This document shows positions 1-64,000 of a stretch of 64,000 nt of DNA, in pieces. Origin of the DNA: Apostichopus japonicus (lineage: Eukaryota > Echinodermata > Holothuroidea > Aspidochirotida > Stichopodidae); the NCBI RefSeq assembly GCF_037975245.1, contig NC_092561.1, positions 7,140,501-7,204,500 of the forward strand, written 5' to 3'. Below the pieces are notes generated by a model. It ran no database searches, was not told the DNA's origin, and saw nothing but the letters and a program-made list of their open reading frames with translations. Each line of letters begins with the position of its first letter. Position 1 is the stretch's first letter. The translations under genes and the position numbers were made by a program.

Positions 1-1296
1 CTGGACTATCCTCTATGTCTATGGCACTAAATTATTCCTTCAGGGCTTTGGATGGAAGTCCTCACCAGAGAATCTTGCTGTAAATTTTAAATATGGCTGT
101 GAATATGAGAGTAAATAAGCAACTTTTTGGAAGTTTGGACAATCTAATATGAAATTCATCAAACCTACTAAATTGCAAACACAACCGAACACATGATATC
201 ATCTATGAGTGTATTAAGTTGCTACATTGCAAATGCACAACCAGCCGTTCTGGATGTGCACCTATCTCTTAACCTTGATACTTGGCAATCAAGGATTTTA
301 GATCTGTAATTTTTACCAGTTTTCTGTGTTTGATTTACTTACAAATAAACCAAAGATAATTTTTCTATTAAAATACTTTCCCTTAACCATTCACTACACA
401 TATATCCTAAGAATGATATTGTACTGAATGAAGCTGGGGTGTGTTTCCTTGTTAAATACTGCTCGAGATACTGTGTCATCTTATTTGCCCCTCCCCCCCC
501 CGCCCCCACCACAACCACCACCAAAAGGAGAGAATTTCAGTATATCTAAATGGCCATCAACTAGGGGCTACAGTAGTTAATAGAGCAAATGACCTGTACT
601 TTCTGAATCCTACTAGAAGTTAGAACCAATATTTCCTTTGTTCTTTCAAAATTCTAATCTTCCCTTTAATAGTTTTCTAAATTGTAGAGTAAGGTTCGTG
701 AAAATCATCTTGATCAGGATGACAACTTGTAAGGATAGCAAAGGAATAGTTTCCGCAGTTACCCACCCCCACCCTCTTTTTTTGTTCCCAAGTGGCAAAC
801 ATTTAGTAAGAAGGGGGGGTGGAAGACTTTTTCCTGTTACTGCACGAGAACGAGCAATCACAGGCTCGTCTGATCTTCAGGGATGAGACTGAGCCGGGGA
901 AAAAAAATCTGAAATTTATCGATCGCCGTCCTGGGGGAGGGGTTTAAGGGGAGGGGGTGTCCCCCTCCCCCTTTAGAATTTTTTTGTCAGGTAAGGAGGG
1001 CTTAAATGCAAAATGGTGGACTCTAGATGGAATCTATCACAACACGTAACTCGCCAAAAAAGTGTGGAATTTCTGCTTGTATAATTTATCCATTAGCTTT
1101 TTGGAACCAAAAAAATGCTTTTTTGCTTGCTTTGTGCTACTTCGGTGTTCCTTCCCTTCACAGTCCAGCATGTTCGGCAAAAAAAAAAAATAAATAAAAA
1201 AAAGAAAAAAAAAAAAAGAAATAATAATAATAAAAAACGCGAATTACGAGAAAAAACGCGAAAATGAAAAAAAAAAAATCGGAAATCCGCGTTTCC
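1..1296. other. Non-coding DNA, intron or upstream flank
   Basis: No supported gene. The stretch is AT-rich with C/G homopolymer runs near 489-510. A G/C-rich palindromic block sits at about 930-972, where a G-run mirrors a C-run. An A-rich tract fills 1178-1275. Short open frames here lack any domain or splice context. Confidence 0.6.
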
Positions 1297-1465
1297 GCGG
1301 AAGAGTCTCATGCCTGGATCTTGCTTTCGAAGTTTATTTGTCAATAAGTCATTTCACCGGAGAGACATTCTCTTGGCATCAGAAAATGTACTAGCACATG
1401 TGTGAATTGTGTTGGCTAGAGGCTTCTATCGTAAAGGGGTACTGATTAGTCAAAGAGAAAAAAGA
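1297..1465 (+). pseudogene. Decayed C2H2 zinc-finger exon (relic of the E1-E4 type)
   Basis: In shifting frames this stretch keeps recognisable finger pieces. A KSH-like finger end sits near 1300-1312, then FVNKSFHRRD-like codons (about 1337-1365), then AHVC and RGFYRKG (about 1394-1440). These match E1 (NKGYHRRD) and E2/E3 (GFYRKD) in order. Stops and frameshifts (TGA within the second finger, TAA after FICQ) prevent translation of intact fingers. It lies about 350 bp upstream of E1 on the same strand. I read it as a dead cassette of the array. Chance resemblance is possible but unlikely given two adjacent finger motifs. Confidence 0.45.
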
Positions 1466-1798
1466 GAAAAACAATGTATGGGGGTGATGAAGCAACTTCT
1501 TGCTTTTGGTTCAAAGTTTGTATCAAATGTAACCAAAGCTGTACATAGTATTTTATATAAAGTTAGCAATTTAATTCATGTTCTCACAAACTATACTTTA
1601 CAGGGGGTAAAAAATATTATATTAAAGGAAAAGTTCCAAGAGAAAAATTACTTTCTTCTGAGCGCAATTTCTGTTCTAAAGTATTTTTGTAGAGACAATA
1701 GCTAAAGGAAAAATAATACAACACAGAGAGTAATGTTGTCTTTCAAACTCTGGTTTCATATCTCTGAAAGGTCATTTTTTGTTCTGTTTTTTTGGTAG

Positions 1799-2079
1799 GA
1801 TCTGTACCTTGGATGTCAAAGGGTGCCTTGCTCAGAGGAAGGGATCACACATTCCCCGGAAATAAAAAATCCCAAAATAATAGAACAGTCAATCAAAAAG
1901 GCGTGTACAGGTGTAAACTCTGTGACAGTGTTTTCTCCTACAAGGCTAGTCTTTACAGACATAAGAAATCTCACCTCAATCCAAGAGCGTTTGTCTGTTT
2001 TGTGTGTAACAAAGGATATCATCGTAGAGATTCCTTGAGCAATCACATCAGAACTCACAATATAATCGATCAAAGCTGA
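1799..2079 (+). CDS. E1: alternative 3'-terminal exon, two C2H2 zinc fingers
   Basis: Begins after a T-rich tract and AG at 1797-1798 (exon starts GA, phase 1) and ends at its own TGA. It encodes 92 full codons: a 37-residue basic linker, finger 1 at residues 38-58 (CKLC..HKKSH) and finger 2 at 66-86 (CFVC..HIRTH). The fingers are joined by LNPRAFV, not TGEKP. C2H2 fingers bind DNA in the nucleus, and two of them form a compact recognition module. There is no in-frame ATG close to the acceptor, so it is probably not a stand-alone gene. It is related to E2-E4 by the (K/R)G(F/Y)(Y/H)RKD-like second finger. Domain certain; splice use inferred. Confidence 0.88.
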
Positions 2080-2826
2080 AAACAGTGTCTGCTCGGACTG
2101 CTTCGCTGAAAACTGGAAAATTGCTGGTACTACTTGCAATGTTCTCCTGGTGTTTTTGTTTTTTTTTGTTTAATATAATACACAGAAGTACATACTTGCT
2201 CCAATTACAATATATTGCAATATTGGTCTAGATTTGTAGTGTGTTTTGGTGTTGCTAGGGCGGAAACCTTTGTCGGTCCGGTAAGAAGATCAGAAGAGAG
2301 CAGCCACAACGCCCGTATACTGTATCACAACAGTTCACAGATGCCAGCTTTGTAGACGTGGGCTTGAGAAATTTGAGCATTCTGCATTTGGTTTTAATCA
2401 ATGTGATGGGGATGGTGGGAGGGAGGGAGGGGGAGGGAGTAGGTTTGCAAACTTGTCTAGGAGAAAATTCCTGCAAGTGCAACCTCTCCCTCAACCCTCC
2501 GGATCAAATTCCTTATCAGAGAGTACTGTATATACTGCTCAGGAAAAAGATACCTTTCAGAACATCCTTTACATTCCCATTCCACCTCCAACCTCTCCTG
2601 TCCCCCATATAAGGGCTTATCGCTGGAAGGGAAGGGAAGGTTGTCAAATCAATGCAGAAGGTAGGAGTTAATCTTGAATAACTTAACAAACGAGACTCGG
2701 GTACATTTTGTCTTGAGAAGCAAAAGTACTTTAACTGTTAATTTGTCTGTTTAATGTTACTGAATTTTAAGTCCTTGACATAATTGGGCACAAACTCCGA
2801 CCCTTATCTTTCTCTTTGTTTGCTAG
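2080..2826. other. Inter-exon DNA between E1 and E2
   Basis: Holds the putative 3' UTR of E1 and the polypyrimidine tract and AG (2825-2826) of E2. A G-rich run lies near 2405-2440. No other coding signal seen. Confidence 0.6.
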
Positions 2827-3161
2827 GGGGTCCTCCCTCGATTGTGGAGAGAGGTCAGAAGTGCCCACGTTGCCATGAAGTAGTGAGAATGGCTGACCTA
2901 CCAACGCATTTGTGTACTTTCATAACAAAATCTGTGACGTATCCTCAAAAGCATGGAGGCATCGTCAAGCCTCCAGATAAGAAATTTAAGTGCAGATTTT
3001 GTGGCAAGAAATTCTCGTCCCAAGCAAACTGTTCAAGGCATTCAAAGTCTCATATCTCCCCCAGGGCTCACGTTTGCCCTGTTTGTAACAAGGGGTTCTA
3101 TCGGAAAGATAAATTTGTGGAACACTTTGCAGTCCATAGAATGCCTATGATTCCAAGTTGA
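2827..3161 (+). CDS. E2: alternative 3'-terminal exon, two C2H2 zinc fingers
   Basis: Acceptor AG at 2825-2826 follows tctctttgtttgct; exon starts GG (phase 1), stop TGA. 110 residues. A CPRC..DLPTHLC patch at residues 12-29 looks like an incomplete extra metal-binding site. Fingers lie at 55-75 (CRFC..HSKSH) and 83-103 (CPVC..HFAVH), with an ISPRAHV linker and GFYRKD in the second. It is closest to E3 in linker and second finger, so the pair looks like a tandem duplicate. Role: DNA-binding cassette of a transcription factor isoform. The CPRC patch may be functional or chance. Confidence 0.9.
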
Positions 3162-4186
3162 AGCCTGTTTGCCATGTAGGAAGAAATTAAAGAGGTTCAG
3201 TAAATTAAAACATTAATATAGCTAGTAGCCACAATATGTAGAAACAATTGTTTTTAATCATTAATTACTCGTTAATTGTACAGTTAACTTGTAAAAACAA
3301 AACATATTTACAACAAAGGTTATGTTTGGTTGATGGCAACCTTATGTATGAGTGCTACCCGAGTGGGTACCAAAGTTGAGAAAAGTTGAGTAATAGAGAC
3401 AAAAACACCCGACAGTCAACAAATAGTTTTTAATATTCGACAGAGATCATTATGAAAAATAACTGTACATACCAAATGGCTAAAACAGGATTCTTGTTTC
3501 GGTTGAGGGATAGCCTAGTTTAAAAGATGTAAGTGAAATACATGGTTGACTTTGTGTCTCCTTAACAGGCATGAGCTTTTTCCACGAATTTGCGGAATAT
3601 CCATGATTTCTTTTCTACCTCGGGGACAAAAACTATTATCCTAACACACTGTAGCATACGCAAACTGGAGCCTATATCACAATTTTTGCAAAGTTCCGTG
3701 ATTTTTTTTTACCCCTTTTTTACGACTTGGCAAGAGATGCATATTGTTATAGATCATGACACAGACTTGAAGTCATTCCTTGCTTGCAATGTGGGAAAAG
3801 TCAGTACTGTAATTGTTAACAAGTTACACAGAGCAAAGGAAAGATTGTCCTTGCTGGCAAATGTATTATAATATCAATGAAAGTGAGAGAAAACAAAATA
3901 CCTGGCCAGTTCTTCTTTAATTTTAAAGCTTCAGCGTCTGGGAAAAAAGAGAAGGACATATGACTGATCATGTCTAGCTTGTCACATCACGTTTTTCGAG
4001 AGTTAAATCCCGCTATCGGTATTAAATTGTGATCACTTTGACAGCCTGTATGTTTGTTAATGATAGAATTGTTAAATATATACACAGTACTCAGTAATGG
4101 TTAAATACAGTAAATGGTGAAAAAGAGAATAAAACCTGTGAAAACAAGAAAGTTGTGTATGTTTTATTTCTTTTGTTTTTGTCCAG
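3162..4186. other. Inter-exon DNA with dispersed repeat copy
   Basis: Contains the 3' UTR of E2 (ATTAAA at 3186-3191). A segment at about 3570-3712 recurs at about 21110-21226, including the shared phrase cactgtagcatacgc. The E3 polypyrimidine tract is at 4160-4186. No other gene seen. Confidence 0.6.
3570..3712. repeat. Dispersed repeat, second copy near 21.1 kb
   Basis: Shares with 21110-21226 the ordered words ctacctc-gggacaaaaact, atcctaacacactgtag, ggagcctata and gcaaagttccgtgattttt. Same orientation in both copies. Family not recognised. Confidence 0.65.
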
Positions 4187-4542
4187 GAAGTTTTACTCTG
4201 ATGTCTCATAGCAGAGTAGGTTGTCCTCAAAGTCGACTAAAAGAGGGAAAATCTGATTCCACCAAGATGCAAACATGTTTAACGTATAGAGCACCTTTGA
4301 GAGCAAGCACCGATCCAGGGAAGAAACAATTTAAATGCAAATATTTGAACTGCAATAAAGTGTACGCCTTTCAGGCCAACTGCTACCGACACGAAAGATC
4401 TCACCGCGACCCTAGGGCACATGTGTGCGTTATTTGCGACCGGGGCTTTTACCGTAAAGATGAACTGGCTAGACATTTAGAAGCTCACAAAAGAAAACTT
4501 GCAAGAGTTGAAAAGCGAACAACTGTATTGCATACCCATTGA
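4187..4542 (+). CDS. E3: alternative 3'-terminal exon, two C2H2 zinc fingers
   Basis: Acceptor ttgtttttgtccag ends at 4186; exon starts GA (phase 1), stop TGA. 117 residues. Finger 1 is at residues 50-72 with an unusual C-x4-C spacing (CKYLNC) before HERSH. Finger 2 is at 80-100 (CVIC..HLEAH) with GFYRKD. The linker RDPRAHV parallels E2. A basic tail (KRKLARVEKR) follows and could add DNA contacts or nuclear import. The reading frame into the intron is open, but the first in-frame ATG after the acceptor has no context as a gene start. Domain call firm. Confidence 0.9.
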
Positions 4543-6263
4543 TGACCCAATTTCTTGCCCCTTATTTTTCATCCCATTGTTCAGGTAAAAAAATGTTTTT
4601 TACAAAAGCTATGTTAGCATTATAAGTTTTAAGAATCAAAATAGTTACACATTTTTCTGTCAGTATATATTTGAATTAATGTGCAATTCTGTATCCCAGC
4701 AATATTGCCAAGTACATTGTATAAAAAAGTTATTTATCAAGAGGAGGTACTTGCAGGTACTAGGAGTAGTGATCTAATTGTAGTTTTCAGCAAGATATAC
4801 ATTAACTGTTCAAAATAAATTTCTACGTGGCAAATAAATTGCTTTTTGCAACCAGCTGCTTTTTTTAAATAGCAAATAATTTTACATAAACAACGTTATA
4901 TATAACTGGGCGCAAGTCCCATGAGTAAATCTGTTCGCAAGATTAAAATCCTTCGTCAAAAACCCGATGTCACCCAATATTCCTCACCCTTCTCTCGCTA
5001 AAATCCGTAGGAAATGTTCTTACTTTCGTAAAATAGAAGGAAGTGTGTACGGTGCTTATAGTTGATAGAAACACACTTTCCATTCGGTATGGTATATCAT
5101 TAAAGCTTTTCTGAAATGTGATATGGAAAGCATATATCGGTTTCAATAATTTTATGGATGGGGAAATTGACAAAGGTTTACAGAATGGGTGACCTCATAT
5201 CCACCGATTTAGTACATTGATGCAAAATTGCAAGCTACCGAGCTGTATGGTTAACTTATTATAACAGTGTGGAGTGTGAACTGGGTTGTAATAAAAGAAT
5301 GGTGCAAATTCAAACATTTTTTGAAGGAACTGATCTGGGGTTTTTCCTTACCAGTGCTGTATCTTTGCAAATAATGGCGATGTACAGACATTAGATTACA
5401 TTAAGAGTCATGGAATGCGTCAGGTTGGATGACATGAACTGATTCATATCATTTGTTTTAAACCATATTTGATGATTTCTTATAACGAGCCGTTTGTAGA
5501 AGACTATTTAACAGCAAACAGTGAAGTTTCCTGACAGTTTGTCATTAATAGGTCATTCGCAACCTGTTGATAGTTCACAATTTGCTGCAAAGAACCATGT
5601 TGCGACAGTATTTCATGTATCATGTAAAATTGTCAATTAGAAAGTTTCTAAATACACTTTTAAGTCAACCAGAAACCAAATATAAGTAAAATAATATGAT
5701 AAAATAAATAAATATGGAAGCTATATATACACGTGTGAAGATACAGGTCAGTCTAATTACATGCACACATGGACAAACTGAGGGTGATCTGGGCCACGGG
5801 AAAAAACTGTCATTGTGCCCCTCCCTCCATATGTGGCATAGCAAGCAATAAAGAAGAGGGGATCCCAGATTTCCTAAGACGTGTCTAGAATTACCAAAGT
5901 TCTTACATGGATAACACCCCCAATAATTTAGCCAAAACAATACATAAATATCTCATAACTATATCCAATTCGATTAAGAGGGTGATGGTAGTGATGCCCT
6001 ATTAGTCTGGGCATTGCCCGATTACCCAACATGGCAGCCCCCCTCCCTCCTGTAGGCATGTTATACTTACAGTAAGTAGGGTTATAAACCCCTCATTGCT
6101 AAAAACCAAACCAAGCAAAACAAACTGCTGAAAAATATGAAAGATGACAAAATTAAAGTTTTTTTCTGATAGCGAAATCGACTGTGCGTGTAAATTTATG
6201 TTTGACTTGGTTTGAATAGGATGATGAATGTGTGATATTTCTTACTTTCTTATTATTGTTTAG
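4543..6263. other. Inter-exon DNA between E3 and E4
   Basis: Holds the E3 3' UTR with AATAAA motifs at 4814-4819 and 4833-4838. The rest is AT-rich and unique-looking. Minus-strand open frames at 4970-5173 and 5665-5940 show no family features. The E4 acceptor tract is at 6240-6263. Confidence 0.6.
4814..4838 (+). promoter_or_regulatory. Candidate polyadenylation signals of E3
   Basis: Two AATAAA hexamers, at 4814-4819 and 4833-4838, lie about 270-290 bases after the E3 stop. They would be suitable 3' ends for an E3 isoform. The motif is frequent in AT-rich DNA, so use is inferred. Confidence 0.4.
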
Positions 6264-6592
6264 GAACTTATCATCCAGAGGGTTTCACCATCAATGAGGG
6301 TTCCCATCTTCTTAGCAAGCAACAGGAGGTCTTCGTCTCTGACTACGTTCCCCAAAACACAGGCCGCACCACTGCCGCCACTACCTCCCCCGTGGGCGGC
6401 CCAAGGAAGAATTTTGTTAGGAAGAAAGTCCGTTATTGTTGCGAGTTTTGCGATAAAACTTACACGAGTCTGTCCCACTGTCAACGGCATGAGAGAACCC
6501 ACTTAGGAGTTAAGCCACATCAGTGTCACATATGCTGTCGGGCATTTCACAGAAAAGACGTGCTCAAGAGGCACATAAAGACCCACTTTTGA
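6264..6592 (+). CDS. E4: alternative 3'-terminal exon, two C2H2 zinc fingers
   Basis: Acceptor tattattgtttag ends at 6263; exon starts GA (phase 1). The frame is open from there to TGA, so the exon begins well before the first internal ATG. 108 residues: a Pro/Ala/Thr-rich linker, finger 1 at 59-79 (CEFC..HERTH), linker LGVKPHQ and finger 2 at 87-107 (CHIC..HIKTH) with HRKD. It ends one residue after the last His. It groups with E1-E3 by the second finger, but its linker is more TGEKP-like and so resembles the minus-strand exons. Confidence 0.9.
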
Positions 6593-8929
6593 AAGAACAT
6601 TGTACCCTCTACGTTATATACTGTACATCCTGTAAAGTTTGGATAGTCTGAACGGAATCAGATGTATGGAGAGACACACACTTTGTTATGTTACACGTCC
6701 TGTAAAAGATGACTCATTCATTTCAAACCTGTATCGTAACATTTTAGCTGCTTTTTAGACTGTTATAAATGTTTTGCTTCTTTCTAGTTTCTTGCCATGT
6801 AAAAAGAAAACACTCAAAATTTTGCCATTCGTTTAAAAATCAAACCATGTTTTCCAATGTACTTGCCAGGAACATTAAGACACTTTTTTTGGGGGGAGGT
6901 TATCTTGTAAAAGTTGAAGAAGTCTTTGAACTGTACCAGCCTCATTCAATGAAGTTAAATGTTGCTATGGTATACTTGGATGATTGATACGGGAGGGTTC
7001 GTTCAATTCTTGCCTTGTAAGATATTGCTCAAATTTGTGCTAAACTTGATAAAAGTACTGTAGGTATTAAAGCCACTTCTGTGGGGTCCTGTGACTATAC
7101 TGTACAGTATTACTCCCTGGCACTGATGCTTAAATTGGACTAAATTTTAGAGTTTCATTGCAGGGGAAAAATTACGTGGTTGTGGGTTTAAACACGGTGG
7201 ACCACTATTTCATTACTTGAAGGATATTTGCCAGCAACACTGATGAACACTTGCAGGGATTTTTTTGACAGAAATGGAAATACTGTTTCAGTATAAAGTC
7301 CTGCATCTAAATCATGGTTTCTGGGCTGGAAAGTTTTAATGTTGTAATTTTTTTTGGGGGGGGGGGGTTGGGGTAAGACATTTTGAAATAACAAATTTAG
7401 GGAAACCAAGTTTTTTTAAAAGTGAAATCTAGGTGCATACCAAAAATGGCATGATTCCCTTGTCTGTGTATGCCAAATATGACACATACTATAGATAATA
7501 CTATGTATCTGTACAGATCAGGAAGATTGGCCAAACACAGACTGGTCACCCAATTATCCGCATCCCCCGTTAGGAAATATCCACAGGAAATGTCTTTGTG
7601 AAGGATTTATGTGTAGGAATGCTTAGGCATCATTTCAGCAGTGGCAAGGGTAGTGCAGTTTCCTTAATCATTCGAAAGGTTATAGTAACTCCACCCCCCT
7701 GGTCCGGTGGTCCCCCCTCCCCTTTATTGGCTGTTACAGTGAACTTTCATTTTTGATGGGATATCATAAGAAAATTTCATTCTTACTGGCTTGATGCATG
7801 CTTACAGAATCTGACTTTTTTAATGATAAACATATGTAATTAGAGAAATTTTTGTTAGAAAAATCTGTAATTATTGTCATTGATGTGTCTGTATTATGTT
7901 GGCCTCAACAAGAATCCAAGAAGGCTCATATGTAATTTTCAGCAGGTCTACTGTATAGTATACATGTAGGCCTCACTTCGCAATAAGTGTTTGTTTTGTT
8001 CAACTGCTGGCCATGGAATGGTTAGACTCATACTTACAGTTAAGATTATCCATGGGCTGCATGTGGGCCCTTCATGGGCTGCATATTTTTTGCTCAATCT
8101 CGAAGAGATTGTTACTTGTCACGGAAAATTATTTAAGAGGTGGGGGGGGGTGGGAGGTAAAGAGAACCCTATAGAAAGATGACGTATGAGTTTGGTGCTA
8201 GAAATTGAAAGTTGAAAACAACATGTAAGGAATTACTGTGGTTAAAGAAATTGTTTGACCTAAGTTTAACCCAAACATGATGGCGATGATAGGTTGTCCT
8301 AATGTAATGTTTTGATCTGGGTCAATTGAAAACTCAAAGACCGTGTCAGGTTTCTAGAGGTGTTTAATTGTCTTATACAAAGTTCTACATTAGTTTAAAT
8401 CTCATATTATTTCCATATTTTAGTCTACTGAAATGGTCAGAAGTTTAATACTTAGAAGTAGTTTCCTAGAGATTCTAATCCGACTTCGCAATATCCCATG
8501 GATGAAAAGTGAGATTGGGCAGAGAAGGGAGAATGAGGGAGGGAGGGACACCAAATTAATTTGATTACACATATAAAATAAGTTGATGTTTGACAATTAA
8601 ACAGACACTACTGTTTTCACTTGTAGAGCAAGTTTGTAAAAATATATATATTACTGTAAGTGATTATCTTTTAACATCACTGCGTTAAACTATTAAGTTG
8701 TGTTCCTTGTGAACTTTCTGAATTGAGTCCCTCGTGGAATCATCTTGGCTAGTCCTCTGTTGAACATGATTACCTGATTTACCTCTGTACATTTATACGT
8801 AGTGCATACCACACCAAATACACCTTTGCTTTAAGTTTGCTCAACTTCTGACCAAAAGGGGAAAATATTTGGAGTTACCAGCTCCACTCTTTACCTAAAT
8901 GGCTTTTCTTTTCTGTCTTTTTGTTTTAG
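6593..8929. other. Inter-exon DNA between E4 and E5
   Basis: No gene supported in 2.3 kb. G-homopolymers occur at 6890-6896, 7354-7368 and 8140-8150. Short open frames (6769-6987, 7991-8182, minus 7188-7409) carry no domain. The E5 polypyrimidine tract and AG are at 8905-8929. Confidence 0.6.
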
Positions 8930-9432
8930 GAATGCACTTGCGCTGCACCGCGAAAGGAAATCGGAACCCGTCAGTTCCTAACCGTCAAGCTCCTAACCGT
9001 CAAGCTCCCAAACGCCCCTCGACCCAACAACTCCCTAGTCCTAACCAACAAAACTCTCAGAGAGGGACACAAAACTTGTCTTCGACAGAAGCTGCTACCC
9101 CCTTGTACGCTTGCAGCTATTGTGGCAAAAGTTATGACACCATGCACAAATGGAAAGTCCACGTACGGTTCCATCAGCTTCAGGGACGTTTCCGTTGTCG
9201 TTTCTGTCCCAGAGGGTTCGCGAGATCCGGAGATCTTACCCGCCACGAGCGCGTTCACACGGGGGAGAGGCCGTTCGAGTGTACCTACTGTCCCAAAGCA
9301 TTCACCCGTATGGCCACCCTTCGCGAACATGAAATGATCCACACGGGTCAAAGACCTTTTCAGTGCAAAGTTTGCGGTAAACTGTTCAGGAAAAAGAGTG
9401 TCATGAATTACCACGAGAGGAATAAACATTAA
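8930..9432 (+). CDS. E5: alternative 3'-terminal exon, four C2H2 zinc fingers
   Basis: Acceptor tctttttgttttag ends at 8929; exon starts GA (phase 1), stop TAA. 166 residues. The linker (1-58) is Asn/Pro/Gln-rich with a duplicated PNRQA motif. Fingers are at 61-81, 89-109, 117-137 and 145-166. Finger 1 to 2 has the atypical linker QLQGRFR; the later linkers are TGERPFE and TGQRPFQ, the canonical DNA-binding type. The last finger ends exactly at the C-terminus (H-x4-H). It is one of the longest finger sets in the array and more GC-rich than the flanks. Only 171 bp separate it from E6. Confidence 0.93.
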
Positions 9433-9603
9433 TGTGAAGTGAGATACAGTATCATGTTGATTGTACGCAAGTCAAACTCGTTAAAATACCACAAAAAAAG
9501 ACAACTTTCTCCTTTATATATCTCGGTTAGATCAGAGCTAACGCCCTTGCTATAATTGTGGTGTTGTGGTAAAGAGTTTTCCGTTTCTTTTTTCCTTGTG
9601 TAG

Positions 9604-9965
9604 GACCATCTTCAAGGGATGATTGGTCAGAACGATCTCTTAGGCATGGAAAGGCTTCGAGTGTTGTGGCCTGGGAAGAATGGTCTCAAAGGTCGCTAAC
9701 AGAAGTGAAATTTGCCTGTAAAATTTGTGGGAAAGGATACGACTCCTTTGACAAGTTAAAAGTTCATATAAACTATCACCAGAATGCCGGGCGGTACAAG
9801 TGCGGTTATTGTAGTAAAACATTTCATTCAAAGGGAGACACAAACCGCCACGAAAGAACCCATACCGGTGAGAAGCCGTACAAATGTTCATACTGTGGAA
9901 GACGTTTCACACAGATAGCCAGCCTCCACAAGCATGTTAAACATGTCCATGAAGAAATAGAATAA
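9604..9965 (+). CDS. E6: alternative 3'-terminal exon, three C2H2 zinc fingers
   Basis: Acceptor ttttccttgtgtag ends at 9603; exon starts GA (phase 1), and the frame is open before any start codon. 119 residues: fingers at 38-58, 66-86 and 94-115 (last H-x4-H), linkers QNAGRYK then TGEKPYK. Closely related to E7 (same CGYC.KTFHS second finger). An AATAAA lies 80 bases after the stop. Because no AATAAA occurs between E5 and E6, an E5 transcript might run on to this site. Confidence 0.93.
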
Positions 9966-10044
9966 TTTAAAAAAAACCGTTGTAGAGACAACCTTCCTGG
10001 GGACAAAAGAACCAAAGTAAATACTCTAGACTTGTAAATTTGTA

Positions 10045-10050
10045 AATAAA
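10045..10050 (+). promoter_or_regulatory. Polyadenylation signal of E6 (possibly also E5)
   Basis: AATAAA 80 bases downstream of the E6 stop, in a T/A-rich 3' UTR. Position is typical for a short terminal-exon UTR. Use not shown. Confidence 0.55.
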
Positions 10051-10397
10051 GACAGTGGGTTGTCATTATTTTATATATTTCTGGTTGGGTTTATAGTGTC
10101 AACCCCATCTTTTGGTGCTATCGCCTGTGATATCTTTGTGAAGTCTGTACAGTAAGCCGCTAGGTCGAAATGCATAGAGTAAGAGTTGATCATTAGTTGA
10201 CTTTCCAGCATATATTACTGTAGGGGCCAATCCAAATGATCTTTAACTTATCTTCATACATGGATGGATCAAATCTTTGAAGAATTCAATAAATTTTGTA
10301 AAATTTTCCAGACTTGTATTTATGGGTACTTCATTTTTATTGAAAGACTTAAGCAAGCAGATCTAAGCTCGTTCAGAAACTTTTATATCCATTTCCA

Positions 10398-10660
10398 GCG
10401 CTGTGGCCTAATGGATAAAGGCGGTGGCATTTTAGGCAATGAGGCTCAGCAATCGGGAGGGTTCTTGGTTCGATACCCGACCAGGTCATAGTAAGATGGG
10501 TTTTTCATCCAGCGCAATCTACGGTTTTTCATCTGAAATGACCTTTTCTAAAATTGAAAAGAATCCAAATTTGGGTTGCAATGTTGAATTGAAAGCCACC
10601 AGATGTGTAAGTTGTAATCCATAAGCCCTTGCGGGTTTCTCGCACATATGTGGTCACTTA
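10398..10660 (+). mobile_element. tRNA-derived SINE
   Basis: Pol III promoter boxes are visible: A box tggcctaatgg at 10404-10414 and B box ggttcgatacc at 10467-10477. The head is cloverleaf-like but with an enlarged loop, so it is not a functional tRNA. The body then runs to about 10660. The 3' boundary and any target-site duplication were not resolved. Confidence 0.7.
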
Positions 10661-11432
10661 AGCTTTGTAAAACTAACTGCTTGATTATAATTATGATTAT
10701 TGAGGAGTTGAATCATTTTGTGCTGCCTTGTATAGTGCATAGTCAGCTAATACTTAAGTATTGTAGTCCAATACAGTAGGATTACAAATTTTTACTTATC
10801 GAAGATCTCGACTCAGCCCACAATAAATTCCGCCGGCAGATTTGTCACTTATCAAGTACAGTATGTGGACCCTTTAAGGCCTTGGACTTTGAGCACCCGA
10901 CTGGCCCTACCCTGCACATTGCTATTTCAAGGTATAGTGAGACATTCTGGTTCTGGTCCTTTGCTCCAAACAATGTTTCTCGCTGGTCCTGATAGAGAAT
11001 TCATTGAGAACCAGCCGACCTATGCCCATTTACTTACAGGAAGCCACCACCTAGATAACTTCAGTTCTGTGATATTTATTTATTTCATTACAAACTTTAT
11101 TGTTCATTCTCTGATCATGTAAAAGAGCAGCTTGTGTATGTGGTCTTCTTCAATTTCGGATATGAAAATGTATAGTTTAAACTGTAGAGTTTAATTGCAA
11201 CAATCACCAATGACAGATCAAATGATTGACAAGAGCTGTGTGTCCTTGTTTACTATTGCAGTAACTTCCTTGCTATGTTGATGACCGTTGAAGTTTGTTT
11301 TGACCAGTCTTTGCTCTTTTTATCTGGTTTATGTAAAAACCACCTACTGTACAGTACATGTCCACAATTATATGCAGCAAAAGAGCTAGAGAAATCAAGG
11401 ACTGTGATTCGTGGTGGAGCTGTCACAAGCTA

Positions 11433-11753
11433 TCCTGGCTGAAGGAAACTTAAGTACAGTACTCAATGTTGAGTAAGCAGTAGTAACAACATGCGACCTG
11501 CTACGAAATGCCCTGCAATATTACCCGGCATAACAAACACTGAATTACTAGCTGTTACATATTTTAAAATAAAGTGCAACTTATAAACGAATCTATAACC
11601 TCCTGGTTTTTGAAGGAAAGTGAAGTACATTACTCAATGCTGAGTATTAGCAGTAATGACCTGTGCTACGTACTGTAATGGCCCGCCATATCACCCAACA
11701 TAACAAATACTGAATTACATATTTAATATAAAAGTGCAACTTCTGAATGCAGG
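11433..11753. repeat. Imperfect tandem duplication, period about 168 bp
   Basis: Copies 11433-11600 and 11601-11753 share tcctgg..gaaggaaa, the words tactcaatg(t/c)tgagta, acataacaaa.actgaatta and aagtgcaactt. No coding content. Confidence 0.7.
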
Positions 11754-12080
11754 AAAAATCTCCCAGAGTTTTTTCGAGAGATGATACTCTGTCAAAATTA
11801 CCAAATGCAAAAAAAGTGATTTGGAAATTCCCCACTATTCTCTTCTTTTTACTCCGACCTCCAGCCACTAGAAACCTGAGGTACATACAGTACTTAAAAG
11901 TTTCTGAATTATGATGTAGGCTTTTACCTTTAAAAGTAGATACTTTGTATGATTTCAATATTGGCGAATTGAGTACAAATGGTACACACTTATTGTTGCT
12001 GATAAAATCCGCAGAGGCATGCAGCACTACAGCGCTCCTACAAAACATTAAAATCTTGCCGTTTCTGTTTTCTTGTTCAG

Positions 12081-12430
12081 GACGGGCTCCCCCCGGGAAG
12101 GGTAAATCCTCCGGTAGTGTGGTACCGAGACAGGAGAGGCTCCACAGGTACCTCACAGAAGTTTTAAGTTCCTCCTCAGTGAAATTTGTCTGCAAAATCT
12201 GTTCAAAACAATTTGACAGCATTGGGAAATTCAGGGCGCACGAAGGATACCATCAAAGAGCTGGTCGCTACAAGTGCGGGTACTGCGGCAAAACATTCCA
12301 TTCACTGGCGGATACCAAAAGACACGAGAGAATACACACCGGAGAGAAACCGTACAAGTGTTCAGTCTGTGGTCGGGGGTTTACACAAGTGACGAATCGT
12401 AACATGCATGAGAACATACACCTTCGATAG
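12081..12430 (+). CDS. E7: alternative 3'-terminal exon, three C2H2 zinc fingers
   Basis: Acceptor tgttttcttgttcag ends at 12080; exon starts GA (phase 1), stop TAG. 115 residues: fingers at 37-57, 65-85 and 93-113, with linkers QRAGRYK and TGEKPYK. The last finger ends two residues before the C-terminus. Closest to E6 (shared CGYCGKTFHS-type finger 2). Oddity: the exon's last finger and its 3' flank have been amplified in tandem just downstream (12325-12910), leaving broken finger copies. Candidate ATTAAA at 12504-12509. Confidence 0.93.
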
Positions 12431-12910
12431 GCTAATTCGCTGGTTTGTAGGCTCAGACAAGTGTGTGTGAGCACTACCTTGTACGGTTAGGCTATCATTG
12501 TGCATTAAACAGTTTATACACGAAAGAATACGCACTGGAGAGAAACTGTACAAGTAGTCAGTTTGTGGTCAGGGATTTACACAAGTGACGAATCGTAACA
12601 TGCTTGAAAACATACTCTTTCGCTAGGCTAATTCGCTGGTTTGTAGGCTCGGACAAGTGTGTGTGAGCACTGCCTTGTACGTTACGGTTAGGCTATCATT
12701 GTGCAATAAACAGTTTATACACGAAAGAATACGCACTGGAGAGAAACCGTGCAAGTGTTCAGTCTGTGGTCGGGGGTTTACACAAGTGACGAATCGTAAC
12801 ATGCATGAGAACATACTCTTTCGCTAGGCTAATTCGCTGGTATGTACAGTACGCTTAGACAAGTGTTGTGAGCACTACCTTGTATGGTATGGTTAGCTTA
12901 TCATTGTTCA
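12325..12910 (+). repeat. Tandem triplication of the E7 third finger plus 3' flank (period 196-201 bp)
   Basis: Units start at 12325 (inside E7), 12521 and 12722, each with cga(g/a)agaata followed by the third-finger codons and the same 3' flank (aattcgctggt.tgta). The two downstream units are pseudogenic. In unit 2 the finger reads YK then a stop (TAG) in place of the first Cys codon. Unit 3 keeps tgttcagtctgtgg but has no acceptor. They do not form new exons. Confidence 0.85.
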
Positions 12911-14269
12911 TTGTACCATTTGCACACTAGCTGGCAAGAAGCCTCTCTTTCATATCTGGACAAACAATTATATATATATTTTAAAACTATTTTTACTTCA
13001 TGCAAACCCACCTAAAGCATGCCATGAGGCTAAGGCTCTATATTATATGCAACGAATAGTCCCAACATTAATTACTATGTTAATCAGTAAGGTATGGCTT
13101 TAGAAGAAGAGTTTGGTTATGTCAATATGTATACACTATTTTTACCTGTACATATTCCATGTGATACTGGTTGAAAGTAATATTATGAGCAGAGAAGAAA
13201 GGTTTATGCAGGTGCAGAACTACTGTATTGTTCATCCCCCCTGCTGCTCCCCAGAACTGCAGAACTATTGTCCCCCTGCTGTTCCCCTGAACAAAAACAA
13301 AATCAATCGTAGCCATATTCTGTACCAATCAGTTCACTGAAATATATGTTTTCAATTTTTAAAGAAAAATGAGCTGTACACAATCATAGGAAGCAATTTA
13401 AATCAGCAACCTGTAAATCAAAGTTTTGAATAATTTAACAAAGCTGTGTTTCAAACAAGAATGGTCCTGGATAATGTTTTAATTTTTAAACTTGTAGTCT
13501 GTTTATTATATTAGCACAATATAGGAAGGAGCAGAATGAAGGGAAAAGTTGTCAGATTTGAGTAAAGAATCGAATTTGCTCTCTTAAAGTGCACACTGTT
13601 CTTGGCAAATATGTTACAGTACAGTATATGTCAGAAAGGATATTGTTGAGAATTGTAAAATGTGCTAATGCCCAGTCACATCTCCTAACCTCTATCAGCG
13701 CTCCCCCATCCCACCCTCCCCAGCAGAGATCTGCTGTTGAACCTAGCAAATTTTACCTACAGTGAGGACATAAAAAAATCTATATCGTCAAAAGTTGTTT
13801 TGAAAACAATTTGAGGTTATCTATTAGGGTAAAATCAATTTCACACAACAGATGAGGATAATTACTGGCACTTTCACAAATGAAAAGACATTCCTCATAC
13901 CATTGAATGTTATCTCACAGATAGCGAATTGAGTGGCAGCTCTAGCAATATGATTTTGTAATTTTGGCCATGAAAATGCTACCAGCTACTTTCGATATTG
14001 AAATTAACAAAACAATTAACTTTAATGAGTTTCATTTTAAGCAGTGCAGACTTTAAAGGAAGTCTTTACAAGCTGTACATGGTTACTGGTGTTTTCAAGT
14101 GACATACAATTTTCATAGAAAAGAATGTAGTATTTAAAGTCATTAGTCAGCTGATTTTCAACCATTTTGGGCGGCAGGAATCAAGTAGTCTCCAAGTACT
14201 TCAAAACTTGGAAAACCGTTTTCCCTGAACAAAAATTCACAAAATTTATCTTTGTTTTTTTTTGTTCAG
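12911..14269. other. Inter-exon DNA between the E7 repeats and E8
   Basis: AT-rich, no gene supported. The E8 acceptor (tttttttttgttcag) ends at 14269. Open frames at 13113-13340 and minus 13552-13749 look incidental. Confidence 0.6.
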
Positions 14270-14829
14270 GGAAAATTCAATCTTGCCCTCCACCTCAGCA
14301 AGTCCATGAGCAGAGTTTGGTGCCCGGTCAAAAGGATTCCACCCATCAAAGTGATCTCCTTCCCTCCTTGGAGTCCTCACTCATTAGAGTTGTTGAATTA
14401 AGGGGACCTGAGCATACCGCTGCTACTACCACTACTTCTATCTCATCACTTCCCCATCCGCATCAAATCAACCGACCAATAAATACCCTTGCAGGCAAAA
14501 TCACTTCCACAAAGTCCCATGTTCGCTCGCTCAAAACAAAAGCACCCCCGTCCAGTTCACCTTCGACCAGACCTAGTTTTTGTAGATTTTGTGGTAAATT
14601 GTTCACAGACCCTTTAAAATATAAAGCTCACGAGGCTTACCATTCCAAGTTAGGGCGGTATCCTTGTAAATTCTGCGGGAAAGCTTTCCACTGCAAAGGG
14701 AACATGGAGAGGCACGAGAGGGTACATACCGGTGAAAGGCCTTACTCTTGTCGTTTTTGCGATCGAAAGTTTGGCCAAGGCACACACTGCCGAACTCACG
14801 AGGCTACACATCATTTTGTAAATAAGTAA
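14270..14829 (+). CDS. E8: alternative 3'-terminal exon, three C2H2 zinc fingers
   Basis: Exon starts GG (phase 1) after the acceptor at 14268-14269, stop TAA. 185 residues: a long Ser/Thr/Pro-rich exon-specific linker (1-100), fingers at 104-124 (CRFC..HEAYH), 132-152 and 160-180. The linkers are SKLGRYP and TGERPYS. The YKAHExYH first finger is shared with E9, E12 and E13 (YRAHEAYH in E11) and defines the core of the plus-strand family. The long disordered linker could space the shared N-terminal domain from DNA. Domain call firm; isoform use inferred. Confidence 0.93.
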
Positions 14830-15550
14830 AAAACATGTTCTCTGTCGAAAAATTAACATTGACTTGTTAACTGATCACTGGTGATGTCTGGCAAAGATTG
14901 TATGATGTTGACATTTAGCCTAATTATGAAGAACTTAATGTAATTTTGGATGAATTGCAGGGGAAATATGCTTTAGTATTAAATATGTTTTCAAGTCCAG
15001 GGCAACACCAGATTTTGCGTGGTCACAAAAAGCATTAGCATTTCACAGACAAGCTCCTTTATAGTCAACACTCAACAACCAGATTTCCATCACAAAGACG
15101 CAAACTTTCCTTGGGAATTAAAATTTGGCATATTTCGTGGTAGATTGGTTTTAAACATGAGGCCTACAATGTCACTTTATGGCTGACAACATTTCCTTGA
15201 AGTGATTGTGCAGGAAAAAACCTTTTATTAAGTAGCAAACAAGTTTTTACATCAATGTGTTCACACAGAATGACAAGCATAAGTATCCAGATATGGCAGA
15301 ATGTATAAAACCAGTACTGTACTTGATAGATTCTATGAAGCTATCTACACTATTGAATAAACTTCCACAAATTTTTGCCGGGTTAGAAATAAAGAATTAA
15401 ATTGAAAAAATCTCAGCCAACAAACACTTAATTCACTCTCAGCCTTCCTGTATCAACCGTGTTCCCAGGAACTTAGGAAGAATGACATTTCCTACTGTAG
15501 CTCCTGTTCAAGTTCTTTCACAAACATAATTGTCTTTGTTTTTTGTATAG
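14830..15550. other. Inter-exon DNA between E8 and E9
   Basis: Putative E8 3' UTR with AATAAA at 15388-15393 (559 bases past the stop) and the E9 acceptor at 15535-15550. Nothing else seen. Confidence 0.6.
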
Positions 15551-16062
15551 GGCCCTTGGAACCAAATGACTCTGGTCTCATGCTACAACATCAACAAGTT
15601 GGTGAGCGTAGTTTCATCATTGAGAAAAGTTCAGAAAAATGTTCTCACAGTGAAGCAGATGAGTTTAAATTGACAGAAGGAGAGATTCACCATCGTCCCT
15701 CCATGCAAATGGCCAGCACTTCTCTTATTTTAGTCCCTCTTCAAAGCTCTAAAAGCATAAAACTTACATCCTTGCATGGTCAGGGTACAGCCCCGTCAAA
15801 TATATCTCCAAAATATTGTAGATTCTGCGGAAAATATTTTTCAAACGTAGCAAAATACAAAGCGCACGAAATATACCACTCAAAAGCCGGTCGTTTCCCT
15901 TGTAAGTTTTGTGACAAAGCTTTTCACAACAAGGCTAATCTAGTCCGCCACGAGAGGGTCCATACTGGAGAGAAGCCATTCCCGTGTAAATACTGTGATA
16001 AGACCTTTGCTCAAATTTCTCATTGTAGAAACCATGAGCTGATACACACAAAAGTTGAATAG
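15551..16062 (+). CDS. E9: alternative 3'-terminal exon, three C2H2 zinc fingers
   Basis: Acceptor tttgttttttgtatag ends at 15550; exon starts GG (phase 1), stop TAG. 169 residues: an acidic-to-mixed linker (1-85), fingers at 89-109 (CRFC..HEIYH), 117-137 and 145-165, with linkers SKAGRFP and TGEKPFP. Strongly similar to E8 in all three fingers (e.g. KAFH.K.N second finger, HCR.HE third), so probably a tandem duplicate with a diverged linker. AATAAA follows 69 bases after the stop. Confidence 0.93.
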
Positions 16063-16131
16063 GTAAATAAATGGCTTGTTAACTACAAAAAGTTACGTAA
16101 GGATGTAGGATAACTATAAATTAAGTTCCAG

Positions 16132-16137
16132 AATAAA
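16132..16137 (+). promoter_or_regulatory. Polyadenylation signal of E9
   Basis: AATAAA 70 bases downstream of the E9 stop codon, a typical spacing for a short terminal exon UTR. Use inferred. Confidence 0.55.
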
Positions 16138-17330
16138 GAGTCTGAATGTAATTAGACTTCTAGTACTTTATAGACAAGGATTATTACATGGGGCCCAATT
16201 AATCTGGTTTGTCCCACTTTGGCAATTAAAATATAATATATTGTTCTGCAGGCAAACTAATTGTCCTGTTTTCTAAAGGCTTTGTGATGTTCAAATATAG
16301 TATTGTTTTTACGATACACAATTTTAAAAAAATCAACATGTACCTCTATGCATCACAATACAGTACAGAGCGTCACCATTTCAGAACCATGATATTTAAT
16401 CGTTATATGATCGCTTTCAAAACACGAACATTACTGATGGTCCCATTTTAGCCCCACCAGTTTGGCAGGTAAATGCTGTCAAACATGGACATAATAGTCG
16501 CAACAGTGAGGTAGCTATTTTGTGATATACTGTTATAGGTATTATCATCATTTGGACCGTATAGCTATACTACAGTATTAGTACTATTAATGCTGTATCC
16601 CACTCTTCAACCTAAGAAATATGGTAATGCTAGCTTAGGAGTAAAAATCGGAAGATGAGTTGTATGCCCAACTCTATATTCATTCTCTTCCATGGAAGAA
16701 AGAAAAGGTTTTGGTTTTAAGTTATATGCCCTTCGGTTCTAGAGTATACCCTGCTGCCATTGTTTACAAGATTTTTTGGTGCCTTTCTTATAGAAACAAA
16801 TGTAATTTATATTGTGTGCTATTTAAGTCAAGATAGTTTGAAGTTTTGAACATGACCAGCATGCGGTATTGTGTCAAAGGTTATGTGATCTCAAGTAGAT
16901 GGTAAATTTAAAGGTCAAAGGTTAAAGACTACAACAAGTTCTATATAATACATATGAGATGTCAAAGAGTTCATGTAACTAGTTTTCTGATAATGTACTT
17001 GCAAAGGTTACATCCAACTAACATGAAATGACTGAATGTCAAAGGTCATCATTGTTGGCCCAAAATATTAGCCTGCTTAAAAAGTTTAGGGAAAAGAAGC
17101 ACATAAAAAAAAAATTCATAGCAGTTCTGATGGACTCTGCAAATTATTTACTGACATTCAAGTGCATGCTTATTAGAGGATTAAGAGTATCTGAGAAATA
17201 CGAGGACTCCAGTGTTTAGAAAAACACTTGTTGAGATTGAAGCATCTGTGACCATTACTTTGCTTACATACTGCTAACCTTTCATGGTTAGGCACAGGCC
17301 ACCTGTCTCAAAAAGAACAGCTTGCAGCAA

Positions 17331-17348
17331 ATCCCTGGCTGCAAAGCT
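17331..17348 (+). repeat. Target-site duplication, left copy
   Basis: atccctggctgcaaagct, identical to 17537-17554. It brackets the U2-headed element. The last bases overlap the start of the U2 match (gctt), so the element's exact first base is uncertain by about 3. Confidence 0.85.
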
Positions 17349-17536
17349 TCTCGGCCTTTTGGCTAAGATCATGTGTAGTATCTGTTCCCTTTCGAGGGGA
17401 ATGGTGATGCGCACCCGACGATGATCACACAGTCACAGTCCTGATGCAAGGGGACTAGGGTTGAGAGCGGATCAGTCGTTCGGTAGTTTGGTTTTCGGGC
17501 CCAGGTTCTTTCCTGGGCGACTTTTTCTTAAAAAGT
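17349..17536 (+). mobile_element. SINE-like retroposon with a U2 snRNA 5' head
   Basis: Positions 17346-17387 match the 5' end of U2 snRNA (gcttctcggccttttggc.. to ..gtagtatctgttc) with one visible difference (atgtg for aagtg). From 17388 the sequence is unrelated to U2: there is no Sm site or 3' stem-loops. The element is flanked by a perfect 18-bp direct repeat, atccctggctgcaaagct, at 17331-17348 and 17537-17554, the hallmark of LINE-driven insertion. snRNA-headed SINEs (SINEU class) are known from crocodilians. It is not a working U2 gene. An older relative lies near 38.5 kb. Confidence 0.85.
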
Positions 17537-17554
17537 ATCCCTGGCTGCAAAGCT
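17537..17554 (+). repeat. Target-site duplication, right copy
   Basis: atccctggctgcaaagct, identical over 18 bp to 17331-17348, directly after a T-rich then A-rich tail (tttttcttaaaaagt). Confidence 0.85.
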
Positions 17555-18467
17555 GAATCAGTATCAAAGCTTTTAGATTAAGTCTCTACGGACCAGCCGA
17601 GAGTCTATTGTGTGAAACAGCACAGCACAAATGATTTCCATCTTAATGCAGCCTAGCTGCAGAATGCTGTAACTACTGTACCTCAGCATCCTACTATTGA
17701 CACAGTGCCTTACAGCAATGGACTCATGTATTGTAACAAACTTGTAATGGTATAAGGTGCTTTTGAGAAGAGAGAGGGCTACAGAGATACTTAAGCCTTG
17801 TAGTTAAATAACTGTTGTATAATCATTCTAAACTTCATAAGAGCTTCCACCAAAAAGGAGGTACAGTAATGATATTTCTCATGAAATGGTAAAAGAGAAC
17901 ATATTCATAAAAGATGTGAGATCTATGTAAGCGTATTTCAACTACAGTGAATTGTCATCGCTTTTTCATGTTATCTAAGTTTCATTTTCTACTCTTGTAT
18001 CGTTATTTAACTTTGAACAGTGCAGAACTTTAATTCATGAGTCGTACTTGTTGTCAAATGAAAATATATTGTTACATACATAGATGTCTAAATTCTTGAG
18101 AACCCTGCACATTCATGTATAAAACCTTTTATTGGATTCTCTTTCAAGCTACAGTATATAATGATGAGCTGTATGATAAAATTAATACATATCTAATTAT
18201 GCAAACTACCTTGTGATTATCAATGTAACCTTTTTCAACAATGATGTATTGTAGTTGTGATGATGTATAGAGATAGCGTCCCAATCTTGGGAGCCAAATA
18301 CAAGTGGTTATTTTTAAAAACGGTTTTAATTTTCTCTTTACTTTGTTACATATTTGCAAGAGCTTTGTACTTTTATCCAGTGTTTCAACGCGTTGCTTGT
18401 TTGCAATGGCCCTACTTCTTGTGGGACACTTTTAACGTAAATAACCTTGTGGAGGGTACACCTTCCA

Positions 18468-18891
18468 CAGAGATGCCAACCAGTACGATTTTATCGTATT
18501 TACAGTAGTACGATAAAATAAGTGAAATACGATAATAAGATATTGCCTCTTGAAAATACGATTTTTCATCTTTCAAAAAAAAAAAAAAAATTAAAGGAAG
18601 CTGAATCGCATAGAAACATGTACAAGTAACCCCCCAAACCCCAAACAAACACGTTGAACAACGAGCCTACATGGGCGGGAAATACGCGGAATCGGCAGCT
18701 TACAATGTTTTAAAATGAAAAAGCAACATTTTACTTGCCAGTCTTACCAGTAAAACATTCTTCTGACATTTTACTGGCCCAACGGGCCAGTGGTAGTGTT
18801 GAGTTTTCGTGAAAATCTGATTTTTCTCTCCAAAATCTGATTTTTTAGGATATTCATTCTGTTTTTTTGTGTCAAGAGGTTGGCATCTCTG
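18468..18891. mobile_element. hAT-like MITE (424 bp)
   Basis: Perfect 14-bp terminal inverted repeats, cagagatgccaacc (18468-18481) and ggttggcatctctg (18878-18891), are flanked on both sides by cttcca (18462-18467 and 18892-18897). The interior is AT-rich with an A16 run and no transposase, so it is non-autonomous. The CAGAGATGCCAAC-type end suggests hAT; the 6-bp duplication rather than 8 leaves the superfamily open. Confidence 0.8.
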
Positions 18892-19718
18892 CTTCCATTG
18901 TACATTAATCTATGCAAGAACTGTAGAGTAAGGTTTGCCTGTCGGAGAATGAAGCAGCCCTGTTTTTAAATTGGATTTTTCAGGGGAAGACTGTTGGTAG
19001 AATTTTAGTCGTGATAGGCTACAGTATATAGTCCTGGGAAACAGAAACTTTGAAAGCTGTTATTCTTTCTATAGATAACGATTCATATATATATGTAAAG
19101 AGCCATTTCTAAAAACTTACAAGTGGTCTGAAAATAACACCTGGACTTTTAAACCATAAATTTTCAAATTTTTTGGTTTTAGTCATCCTTTAGACATGGG
19201 TAATTTACTAATTTGTACTGATTTCTGCAAAAACATCCATACTACTGTAGTGAGCAGCTTAACAAAGCCTGTTTGTAGGTAGTAGGACTATATGCTGTAT
19301 CTATTTGTACACAGTGCTGTGTAGGGCTATTGTAACAATTTTTACTTTTCCTTCCAGGAAAATGTCTTACTGTTTGACTTGTGTGCACAAGATTTCCATA
19401 TTCGGCAAGAGAGTTAATAACCCACCGATTAGATATTTGCCAAATGGACACAACCGGACCGCATCTATTATTTAGTTTTAGGGCAGGATACCCAATTCTG
19501 CATGAATAATACCAATTATTTGTCAGAAATTCAGACTAAATACAAAATAATTAAATAAAAATATAAAAAGTACGATTGTGAATGGGTTGTAAACACAGTA
19601 GTGCAGAGAGAGAGAGAGAGAGTACGACATGAATGGCTTCCTACATTGTTTGTATGGGTTGTTTATGTATGGCTCAAAAACATACACCACTATCATGTAT
19701 TTTTCTCTCTTTGTTCAG

Positions 19719-20254
19719 GGCATCTTGTACCACTTTCTCCGTCAACTTTTCCAAAAGATCAAGAACTGGTTTCCACATCAGAGGTGTTGGCCCCTATAGA
19801 GCACCCAAGCAAGGACCCCCAAATGTACCACACACCTGTGCAAGTTATGACAGAGAGACCACGCATAGTGTCTCTCTCAAGGACCACAGGTGCAATAAAT
19901 ATCTCAGAGGGTAGAAATGTAAACCCAAGGAAATACCTCCAGAAAGCATCAGACCTTGCAAACCTGCAAGGTGGTAGAACAATGCCAAAAAGTCTTCCAA
20001 CGACTACACCAGCATTTTGTAGACACTGTGGTAAAAAATTCATGGACCTTATCAAGCTCAAATCGCATGAACTGTATCACGCACATGCTGGTCGTCACCC
20101 TTGCAGGTATTGCGGAAAAGCCTTCCCGTTTAGGGGAAATTTACGTAACCATGAAAGGAGTCACACGGGCGAGAGGCCTTACCTTTGTCGATACTGTGGC
20201 AAGGGGTTCACCCGGATGCCCAACTGCCGCAGACACGAAGCAAAGAAACATTAG
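19719..20254 (+). CDS. E10: alternative 3'-terminal exon, three C2H2 zinc fingers
   Basis: Acceptor ttttctctctttgttcag ends at 19718; exon starts GG (phase 1), stop TAG. 177 residues: a 99-residue linker, fingers at 100-120 (CRHC..HELYH), 128-148 and 156-177 (C-terminal, H-x4-H). Linkers AHAGRHP and TGERPYL. Belongs with E8/E9/E11-E13. The finger set ends at the last residue. Only 159 bp separate this stop from the E11 acceptor, and no AATAAA lies between them, so its transcript must either end at a variant signal or run through E11. Confidence 0.93.
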
Positions 20255-20413
20255 CGAAGGGATCTCAAATTGATTTGAAATCAAAAACACTTGGTTCTTT
20301 TTTTGGGGGGGGGGGAGGAGGGTGGACATATTAGAAATGGTACAAGAATTATAGATCTGATCATCCCTGTCAAGTTTTGACCTTCTTTTATTTCTGTCTC
20401 ATTTTGTCTATAG

Positions 20414-20970
20414 GGCTCAGAAGACAGATCCTTACCCAGCAGCAACACTATTTCTCTGGGCAAAGTCCTGCATCGCTTGACAATCCAAATACTCCTTTTA
20501 GTGATCACAGCTCTCTTGGTCAGCCTGTAGCAGAAAGCTCTGCCACATTAAATGTAGACTTGATTGCAACTACATCAAATCGTAAAACTGTCCGTCGTAG
20601 CAAAGCTCCTACCCCAAAGAAGAAAAACCCCGCAGGCGGTCCCCCAGACGACCCCCCAGATACTGAGACTACCGCTGAAGGTGGATCAGATGCTAATCGC
20701 TTTCCAGCGTTCTGTAGATACTGTGGCAAAAAGTTTTCAAATTTGGTCAAGTACAGAGCCCACGAGGCCTACCATGCTAAAGAACCTCGGTTCCCTTGTA
20801 GGTTCTGCGGAAAACCCTCTCACAGCAAATCGAACATGCTCCGTCACGAACGGACGCACACGGGAGAGAAACCTTTCAAGTGCCGTATCTGTGACAGATC
20901 TTTTACATTTAAGGAAAATGCAACCAGTCATGAAAGGATCCATACTAGAGGAATAAAACTCTGTAAATAG
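20414..20970 (+). CDS. E11: alternative 3'-terminal exon, three C2H2 zinc fingers
   Basis: Acceptor tttctgtctcattttgtctatag ends at 20413; exon starts GG (phase 1), stop TAG. 184 residues. The leader RRQILTQ..YFSGQ is shared with E12 and E13. A Pro/Lys-rich basic patch (KAPTPKKKNPAGG) follows. Fingers lie at 100-120, 128-148 and 156-176; finger 2 has CGKPSHSK instead of the usual CGKxF, losing the conserved aromatic. The first linker AKEPRFP lacks the GR core. It ends soon after finger 3, where E12/E13 have a fourth finger, so E11 looks like the truncated member of the trio. Confidence 0.93.
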
Positions 20971-21109
20971 ATCATTTCCCCAAAGCAGGTATAATAGCTT
21001 CTACAGATGTGACAGTGGGAGGGTGGGGGAGGGTTGAGGGTGAGGAGGGGGAGAGTTATTAGTATAGGAGGGTTTCAACAAGAGGGGCATAGCAAAGCCT
21101 TCCACACAG

Positions 21110-21226
21110 GCATGACCTTTTTTCTTTACTACCTCTGGGACAAAAACTTATCCTAACACACTGTAGCATACGCAATCTGGAGCCTATACCGCAATATTGC
21201 AAAGTTCCGTGATTTTTTTTTACCCC
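21110..21226. repeat. Dispersed repeat, second copy near 3.6 kb
   Basis: Shares long ordered words with 3570-3712 (cctaacacactgtagcatac, gcaaagttccgtgattttt), same orientation. Unknown family. Confidence 0.65.
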
Positions 21227-21239
21227 AGGCTCATCCCTG

Positions 21240-21608
21240 TCCACAGTACATTGTTAGTATTGATTAATACTGTAGTACTAAGATTCCAAGAGTTTCATAC
21301 CCTCCAGTTCGTAACTCCTCAACTTGGTCGACAGAGTACGTCAGATGTTATTGTACATCGCAAGCTGGCAAATCAGATCTTTAGTATGAAACTAAAGATT
21401 CCACATGCATGTGTGCAACAAGAGGGGCATAGCAAAGCCTTCCACAGTACATAGATAGTATGGATTAATAGTACTAAGGATTCAAAGAGTTTCATAGCCC
21501 CTTTTCATGACTCCTCAACTTGGTCAACAGAGTCAGATGTTACTGTACATTCATAAGCTGGCAAATCAGATCTTTAGTATGAAACTAAAGATTCCACATG
21601 CATGTGTG
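21240..21608. repeat. Tandem duplication, period about 201 bp
   Basis: Copies begin at tccacagtaca (21240) and tccacagtaca (21441). They share gagtttcata, ctcctcaacttggtc, agctggcaaatcagatcttt and aaagattccacatgcatgtg. Non-coding. Confidence 0.8.
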
Positions 21609-22243
21609 CCACTTTTGTTCTATGTGGACTAGTTGCAGGATAGTCATACTGGTTTTCTTTTTCTAACCAATAACACGCTTCCTTACCAATACAACCGCAA
21701 TCAATATAAGTAATAGTTATATGATGTTGAGCCATGTATCCATACCACAGGAACCTTTGAAAATGTGTATGAAGTTTTTTAGTAGCAATGCTAACAACAT
21801 ATACATAGTCTTTACCAAACAGATGTTTATGACCTCGTTGTACAAGTTGTGAGCCACTCAGCGAAGTAGTGAAGGGCATGTTTTGTTATTAAATACAGCT
21901 GGCATGAAGCAGCAATGTATGTCTCATCCCACACAGCCTTAATTTTTCTGACATTTATTGATTTGAGCAAAGCTTGTTAAATTCAGTTGGGACTGAAAGA
22001 CAAGTGACTTGAATCTAACTTGCAACAAGTTGATCATAGTGATTTTTCAGCTGTTGACTGTGTTCGGTGGAATCTTAGAACAACTAGTACTCCATATATT
22101 ATCAAAAGGGAATATCTATTCAGATAAAGCAGTGTACAAGCTTTTTCTATTTTAATCACGTCATAGACTTAAACTTTCCTGTCCCGATGAGACTATATAA
22201 ACCTCCCGTTTGATCAAATATATCTTTGTCTTCTTTTACCTAG

Positions 22244-22881
22244 AACCCGGAAGACATATTCCAACCCAGCTGCCAGAATATTTCACTGGGCAATTTATTC
22301 CACTGAATGAAAGAGTGCCTCAGGAAATCCCTACTGCAAAGCGGAGTTCGCATCCCTCCTTTAGCACAGAAACCTCGACTACCTCTAAAAATTATTGGTC
22401 TGCAGGCAAACCAGAAAGTAACAAAGGAATATTAAATAAGAGTAACCTCACCTCATCGGGGGAGGAAGCTAACAGTGCTGCTGCGCAACTGCAAACTCCA
22501 CTCGCAGTTTCATCTGATGTGGACCCCTCTCCAGCCTTTTGTAGATTTTGTGGCAAAAAGTTTTCAAATCTCACAAAGTACAAAGCCCATGAGTCCTATC
22601 ACAAGAAAGGTGATCGATTTCCGTGCAGGTTCTGCGGAAAACTTTCCCATAACAAATTTAACATGCTTCGTCACGAACGTACTCACACGGGTGAAAAACC
22701 CTTCAATTGCCGGGTCTGTGGCAAGTCTTTCAAGTTTAAAGAGAACTTAAAGAGCCATGAAATGACGCACACGAGAGAGAGGCCTTACAAGTGTCAGACT
22801 TGTGGCAAACCTTTCACCCAAGCATCTAGCTGTAAACGACATGAAGCAACTTGCACATACTTTGAGCAGTCCACAGCTTGA
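22244..22881 (+). CDS. E12: alternative 3'-terminal exon, four zinc fingers
   Basis: Acceptor tatctttgtcttcttttacctag ends at 22243; exon starts AA (phase 1; Glu if the donor ends in G), stop TGA. 211 residues: leader GRHIPTQLPEYFTGQ near-identical to E13, then a Ser/Thr-rich linker. Fingers at 99-119, 127-147, 155-175 and 183-203. The fourth uses Cys as last ligand (HEATC, C2HC). Finger 2 has CGKLSHNK, as in E11/E13. Linkers KKGDRFP, TGEKPFN, TRERPYK. It is the longest exon seen here and clearly a recent duplicate of E13. Confidence 0.93.
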
Positions 22882-23746
22882 ATTCTCACCATCGTGATCA
22901 CTTCTCGTTCCTTTTCTGATGCTTGTTGTTTAGGATCCCTGTCAACTTCAATTATTTGCAGTGAATGGTTTTAATCTTTTTCTGGATTGTACTGTATTTG
23001 AATCATGTAGAGACTTAAACAATATTTTTTGAATTTTTTTGGATACAGAAACTAAATCTTTGGATAGGAAGAAAAATCGCCAATAACAAATGGTTGTAAT
23101 TTTTTCCTTCCAAATGCAACATGATGAACTTATCCCCAATGAAAACAATATTTCAGTTACACAGAGGAAAATTATAAATTTGTAGTCATAACTTTACCCA
23201 CGACCAAGCAAAGTAAAATGTTACAAGTCACATGATCATGTGATCTGTATGCCAAAATAATACTAAGTGCTTCTGCACTTTATCCCAACAATCAGTAATA
23301 ATAATAATAATAATTAGTCTTTACATAGCGCAGAATCCAACCTAAAGGTTGCTCAATGCGCTTTACAGATGTGTTGTAGCGTTTAGAAAATAAGTAAGTT
23401 TAAATTAAATTGTTCAAGTGAATCAATTTCCTGCAGATGGACAGTATTAATATATCCTACAGTAATCTTGATCTGACTGCCTACAGTAGTAATTCTATTA
23501 TTGCATTTCATGTCATACAACTTGGTATTAAATTTTGTGAACAATTGCTCAGTGATGGTAATAAGTCATTTGGTGGGGCTCAAATATAAATAAGTACTAA
23601 ATTATCCTGCATTTTATGACAAACCATATTATTGCCAGTTTTACCGAAGGTAAATGTCACTCTTAAATAAGTCATAGTTTTACTTCCCCCATTTGTGAAC
23701 TTCCTTTTTTTTATCAAAATATATATCTCTGTCTTCTTTCATCCAG
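22882..23746. other. Inter-exon DNA between E12 and E13
   Basis: E12 3' UTR, a short dispersed repeat with an (ATA/AAT)n start (23294-23375), and the E13 acceptor at 23725-23746. No gene. Confidence 0.6.
23294..23375. repeat. Short dispersed-repeat fragment with (ATA)n end
   Basis: An (ATA)n run followed by ttagtctttacatagcgc and gctcaatgcgctttaca. The paired gcgc words resemble common short-repeat ends in marine invertebrate genomes. Family not named. Confidence 0.45.
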
Positions 23747-24348
23747 GACCTGGAAGACAGATCCCTGCCCAGCTGCCAGAACATTTCACTGGGCAAGGTT
23801 TCTCATCGTATGAAAGAGAGAGTCAAAAGACCTCTTTTCCCTCTGTCAGAACAGGGAGCTCACATGCCCAATGGTCTGCCGGCGCATCAGGGAGTAGAAA
23901 AATTAAAAGAATTAACCCAAATATTGGCAAGAATACCATCCAAATTGCCCCCCTAAACCCTGAGACTCCTGATGCAAATCAACCAGAAGCTGTTGCTGCC
24001 CCGACATTTTGTAGATTCTGTGGCAAACAGTTTGCAAACCTCGCAAAGTACAAAGCTCATGAAATTTATCATACCAAACCCCCTCGATTCCCTTGTAAGT
24101 TCTGTGGCAAACCGTCCCACAGCAAAGCTAACATGCTGCGCCATGAACGTACCCACACGGGAGAGAAGCCGTTCAAGTGTCGTTTCTGTAAAAAATCCTT
24201 CCCATTTAAGGAGACTCTGACAGGCCACGAGAGACTCCACACTGGAGAAAAGCCCTACAAATGTCGCACTTGTGGTAAAAGATTTACCCACGGTGCAACG
24301 TGCCGCAGACATGAAGCAGCAAATACTTGCTTTGAAGAAGCGGAGTAA
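23747..24348 (+). CDS. E13: alternative 3'-terminal exon, four zinc fingers
   Basis: Acceptor tctctgtcttctttcatccag ends at 23746; exon starts GA (phase 1), stop TAA. 199 residues: leader GRQIPAQLPEHFTGQ (shared with E12), fingers at 88-108 (HEIYH), 116-136, 144-164 and 172-194. The last finger has a Cys (HEAANTC) in place of the second His. Finger 2 is CGKPSHSK as in E11. Linkers TKPPRFP, TGEKPFK, TGEKPYK. With E11 and E12 it forms a recent tandem trio. It is followed by the largest exon-free gap on the plus strand. Confidence 0.93.
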
Positions 24349-27300
24349 ACCTTATTTCTGGCCTTTACTGCATGATCTCTGCTAAATTTGGTCTATCTTT
24401 TATACCCCCCCCTTTGAATTTAGTTTGATCTGTTACAGAAGTTTAAAGAAAAAAAAATCAACAACTACCACAAGTGCAGTTTGCATTTCAGTAGAAAAAC
24501 TTCAAAACTTTTCACTGTTTGAGAAGCGTCACATTGATAAAGTCAGTTATTAGGAGCATCTGAACTAATGACCATAAAAGGAACATTTATTGTATACATA
24601 CATCCCAGTAGAAAGCAAACATTGTTCAAGTTCCGGTGACATCATTGTTAAAATATGAAATTAATAACATTATGCCTGAAGACTGGGCTCAGATGTCATC
24701 AAAATTTTCACTTGCCGAAGGCAGTACGAAGCTATGCGATGGTGATGGCGTGTGTAAATGAGTGTGTGTATGTGACACTTGCTCATACAGTAAATGCTCT
24801 AACTTCAGAAGGATAACTGGGGTACATTTCATATTTGTTATGTAGGTTCCCCTTAGGTATAGTAGAACTGGTCTGGGATTGTTGTTTGCATTGGTCAAAG
24901 GTCAGCACAGGTCAAAGTCTGAAAACATTTTTCACGCCATATCTCAAGAAGTAGAAGTTGCATGAAGTTCAAACTCGGCGTGTAGCTTGCCGTGGCGAGT
25001 AGACGATCGGTATTGTTTTTCATGAATTGGAGGTCAACAGTGGGAGGGAAAAGTATGAAATCTGCTTGTGCAGTTCTTATACTTTGCTTATGTAGATTTC
25101 CTGCAATTAGTTTCAGCAAAGCCTATTGTTTGGTGGTGGTCAATGGCCATTTGGGGTAGCAGAGGGCAAAATGTGAATATATCAAAAGTGCTCTATCAGA
25201 ACCAGAATGTGAGCTTGCATATGCATGGTATGATAGCCTTGTGTATTGTATAGTTTGTACACAATTTGATGTAGGTCAGAGTTCATTTAAGGTCACCAGA
25301 CCTCGAAACTTGAACACTATGTAAAATATGATATTTTGGGATAGAAAACTGCAGTAAGCTGGTAAACATTATTTAAGACCTAAGGGATTTAATTTGACAC
25401 CGTACACTTGACCAAAACCTATTTTGCATAGCATTTAGCAATACTGGATCAATTAATCTCTGTTCAATCCTCAACACTTCATTGGCCAGACACTTTTCAT
25501 TGTAGTAATAAAACACACACAAATTTCAACTTTTATTACACTGACTTAAATGAAACATGACCAAACAAACTCTATGGGTTGTTATAATAGGCTTTTACTA
25601 TGGACTATCATGACAACATTTGTCAATTTCAACTCCAATAACTGCTTCAAATAGTTTCAAAAGCGAAAAGTATCACTGAAAACCAAATCATGTATATTAT
25701 GCTGTTGCGGAAGTGAAATGTCCTTTGTTTTTATGTCACAGGGAATAAGTTAGTGTTCAAATTTGTGTAGCAATTTTGAAGATTCAGATCTTTGTCTCTT
25801 ATAATATGACTTACTGTGTTTAAATTGCTACTGTATGTATTCATCCTTGGACTATAGTCAGTGTTTGTATAGCATTTTGCGATGCGATAGCAGATAAATC
25901 ATTCCCTATGTAGGAGTACTTATTACTTCGAAGATTTAATAAAATTGCCAGAAGTTGGCAACTATCTGTAAATTTAAACCTGTCTTAAATGTGACTGCAA
26001 CAAGTTTAATTGCTTACTGTATTTATTATAAAGTGCTGTAACACTTCAAGCTATATACTACATATATGCTATAAAAGTTAAGGCTCTTCTAATGCTGATC
26101 AATATTTAATATTATACTGGTCATATCTGAAGGATTTTGTAGAGAATTTGGCAGGGGATAAAACGTGTTTCATACTGGAATGGATGGAGAAGGAAGGGTG
26201 GGGGAGGGGGTGGTGGTGAGAGGTGGCATTGGACGTAGACAAGTAGCACTGATTTTGTAATAAACAATGCATTCACAGGGAGATGCTTGGGATGGAGTAG
26301 GGAGAATCAATACCTCTAGATAAATTTGGTTCATGGAGAAGGTAGTACTAGGGGTGTACATAATTAAGTCTTTAGGAGAAAATTTGGAAAACGGAGAAAT
26401 TTAAGTTTGCATTATAGTATTCACCAGTTTTTAAGGGGGGTTTGGGGGGGGGGGCATTTTTGCAAGAAAGTAGGGCAGTAGAGACAAATGCCTATGGTTC
26501 GGTCACATTGTTGTTTTGGAATACAAAATGCTTGAACCCTTTATAAGTTTGACCAAGTATTCAAAATATTTAAGTGCTCGTTGTCAGTGTACAGCTTAAA
26601 TGTTAAGATATCGTTATTATTCTGTTACCAAATCGTAGACCTTAAAACAAAATTTTGACAAAGCAGAATGTATTAATTTCGTCTGTTGAACTATTCACCT
26701 TTGAAGGAAAGTTAGATATTTTATCACATTTATTTTTTGTTAATATGAACCAAAGCAGTACAGGTCTTTGTCAGAATATTGAAAACACTCTTTGCCAGGT
26801 TCAAAGAGCTACTTCAACATCTTCCATCTTGATGCCTCTATGCTTCACTCTATTGACTAAAATTGTTAGTAACTGTAAACCTCAATTATTTCTGTAAAAA
26901 TGTACATAAATGTGTTTTTTGTGCATGCAAGGAAACTGGACCACATAAAAGTGTGACAAGGTAATAGATTTAGGGTATAAAACATGTTAACTTTGTGTGA
27001 AGAAAAGGATTGTTTTCATGCTGTAAATGAGCATGAAAAGCTTTGACTTTGGCTTGTTGACTTCCCTTAGATCAGTTGGAGCCAATATTTTGTAAAAATT
27101 TAAATGAAGCCAGCTGCAATTTGGTATGACACCACCAAGAAACATGAGCTTCAAAAGTACTCTCTCTCCTTTTTTTCTTTATTTTATACCAGAAATGCTG
27201 TCTGTAAAATATTGAAGTTGAACTGATGATGACATTGGTTTCAGTGTCAACACTGCTATTGTTTTAACATTGAAAAAAAACAAAAGAAAGTTAAACGTTT

Positions 27301-29217
27301 CACAAAAAATGACTGCTCCCAGACATGTCGTTTTAAACTACAGCAGTGTATTTCCCAAACAGCAATATTTTTCATAGTTTTTATGAGGGAGTTGTTTTAC
27401 ACAAAGAGCTCTATCATCTATGCTGAAGAGGATGATTGGATTTGTGTCCTTCAGAATGGACACACAAAAAAACAACTGGCTTTAAAGTAATAACTTTGTT
27501 AATAAGTGCCCATTTCTTTACATTCAGTTTGATTTTTATGTCATTTTAGTGTTGATATTTTTGTTCTGTTTACTTCTTTAGAAGTATTATGACTAATGTA
27601 TGTACCTTGATGTAGTTTGTGATGAGGTGTATAGGAAGAAGGAAACTAAATACAAACCATGTATAAATGAAGAAACGAAATGAGTCCGATGTTTATGTCT
27701 TAATTTTTTGTTTAGTACCATATGATTGAAGACATACTAACTTTAAACATACAATTCAGGAGGCAACCACTTTTACTTCAGAGGGAGTGGACCCCTTTAC
27801 CTCAGTGAAGATTAGTGTACGATAATGATGTATGTACAGTATATTCTAACCAGTCAAAACTTCTTCAGCATTGTTGGAAAAGTTGCATTTGAAATATTCA
27901 GGTATATAGCACCATTTTGCATTTAAGCACCTTCCATTCTAGCAAAATTTCTCTCAAAGAGGAGGCTCTTTAGACCCCCCCTGGATGACATAAGACCTGA
28001 TCCTTCCCCCATCCCCTCCCAGTAAAAAGATGGTTGTTGTGCACCTGCATGCATTTATATAGCTAAATCAAAGCAGAAGCAAGAGTTTCCCACACTAATC
28101 ACATTATAATTATTCCTGTGTTGGATGTTCGATGATAGTACCTGTTGAAACGAGTACATTATTGACAACTTGACCGCCATATTTCCTCATGAAGATACGG
28201 ATAGTATCTAGGAATTTGCATGAGTGTGAGCATTGGAGGGGGGTGGGGTGGGGTTACCTGAAAAGTTCACTTTTAATAATATAGACTTTGAATATGCAAA
28301 CGAATTTGGGACAGGCGAACTTTAGGACGGTAATGGTCTTATGACCTTCAGTTCGTGATTTGCCAGGTTTCTGTGCGAAATACTTTTCAAGCATAAAAAT
28401 GTTGATCGTAAATGAACTAATATAACAGGCCTAGCAGTTTGCACACATGCAAACAAAGTGACACGTTTGTGTGGAACTGAAATCACCCATTAGAGACTTT
28501 AATTCGTATGTGTATCAACTTGCTTCAGTCGTTACCAATGAACTTGTTTATAAGTAAAGTCCGTTTATGAGAAAAGGCATATCCTTGGAAGATCTTTATT
28601 ATTAGCCCTAATTTCCAGCATGCTTAAATTTGCTAAGATAGGGCTTTTAGAAAGTAATTTTCCCAGAGGCTGATCCTCCATATTATCTCGAAATATAAAG
28701 ATGAGGTACCACAATAACTAGACGTTTAGAAAAAACGTTTAAAGAAACACTCTCTGTGTGCGGAGGACAATTAAGTGCTTGTTCAAACCTAAGCATTGAT
28801 GACCATTGTTTTGCTTTTTAGCATATTTTGGAGGAATAAGTCTACTGGGTGAGATTTAAGCGATACACTCCGTCATGACACAGTGTCTGTTTGCAATAGA
28901 CTACACTGTTGTGTTATGAAGATCTATCATAGAAGGCCTAACGTTATACAAACATGCACATATACGTGTGGCTGTGAATTTACTTCATGTAGCCTACACG
29001 TGGAAGGGAAATAGCTGCTGTGCTTGACATACCCCACGTCCACTGCCGTGTGAAAATTGCGGATAAACCTGGCATTCATCGCCAAGTTTCATGTAGACAC
29101 GAATGCAACAAAAACAAAAAGCAATTAAAAAAATGTGGTAGAAAAAGAAAGATAGAAGGAAATGAAGGTCAATAACGTTACCCACACCCAGTCTTCTTTT
29201 CTCTGTTTCGTTCGTAG
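24349..29217. other. Exon-free 4.9 kb gap between E13 and E14
   Basis: No zinc-finger motif or other gene recognised on either strand. Contains a dispersed repeat related in inverted orientation to about 54.9-55.1 kb (24700-24800), G-rich runs at 26430-26455 and 28228-28255, and otherwise AT-rich DNA. The E14 acceptor (tcttttctctgtttcgttcgtag) ends at 29217. Confidence 0.6.
24700..24800. repeat. Dispersed repeat; inverted relative near 55.04 kb
   Basis: Words ctatgcgatggtgatgg and gtatgtgacacttgct reappear in order on the opposite strand at about 55028-55082, with a (GT)n core between them. Family unknown. Confidence 0.6.
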
Positions 29218-29594
29218 GACCCGCTTCATTAATAACACGTAGAAGCCAGATCATTGGACAACAGACACAGTTAGCCACCACTCAAGCTGAAACCTTGACC
29301 AATAGGAACTCAAGACAGGAAACAGATCCACTTGTCGCTCACGATGTTTTATATCGTTGTAAACTCTGCGATAAGTTATTTTCGCAGCGCAGAAAGTATA
29401 AGAGTCACGAGTTGTACCACAAACGAAAGGGCCGTTTCAAATGTCAGTTTTGTAATCAGACCTTCCATGCCACGTCGGACATGGAACGTCACGAAAGACT
29501 TCATACTGGTGTCAAACCTTTCGAGTGTATATTCTGTGGGAAAGCCTTTGCCCGAGATTCAAATTGTAAGGAGCACATGAAAAGACATAAATAG
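29218..29594 (+). CDS. E14: alternative 3'-terminal exon, three C2H2 zinc fingers
   Basis: Exon starts GA (phase 1) after AG at 29216-29217, and the frame is open before any internal ATG. Stop TAG. 124 residues: fingers at 47-67 (CKLC..HELYH), 75-95 and 103-123, with linkers KRKGRFK and TGVKPFE. The last finger ends one residue before the C-terminus. Similar to E15 and E17 (KxxGRFKC linker). The stop is only 98 bp from the next exon with no AATAAA between, so an E14 mRNA must carry part or all of E15 as 3' UTR unless a variant signal is used. Confidence 0.93.
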
Positions 29595-29692
29595 CCTAAC
29601 CCCTTTTGATCAATTTTTTTTAACCGCTTGCAAAAACAATGGCTATATGATGAGCTTTTGCTGACCCAGATGTATTTCTGTTTCCTTCTCAG

Positions 29693-30108
29693 GAATGGGT
29701 GGGCAAAACTTCTCTCGTCCAGCTGCTGTCTCACCAAGGGGAAAGCAGAACACCCCGCGACAGCAGCGCAACGTTAACCAATCCGGCGCTAATGTTAGCA
29801 AGGTTAGGCACCTCTCTAGTCCGGGCCCGCCATCTGTGGTAGGTTCGTCGGACCTAGCCGAGGCAAATCACTGCCGCTATTGTGGGAAGAAGTTCGCTGA
29901 AATAAAAAAACTGAGGGAACACGAAAGCTATCACAAACGCATAGGTCGCTTTAAGTGCCAGTACTGTCTGAGTCCATTTCATACAAAAGCAAACGTCGTA
30001 CGTCATGAAAAGACTCACACAGATGACAAACCTTACAAATGTAGAATTTGTGGACAAGGTTTCGTTTGGTTGATGACTTGTATGAATCACGAGAAGACCC
30101 ACAAATGA
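29693..30108 (+). CDS. E15: alternative 3'-terminal exon, three C2H2 zinc fingers
   Basis: Acceptor tttctgtttccttctcag ends at 29692; exon starts GA (phase 1), immediately followed by an in-frame ATG, stop TGA. 137 residues: a basic, Gln/Asn/Ser/Pro-rich linker (1-58), fingers at 60-80 (CRYC..HESYH), 88-108 and 116-136. Linkers KRIGRFK and TDDKPYK. A MITE begins 20 bp after the stop (30128-30356). The ATG right after the acceptor could in principle start a protein, but the acceptor and shared phase argue for splicing. Confidence 0.93.
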
Positions 30109-30127
30109 AAACGACTGGAGTACCTTT

Positions 30128-30356
30128 AAAGGTATGCTGTATTGGCCCCAAATTTGTCAGATTTTCAATTATGGTAAACTTTGGTCAAACTTCTTAAACT
30201 ATTTTTTGTAATAACCCTGGAGGAAATTTACCTCACTGGGACATACAAGCATCTTGTGTCTTCATTTACTGTAGATTGTCTGAGAACAATTTGGAGAGTA
30301 ACGACCTCCAGGAAAAGAAAACTTCTAGCTATTTGGGGCCTGTACAGACTACCTTT
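30128..30356. mobile_element. MITE of the AAAGGT-type inverted-repeat family (229 bp)
   Basis: Left end aaaggtatgctgtattggcc. Right end reads as its inverse (ggggcctgtacagactacctt). The body matches, in reverse complement, the element at 55294-55542 (shared ggacat.ca..catcttgtgt, ctgagaacaatttggagagta). No transposase. A third, longer relative has similar ends at 63029-63374. Confidence 0.75.
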
Positions 30357-33300
30357 AATTAACCACCTCAGTCAGTTTGTAACGTTGCAGCGCGCTCACT
30401 TAGAAGGCCTAAAACTTGTCTTTTCTTTTCTTTTAAACTTTTTTATTTTTGGTGTCGGGGCGGTTTCGGGGCGTAAAAGTTGAGTAAGAAAATATGTTAT
30501 GTGTATAATCTATACTACTCAGTTCGATATATGACTCGAATCGTGGTTCAAGAATAAAATTGTAGAAATAATAAGATCAACAAATTAGTCTCTCGGCATT
30601 TGCCCATCTCAAGTAATAACTGTTCAATATTTGGGCTTTGACAAATCATATGGACCCTGCGTTACTTTATAATAACAATGTAGATATAGCACCACTCCGG
30701 GAAACGAGTAACTGCCCATGGATGGCGTTCCACGAAATTCACAACAACAAAAATGAGTCTTCAGTTAACTCTTAAAAGTGGATCGATTAGAACAAGTTCG
30801 GAGATGGACTGCATGGTAACTGATTCCAACGAATTATCGGCAGAGTAAATCAAACTTCTGAATCTGTAAGCCTTCACATAAGGTTTCGGTACACAGAGGT
30901 ATATGATTTGAACACAAATCTCGAACATCTCGAACACAATGTGCGTGCGTACAGGGAGATAAGATGATAGAAGGTTAGCGAGATACACCGGCTGTTGTAA
31001 AATCATGAGCACGAAATGCGAGTAGGAGTATTTTGAACTTTACTCGAAAGTCAATAGGAACCAGTGAAGATCCTTTAGAAGTGGGGCGGTATGACATCTT
31101 CTCTTCGCTCCTTTGACTATTCTTGCTGCTTTGAATCTTTTGAAGTTTCTAAATTTGGATCTCAGGAAGTTCAAATCAAAGACGATTTAAGTAATCTAGC
31201 ATTGCATTTTGCAATGATTCACCGTATGTGTTCATGTGTCGGTATATCTGTTTTGCATTACGATTGGCACCATATATATATATATACCCCGCAACACATA
31301 TCACTTGCCGTATTTTCTAGTCATCTCCATAACGTGATCGTCAGAAAAGTATGCTTGTTTTTCCCCAATGAATCCCACACAATTTGTTCACTTTCGATAG
31401 AAATAAGGATATTCTCATTATTTTCGAAGAAATAAGAATAATTTAATCATGTAATCACAAGTTTGTTTTTTCAACATTGTAGATGTGGTTTTTTTCTCAG
31501 TTACCTTGTATTATATATATAATGTTCATAATTTTTTGTTAGGTTTGTTGGTTTTCTATCCGTTTCATACTTTTTAAAGATAATCTCAAAGCATTTAAAT
31601 TTTAATAAAATTTACTGTACTACGTTAACTTTCAGATTTATCGGATTCTCAAGTAGATTATGATAACCGTCTTTATAAATTGTAACGATCTACGTATACG
31701 ACCAATAGGGCCTTAAATATATTTTTGTCATTTCTTGGTGTTATATTTTTGATTATGTACATACAACTGTGTAGCATAAACAGTGCATCAACCCCCCACC
31801 CCCACTCCCTGCCTTTTTAATTTCTTTCATTTCATTGTTAAGTTTATACTTTTTGTTTACATTATACAGCGTATGTAATTTCTGTTGAAACAATATATCA
31901 CTTTATGAGGTTGACAGTTATACGTATAATGTGATTCGCATTTTATTTTTTATTCAAGACTATCCACAAACTGATATATCATGTCGACTATCTACGTCGT
32001 TTCCTGGCTTACGTGTCTCCTCACAACCTAAGCACTCAGGCTGTACCCTACAGAAATAAAAAACTTTTGCAGGAACGATGATCATTTTGCACTGAACTAT
32101 CGAACACATTATTTTCTTTGCGACAAAAAAAGAATAAAAGTTCCGAGCACTTTGGGTGGTAGAATGATAAGCAAGGACATCAGCCGGTGGTGACCAGTAA
32201 TAGAGGACGTACATTGCTAAACAGATGACTAGTTCACTCTAGGCATGGTAGATCGCGATTGCTGAGGTTGTGAGGAGTCGGCTATAAAAGCTAGCCACTT
32301 GTAAAAGTCTAACCCTGGTTAGATTTGGGATTGCTGTTAACTATATAGCTAACATAGAAGAGTGACCCAAAACGGGGTCGTGACAAATAGGCTATTCGGT
32401 GGGTCGCAGGATCTTTTCAGAATTGTATCAACCAATTTCGGACCTCTTCAACGAGATCGATGAAGTATTTTTTTGTAACATGAAGTCCATGGACCATAGT
32501 CCCGAGTTAGCTAGTTAGCATTATAAGCATAAATTTTTGTTTAAGGGGGTGTGATTTTTCTTTGCTCGATCCTCATGAAAAGTCCTGTCGTGGGTCGAGG
32601 GCCCTCTCCCTGCATGAGTGACTCACGATTTAAAGAGTACCCCTTGCCCTCACCATCCCTTTCCCTACCAAAAGGAAATAACAATAATAATAAGAAGATA
32701 TGCCTAGTCGTATGCATTGCAAAGAATGGAAAAATACACATACAATTAATACAAGGTACGGGATAGGGATTATATCTGTGGTACAATAATGTGTTTACCA
32801 ACTTAACTATTATCACCCATGCAGTATGCAAGAGCTTAAGCGCCAGTTGTAGTAAATCATTAGTAAATAACTGCAATTTTAATACAAGCTGGTGCTTCAT
32901 GCTCGGAAATCACTGGCCCGTAGCCGAGAATTCCGAGCTTCAACAATTCAAGGAGGGTCACCAAAGTTTTCTAGCGAGGGGCACCAAAGATTTAAGGAGG
33001 AGCACAATACTCGTGTCATGTAACTTATGAAGGTCTTGTACACATGATGGTGGCACAGATGAGGGAGGGGAATGCCCCCAGGGTTCGGCGTAGCTACAGG
33101 CCGGGTCACAATAAGTCACATTACGTACAAATTATTTTGTTTCGACAATACTCCGTACCTCGTTTTTGAGTAATTTCTCTGACAATTAAGAAATTGCCGT
33201 TGTTAACGACCCCATGATTAGTGAAGATGAATCAACGGAATATATATACGCATATATAATGAGCCGGAGAGAATCGAGCCCCCCACTCCCACCCAAGAAA

Positions 33301-33581
33301 AGAAAAGATCCATCCTCCATCAAGATTTGAACCCTGCCCCCGCTCACTGATGTTATGTCCAGTGGTTTCGAGACCAGTAAAGAGGAGGTCACCAATTCAC
33401 CGTGGACCTGTTCACCCTATATTGAACAATACTATCCTGAGTCCTGTTTAGTGATGTTTATTTGCCTTACTCAATCACGGTGCTATCGCATGCATGTCGT
33501 GAAATGCTTCAGCCAATGTATTAAAGTTGCAGTGAATCTCAAAATTTCTGATATCGTTTATATTTCTGTTTCTTTGCTTAG
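30357..33581. other. Inter-exon DNA between E15 and E16
   Basis: 3.2 kb, AT-rich, no gene supported. A short (AT)n run lies at 31268-31285. Open frames at 31091-31435 and minus 32541-32900 show no domain. The E16 acceptor ends at 33581. Confidence 0.6.
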
Positions 33582-33874
33582 GCTTGGCATCAGTTGGCGG
33601 GTTCCATCCAATCGTTACTGCCTCTCGTGCCATTCCTCTCGCCTCAAACGAGAAACATAAAAAGGTTCACAAAAAACACGACGATTTCGAGAAGAAGCTT
33701 CAATGCAGTTATTGCACAAAGCGTTTTGCCTGGCGAGCATACCTTCGCCGCCACGAACTCTCTCATACCGGGGAGAAACCCCACAAGTGTCCTATTTGTG
33801 ACAGGAGATTTGGTCAAGTTTCTCATCTAAATATCCATTTAACGCGACACCGAAAGAAACTGGAAAATCTTTAG
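33582..33874 (+). CDS. E16: alternative 3'-terminal exon, two C2H2 zinc fingers
   Basis: Acceptor tttatatttctgtttctttgcttag ends at 33581; exon starts GC (phase 1), stop TAG. 96 residues: a basic His/Lys-rich linker, finger 1 at 41-61 (CSYC..HELSH), canonical linker TGEKPHK and finger 2 at 69-89 (CPIC..HLTRH), then a short basic tail. Unlike its neighbours it lacks the GR-type linker and has only two fingers, joined by the classical DNA-binding linker. Confidence 0.92.
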
Positions 33875-36376
33875 AAGTTTGAAGCAGTTTTGTTTCGATT
33901 TCTTACCCAATATTTCGCCTCCCATCAGATTTGCAAACATTGCTGTACAGATACAGCAGGGATTATCAATTTATTTTCTACCCCGGGGTCAAGAGTAAAA
34001 TATTCGTTGGTACGGTGGCTTAATAGGGACATAGGGGGAAAATATCATTGAGATCAAAATTGTGACTTCAAAAGTCAAAATTTTGAGATAAAAAGTCAAC
34101 ATTTTGAGAATTGGGGACACTTTTCCCCCCCTTATGTCCCTATTAAGCCACCGTACGTTGGAGCAAATGGCCAGACAGAATAAGCAAATGTCACGAGTAA
34201 TGTGTAGGATAGGATGTTAGGGTGCTCATGCCTATGAGGCCTTAATGGTCCGTATACTCGAAGAGTCCAAGATTGAAAATCCGTGGTATAAAGGAATACT
34301 CTGTACAAACTCTTTGATGATATGCTGCTCTCCCAAAATGTGGAATATTAGCTGGTGGTTATTCTTAAAATTATGCTTTAATGACAATGACAGTTGTAGC
34401 CCAGATTCCTGTACACAAATGTCAATGCTCAATGCTGTAATGATATGTGTATTGCACACTTGGAACAAGCTCGTACCATAATGAATATGTACAAAATTAA
34501 CATGTTTGTATTTATGTCTGTTTGATGTCTGAGCAAAACTTTTTGAGTGTTCGAACCTTCAGTAATATCCTTCCCAATGTTTATAAACACAATTAGCATG
34601 TTAAACTTTTAGTCAATACTGATGATTTTTAAGCAGTTTGTGTCCTGTGGAGAAAGAAAGTTTGTTTACATTTTTTTCTTGATTCAAATTGGCCTCAAAT
34701 CACACCTTCACAATGCTTTTAATAATCTTCAACGGTAAATGGTGTTGAAGGTCACCCAAGGTGCTTGAGTTGTTTACATCAAGTTGAAAGAATATGCTTT
34801 GGTTGAGCCGTGATAGTTTAAAAGACAAGGGATTAACATTTATGCCTACAATGAGGAGCCTACGACCACACCATCGTCAATTTAGTCTTACAGGACATTC
34901 TAGAGATTCAGCATATTGTAAAGGTAAATATCTTGAAAAACCGGAATACATAGAAGATAAACGGTACCAACATTCGCATTTCTCCTTCCTTTTTATTTGG
35001 ACTATGGACTTCAACATATCAATACTATAATTCTTAAATAGTTAATCTGTTAAACTATTTATCTCTTGTCAATCACTTCTGTTCTGTCCTGCACCTCGTG
35101 CTATAATTATTTGCATACTCTATCAACGACTGATCAAGGCACTTCATTCAATACGTGCCACAAGACTTCGCATGGCCCAGTTATATCCCTCCTCCTCTCC
35201 CCCGGTCTCTCTCCTCTCATATACTGAAGCATAGCTGTATTAGAGTCTACATGTGAAAACCCGAAAGAAAAAGATATATCATCACTATTTTAAAGTGACA
35301 TCAGAGGCAAAGTCGCAAACACCATTTTCGTACTGGGATTGGGAGAGGGCTGCCATGTTATGTTGTTAAAGAGGGGGTCTAAGGGGGGGGGACCCTCCCC
35401 CTTCAAGGCTTATTGGTAACATGGATGGTACTTAGCTTCAAAATTGCGCTATTTGTTGCAATAACAATGTTGAAGAATTTTCGACTGTTTAGTGGGCTGT
35501 ACTGCATATTCATGTTGTATTATTTATGGACTGTACACAATGATTGTTTTGTAGTATTCTGTCTGCCAGTGGGGGCCAACTCACCCCCCCCCCCCCAACG
35601 TGGTTGACCCCTGTTCATTTAAATGAAACTTACACAGGAGAAGTTAAATGAATCTTATGAGTTATATACTGTTTAGTTTGTACCTCACATAAATGCTGCA
35701 TATACCTGTACTATACAAAAAATACTTTCTTGGTAAACTTCTGTCAACCAGTTAATGTTATTCTGGGGGTGGGGTAATGCCCCACCCTCAGAAGACTTCG
35801 TGCCGTTATACCCATGATCAGAGGACTAACCATTTCTACATGTGGAAGTACTCAGTGTTGTTAACCTATTAAACAAATCACTAAATGAAACAATGTCAAT
35901 GTCTTATGAAGAGGTGGGGGAGGAGGGGAGGGGCTGTTAGACGAACAGTATGACTGTACATAGTGCTGAACCTGATCAAGGTCTCGCTAGTTTTCAGTCA
36001 GCGTCGGCCTCGCCTGGGAATGTCAACATGTAGCGTTTATTTCTCACCAGCAGACGGTAATGTGCAGCGAACTGAGCAGTTTTAATAAAATTTGACCCAA
36101 AGGAACCCCAGTCGTGAACAGTAAACAGTCCGATCCGCTCGTTAGTCTTTCAGTCTGTGCAGGGACCAGTCGTATGACGTCTTCACCACGAACGAAAGCT
36201 AGGTCAAGTCGCTCGATTTGAGTCAGGTCTCGATCAGGGTAATTTGGTCATCCGCCGAACATGTGTAGGGAAAAAATATGTGTATATCATGTAGCAGTCA
36301 TTAGTGAGCAAATTTCCACGGAATCCTATCCCAATTTGAGATGACAATGTCTGTTCATCTTCTCTCTTTCATGCAG
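33875..36376. other. Inter-exon DNA between E16 and E17, with MITE
   Basis: Holds the long-TIR MITE (34011-34155), a G/C palindromic block near 35367-35405, a C-run at 35584-35595 and the E17 acceptor ending at 36376. Open frames (34245-34481, 34794-35030) lack domains. Confidence 0.6.
34011..34155. mobile_element. Short MITE with about 33-bp terminal inverted repeats
   Basis: Ends are near-perfect inverses: tacggtggcttaatagggac.. at 34011 and ..gtccctattaagccaccgta at 34155, continuing into G-run and C-run. Flanked by cgttgg at 34005-34010 and 34156-34161. Element 145 bp, no coding capacity; it could fold into one hairpin. Superfamily not assigned. Confidence 0.8.
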
Positions 36377-36828
36377 GCATCATTGGTGAGACACCAGCCG
36401 AACTGCTTAGTTATGACTCTCTCGAAGCATCACCGAAAAAGAGACGACCAACCGGTCTCCACTCAAAGGAAGCAACGAAAAGGAAAGCCATCGTATCACC
36501 GTTATCGTCAACTTTACCTTTGGAAAAGTTTCCATTGTCAGGTGACGATAAGACTGGAGCTTATTGCCGACAATGTGGGAAGTTTGTCAGCGGGTTGCAA
36601 CGGTTACGGGCGCATGAACGGTATCACGAAAAGTCAGGCCGTTTCAAATGTCGATTTTGTGGGAAACTTTTCGCCGGCAAGGGAGATATGAAACGTCATG
36701 AGAGAATTCACACTGGGGAAAAGCCTTATAACTGTTCCGTCTGTGAGAGGTCCTTCGCAACTCTATCCAACCGAAAGACGCACGAATCTAACGTACACTT
36801 CACGAAAAACAAGGGCAAATATACATGA
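36377..36828 (+). CDS. E17: alternative 3'-terminal exon, three C2H2 zinc fingers
   Basis: Acceptor tcatcttctctctttcatgcag ends at 36376; exon starts GC (phase 1), frame open through the 47-residue basic linker that precedes the first internal ATG. Stop TGA. 149 residues: fingers at 63-83 (CRQC..HERYH), 91-111 and 119-140 (H-x4-H), linkers EKSGRFK and TGEKPYN. Typical plus-strand family member, near E14/E15. The linker contains KKRRP- and RKQRK-like clusters when read through the frame, suitable for nuclear import. Confidence 0.92.
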
Positions 36829-37999
36829 GGTTTTTGTAATTCATGTTTTACTTCTTCAGCCGCAAAGCTTCGATACGAGCAATTCGCACATTATGCCATT
36901 TCATATATGTAGGTTTATGATGTATAGCGGAAAGAGTTTCCGTCCAAACGAAGTTCAAAACCCCAACAGGAATCAGATGCTGTTGACCTACTAAAAATTG
37001 TCTGTGTAACGTTGTTGAGAGGAGCATTCTGTGGATTTGGGATTTCTGAACGCCATGACTGCCACGCACTTGTAATGAATGGCAGAATATGGTACCTGGC
37101 CCATCTTTCAGTATTTGAGAAAGTGATCGGATGCTGGGGTATAAGCCCGTTCGTCGGTTAGGGACATTAGGTGGTGGTCCTGCATCGAAACAGGAATGAT
37201 GACACTTACAGGACTGCCGATCGGCGATTTCTCTGAACATCCATTGAAACGATCCGGCTTGATTATGATAAAAGCCACTTTAGCCTACTGTTCGTCCACG
37301 AGTATGGATACTGCAAAGGATTTCACATCATCTTCTAGTGGATTTCGCACCTTTGGCAAATACGAAACTAACCTAAACTGTATATAATTTTGCATAAACA
37401 GAGTCAATGAAAATGCTTGACGTTATATATGTCTCAAAGTTTCACCGTGTCATTTTTCAGGCCAATGACGGACACACCTCAAAGATATCTCTCAATCTAG
37501 AACTCTTGCTCACTGTTACGAAATAACGGTTGAATAGAAAACTTTCCCATTTATGGAGTTATGATTCGATTGATAAGGAATAACTTCATTGACAGCACTG
37601 ACTGCACTGAACATATTTTATGCTACAGTTCGACTGTCCAGTTCTTAAACCATGTTGTTCGTTGATCATTTTTTGTTGTTGTCTAATGTTTTTGCTATGT
37701 ATGTTCAAGTTATTACTTTTTTCAACTTTTTGATCGACTGTGTGATTATTGATCTTTTATACATTATATTCAAAGGAGTAACAATAAAAGTTGTCATATT
37801 CTGAACTTTTCTTGACCACAGTACAACTTTTTTTCATTTCTGTCTTCTTATTTGGATGGGCATTGATTACATAGATCTTACTTGAATAACCATAACACTT
37901 GTGTCTCTCTGTCGTTGTTAACAATGCTGTCATCTTGACAATGTCGCTTGTATAAGTGAAGGTTAAACTATAGTACCAGGGAATTCTTACTGAGGGGGC

Positions 38000-38085
38000 T
38001 GCAGCCGCTGCCCGGGCTGCAGCCGCTGTCCGTGGATGCAGCCTCTGTCCGTGGATGCAGCCGCTGTCCGGAGATGCAGCCGCTG
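38000..38085. repeat. Short minisatellite, about 18-bp units
   Basis: About five imperfect units of gatgcagccgctgtccgt type. GC-rich against an AT-rich background. Confidence 0.75.
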
Positions 38086-38487
38086 TCCACTGCAAACGCA
38101 GGTTAATTCACTGAATACTATCATTTATGTTAGCAAAGAGGATTAAACTTTCTTTTTCATTGAAAAATAATATTGTCAATGATTTTCCTACATCAGCATA
38201 TAGCTCTAATTCAATTTTTATGGAGACGAGAGTGAGTAAAAAGTCAAAGAAAGGCTGTTGTGTTTCAAACAGGTACAAGCTCATGCTTGTGTGCTCTCAG
38301 TGTTGACACATCAACTGCACTTACGCACATTTCTTAAAAACGTTTTGAAGAGTTAATAACCCTCATAAATGCTCAAAGCACCCCATTCCCCTGTCTTCAT
38401 ATTGACCTAGTAGACCTAAGACTAACCAAGAAGGAGTTTACAGGTTGGTTAGTCGCGGTGCCTCTGCGCTCTCAACAGTACATGCAG

Positions 38488-38670
38488 ATCGCTCAACATA
38501 AATATGATCATGTGTAGAATGTACACCCTTTCAATGGACTTGTGATACTCACTTGACATGACAATGTCATGTGTTAGGGTTACCATCTCGATGTTAGTGG
38601 ACTGGGGTTGAGAGTCGATCAAGTTGTTTGGATTTCTTGCCCAGACTCTATCAGAGGTGCTTAATAAGTA
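38488..38670 (+). mobile_element. Older, diverged copy of the U2-headed SINE
   Basis: Keeps in order atcgct, gatcatgtgtag, ccctttc, gtgat..cac..gac, gatg...ggact.gggttgagag and gatca, matching 17349-17536. It shares the diagnostic atgtg change and the non-U2 body, so the two are members of one family. The U2 head is otherwise degraded and no clear TSD remains. Boundaries approximate. Confidence 0.65.
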
Positions 38671-39341
38671 CCCTACATAATACTGTCATGGTTGGAATGT
38701 GAACAAAGATAAATTGCGATCAAAATCATATTATTGAATGGAAATCTAGATATCTGAAGTTAAACAATACCATACTGCGGTTGTGTCAAGGGTTATTATG
38801 TGAGGGAATGTTGAAACACGACGGAAAGTTTCTCAACAGAGAGAGCTCTACTACCCAGTCAATTGTTCTCCTCATGATTCTCTTTCGGTCGCAGAGCTCT
38901 CTTGTACATTACATATTTTGGACTTTGTCATAGCATTTCCGTATGCTAAAACAAACGTTTATCACTAGGAATCTGTGTGAATGCACCAAAATATTGTCAG
39001 CCCGGCTCGCGGTCTCCCCCCCCTCCCCATCCTCTCTATCAGGTCCGCAGCCTGGCCCACCACAAAGTTACCATCGTTTATTATTATCCTGAGTAGTTGA
39101 CAATAAGTACGTTGCCATCTGTGCAATTAACTGTTGTAAGTTTGTCATCAACATCTCGGTTGTAGCATTCCATATAGGAATGTCTGCATAAAGATAGCCT
39201 TCATGCGTTATACAATGGTTTATATTGTATATATAAGTGGGTCACATGAATCTAGTTTTTATTTGTCTGTGATATCTTGCATAATTTCGCATGCCAGCTG
39301 ATTCTGATATAGTATTTTCATGTCTTTTTCTTTGCGTATAG

Positions 39342-39838
39342 CTCAGGTACCACATCAGTCTGGGGTATTCGACGGTAGTGGAAAGATGTCATTATCGTCA
39401 TCATCATCGTCATCATCATTGCGGAACAGATCTTTTATCAAATCTCGTATTCATCGTGAATCTGGAATACTACAAACAGGAAGGCCCTGGAGTTTTCGAT
39501 GTGAAGCTTGTACCGCATCTTTCGAAGATGAGAGCAAACTACGACAGCATGAGTGCCAAAACGATCTTCGCCATTGTCGTTACTGCGGAAGAGGTTTCAA
39601 CACGACCGGAAATCTCAGACGTCATGAGAGAGTTCACACAGGAGAGAAGCCATTCCAATGTCGCTTCTGTAACAAATCATTTACTCGGAAGGAAGGTGTA
39701 AGACTCCATGAGAATCTTCACACCGGAAGGAATCCTTTTGCATGTATCTATTGTGGCATGTCATTCCCGAGAAATAAAAGCCGCAAAAATCACGAGAAAA
39801 CGTGCACCTTCATCCCAAATCCGATTATCGATCAGTGA
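39342..39838 (+). CDS. E18: alternative 3'-terminal exon, four zinc fingers, first and last with Cys ligand
   Basis: Acceptor tcatgtctttttctttgcgtatag ends at 39341; exon starts CT (phase 1; Ala if the donor ends in G), stop TGA. 164 residues: a poly-Ser run (SLSSSSSSSSL), then a first finger-like unit at 53-71 whose ligands would be C, C, H and C (HEC). Regular fingers lie at 78-98 and 106-126. A last finger at 134-154 ends HEKTC (C2HC). Linkers NDLRH, TGEKPFQ and TGRNPFA. The PRNKSRKNHE motif in the last finger resembles E19, E20 and E27 more than E5-E17. Confidence 0.9.
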
Positions 39839-42806
39839 GGTCCTTTTCTTTTGTTCTCACCCACCGGCGACACGTGAGACGAGAACCTGTATATACTGTA
39901 TATATTTAAGTAGCAGTCACAGTGATATGGTACCTACTGATTGGCTGTAACAAAATACTTTTGATAAAGATATGTCACGATGCCTATATCTGTAAATACA
40001 ATTAACAGTCCGATGCACTTACTCTGAAAGAAAGATGACTTGCATCACGTTTTGGTTAGCGGCGTATGGTGTAAACTGCAGACTCCAGTCTGTGCCAACT
40101 ATACATATTACCTTCGCCACCCCCTTCTTCGATTTTCCAAATTTTTAAAATAAAAGGAAGAAATTTGACAACTACAATTTTAAATGAATGATTACGAAAT
40201 GGTCAAAATATTTACTTAATTAAGTACAAAGGCAAACATTGTGTCTATTTTTGTGATAAATGTCAAACTACGTCTGAGTTAGCAAGTGCTTAGGCAACAA
40301 AAAAGAAAATACGATAACCAAACAGCAATACAAAATGCAGAATAAAGTACGTAAGAGATAAGTAGACATTAATTGTATATACACAACATGGTACAACCAT
40401 TATTTTTTAAAATTATTATTACTTTATTAAGTATGTAAAATCACAGAACCAACTTAGCATCTTACTTAACAAGTAGCTTATTATGTAATTTTGAATATCA
40501 ACTGACTAAGTGACTTAAGCTATTATTGTTAGTAAGTATCAACATAATAAAGTATCACACTTAAGTAAGTTAGTATCAACTTTAAGTAGGTTAGTATTAA
40601 CTTTTTAAGTTAAGTAGTATAAGTTATTATTAATTTAGTAAGTTAAAATTAACTAACTAAGTTCATACTAATTTACTAAGTTAATACTAACTTATTAAGT
40701 TGATAGTAACAATAGGTTGATAGTAACTTACAAAGTTGATACTAACTTACTAAGTTGATACTAACTTACTAAGTTGATACTAACTAACTGAGTTGATACT
40801 AACTTACTACAGTAAGTTAATACTAACTCTCTAAGTTATTTCTAACTTACAAAGCTGATACTAAGTTAGTACTGATAGTAAGTTAGTATCAACTTAGTAA
40901 GTTACTATCAACTTAATGAGTATCATCTTAGTAATAAAGTATCAAATTTGTAAGAATCAACTTAGTATGTAACTAAGACTCAATACACAATACAATCGTT
41001 CAGTGCCTATACGTATATCACAATTTATCAAATTTCCATACCGTATCAAATATTGATGCCACAGAAGCGCTTTGACCATGACTGTTGTCTGCAACCACCC
41101 TTCCTTTATAAACTCCTTAATTCGCATCTGGCTCTTTTTATAAAATATGAATGCCACTATTCCATATACCTAAATTTGTCGGGGTAATTTAGAACTTGCC
41201 CACTCCCCCTCTGCCCCCTCCCCCACCCCAAAAAATGAAAAAAAATTGAAATCCTGCCCACGCCACTGACGAGCCATCAAGGTAATTTTCAAATATGCCT
41301 TGCTGTCTTTTGTTTGGAAATATTGACATCAGATAAAAAATAGGTGTGTGGATATTTCAGTGATACAGAAATGCTATGCACATGACACATTTCCGGTCAA
41401 ACTGATTGTTTACATGCAGATTCCATGTTGTCTTTTTGTTACATGAATTGGAAGGAAAATACACTTTTAATGCTTTCAAACCTGAACTGTACTTCATATA
41501 TATATATTTCTGTTTGTTGTGGGTTTGCTTTGTAGTCTTAATATTAATAATTTAAGTCTCAATACGTGTTTGCTGATGAATTTCCGAAAACAAACTTCTG
41601 AAGCAGATTCAATACTAAATGCACTCAGGCCAGGTAGGTTTAATGAAGAAAAAGCTGTCACAATCGAAAGAAAGAAATTTATTTTCTGTTGCCCTTATGG
41701 CATAAACGATTACCGTAAAATCACTGCGACCGCCCATATCATGTTCATTACACAAATGTAACATTTACTCGTATCGTCCACATTTTTTACCCAATTTCAC
41801 GGAAGGAAATGTCTGAAAACACCTATGTATTCCTTGCAAGGGAAGGAAATGACACAATTTCGCAAGCCACATCGAAAAAAAGACCGAAAGAAAGATACTA
41901 TTCAAGAGAATTGACCTAACACAGGCTAGCCACACAAAGATTTGATTGGCACATGATCTGATGGGCGGGGCTTGCAAATTTTGATTGAAGTTTGTACAAT
42001 CTACGGACTCGTTAAAATATCTGGCGAAATTTATTCAGCTCAAAATGTTAAACGACAGATAAATCAGGAGAGGCCCAGGGGAAGGGGGAGGGGAAGGGGG
42101 GGAGGAGAAGTTGATCCCACTTCCACTGGCAGCCAGAATAAAACCTAACAAAATACTGCCGTACAGTGTATAGTATGTAATAGTAGAGTATAGTATAGAG
42201 TACAGAGTATAGTATTTAATAGTCGAAATTCTTCAACATTGTTCAAGTCGCAAAATATAAATCTAACCAACCTCCATTTTACTATATAGTTTCTAAAAAG
42301 GGGGAAACGACACCTCGGCCATGGATTATATAACATATTAGCTCCCCCGCCCCCACCCCTCCCTGCAGTGCAAAACTCAGAAAGTGAAACAAATAAAATT
42401 TGCATGAATACAGACTCTAAATTGTGATGATGGGACCACTGCATCAATTCCTTATTTATTACTCTTTATTTTTCCCAGAAACTGGCGTCTTGAGGAAAAT
42501 CACATGGCAGTTGTCAATAATTCTGAATACCAACAAATTAACAATTTGATCGTGTCTACGTTTTCTACCTTGAGCTGTGTTTTCATTTTTGGCCCTTAGT
42601 ATTGGCTGTATTCATGAAATGAAGATGACCGTCGTCGATATCATTATGTACCTTTACAAGTCGACAATTCAATGTCGACATTTTCTACCGTATATGTCAT
42701 ATGATGACTGTTTCAGTGTCTTAATTTTCTGACGGTGTCCACAAAGAAAATGTAAATGCATTTTGATGTCCGCACTTATTTTTTTTTCTCTCCCTCTGTT
42801 TGGCAG
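39839..42806. other. Inter-exon DNA between E18 and E19, palindromic satellite
   Basis: Contains the (A/T)-rich actaacttactaagttgat array (40480-40960), a G-rich run at 42074-42106 and the E19 acceptor ending at 42806. An open frame at 41519-41761 follows a possible AG but is in the wrong phase and has no finger. Confidence 0.6.
40480..40960. repeat. Degenerate, inverted AT-rich minisatellite
   Basis: Imperfect 18-19-bp units based on cttactaagttgatactaa. Units in the middle run in one orientation; the flanks (about 40530-40620 and 40860-40960) carry the reverse complement (ttagtatcaacttagtaag). The whole block can therefore fold into a large hairpin. Confidence 0.75.
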
Positions 42807-43150
42807 GTCATCAACTCAGGAGGAGACATTTCTACTGGCCGACAGGAGCGGAGGGGTCTGACAGAGGTACAGCAAGAGGACCGCAATATCTGTTCCAATG
42901 CCGATACTGCCACAAGACAATGGCGTCCAGACATTCCATGGAAATTCATGAACGCGTACACACTGGGGAAACACCCTTTCGATGTCGAATTTGTGGACGT
43001 GGTTTCATTCGGGAATTTAGTCGTAAAGCTCACGAAGTAGTCCATACCCCACAGACCCCTTATTCGTGTAATATTTGTGGAAAAGGTTTATATCGGAAAG
43101 ACAGTATTAAACGCCATAAACGGTCAGTTCACAAAATATATTCCGACTAA
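42807..43150 (+). CDS. E19: last plus-strand terminal exon, three C2H2 zinc fingers
   Basis: Acceptor tttttttttctctccctctgtttggcag ends at 42806; exon starts GT (phase 1), stop TAA. 113 residues: a short linker, fingers at 31-51 (CRYC..HERVH), 59-79 and 87-108 (H-x4-H), linkers TGETPFR and TPQTPYS. No GR-type linker. The SRKAHE motif in finger 2 is shared with the minus-strand E27 and LYRKD in finger 3 with E1-E4. It ends 318 bp from the stop of the convergent exon E20, marking the strand switch. Confidence 0.92.
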
Positions 43151-43468
43151 CTCTTGGGGATGACGTAGTTACAAGAGTTGGAAGTTGTTTCACTCGCAGA
43201 ATTTGCTTCTCGAGCTTAAGGTGTCTCATATCTTCCTTAATAGTATTACATCTCCATTTTCGTTGATATACTGTGCAAAGACGACATAAGCGTCTTGTCA
43301 ATCCTTTAGAACAAATACGGCATTTGAAAGTCCTTATACGTCCGTGAGCTCTCCCAAATGTATCCAAACCCATGTTTCTATAACTCCGCATGAAAACGTG
43401 GCCAGTGTCATGCATCTTTTGGAGGACATGAGCAGAAATGAAAACCTGATCATTACACTCCCTCCGGG
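43151..43468 (-). pseudogene. Decayed zinc-finger tail between E19 and E20
   Basis: On the minus strand, just after the E20 stop but in another frame, codons read EC..DQVFISAHVLQKMHDTGHVF (about 43440-43380), then RAHGRIRTFKCRICSKG (about 43345-43300), then LCRLC. These look like finger pieces with one Cys missing and frames shifted. Most likely E20 once had more fingers that were cut off by its TAA, and the remainder decayed. There is no acceptor of its own. Both convergent transcripts would cross this segment. Confidence 0.4.
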
Positions 43469-43731
43469 TTATTCTGGTGCGATACTCAATGCTTGTGTAA
43501 TGATTCCGTGTCTATTTTCATGTCTAACACGACTGTTTTGTCTGGTGAATCCTTTGTGACATATTTGGCATTGGTATGGTTTAATGCCACCGTGAGATCT
43601 TTCATGTCTCTTTAAATCACCTGTCCGCTTGAAGAACCTACCGCAAAATGTACAGTTGCTATGGCGTTGTCCTTTGTCCTGCTGAAGGGTGGACTTCCCT
43701 GGTCTCTCATATCCCCGCAAAGTTGCAAGAT
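43469..43731 (-). CDS. E20: minus-strand terminal exon, two C2H2 zinc fingers
   Basis: Read on the minus strand, the acceptor attatatttaccacag ends at 43732; exon starts AT (phase 1; Asp if the donor ends in G), stop TAA. The tract before the AG is A/T-rich, a weaker acceptor than most. 86 residues: a basic linker, fingers at 26-46 (CTFC..HERSH) and 54-74 (CQIC..HENRH), linker GGIKPYQ. RTGDLKRHE and the GxKP linker place it in the minus-strand subfamily. Possible lost fingers follow the stop (43151-43468). Confidence 0.87.
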
Positions 43732-46605
43732 CTGTGGTAAATATAATAAAATTGTAAAAAAGTTGAGATAAAGTTGAGATTTGGTGTTTGCGAATTGCCA
43801 AAATGGATGGTTGGCGTCTACATCGAAAAGTAACATGAAACACTGACTGAGTCAAAACCGATAAAAATTAATTAAGTACATATCACAGGCATTACTGAAT
43901 TTAAATTAAAACAAATGGACTACATGAAGAGATGATTGCTGGGGTAATCTTGATCCGCTGAGCCGAAAATGTGAGGGTACTGTAGGTCATTAGTTCCACT
44001 GACCTAACTATTTAATCTTTACAAACAATTTTACCGTCATAAGGGGAGAAAGCAGAGAGGGGCATAGGCCCTACATTCGACCCCCTTTTGTGAGGTGGGG
44101 AGTGGGGTGGGGTGTGGAATCAACATTGGCAAATAAACAGGACATAGCCAAAAGCAGTTCCAAGCTTCTCGTATAATTTTTACATTTTCTTACGCACCGG
44201 TTTTGGTGAGTTATGTTTCTACTCGTTCCACAATCATTTTTTTCCAGCTCAGGCCTCCAAACCCGAGCAACCATGAATCCATTGTTGGTCACCCTTACGT
44301 TATCCTCTATTAACGAGAACACCAGAAATGTCTGAAAATAGTTTTGAGTGACAAACCTCCAAGGAAGTTCTTGTAAACAAACCAGCTAAGGCGGTGTCAG
44401 CCAGCGTTATGTGGTGTTGAGATCGTTGTTCTTATGGTGACAACCAACTGAAGCTTTAATATAATTATAAGTGTAACACTGTGGTTCAAAACGATTCTGC
44501 CACCTTATTGTGTCACATTTTGTTCAAGAGATACAAGAACAGAAATGTATGATGATTAATTTGTATATACTTACCTAAGATAAACACATTCAGGATTCAT
44601 GTTAAGTTACAAAATGGAGGTAAGTGCCTCATAACTAGAAGTTGTCTGATTGTTATATCCATTTAATATGTGCAGATCCCTGTGATTTTTTTTTTAATTT
44701 ACAAAGGTTCAAGTGTTATATGAACGCAAGTACAACCTGAGTACACATAGGTTTATCTGAAAATACGCCACATCATTTAGATAGTGTACCGATTCGGTGA
44801 GTTCATTAGACGTCTCAGACTGCTTTGTTTGACCCTGCTTGAGACTGCTCTGTTTAACCCTGCTTCTCCTTGTAACAACATAAGAAATTCAAGGGTCTCT
44901 CAGAGGATAAATATCAGAGAGAGAGTGACTGCTTAGATGTGTTGTACTTTATAAACCATGATGTCACGTTGCACCTCCGAATTTCGTTTAGATCAGTAAC
45001 GGACATAAGGAAAAACAGCACTACAACATATATATTTTAATATCGTATATTTATTTCTCTTCATAGCACACTCAACATATATACTCGACTCTCTTTCTTA
45101 ATCCTCGCATTATTACAATTCACAAAGTATAAGTATTCATGCAGCTTGTGCAATGACAATAATACATCACAATTCCTGCTTTTACAACAACAGTCTTATG
45201 GTCATTTTGCCATCAACTTTGCCAAAACCATCCAAGTATTACTGAAAATATAAAAAAAATAAGCATTTTTATCATACTATTAGACAATCTCAAACAGTTT
45301 TTCAATAAAGGAAGGTCAATGAGTCAGTTATTAATGAGTTTACTTGTAAATTAAAAACTTAAAAAAAAATCGTATTTGTATTCATCAATTTGTCATCATA
45401 TTAAACTTTTACTGATTTATGATTATTATGATAATTATTGAAGATGAAACCGAAAACCAACGAGGCTAATCAAGTTATATTGTAATTGTATTTTAGTCTC
45501 GGGAGGTTTTAGTTTCGTATTCTATTGTTTTTTTCTTACAAACTATCGTGTGGAAGTGGTATTCAATGTTCAACCTGATGCATGTAGGATAAAGCTCATT
45601 CTTTTAAAGAATAGGGCATCACAATTTCCATACATGCCTTTTATTCAGGACGCCTGAAAAGAATCAGTAACTACTTCATTATAAAGACTAGATCTAGAAC
45701 CCTGTTATTGCTTTAATATATATATATGTATGTTGCTGTGTGATGAGATATTGTAATCAGTTGGCTGTTGCAGCCTATGAGTACCCTATCGGTAATCATT
45801 AACAACGGAAATGTATCGCTTGGAAAATTTACGGGATACTAGGGAGGTCCGTCATATGGTCATATAGGAATAGTTGGTGGGTTTATTTTGCAAGTAGTTG
45901 CAAGACATTCCTGAGACAAGCAAGCCAGCTTTGTTTCACACTTAAAATAAAATGTCAAGCTTCTTTGCCATAGTTTCACAATCCTTATGTCAACCGAAAC
46001 AAAAAAGAAAATACAACAGAAGAACAGCGTTTTCATGGATATTCACAACAAAATCAGCTTTTGTGTCATCATGTAAGGTACTTGAAGAATGCCCATAATC
46101 ATTTTATTTTAACAGGCAGTTGCCTTGACGAGCACCAAGGGACGTAGAATTGTAAATCACAAGGATTCGTCCATGTTCTCTTGTTAAAGAGTGGATAATA
46201 TCACTTGTAAATCAACGAGAATATCTCTAAAGTGGTTAATACATCATGACGGTGGTGGATGATGATTGTATCGAGTAGAGTAACTGGCAGTTTTTCTCGG
46301 AGTATTCGATGTAGGGGAGGAGATTGACGATGGCTATGCCGCAATAATTTTGCACAGCGATGTTTTCATGCTTGCGTGGTGCTGTCACGGGCGACTGCAA
46401 ATTCAAGGCCATTTGGACATTGGTCGTCCGACAACAGGCACCGCCAAATCTCAAACCTGTGTCGTTGTCTCCCAATCATGATTAATTACTGGCACATTTT
46501 GTCACAAATGCCCTGTACAGTTCGGCTCATAGAGTGGTTGTCAATGAGATTTTCATCAGTTACAGAGGAAGAACAACGTCAAGACCTACATCATCCACAC
46601 CGTCG
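43732..46605. other. Inter-exon DNA between E21 and E20
   Basis: 2.9 kb AT-rich DNA without a supported gene. A G/T-rich run lies at 44090-44117. Open frames (minus 44071-44322, plus 46376-46642) are incidental; the latter overlaps the 3' end of E21. Confidence 0.6.
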
Positions 46606-46961
46606 TCACGTTTCTTCGACTACGGCAGAATGTGAATTTTGAAGATGTAACGCAAGTGTTGCTGGGTTTGTGAAGCAGGCGTCACAAAATGAGCATTCAG
46701 CTAAGACATCTTGGTCAGGTCTGGAGTTATGGGTCCTTTCATGCATTCGGCAATGATCGGCACGGGTGAACCGTTTAGAGCACATAAAGCACTTGTACTG
46801 TTTGATCCCAATGTGGATTCGTTCGTGTCTCTTACATACTCCAGACTGGCTAAATACTTTGTTGCAGAACTTGCATGTTCGTTTGTTTGTCCCGCCCCGA
46901 GTAGAAGAGGTCTTTTGAATAGGTCGTTGCTGTAAGCATCTGCGGAGTATGCCACCCTCAT
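46606..46961 (-). CDS. E21: minus-strand terminal exon, three C2H2 zinc fingers
   Basis: Acceptor on the minus strand, gtttttttgtctttttgtttag, ends at 46962; exon starts AT (phase 1). 117 residues: a basic linker, fingers at 29-49 (CKFC..HERIH), 57-77 (CFMC..HERTH) and 89-110 (CSFC..HLQNSH, H-x4-H). The first linker is IGIKQYK and the second a longer NSRPDQDVLAE, so the third finger is set apart and may act in protein contact rather than DNA reading. This three-finger layout with a distant third finger is shared with E22, E24 and E25. Confidence 0.92.
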
Positions 46962-48019
46962 CTAAACAAAAAGACAAAAAAACAAAAACGAGTGTGTAAT
47001 TTAAGGGAATCAAATATAAAGTTCACTGAGAGTAGTTTTTTGTTGTTGTAAGTCTCACGGAACGGAACATATAGAAATTAAACAGCGAGTACGTTATTAG
47101 AGCAGTCAACGTTGCATGATCATCACCTAGTCCTGGCTGATGAATTCAGTTACATTAATTGTATTAACGTTTAAAAAAAAACGTTTTAAAAGTTTTCAGA
47201 AGATTGAATGACCTTCCGTAGGAAATACAGCCTTTCAGTCACTCGCGATACCAAATCAACAATTCACTTGTAAGTTATAAATTTGATAGTTGAAAAAAGT
47301 TTGAAATAGTTTTGATTGGCAAGCATAGAGTTTCGAATTAATAAACGAAGCTACATTGAAACCGGCCAATGAGAATGTAGTTTGGGTTGAGGGAGGAGGG
47401 GATGTGGAGGTACACGTTTTCATACTTGGCCCTTAATCATTTGGAAATGTCAACGACATAGGCACATTACCTGTCAAAGGTATGATTCAATTCATGAAGA
47501 GAATTGGTCAAGTTGAACTTAAAACACAAGGAATATGGATTTTACAGACCATGCAGCCGCCATTTTTGCTACCCTGTTACGCTTAAGTTAAAGTGTCATA
47601 TACTGTGTGAGTATGGTGAACTGTGGGGCACTGTCAATATTATTTGTTAAGTTTAATTAGGAAGATGTCAGAGGAGAATTGTTTGAGTTAACTGCAAAAA
47701 ACAAACAATTGATAGGCTATCTAGACCCAAATTCGTCCTATGGGCTTCACACTATAAATACAAGTATGTCTGGAAGAACTTGCCCCGTCAATTCCAATGC
47801 ATATGTGTACAAAAACAATGCAAATTAAGATACAAAATCTTCGGGAGAATATGAGAAAGATGGAAAAAAGATCGATTTTATATTGCTTCAAGTTTTATTG
47901 AAATAAATATCATTTTCCACGGTGAAACATTTGACCTCTGTACATAACTGTAAAAAGAGAAATAATTTCAATAATATAAAGTAATAAAAAGTTAATTTAT
48001 GACTAGCGATGACATACGG

Positions 48020-48200
48020 GTTCCGGGTTCCCGATATGGCTCCCAAAGCTACAGCTCACACAATGGTCCCCGGTTCCCAATGTGGCTTCCAAAGCCAAAG
48101 CTATTACACAATGGTCCTAGGTTCTCGATGTGGCTCCCAAAGCCACAGCTAACACAATGGTATCAAGTTCCCGATGTGGCTCCCAAAGCTACAGCTTACA
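48020..48200. repeat. Minisatellite, about 44-48-bp units, four copies
   Basis: Imperfect repeats of cgatgtggctcccaaagc followed by acagct.acacaatggt and a gg.ttcc word. The open frame across it is a by-product of the repeat. Confidence 0.8.
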
Positions 48201-48384
48201 AGTCCAGTATTACATAACAAATCCTCATTAAAGCAGTTAGATGAGTGTACGATGTAAACATCGCTCATAGAGCTAATACAACGTTACAAAAGGAGTTGAA
48301 AAGTTTTGAAAAGAAACAAACCTTATGTCCAATACAGTATGCTTAAACCATTCTCACAGAAGACACAGCTATCATTGTCTATAT

Positions 48385-48616
48385 CAGGGTTGCCAGTTTT
48401 TTTGTGACGCAACCGGCCAAATTTGGCGAAAAACAAACAAAACAATTTGCTGTTATTATATGAAAATAGACCCTGCATAAGGAGTGAAATAAGGTAAAAA
48501 AAATCCAATGTTTTTACCGACGCTTGCGCCTAGATATATCTTGAGTCGGCCAACGAAATTTGAAAATCACCAAATTTGTCATATTTAGTGTTTAAAAGGC
48601 CACACTGGCAACCCTG
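48385..48616. mobile_element. hAT-like MITE (232 bp)
   Basis: 13-bp terminal inverted repeats cagggttgccagt (48385-48397) and actggcaaccctg (48604-48616), flanked by 8-bp near-identical sites gtctatat (48377-48384) and gcctatat (48617-48624). The 8-bp duplication and CAGGG end are typical of hAT. No transposase. Confidence 0.8.
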
Positions 48617-49229
48617 GCCTATATAATTTACATGTTGAAACTTGCACTGTAGTAACAGAAAGTAAGCAATCAATACTTAACTCACTCCAGCCACATGTAC
48701 AGTGATTCAGGTGGTAATAAGCATTACCAGCCAACTACAATAAGAATTTTCCATTTGAATGCATTATGCAATTTTAAGTATGGCGGACCCTAAACTTTTT
48801 TAATTCCTGGATCCGGCCATGAAATTGAAATTCACTTGGCACTTCATTGAAAAGATTCTCTACACCAGCGAATTTATGTCAGTTCGAAAGGTGTATAGAT
48901 GCATGCAGTCAGTATTAATTCTACATTGGAAAATGGCCTGGAGAAAGTTGAGAGCCACATTTTAACATCAAAGAAAATTGGGATCAACTATCAATGAACC
49001 CGACACAGGTTTGAGATGTGGGAGGACGGGGAGAGGCAGGAGTCAGAAAAATGGTATTGAAACTGCCACCTTTGGAGCTATACCTCGCGAAAAATCATTG
49101 CTGTGAAAATTATTGAGGGCCACTCTGAAAGGAGCAAAACAACAAGGTAATATGTTCTCTTTCATGTTTTCTTCAGAACATATTCGCCTTAGATCGGAAG
49201 CTATGAATATTCATATGTTGAAATACGTC

Positions 49230-49552
49230 TCATCTCTTTTCACCATGTACTTGTTCTAAATGGTGCAGAAGAAAGTCCAAAGCCTCGAACGACATGTGGC
49301 AATACACACAGGTGATCGGGCGATTTCTGCGAAGGTGTGTCTTTTCGTGAGCTTTGAGATGGTCCGATCGGTAAAATTTCCTGGAGCAACCTTTACAATG
49401 GAAAGGGGTGATCCCCGAATGAACCCGTTCGTGTCGCTTCCGATCACCTGCGAGCTTATATGTCTTATCACAGAACCGACACCTCTTACGGTCGTCGTCC
49501 GGTCCTCCTGTAAAGTCTCTCTCCCGGAATCGTGAGGTAGCTCGATCTAGCC
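49230..49552 (-). CDS. E22: minus-strand terminal exon without any start codon, three C2H2 zinc fingers
   Basis: Found by reading the minus strand directly: acceptor cctctcttttctcaatcag ends at 49553, exon starts GG (phase 1), frame open to TGA at 49230-49232. 106 residues: linker with an RFRERD..GGPDDD stretch, fingers at 24-44 (CRFC..HERVH), 52-72 (CKGC..HEKTH) and 81-102 (CVYC..HLEQVH, H-x4-H). Linkers SGITPFH and LRRNRPIT. No ATG precedes the fingers, so translation is only possible by splicing from an upstream coding exon. FYRSDHLKAHEKTH is nearly the same in E23, its neighbour. Confidence 0.9.
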
Positions 49553-50341
49553 CTGATTGAGAAAAGAGAGGTGTGAGGCGGTCACTATCTTTGTCTTATG
49601 TGTATGCAAATAAACAGAATGGCGTTCCAAAACAGGTTACTATTTAACGCACTCACTTTATAAGAGAACCATGAGCAAGACAAGAAAATCATGACGTCAT
49701 GGTCTTTACCGAAGTAAAACTGCGGTCATCGTATCATTCGACATGGTCTTTACCGAAGTAAAACTGCGGTCATCGTATCATTCGACATGGTCTTTACCGA
49801 AGTAAAACTGCGGTCATCGTATCATTCGACATGGTCTTTACCGAAGTAAAACTGCGGTCATCGTATCATTCGACATGGTCTTTACCGAAGTAAAACTGCG
49901 GTCATCGATCGTATCATTCGTGTTTGGTACGTGTCACGTGAAGGATCTCAGTAAAACGCGCATTTTCAGAGCAGACTGATTGAGAAGGGGCAAAAATGTG
50001 TGAATATCAAAGACAGTATCACAATCCATTTATCTGAAACAATGGTTTTACTTCCCTTGCCATTCGCACAAACAAATATTCCTTACACTTAACAATGGAG
50101 CTGCTACGTGGTCCAAGTAGCAGCTTCCAGGTTAAAAACAATATTGTACAATAACTCGACGTCGAAGTTCCTTCGCCATGAGCCTAAAAGTTTGTGAATC
50201 GCTGCACTTACTGATATACAAACTAAAACACTAAAACAAAAATTCCTTCGTCCTCAACGTTTCAAGTTTGCATCAAACTTTTGCATTGAAAGTGCTGAAA
50301 TGCTAATGCCGAAAAATGCTGAACTGCTAATTAACAAATCG
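49553..50341. other. Inter-exon DNA between E23 and E22, with 44-bp satellite
   Basis: Mainly the five-copy 44-bp array (49698-49920) and the putative 3' UTR of E23. No other gene. Confidence 0.6.
49698..49920. repeat. Near-perfect 44-bp minisatellite, five copies
   Basis: Units start catggtctttaccg at 49698, 49742, 49786, 49830 and 49874. Four are identical by eye; the last has a 4-bp insertion (cgatcgtatc). Such homogeneity points to very recent expansion, and length variation between individuals is likely. It lies within the intron/3' region between E23 and E22. Confidence 0.92.
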
Positions 50342-50604
50342 CTAAGAGAGAGGCGTTTGGTCTTCCGTGTAAATATGGGACTTCCATGGGCGCGGGAAAT
50401 GGGTCTTCTCGTGGAGTTTGAGATGATCCGAGCGGTAAAAACTCTTAGTACAGTATCGACACTGGTAAGACCGAATCCCAAGATGTATGAGCTCGTGCCT
50501 CTTACGGGCAGCCGGTACGCTGAATTTACGGTTGCAAAAATTGCATTCGGTTCTGGTTTTATCTTCGACAGATTGAGAAGCTTTTCCCGTCATCTGGAAG
50601 GCCC
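50342..50604 (-). CDS. E23: minus-strand terminal exon, two C2H2 zinc fingers
   Basis: Acceptor on the minus strand, cttcttttcccgtcag, ends at 50605; exon starts GG (phase 1), stop TAG. 86 residues: fingers at 20-40 (CNFC..HELIH) and 48-68 (CRYC..HEKTH), linker LGIRSYQ, then a short tail. The FYRSDHLKLHEKTH second finger is nearly that of E22, so these two neighbours are tandem duplicates. E23 has lost or never had the third finger that E22 keeps. Confidence 0.92.
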
Positions 50605-53580
50605 CTGACGGGAAAAGAAGAGATGACGTCATAAAACGGTGGAGACTGCGATCGGTTTGGTAAATAAATATGAGATGATAAAACGAAACAACCACAAGAG
50701 ATAAAAGTGATTAGGGATAGGCTCCAAAGTGGTTCTACAAATTGACCAAATGAGCAGACATGGAGGGCATTTGTGATGTCATTGTTTCAAAAGCGGATAG
50801 TAAATGCAACGAAAGGAACTAGCCAACTGTTGTTTGGTGTTTCGTTTCTTTAAAATCAATTTGATTCATCAGCGCCCCAGATACTGTAGAAGGGGAGTAG
50901 AGGGGGGGGGGGGGCAAGAACGACGACCCCAAATAACTTCCACATCAATGATTTTCGTACGATTATCGTGCTGACAACACTGACAATTTTATCAGAGACT
51001 CTTTCGCCTGTATCAAGGTCCAAGCTGTTCATTGAACAATACATAAAGGAAGAACTTGCATTCTTATAGAGAATACTGTAAACAGGAAATACAACAGAAG
51101 TGTAAGAACATCAGCAATGCTCCTTTATTTGTAGTAGAGGGAACATATATAAGACCACAACTACAATAACACCATATGTTAAGGGGGTGAAGGGGAGGGG
51201 GTGAGGAAAAGTGCAAGCTGCTTGGGATCAATTAGTCATTCCTGAACAACAACAAACCATTGTTAAAACTTTAATACAATCCCATTGACTAGCGCAGCTA
51301 CAGCAAATGACAATAGTAAATCAAAGGTTGATATTCAGCAACTTAGTGAGGGCTTGCATATCTATATAAATCAACAATTTAAATCATTATTTCAAAGCAT
51401 GTACAAGTAAATGTTTATTTCAACGTCAATTGAGTTCCTCAACAATGGCCAATTGTTAAGACTAATTGTACCAAAAGTGAGAGAGATCATGGTGTTATCG
51501 GAGGAGGGTAGGGCTGGGGGGGGGGGAGGGGGTAGTACAAAATGCTTCCAAAGCATGGCACAGACAAGTAAAGCCTGAACAACAGCAAACCATAGTTGGC
51601 AAACTTTAAACATATTCTCTAAACTTTATCTTAATTTGTAGTAGTTTCATTGAATTCAAAAGAAGCCGGCCTTTTCTCTGTATAGAGACCCCACTCTATC
51701 TACTATACATGTTTATTATCGGGCCGTAACGAAACCAAAATTGTCTGAAAAATCCTTAATTGCCACATTTTAGATGACAGTATTTCATGAGACACTGCAG
51801 ACACTTTTGTTGTCAGCAATGAAAAAAATTAGTAAAGTCATGAGAGCTGTTTGAATGCACGAAAATTTAATATAACTTAAATTACAACTTTTACAAAATA
51901 TATAAAGAATGCGTCTTTCAGATCTGCAAACTTGAAATTAAAAATGTCCAGAAGTCTATAATCTTGTTAATATCCTCACTACCTCAAACAGACATGAAAT
52001 GGAAGAGTCAATTCCTTCAACAATTATATATATATGGTTACATTCACTTTACCCAAAATGAGAAATAAAAAGGGTAAAAAATACATTTTGATAAAAGTCA
52101 GAAAAAATCTTAACTGTGTTACAAAATGTTCTGTGAAATTTAGGTCCTTAAACAAATCAGAGAAGGTCCTTGAATAAACCAGAGACATTCCCATCATCAG
52201 TTAGCATACAACTGATCTGGTGAACTATTTTCAATAATTGTGATGCCTAAGTTACTGGCAGATTTGAGCTTAATGAAATATTCACAATATTACTAGAACA
52301 ACTGTATTTGCATACAAATACGTCATTGTAGTGCGATGTGAAGGTAAAAGTTAGTTAGTTGTTGATATTTAATGGAGGGGTCTTTGTTATTGCAATCCTT
52401 TCAAAGTTATTTGGGTCACGAATAAGCCAGTTCGATGTTTGGTCCTTTAACGTAGACCAAAGCTAGGCTATAAATGTGTTATGTTTATAAACAGTACACT
52501 AGCTAGCATCACGCCTGCAATATAAATGAAGAAATCATGACTAAAACAATAGCAGATTTACAGGACAACCAAGCTCATTAATGGTTGTCGACACGAATCA
52601 CGCATGTTTCGGACGTGACAGAGAATACCCAGAATCATGGACACCGATTGGTCAAATTGAACAACATATTAACATTACTGCATCCTCGCCTACAGTAGTT
52701 AGCAAAGTTTTACGAACATAAGGCGGTTTACATCGAAGGCCTACTGCACGATTAATCTAACGAATACAGTGTTAGTCTAGTATATATCATTGCACAAATG
52801 TTACACTCTCTGGTCTATTAAAAATTCCTTGGTCGATTTCCTGGCCCTGGTTTCTCATCATCCAAAACACGTAATATACGCCATACACGGCCAACCAAAT
52901 ACGTACGGCGAAGCTAGCTGTGGAAACTAACTATCACTGTATAGTATACAATGCCATGCCAAATAACACCGAGTCGCTGCAGAGTAATATGATTAACAGT
53001 TGCCTCTTTTGATTAGGCTTGTCACCTTGAATTTGATCAAATGTTATCTATCTTGTTTATGAGAATGTTGTACCATAGTGTTGAATAAGGCTTTCTGTTT
53101 TGGAGTAGTACGTTTCTCAAAGAGATATGTTTTTCTTTACGTGCACAGAGTCAACAGGTATCCGCCACAGATTTTGGTGCGTAGCGAACCTGTGAAATTG
53201 AAAATACCTTCATAGTGTAAACAAAGCTCCATTGGAAAACATTCAGCCAAGCAGATGATAGAACAGGGCTGGAATGAATGCCAATATTGTTGCGCGCAAG
53301 CGCACTACAATAAATATGCGACATGCAATTTATATAAGACACAGCACAGTAGGACTGGACCCATCTGTACCCTGGCTAATCCAAATATACCAAATGTATT
53401 TCAATGACAGAATTGTTCATCCACTGTGCATACTTGTCACTATAAAGAGCCTCCTCATGTATCATCAAGATGCTGTAGAAGTCTGTTTATGTGTCAAGAC
53501 GGTCACCCATGTACCTGAAATTTTACTAGAGCAAGATATAACAGTCTTCTAAAAGTAGCATATAAAAAGATATTTAATGC

Positions 53581-53909
53581 CATGGCAGCAGCAGAGGGAT
53601 AAAGTGGAATGCGTGTACAGTAACTGCTTCTAAGATTTTACCTGCAAACATATCTACTTGAAGCAATATCAGAGTAAATACTACATGGTAGCAGCAGTGG
53701 GCTAAAGTTCAATGTACAGTAACTGCTTCTAAGGTTTTACCTGCAAACATATCTACTTGAAGCAACAACAGCATAAATACTATATGGTAGCAGCAGTGGG
53801 ATACAGTGAAATGTACAGTAACTGCTTTTAAGATTTTACCTGCAAACATATCTACTTGAAGCAACAACAGAGTAAATACTATATATGGTAGCAGCAGTGG
53901 GATAAAGTG
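53581..53909. repeat. Tandem repeat, period about 100 bp, just over three copies
   Basis: Units beginning atgg(c/t)agcagcag at 53581, 53685, 53784 and 53885 (partial) share gtacagtaactgctt and acctgcaaacatatctactt. A related single word (ggtggcagcagtggga) recurs at about 54235. Confidence 0.85.
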
Positions 53910-55027
53910 ATCCTCATACAATGACTGTCACCTTTATATACCTGATATTTGTATTATCAGACATTGAGAGTATAACTACACATATACATCATATTTTGGT
54001 AATTTTATGATATATACCAGATTAGCCTAAAGTCCCCAGTGTGTTTAAACATCACTGCACCACATACTGCAACACATCTGATAGTCCATTCTTACATTAG
54101 GCAGGTGAAATTACAGATCTCATTTTAAAGAATAGTTAAACATGGCATGCCGCAAGCAGTGGGACTATAAAGCCATACACACAGCATCTATTTTTCTTGT
54201 GACTGATATATCAGATTGCTCAAAGGAGCAACATGGTGGCAGCAGTGGGACTAAGGCAAAAGGTACAGAAGCTGAATGTACACAAGGTATCTTGGAATAA
54301 CACGAGGGCAGACATTCAAGTCACCTAATCAATAGTGACTTCTGCTTAATACAGTTTCCTTTCTTTCATTCATTAGGCATTTGTTAAATTGTGTGATATG
54401 ATGGGTTCATTCGACATAACGAAAAATATATCAAAACTTTGTTAAACAGAACAAAGGGTAAAACCTTTTTCTAAAAGTAAATGATGAGAAACCAGAAAGC
54501 CAATTGGCTTTGTGATTCCTTGCCATAAAATTTGCTCAAAATTGGCTCAAGAATTTAGTGAGAACCAGAAAAGATTTGTAGAAATTCCTTGTGGGCATCA
54601 ACCATGTCAGTCACTCATAAAAATTTTACAGTAAAGAATTTTAAGCCATATCCCTTTAAATAATTGTTCAGAGTTACATCACATTGTTTATATACTGTGA
54701 AGTATTTTTAAGAAAATGGCCCTGTTTTCCGCCATTTGAGACCCCTTGAGCCAGTTTGCTCCATTTGAGATAACTTGTTGACCCCTTGAAACTCAGAGGG
54801 AGAAACTCATATAGAAGGTTTAAGTGCACATTTACAGCAAGAGAATTCTGAAGCAGATTTGATTACCTGCATGCCAGGTATGTTTCATGGAACCCCTATA
54901 GAGCCCCATCACAGAACTAAACTGAACTGAATTTGACCAAACTATAGGCTTCTTGCACTCAATAAGACAGATCAACATACCAAGTATGAAGTTAATCCAC
55001 TATTAACTTCTTGAGTTACCGTGTTTA

Positions 55028-55082
55028 CAAGCAAGTGTCACATACACATACACACGCACACACCATCACCATCGCATAGATT
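55028..55082. repeat. Dispersed repeat, inverted relative of 24.7 kb
   Basis: agcaagtgtcacatacac and ccatcaccatcgcatag are the reverse complement of words at 24700-24800, with a (CA)n core. Probably part of a longer element whose ends I could not fix. Confidence 0.6.
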
Positions 55083-55293
55083 CCTTTTGCCTCCAGCAAG
55101 GAATCAATAAAAGCCACAAACCAAAATCCAATTATAACCAAGTAAAATTGTTCTAAAGTAGGAAGTATATTAAACTATATTAGAGAAGAAAATCCTAGGT
55201 GATAGATAATACAGAAATTCAGTTCTGCATAAATTGAGTAAAGTTGATGAGTACTTTTATTCATAAAATTGAATCAGTTTGTGTAAGACAGTT

Positions 55294-55542
55294 TAAAGGT
55301 AGTCATTATAGGCCCTAAATTAAAGCATGCTATTTATACTTGCTAGATTTCAAAAAGTACTTTCCTTGAGGTCTTTACTCTCCAAATTGTTCTCAGACAT
55401 GTTTAAGGAACACACAAGATGACTGAATGTCCCAGTGAGGAAAATTTCCTGGAAGGTTTTAATAAAAACAGTTTACGAATATTGACCAAAGGTGACCATA
55501 TTTGAATATCTAGCATATTTGGGGCCAATACAGTATACCTTT
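55294..55542. mobile_element. MITE of the AAAGGT-type family, inverted relative to 30.1 kb copy
   Basis: Left end aaaggtagtcattataggcc and right end ggggccaatacagtatacctt are inverted repeats. The body is the reverse complement of 30128-30356 with many shared words. About 249 bp, non-coding. Confidence 0.75.
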
Positions 55543-56934
55543 TACTACTTGAGTAAACTTGCAGTCACATGGCAGGTCAGTTTAACGATAACTTCCAATA
55601 AGATTCAGTGTGTTTATTGTAGCTAAAAGATTTGTCACGAGGGAATGGCTATGATGAATGTCCAAACCCATTCACTTTTGAAACGTTCCTTTACTTGTGT
55701 CAAAGGTGATCTCAAGCTAAGGCACCTCTAACGATTTTAACAATTGTGGATATTACAGTTCTTGACTGTTTCAACTGTATCACACTATTTCAAATGACCT
55801 TTTACTTATCATTATAGTAAAATATATTTGTTTGTATTAATGGAATAAATTACCAAGAAAGTCTATTTTCTGGAGCAACAGACTGTATTAGATCAATAGC
55901 TCAAGGACTGCATGATTGACTTATGAATAGGATCCCAAATTTACCAACAATGTTTTAACATCCCCTCATTCCTTTCCTCTACCCACCCCCACCCCCCCCC
56001 TACCTGTGGTATCCCTACTGCTCCTTTGAACTGTCAACTTACACAGATGTTAACTAGCTTTCAGAAATGTTTATCAGTTTGTACACAGGGTTATGTTTCA
56101 TGAAACACTTCTAAAAAATTTATGTCAATATTTTCTGCAATACCTTGTTAGTTACAGAGGCGGAAACCTTTCAAGCTTACAACATGGTTATATTACATAC
56201 ACAAATTAAGATGTTCTGTCATTATTAAAATCCCATAAGAATAAAATAAAATTACTGATGTTGAATAAAATTAGTCAAAAAACGTTCAAAGCTTTCTACT
56301 ATAAGTTTCTATGACTCGTTGTGTAATGACTACATCTTGTAAGTTACATTCCACTTGAAAGTTTGGAAATGGATGAAACCACCAATGTGGAAACGATTTA
56401 AACATGCTTTGGTAGGCTTGACTCACATAGGACTTAGTGTCTTTATGTATACAGTCCATCACTGTGAATGCATTTTGGACATTAAACCATAAACCCTGTT
56501 TGCAAAAAACTCAACATTTTCTTCTCTTCTTCTGAAGTTGATGACACGCAAACCAAGATGTCTAAAATATTTCATGATTTTAATCACTTCCACATAAACT
56601 CTACTGACAGGTTGTAAAAATTTAAAAACGCTGCTCTCTCTAAATTTATGGCAACAATTTTCCGGCACGCCATGCTTTTCATGGTTTACAAGTCCTCCGT
56701 ACAGACGTCAAAGTGCAGTTCTGCTTCTTCCAAGGGAGGACAAGTCAAGCAACTGCTGTTGAATGAGGACAGCATCAACCGCTATCAATCACAAGAAAAT
56801 GGTGCAATAATTGGTGGTACCTTAAGAGAAGGCAATACTCTAACCGTAAACTGCCTTTGAAGAAGCCAAATTACGAAGGAGTTCTGAAGATGGTCAAGAG
56901 AGGAATGGGACGTCGTCTACAATCCCCTACCGAT

Positions 56935-57275
56935 TTAGGTCTGATGAAACTGCCTTGATACGCACACCGCCACATGTTCCTTTAGCAGATCGCTGTTAAC
57001 GAACAACGCCTTGCACTTCAGGCACTGAAACGACATTGGCTTTTCGTGAGACTTGATGTGCATGTTGCAGTTGTCGTTTCTTCCAAAGCTCTTTGAGCAA
57101 TAAATGCACTGGAAGGGTTTGGTACCCAGGTGGATTTTCTCGTGTCTCCTACGGACGGCAGGATTGATGAACATCTTTCCGCACGTCTTGCAGTCCCTGT
57201 GTTTACCGCTCTCCCCTGTCGATCTTCTGTTCACTCGATTGCCGACAGTCTCTCGGATATTAACGGCAAAGTCTC
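56935..57275 (-). CDS. E24: minus-strand terminal exon, two C2H2 fingers plus a C2HC finger
   Basis: Acceptor on the minus strand, tttgcaattttccttctag, ends at 57276; exon starts GA (phase 1) and is open before any start codon. 112 residues: fingers at 28-48 (CKTC..HEKIH), 56-76 (CIYC..HIKSH) and 84-104 (CLKC..HVAVC, last ligand Cys). Linkers LGTKPFQ and EKPMSFQ. Nearly the same design as E25: FINPAVRRRHE/ITSAVRRRHE, RND.C.MHIKSHEKPMSFQ and LFVNS.LLKEHVA.C. The two form the clearest duplicate pair of the minus strand, even in their acceptors (attttccttNtag). Confidence 0.93.
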
Positions 57276-57504
57276 CTAGAAGGAAAATTGCAAATTTGAG
57301 TGTTAGCTTCGGGAACAGTGTCTAAGAGTGCAAGATGATACAATGATGGCGACCTTTTCCGAGGTAGCAGAGGATCCCGACTTCCGTTAAGGGAAGGTTA
57401 AAATCCATTAATGAATATTCAATAGTCAGACTTAAACGTTCAAAGTTCAACACCTTTCCTTGAGAGAAAAACAAGTTTGACATAGATTTACCTTCACGGG
57501 CACT

Positions 57505-57821
57505 TTAATACTGCAGTAAACAGTTTGCCACATGCTCCTTCAAGAGTTCGCTGTTGACGAACAGACCTTTGCATTTCAGACATTGAAAGGACATTGGCTT
57601 TTCATGAGATTTGATGTGCATCTTACAGGTATCGTTTCGATTGAACTTTTTCGGGCAATAGATGCAATGGAACGGTTTGATGTTGAGGTGTATCATTTCA
57701 TGCCTCCGTCGAACGGCGGAAGTGATGTACATTTTGCCACAATGCTTGCACTGGCGGTCTTCCGGTGTCTCGACCTTGCGTCTTCCCGGTTTGGGACCTC
57801 TCTTGAGGGCTTCGTACGGTC
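57505..57821 (-). CDS. E25: minus-strand terminal exon, two C2H2 fingers plus a C2HC finger
   Basis: Acceptor on the minus strand, ttgctgcaattttccttgtag, ends at 57822; exon starts GA (phase 1), stop TAA. 104 residues: a basic linker (KRGPKPGRRK), fingers at 24-44 (CKHC..HEMIH), 52-72 (CIYC..HIKSH) and 80-100 (CLKC..HVANC). Linkers LNIKPFH and EKPMSFQ. Duplicate of E24, 229 bp away. The strongest conservation between the two lies in the second linker and the C2HC third finger rather than in finger 1, suggesting that part is under selection, perhaps for a partner contact. Confidence 0.93.
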
Positions 57822-58057
57822 CTACAAGGAAAATTGCAGCAAAATGATTCATGGCTGTCGCATATTGAACAAAGGGTAGAATAAATGGTCGATGAGATGG
57901 GCCGCAAGCAAACAAAACGGTAATCATTTTCAAATGCAAATGTAGAGCTATTACGCATGTTAACGTTCCATTTGAAAAGCTTCCGTGGAAATCTTAGTCG
58001 TTTAAATATTCTTTTGAGTATCTCAAACGACCTACCCACTGTGCGGAGCGTTCCACT

Positions 58058-58383
58058 TCAGAGAACTACTTTGACTTTGCATTTATCTCTGTGTCGACGC
58101 AGAGTGTTGTACCAGGTAAAGCTCTCCCCGCACCGCTCGCACTTGTACAATTTCACCCCCGTGTGGGTCCGTTCGTGCCTAACACGGCCATCTTCCCTAG
58201 CGTACACTTTCTCGCAGAACGAACATTTGAAAGGTCGGTTGCCGCTGTGGACCAACTCGTGATGCATAGCCTGTCTGGCCGTGCTGAGCGTCTTGAAACA
58301 AATACGACAGTGAAACAATTGAGGGGAACCAATCTTTCTCCTGGGGACCACTGGGTTTGCATCCAGGGCCTCTGTTAAGGATT
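58058..58383 (-). CDS. E26: minus-strand terminal exon, two C2H2 fingers plus a C2HC finger
   Basis: Acceptor on the minus strand, cgtttctttgttttatag, ends at 58384; exon starts AA (phase 1; Glu if the donor ends in G), stop TAA. 107 residues: fingers at 25-45 (CRIC..HELVH), 53-73 (CSFC..HERTH) and 81-101 (CERC..HRDKC). Linkers SGNRPFK and TGVKLYK. It ends with a basic/hydrophobic tail (KVKVVL). Evenly spaced fingers, unlike E24/E25. Only 236 bp separate its stop from the E25 acceptor. Confidence 0.92.
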
Positions 58384-58641
58384 CTATAAAACAAAGAAAC
58401 GGGACCATGTATCAGCAGTCATAGGAAAAAAGTGTACTTTTGGATATTTTTGCGGCAGGCCATGGAGCAATTTGCAAAGGGGGGGGGGGGCGGGGACATT
58501 AAGTGATGCTATCTATATATGTCAATTACAAGCAAGCAATGAGGTGGTCAACAAAGTTGCACTGATTATCATTTACACAATCAGTTTAGGTCATAAACAG
58601 CATTTCATCCCATCTCCTGAGACCATGACTGCCTTCAACGT

Positions 58642-59008
58642 GACAGATCACTAGTAATATTACTCTCCCCTACTAGCTGCAACTGACTGACCTCAGTGCT
58701 GGAAAATTTTGGCTGTACTGTATGTGTGACAACAGACGTGGACCCTTTCGGAACAATGGACCAGCCCGCCCTCACAAATATACCTGAATACTGTTTCTAT
58801 AGCAATTCTTGAAGGGCTCATAACTACATTGACAGATCACTAGTAATAACTCTCCCCTACTACTAGCTGCAACTGACTGACCTCAGTGCTGGAAAGTTTT
58901 GGCTGTATGACAACAGATGTAGACCCTTTTGGAACAATGGACCAACCCGCCCTCACGAATATACCTGAATGCTGTTTCTATAGCAATTCTTGAAGGGCTC
59001 GTAATTAC
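58642..59008. repeat. Tandem duplication, period 189 bp
   Basis: Copies 58642-58830 and 58831-59008 match along their length (gacagatcactagtaat, ctgcaactgactgacctcag, cctcac.aatatacctgaat), with small indels. Recent duplication, non-coding. Confidence 0.9.
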
Positions 59009-62000
59009 TTAGATGACAAAGACATAATTCTATCGATATTCTTCAAGTTTGTCACATTGGACTTTGGGGGACTGATATTCAGTTTTACCTGAAGAAGATG
59101 GATTCCCAAGTAAATAAATGGATGTCAGGTGAACGGACAAAATTCATTATGATCTACAGCCAATTAAAAAAACAAAAAAATACTGGCACGGGAAAACAAA
59201 ACAGTGTGACCAATAAGAGAAGGCTTGAGGTGGCATACTCCTATTAGAGTATATCAATCCGCAGCAGGAGAACATCTTTTTTGACCTGTTATCAATCATG
59301 ATCTAGTTTTTTTGTGGCTTGCATGTCGAAGAGCATGAATGGAAGTACATGTGGTGAGAAAATTGGGTCAATTTAGGCAATTTAAGACCCCTTTAGGCCT
59401 CCCAGGAGCAGCGTACCCGAAGACTGTTTACTACTGAGTGATGAGGTTTGTTTACAAGTGATCAAAACTTCTGGCTCGGATAGCAAAAAATCTACACGGT
59501 CATGATACGGAAAATTGATGGTGCCATGAAAGGCCAACTTGTCAGCTATCCGGTGATGGATAGCATATACCTAGTGAGAACTTCTACCTAGACTTAGAGA
59601 CCACATTACTCTTGTGATTTAGTGTGTAAGTCAATGGGGCATTTAATGGGCATATGCGACCTTGATAGCAACTGCACTTTACCAGTCTAGGTTACTGTGT
59701 ATTATCTAAAAACATGACTGAGGTGGACTAGTTGGCAGATGATTCTTCTCCTCCTGAAATTGTAAGTCATGTTCCAATTTGGATTCACTTCAGTTACTAT
59801 GGTAATTTCCCCCAAAAGAAACTTGAGTTACTATGGTAATTTCCCCCAAAAGAAACTTGAAACATTTCTTCCTTCTCCAAAAACACACACTAATCTGGTC
59901 ATTACTAGCCTAACCATCTAATGAATAACATTTATGGTTGACCAAAATCTTAAGTGCAAAATAGGCTATGCTAATGTACATATTTATCTGCTATAAAGGC
60001 TTGACAAGTGTTATATAAGACAGTGTTACATCACACTATTTGCTTCCAAATATATAGGGAATTCAGGCCTCAAATTTTACAATTTCAGTCACTTGCTAAG
60101 AATATCGCCAGTGAATTAAAAATCTACTAGCTAAAACAAATACCAACTTGCATTTTTGCTTGAATTAATAACAAAAGCAACATTGATTTGCACTGCCAGA
60201 AATGAACCAGTGAATGTTTTCTACAGGCAAAGGTCAAAATCCACTGGAATTCAGCGAGTAAACATCCTGAATTTCGAGGCCTGGGATTGTGTGGAGGTGT
60301 CAAAACTATCAATACATGAAAACATGAATTAGATAACAATAGTTTCATGTCCTCATGTGGCAAAAAAAAAAAAAAAAAAAAAAACGATTTTGTTGGTGGC
60401 TGAGGTTGATTGCCTTACAGCAAAATGGCTGATAATTATCTCTACCCTTAGGTAAAAACCAAATCCTCATAGCATTTTGTATCTCTAAGATATGAATTTT
60501 TCATATTTTGTGATATTTTGAAAAATGCATTGGTCAACAGCTGAAAGGACAGTGTCATCAGGGCACTTCAGCAGAAAATGTCTTTGTTTATCTTCACAAA
60601 TTGTCAATCATTTATCCACAGAGGACAAGAATGTGTCTAGAGAAAAGATAAATTTTGATGAAATTCTAAGAACGAAGAACTTTGACAGCTTTTGTGCAAA
60701 CATTCCAAATGTATATATCAAGGATAAATCAACAAGAAAGTATTTAACGCCAAAGTAAAGCTTTTGAAGAGCATTTGCCCGCATGACATCACTGACCCCC
60801 TACAGAGAAGATCCAACTTATTTGAATAGTATAAAGTTTAGCCTGTCAAAATAGGTATATTCAATCAAATATATCGTCCACTGTTTTGCGTACTGACGAA
60901 TGTTCAAAAACTACATACATCACGGTCCAAATCGTTTCACTGATTTGCAACTGGAATTTTTATGACAAATAACACTTTAAGGGAGTCTCCTACTTTTAAG
61001 TTAAAGACAACAAATTATATTTTATTGCTGTTCTAAATTTAAAAGATGTAGAACAGTTTTAAGGGCATATAGATGTTTCATAAACATCTGTCACTACGAA
61101 AAACAAAATAATATGCACATTCGTCACAATATCTCGGGACGATATCTCGAATTAGGGTCAAGATATTGAGATGGAGTCTTCGGCTTAGAGCGTGGAATGT
61201 TCTTCTCTTCAACGTTAGTTCCCACATCATTTGTCATCAGCAATTTCTAACTAAGAGTAAGACTTTGTCATCTGTCAGTATTTCTACTAAAGTGTTCCTG
61301 CTTCATACAACAAACTACAAATAGACAACATGAAGTGTTTTAATAGTGATGAACTGTGAACTTTGACCATGTTTAATTGTTCCATTCTCTCACAGATACA
61401 TGTATATTATATTTTACAAAGAAAATAACATTAATCATAAGTGCATTGACAGATGATGATGAAAGAAAAAATTGATAAAAACATTTACAAAAAGAAAGAA
61501 AGAAAAAAAGACATAAGATGCTGATTTTTCAACAAGTAATTTTACTGCCAACCTCAAAGCACTTGGCCTCATTAATCAAGACACTTAAAATGACTCAATG
61601 ATCCGGCCGCTGTGTCTAGGATTACTGTAGAAGGATCAGCTTGGAAAGTACTTTGGAGAACATGAACAGAATGCTAAACTTTATGGGCAACATACCAATG
61701 ACCTTTAAAGATGGGTCATCTTTGTAATATAATCATTTGGTCTAGACCAGGGTTTCTGAATTAAAAACTCCTACATGGTCCGTAGAGAAACATCGGTTGG
61801 AGCAAAGGGCCAGAGGAAGAATCCCACCACCATTAACCAAAATTGAGCAATGTCCAGGTAAGGGCCAGTACTTTAGGAACTGAGGCAATACACGATATGT
61901 ACAAGATAGAGTGACTAATTTTTCTATGCAGGGTAGCCTGAAATCATTGATGCAACAAATCTTGCACATGGCCTGCCTATTGGGAACCAAACACAAAATC

Positions 62001-62259
62001 TTCTTTGATGAAGGGCTATATATATATATGTAATAACACAAGCTTCTTCAAAGAACTCAAGTTTATTGAGCCATCAAAAAGCTAAAATGTTATATGTCCA
62101 TATGTTAGAAAAAAAAAGATTTGCAAATTACCATCACTACGAAAGAAAATAAGTATAACTGAATAAAGAAAAACAAATACAGTAAATGTTCATGCACCTG
62201 TGTCCTAATGTTGTCAAGTTTTAAGTCTAATGAAGTCTTCAATATAGTGTATGAGCAAA

Positions 62260-62265
62260 CCTATT

Positions 62266-62303
<38 letters not shown>
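62260..62303. repeat. (AT)n microsatellite
   Basis: Alternating TA run with one or two interruptions. Likely length-polymorphic. Confidence 0.9.
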
Positions 62304-62310
<7 letters not shown>

Positions 62311-62498
62311 GAAAGCCTCAAACAATTCAGAATTCAAAATTTGAGTTTTAAGTTCGCTTCCACAAATTGACCACTATCTGTGAGAAACAACCCAACCAGA
62401 TCTTTCATTTTGAAAACATGCCACTGTCCTCCACATTCCTCTGAAAACATCTCTCAATCTCTCCAATTTTCTGTCACAATGAAAGCATGAATGCTAGA

Positions 62499-62767
62499 CA
62501 GGCGCGTAGCGAGGAATTGGGAGGGGCGAAGCTCGAGGCAAATTATCTAAGCGTAGCGCCACCATGAGTTGGCGCGGAAGGTACAAGAAAATTTTGGCCG
62601 AAAATGCCTCCCATATGGCTGGAAATGGCCCTTCCCAGGCCTTGTAAGTTGCATCTAAGCATTTCCTATTTTGAAATTACTAGCGATATTATAAAAAATA
62701 TAGTAAAAATATGCTCAAGAAGGGGGCGGTCGCCCCCTTCGCCCCCTCCCCTTTGGCTACGCGCCTG
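62499..62767. mobile_element. hAT-like MITE (269 bp) with intact 8-bp target-site duplication
   Basis: 12-bp terminal inverted repeats caggcgcgtagc (62499-62510) and gctacgcgcctg (62756-62767), flanked by identical atgctaga at 62491-62498 and 62768-62775. 8-bp duplication and CAGG ends fit hAT. GC-rich ends, G/C palindrome near the right end, no transposase. Confidence 0.88.
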
Positions 62768-63028
62768 ATGCTAGAAATAGTCACTGCAATTAACTTATTC
62801 CTGACATAAATTTCTGAACAATTCACAAAATCAACATTTGAGTTTTGTCTTCAATTAATACAACTTTTACACACAAAATTCACAATTTTAGGAGCAAAAA
62901 TCTGGACTCAAAATGTTTTCCTGAAAAATTGTCACTGGCACAATATTGTCCAAACTCAATTAAAATGGATAAAATACAACTTTTTTTTTTACCATGACAG
63001 TTCAAAGTTGTCCCGAGCAAGTAGCTTT

Positions 63029-63374
63029 AAAGGTCTGCTGTATGAACCCCAAAAATAGCACGCTATCAGGGAAAAGTTTCTTGAGATTATGTAATCGAAC
63101 TGCCTTGGTCATGAAATGACCTCTTTTTACCAACTAGTCTGCAACGCCTTGTATGAGGGTCTTTGTGTGAACGCTGTATGATTAACTACACTGTAGACAT
63201 TCATGAACATATTTCCACACAGTGTTCACACAAAGAGCCTAATGGTGTTAAGAAGCTATGCAGGCTAATTAAAAAGCCTGCGGTCGAGTTACGACCGTGG
63301 CAGGTCAATTACGTAATCACAAAACTTATCCTAGCTATAGCGTGCTATAATCGGAGCCAATAAAGCAGATCTTT
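63029..63374. mobile_element. Longer MITE with AAAGGT-type inverted repeats (346 bp)
   Basis: Left end aaaggtctgctgtatgaacc; right end ggagccaataaagcagatcttt reads as its imperfect inverse. A second inverted word (agcacgctat / atagcgtgct) lies just inside. The ends match those at 30128 and 55294, the body does not, so it is probably a related family member. Confidence 0.65.
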
Positions 63375-63671
63375 AAACATTTCTAGAGCTACTTCGTTGC
63401 ATATGCTCCAAGAGAGAGAATGATCAATGCGGTTGAGGGATCTTATAGTCGACAAATTCTTTGTTGTGATGGGGTGAGATAGGCACAGGAACTGTCATGG
63501 TATGAAGCTACTGGATCAATGGTTCGCTTTACAAAACTGCAAAACATTCGCAGATGGTCCGCTTTTAAAAAGCAAAAAAATTGACATGTCCATACTTTGC
63601 CACTCTTACTGTTTCTTACTCACTAACTGTTGAAATCTAGCTCACTAACTGTCAAAACTTTTTTTTTTTTT

Positions 63672-64000
63672 TTAAGCGGTGAGGTCTTCTGGAATCTGAT
63701 TTCGAAAAGGGCATTTATTTTCGTGTGCTTTTCTCGACGGTTGTCTCGCGAAATGGACGTTACAAAATTGACACGCGTAGGGTTTGTAACCGGTGTGTTT
63801 CCTCTCGTGAATGCTCAGATGGTTTCTCTGATTGAAGGCACTGTGGCAAAATTTGCAGACAAACGGTTTTTGGCCGGTGTGTATGAGCTCGTGGCGCTTG
63901 CGATGCCACGACGAACTGTAATATTTCTGACAAAATTTGCACCGATTGCCTTCGGACCGGACAGAGGATGGGCTGTCCAGCACCGTTCTACTATGACCAC
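63672..64000 (-). CDS. E27: minus-strand terminal exon (partial, acceptor outside window), three zinc fingers
   Basis: Minus-strand frame open from the window edge to a TAA-type stop at 63672. No AG in the visible part lies in phase 1, so the acceptor is beyond 64000. Relative to the GTG at 63983, fingers lie at residues 15-35 (CKFC..HELIH), 43-63 (CKFC..HERKH) and 71-91 (CQFC..HENKC, C2HC). Linkers TGQKPFV and TGYKPYA are near-canonical. RQPSRKAHENKC recalls E18 (RNKSRKNHEKTC) and E19 (SRKAHE). The array therefore continues past the window. Confidence 0.9.
   Translation of the reverse strand, partial: GHSRTVLDSPSSVRSEGNRCKFCQKYYSSSWHRKRHELIHTGQKPFVCKFCHSAFNQRNHLSIHERKHTGYKPYACQFCNVHFARQPSRKAHENKCPFRNQIPEDLTA

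Follow-up and report, generated by a model that had tools for sequence, protein, structure and literature searches.

Two convergent sea cucumber genes predicted to join nucleoplasmin-like heads to alternative zinc-finger endings

The stretch of the Apostichopus japonicus genome analysed here, 64 kb long and hereafter called the window, holds 27 C2H2 zinc-finger cassettes. A preliminary description had read them, from the letters alone, as alternative 3'-terminal exons of one locus in a non-insect, possibly echinoderm, genome. The host is indeed a sea cucumber, all 27 cassettes with their 2–4 fingers and own stops were confirmed, and the expectation of an array reaching past 64 kb with more than 27 endings was borne out by a count of 54 cassettes once the flanks were included. 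The sequence also supports the reading of the cassettes as alternative 3'-terminal exons. The single locus, in contrast, gave way to two: the anatomy of the region points with high probability to two convergent paralogous genes, each cis-splicing common exons for a nucleoplasmin-like (NPL) domain to one of 23 or 31 zinc-finger terminal exons. The exons, splice sites, phases, frames and domain are read from the sequence, and from this gene anatomy we infer the splicing itself.

Cassettes 1–19 of the window (1799–43150) lie on the + strand and cassettes 20–27 (43469–64000) on the - strand, tail to tail across a gap of 318 bp, a change of strand on which the preliminary description was silent. 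Beyond the window, 4 further + cassettes were found upstream and 23 further - cassettes downstream, so that the window cassettes are c5 to c31 of the array in order, and the left (+) gene has 23 candidate terminal exons and the right (-) gene 31. On the + strand, two fingers are encoded by each of cassettes 1 to 4 (1799–2079, 2827–3161, 4187–4542 and 6264–6592) and by cassette 16 (33582–33874), while cassettes 5 (8930–9432), 12 (22244–22881) and 13 (23747–24348) have four. The other + cassettes have three: 6 (9604–9965), 7 (12081–12430), 8 (14270–14829), 9 (15551–16062), 10 (19719–20254), 11 (20414–20970), 14 (29218–29594), 15 (29693–30108), 17 (36377–36828), 18 (39342–39838) and 19 (42807–43150), the last of the + gene. 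On the - strand, cassettes 20 (43469–43731), the last of that gene, and 23 (50342–50604) have two fingers. Three are found in cassettes 21 (46606–46961), 22 (49230–49552), 24 (56935–57275), 25 (57505–57821, closely related to cassette 24), 26 (58058–58383) and 27 (63672–64000). In all six of the window's 27 cassettes that were scanned, at least one of PF00096, PF13465 and PF13894 scored above its Pfam cut-off, which places them among C2H2 zinc-finger proteins. Two cassettes of the wider array, c39 and c40, have one finger apiece by pattern and two weak ones by profile.

Acceptors were ranked by a purpose-made score that considers the pyrimidine tract, CAG/TAG and the absence of a nearby AG, and is blind to phase. 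The top-scoring acceptor was in phase 1 in 52 of the 54 cassettes, one of them by a tie (binomial P 1e-22). For the window alone, this held for 25 out of 26 cassettes that begin inside it, the same tie included (P 2e-11). The tie occurs in cassette 20. In cassette 13 the phase-1 site came second (19.0 vs 20.0), but the exon start that it gives lines up with the one in the related cassette 12. The acceptor of cassette 27 lies 12 bases past the window end and is in phase 1. An in-frame stop follows the last finger in 54/54 cassettes. These stops speak against a reading in which the cassettes are internal exons strung together to encode a single long zinc-finger protein, since each cassette would then need an internal donor; the common introns, which are in phase 1 throughout, would keep the frame in principle, but we give this arrangement almost no credence.

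Each outer flank of the array was found to carry its own set of five common 5' exons, which are separated by phase-1 introns throughout and give an open frame when joined. They were found by comparing the open frames of the left and right flanks, with splice sites read by eye. The same comparison gave repeat-like matches outside the common exons, which were left unused. Exon 1 codes for MIW and contributes the opening base of the codon that follows, exons 2–4 supply the remainder of the NPL domain and an acidic stretch, and exon 5 codes for a Gln-rich linker that ends, in both genes, in a phase-1 donor with no stop before it. The prediction of a common 5' set with a phase-1 donor whose last base is G was therefore right as to set and phase; the base is G in the left gene and A in the right. 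On the joined predicted exons, PF17800 (NPL) matched at E 8.8e-20 and 4e-21 for the left and right genes, covering model positions 1–93 and 1–92 of 94, and the bit scores of 71.7 and 76.0 against a curated cut-off of 23.4 establish NPL membership; loosely cut pieces gave weaker matches (E 2.6e-16 and 1.4e-17). This was the only Pfam match of the common exons at E 0.01, a threshold at which no FKBP domain was found on them. The sole PDB profile match at E 0.01 or better was to the NPL domain of Drosophila FKBP39 (4ca9, E 0.0024). A BTB head, for which a search of the flanks had been proposed, was rejected: none of the 59 matches listed by an exon-by-exon genome search with PF00651 lay on NC_092561.1, and the domain found is NPL. 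Between the two genes, NPL exons 1–3 are 72% identical, with pN 0.16 vs pS 0.75, and by this sequence comparison the common NPL domain is under purifying selection.

The presence of cassettes on both strands is explained by these two exon sets, as each outer flank bears its own. The same presence could be taken to favor a single common 5' set trans-spliced to cassettes of both strands, much as in mod(mdg4), and every chosen acceptor would fit either donor. In addition, c49, a - arm cassette outside the window whose nearest relative is cassette 8, groups within the + arm cassettes, so that a cassette can have switched genes. Against this, each strand owns common exons on the correct side, so trans-splicing is not required for any cassette, and the two strands are cleanly separated across the 54-cassette array without interspersion. 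We consider trans-splicing improbable, and a single locus in which it is obligatory was dropped once both flanks had yielded common exons. A strong donor-like motif inside the donor intron is a hint of trans-splicing; there were none in the left gene and one in the right, a result that carries no information either way.

Another reading takes the cassettes for separate small zinc-finger genes, each driven from a promoter of its own. Between the acceptor and the first finger, an in-frame Met occurs in 9 of the 26 window cassettes whose start is inside and in 21 of 54 across the array, and those might have their own promoters. Such a Met is absent from the other 33/54, in agreement with the earlier remark that most cassettes lack a start codon before the fingers. 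Independent genes would moreover have no reason to carry phase-1 acceptors so uniformly, each immediately ahead of its linker, and the open phase-1 donor of exon 5 in both genes speaks against them as well; we regard this reading as very unlikely. Poly(A) hexamers were tried as support for terminal exons and dropped: AATAAA/ATTAAA occurred within 400 nt after the stop in 20/54 cassettes vs 23/54 on the reverse strand and 30/54 upstream of acceptors, and no enrichment was seen here or at three other distances. The hexamer test is neutral on the independent-gene reading.

Under the favored model of two cis-splicing genes, the five common exons on the outer side of each gene would be joined through phase-1 introns, and the exon 5 donor would be spliced to one cassette out of 23 on the left or 31 on the right. 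Every terminal exon would bring a separate linker, set of C2H2 fingers and stop. The products would have in common an oligomerizing NPL head, probably one that binds histones, and would be set apart by their DNA-binding tails; the heads may assemble into oligomers, possibly mixed, and the tails may bind different DNA. The region could thereby yield dozens of DNA-binding proteins. Among the 52 cassettes with strict fingers, the helix contact signatures are all different, as are 119 of the 134 strict fingers. Entropy averages 3.42 bits at helix positions -1, 2, 3 and 6 and 2.76 bits at the remaining 13 non-ligand positions, which is weak evidence because some non-contact positions are equally variable. 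In 14 of 15 pairs of cassettes tested, pN of the fingers was less than half of pS, with dS mostly saturated. Constraint was not evident between the fingers of c39 and c40 (pS 0.12, pN 0.14).

Drosophila lola and mod(mdg4) rest on an arthropod TTK-type BTB domain. The preliminary description had likened the cassettes to their architecture, and the likeness holds for the layout, since at the sequence level there are common 5' exons and, all in the same phase, alternative 3' exons that encode zinc fingers. It does not extend to the family: there is no N-terminal BTB, and the genes are not members because both head domain and phylum differ. As far as the available portions of the cited papers go, lola has 20 isoforms, 17 of them with different C2H2 fingers (PMC11426971), and the present genes resemble it in pairing a common N-terminal oligomerizing region with one of many C2H2 endings. 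They differ in having an NPL head rather than a TTK-type BTB, in belonging to an echinoderm rather than an arthropod, and in spreading 23 + 31 endings over two convergent genes, with further NPL loci besides. In mod(mdg4) the alternative 3' exons number more than 30 and lie partly on the opposite strand (PMC4528330, PMC12692577), all isoforms are reported to be trans-spliced (PMC12692577), and most endings are FLYWCH (PMC11426971). Many alternative 3' exons and the use of both strands are common to the two systems, whereas here each strand owns a common exon set and the endings are C2H2.

The accessible text of PMC4414354 names three NPL classes, namely NPL-FKBPs, HD-tuins and nucleoplasmins. 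HD-tuins (plant HD2) likewise have an N-terminal NPL and C-terminal C2H2, but they are plant proteins, for which that text describes no alternative-ending array, while the present genes are animal and place 2–4 fingers in swappable exons. With NPL-FKBPs and nucleoplasmins the genes share the NPL head, FKBP39 being the best PDB match. On its own, the NPL domain of FKBP39 forms a pentamer (PMC4414354), and the full-length protein is described as a tetramer (PMC5225439). Unlike NPL-FKBPs, the predicted proteins have zinc-finger tails and no FKBP domain in the common exons, and unlike nucleoplasmins, which have a tail but no C-terminal domain, they have an open phase-1 donor that would join zinc-finger exons.

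Our search of the open-access literature found no NPL plus zinc-finger array in animals; the papers returned dealt with FKBP39, plant proteins or an oyster cell atlas, or were unrelated. We tentatively suggest, as a possibility with the odds against it, that echinoderms, or one holothurian at the least, evolved a lola-like system independently on a histone-chaperone fold, in which several members of a family of NPL loci carry swappable zinc-finger arrays and the heads form mixed ring oligomers, so that a few loci yield combinatorial multi-armed chromatin regulators. If the oligomers were mixed pentamers, 54 endings would allow about 4.6 million compositions, as an arithmetic bound only. A lola-like layout on an unrelated oligomerizing domain in a deuterostome would mean that evolution arrived more than once at a design of one ring-forming head with many swappable DNA-binding tails, the head being the interchangeable part. 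Animal NPL proteins with multiple fingers would add to the three classes in the accessible text of PMC4414354. The host is an aquaculture species, and a cDNA test is possible.

Some other NPL loci in the genome have similar surroundings. A third locus lies 220 kb away, and its exon 2 protein is identical to that of the left gene. At least 14 cassette-like frames lie downstream of it, 2 of which were read, with the best acceptor in phase 1 in both, and 12 of which were assigned by place only. Taken together, the three arrays hold at least 68 cassettes, those 12 by place only. Five more NPL matches have a same-strand zinc-finger frame within 25 kb downstream, again by place only. Of 30 NPL matches, 7 had zinc-finger matches within 25 kb downstream on their own strand, and none had any at that distance upstream or on the opposite strand. 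When the distance was extended to 80 kb, the counts were 9 of 30 vs 3, and one of these 3 is the left arm as viewed from the right gene.

A six-frame scan of the window (GC 38.5%) identified 27 multi-finger C2H2 cassettes, 19 on the + strand (1799-43150) and 8 on the - strand (43469-64000), each an open frame in which the last finger is followed by a stop of its own. To find the limits of the array, 100 kb was fetched on either side, and the whole array was found to comprise 54 cassettes, bearing out the preliminary description, which had the array running beyond 64 kb, with possibly more than 27 isoforms. On contig NC_092561.1 (C1), where the window spans 7140501-7204500 and takes in c5-c31, cassettes c1-c23 form a left arm at 7134432-7183650 (+) and c24-c54 a right arm at 7183969-7246220 (-), with 318 bp between the last cassettes of the two arms. 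Outside this count are several single weak matches and duplicated last-finger pieces just 3' of the stops of c11 (window 12322-12907, +) and c44 (C1:7230657-7231069, -), possibly a route by which fingers are gained or lost. The window also holds, between two - cassettes, a perfect tandem repeat that is probably very young (49698-49907; 4.8 copies of a 44 bp unit at 100% match), and a U2 snRNA-like match, probably a pseudogene (17343-17419, +; 50.5 bits against a cut-off of 46, 77 bases of a 192-position model).

Open frames to the left of the array (+) were compared with those to its right (-). Homologous coding exons gave the best and third-best matches, a third short exon ranked lower (E 0.001), and most other matches look like repeats. 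Direct reading of the sequence placed five exons with GT-AG sites on each side: on the left (+), C1:7121004-7121013, 7122040-7122132, 7122847-7122999, 7123490-7123609, and 7126604-7126999, the last with donor G|GTGAGT; on the right (-), 10 bases from C1:7260155, then 7259454-7259362, 7258717-7258559, 7257814-7257677, and 7255589-7255104, the last with donor A|GTAAGT. These sets cover the coding exons. Since each flank has its own common exon set, two convergent genes on opposite strands with five common exons each meet, as read from sequence, at the strand switch, and the earlier view of one locus was abandoned. The left donor lies 7.6 kb from its first acceptor and 56 kb from its last, the right donor 8.9 kb and 71 kb. 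Named from reading of their frames, the neighbours include a catalase-like exon (C1:7091823-7092221, -) and a pair of death-domain/TIR-like frames (C1:7295086-7299189, -).

All introns of both genes are phase 1, and so is the final intron that leads to the cassettes. The predicted common exons with a phase-1 donor were found on both sides, while the predicted last base G occurs on the left and is A on the right. Acceptors were scored by a scheme of our own design that is blind to phase. Phase 1 had been claimed for all 26 window acceptors; it was the best-scoring choice in 25 (one by tie) and the second in the other. Across the array, the phase-1 acceptor scored best in 52 of 54 cassettes (c24 by tie; P = 1e-22 under one-in-three chance) and second in c17 and c38.

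A search of the flanks for a BTB or other dimerisation domain had been suggested; the sole Pfam match of the joined common-exon proteins (257 aa left, 295 aa right, before the cassette) at E 0.01 is the nucleoplasmin-like domain (NPL, PF17800; E 8.8e-20 left, 4e-21 right). The Gln-rich exon 5 of both genes matched no Pfam domain above its cut-off. The best solved relative is the NPL of Drosophila FKBP39, weak by sequence (E 0.0024). PMC4414354 locates a His-x-Ser motif in the NPL pore; the right gene retains it (VHLSM), and Gln replaces His in the left. The likeness earlier drawn to lola and mod(mdg4) holds for layout, which is equal as far as published descriptions go, but the head domain is that of NPL proteins. 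None of the three NPL protein classes listed in PMC4414354 includes an animal multi-finger protein, and our searches of the open-access literature found no paper on such NPL and zinc-finger array loci. Parts of these genes may already be present in public gene models.

We propose that transcription from each outer promoter would traverse the array, exon 5 would be spliced to one cassette, and cleavage past that cassette would end the message, the choice of ending being set by splice-site selection and 3' processing. A test for poly(A) hexamers behind the cassette stops was negative. Because the predicted head is identical among isoforms, their mixing in one NPL assembly is possible. NPL domains form rings: the isolated FKBP39 NPL is described as a pentamer with moderate, non-selective binding to core histones (PMC4414354), and the full-length protein as a tetramer (PMC5225439). 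A ring particle with several finger arms could grip several DNA sites plus local histones.

Across the genome (671.6 Mb; 671,581,487 bases in 35 contigs), 30 NPL matches were found. Among 20 NPL loci examined, the genes of this array counted in, 15 carry a GT at the corresponding position behind the exon 3 V-x-G motif, and in five the tiny first exon reads ATGATTTGGG|GT. At C1:6902114 lies a locus whose exon 2 encodes a protein sequence identical to that of exon 2 in the left gene. It is followed downstream by at least 14 cassette-like frames: two cassettes in 8 kb of sequence, whose acceptors were read, and 12 known by place, one from the family search (6923866) and eleven from the cassette search (6926156-6961342). 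By place lists, a same-strand zinc-finger open frame lies within 25 kb downstream of at least the NPL matches on C1 (1138681), C4 (two), C14, and C22, and 75 kb downstream of one C11 match. Among the places listed, none is a zinc-finger frame that lies upstream of one of the 30, or on its opposite strand, at a distance of up to 25 kb; within 80 kb there are three, one being the left arm, which is picked up from the position of the right gene. Distances were counted between all 30 matches and 79 of 227 listed places; the remainder looked, on inspection, distant from every NPL match. These neighbour counts are lower bounds because only part of the candidates was scored (150 of 1992 in the family search, 150 of 1161 in the cassette search), which is also why the left gene was missed at 25 kb.

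Two NPL exons on C11 (6259660 and 9541247, 3.3 Mb apart) share one translation, as do two on C16 (8275195 and 8239783, 35 kb apart); these pairs are recent copies or assembly duplication. BTB open frames form tandem clusters at C18:13.40-13.43 Mb and C19:28.97-29.04 Mb, and C17:1.38-1.77 Mb carries a dense one-strand cluster of conventional long-frame C2H2 genes, with no NPL match listed on C17.

The best match of a cassette lies in the same arm for 45 of the 54 and is the neighbouring cassette for 29, as expected under tandem duplication. A tree of all 54 (81 columns; strong support for 10 of 51 inner branches) clusters the cassettes by arm, with 6 changes versus 17.7 when shuffled (0 of 500 shuffles as low). 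Right-arm c49 stands beside left-arm c12 (support 99/71), and they share 62% over 183 aa, linker included; one cassette has probably passed between the two genes, a transfer allowed by the uniform phase. Purifying selection on the fingers was detected in 14 of 15 cassette pairs tested, the exception being c39/c40, which looks recent and may be decaying.
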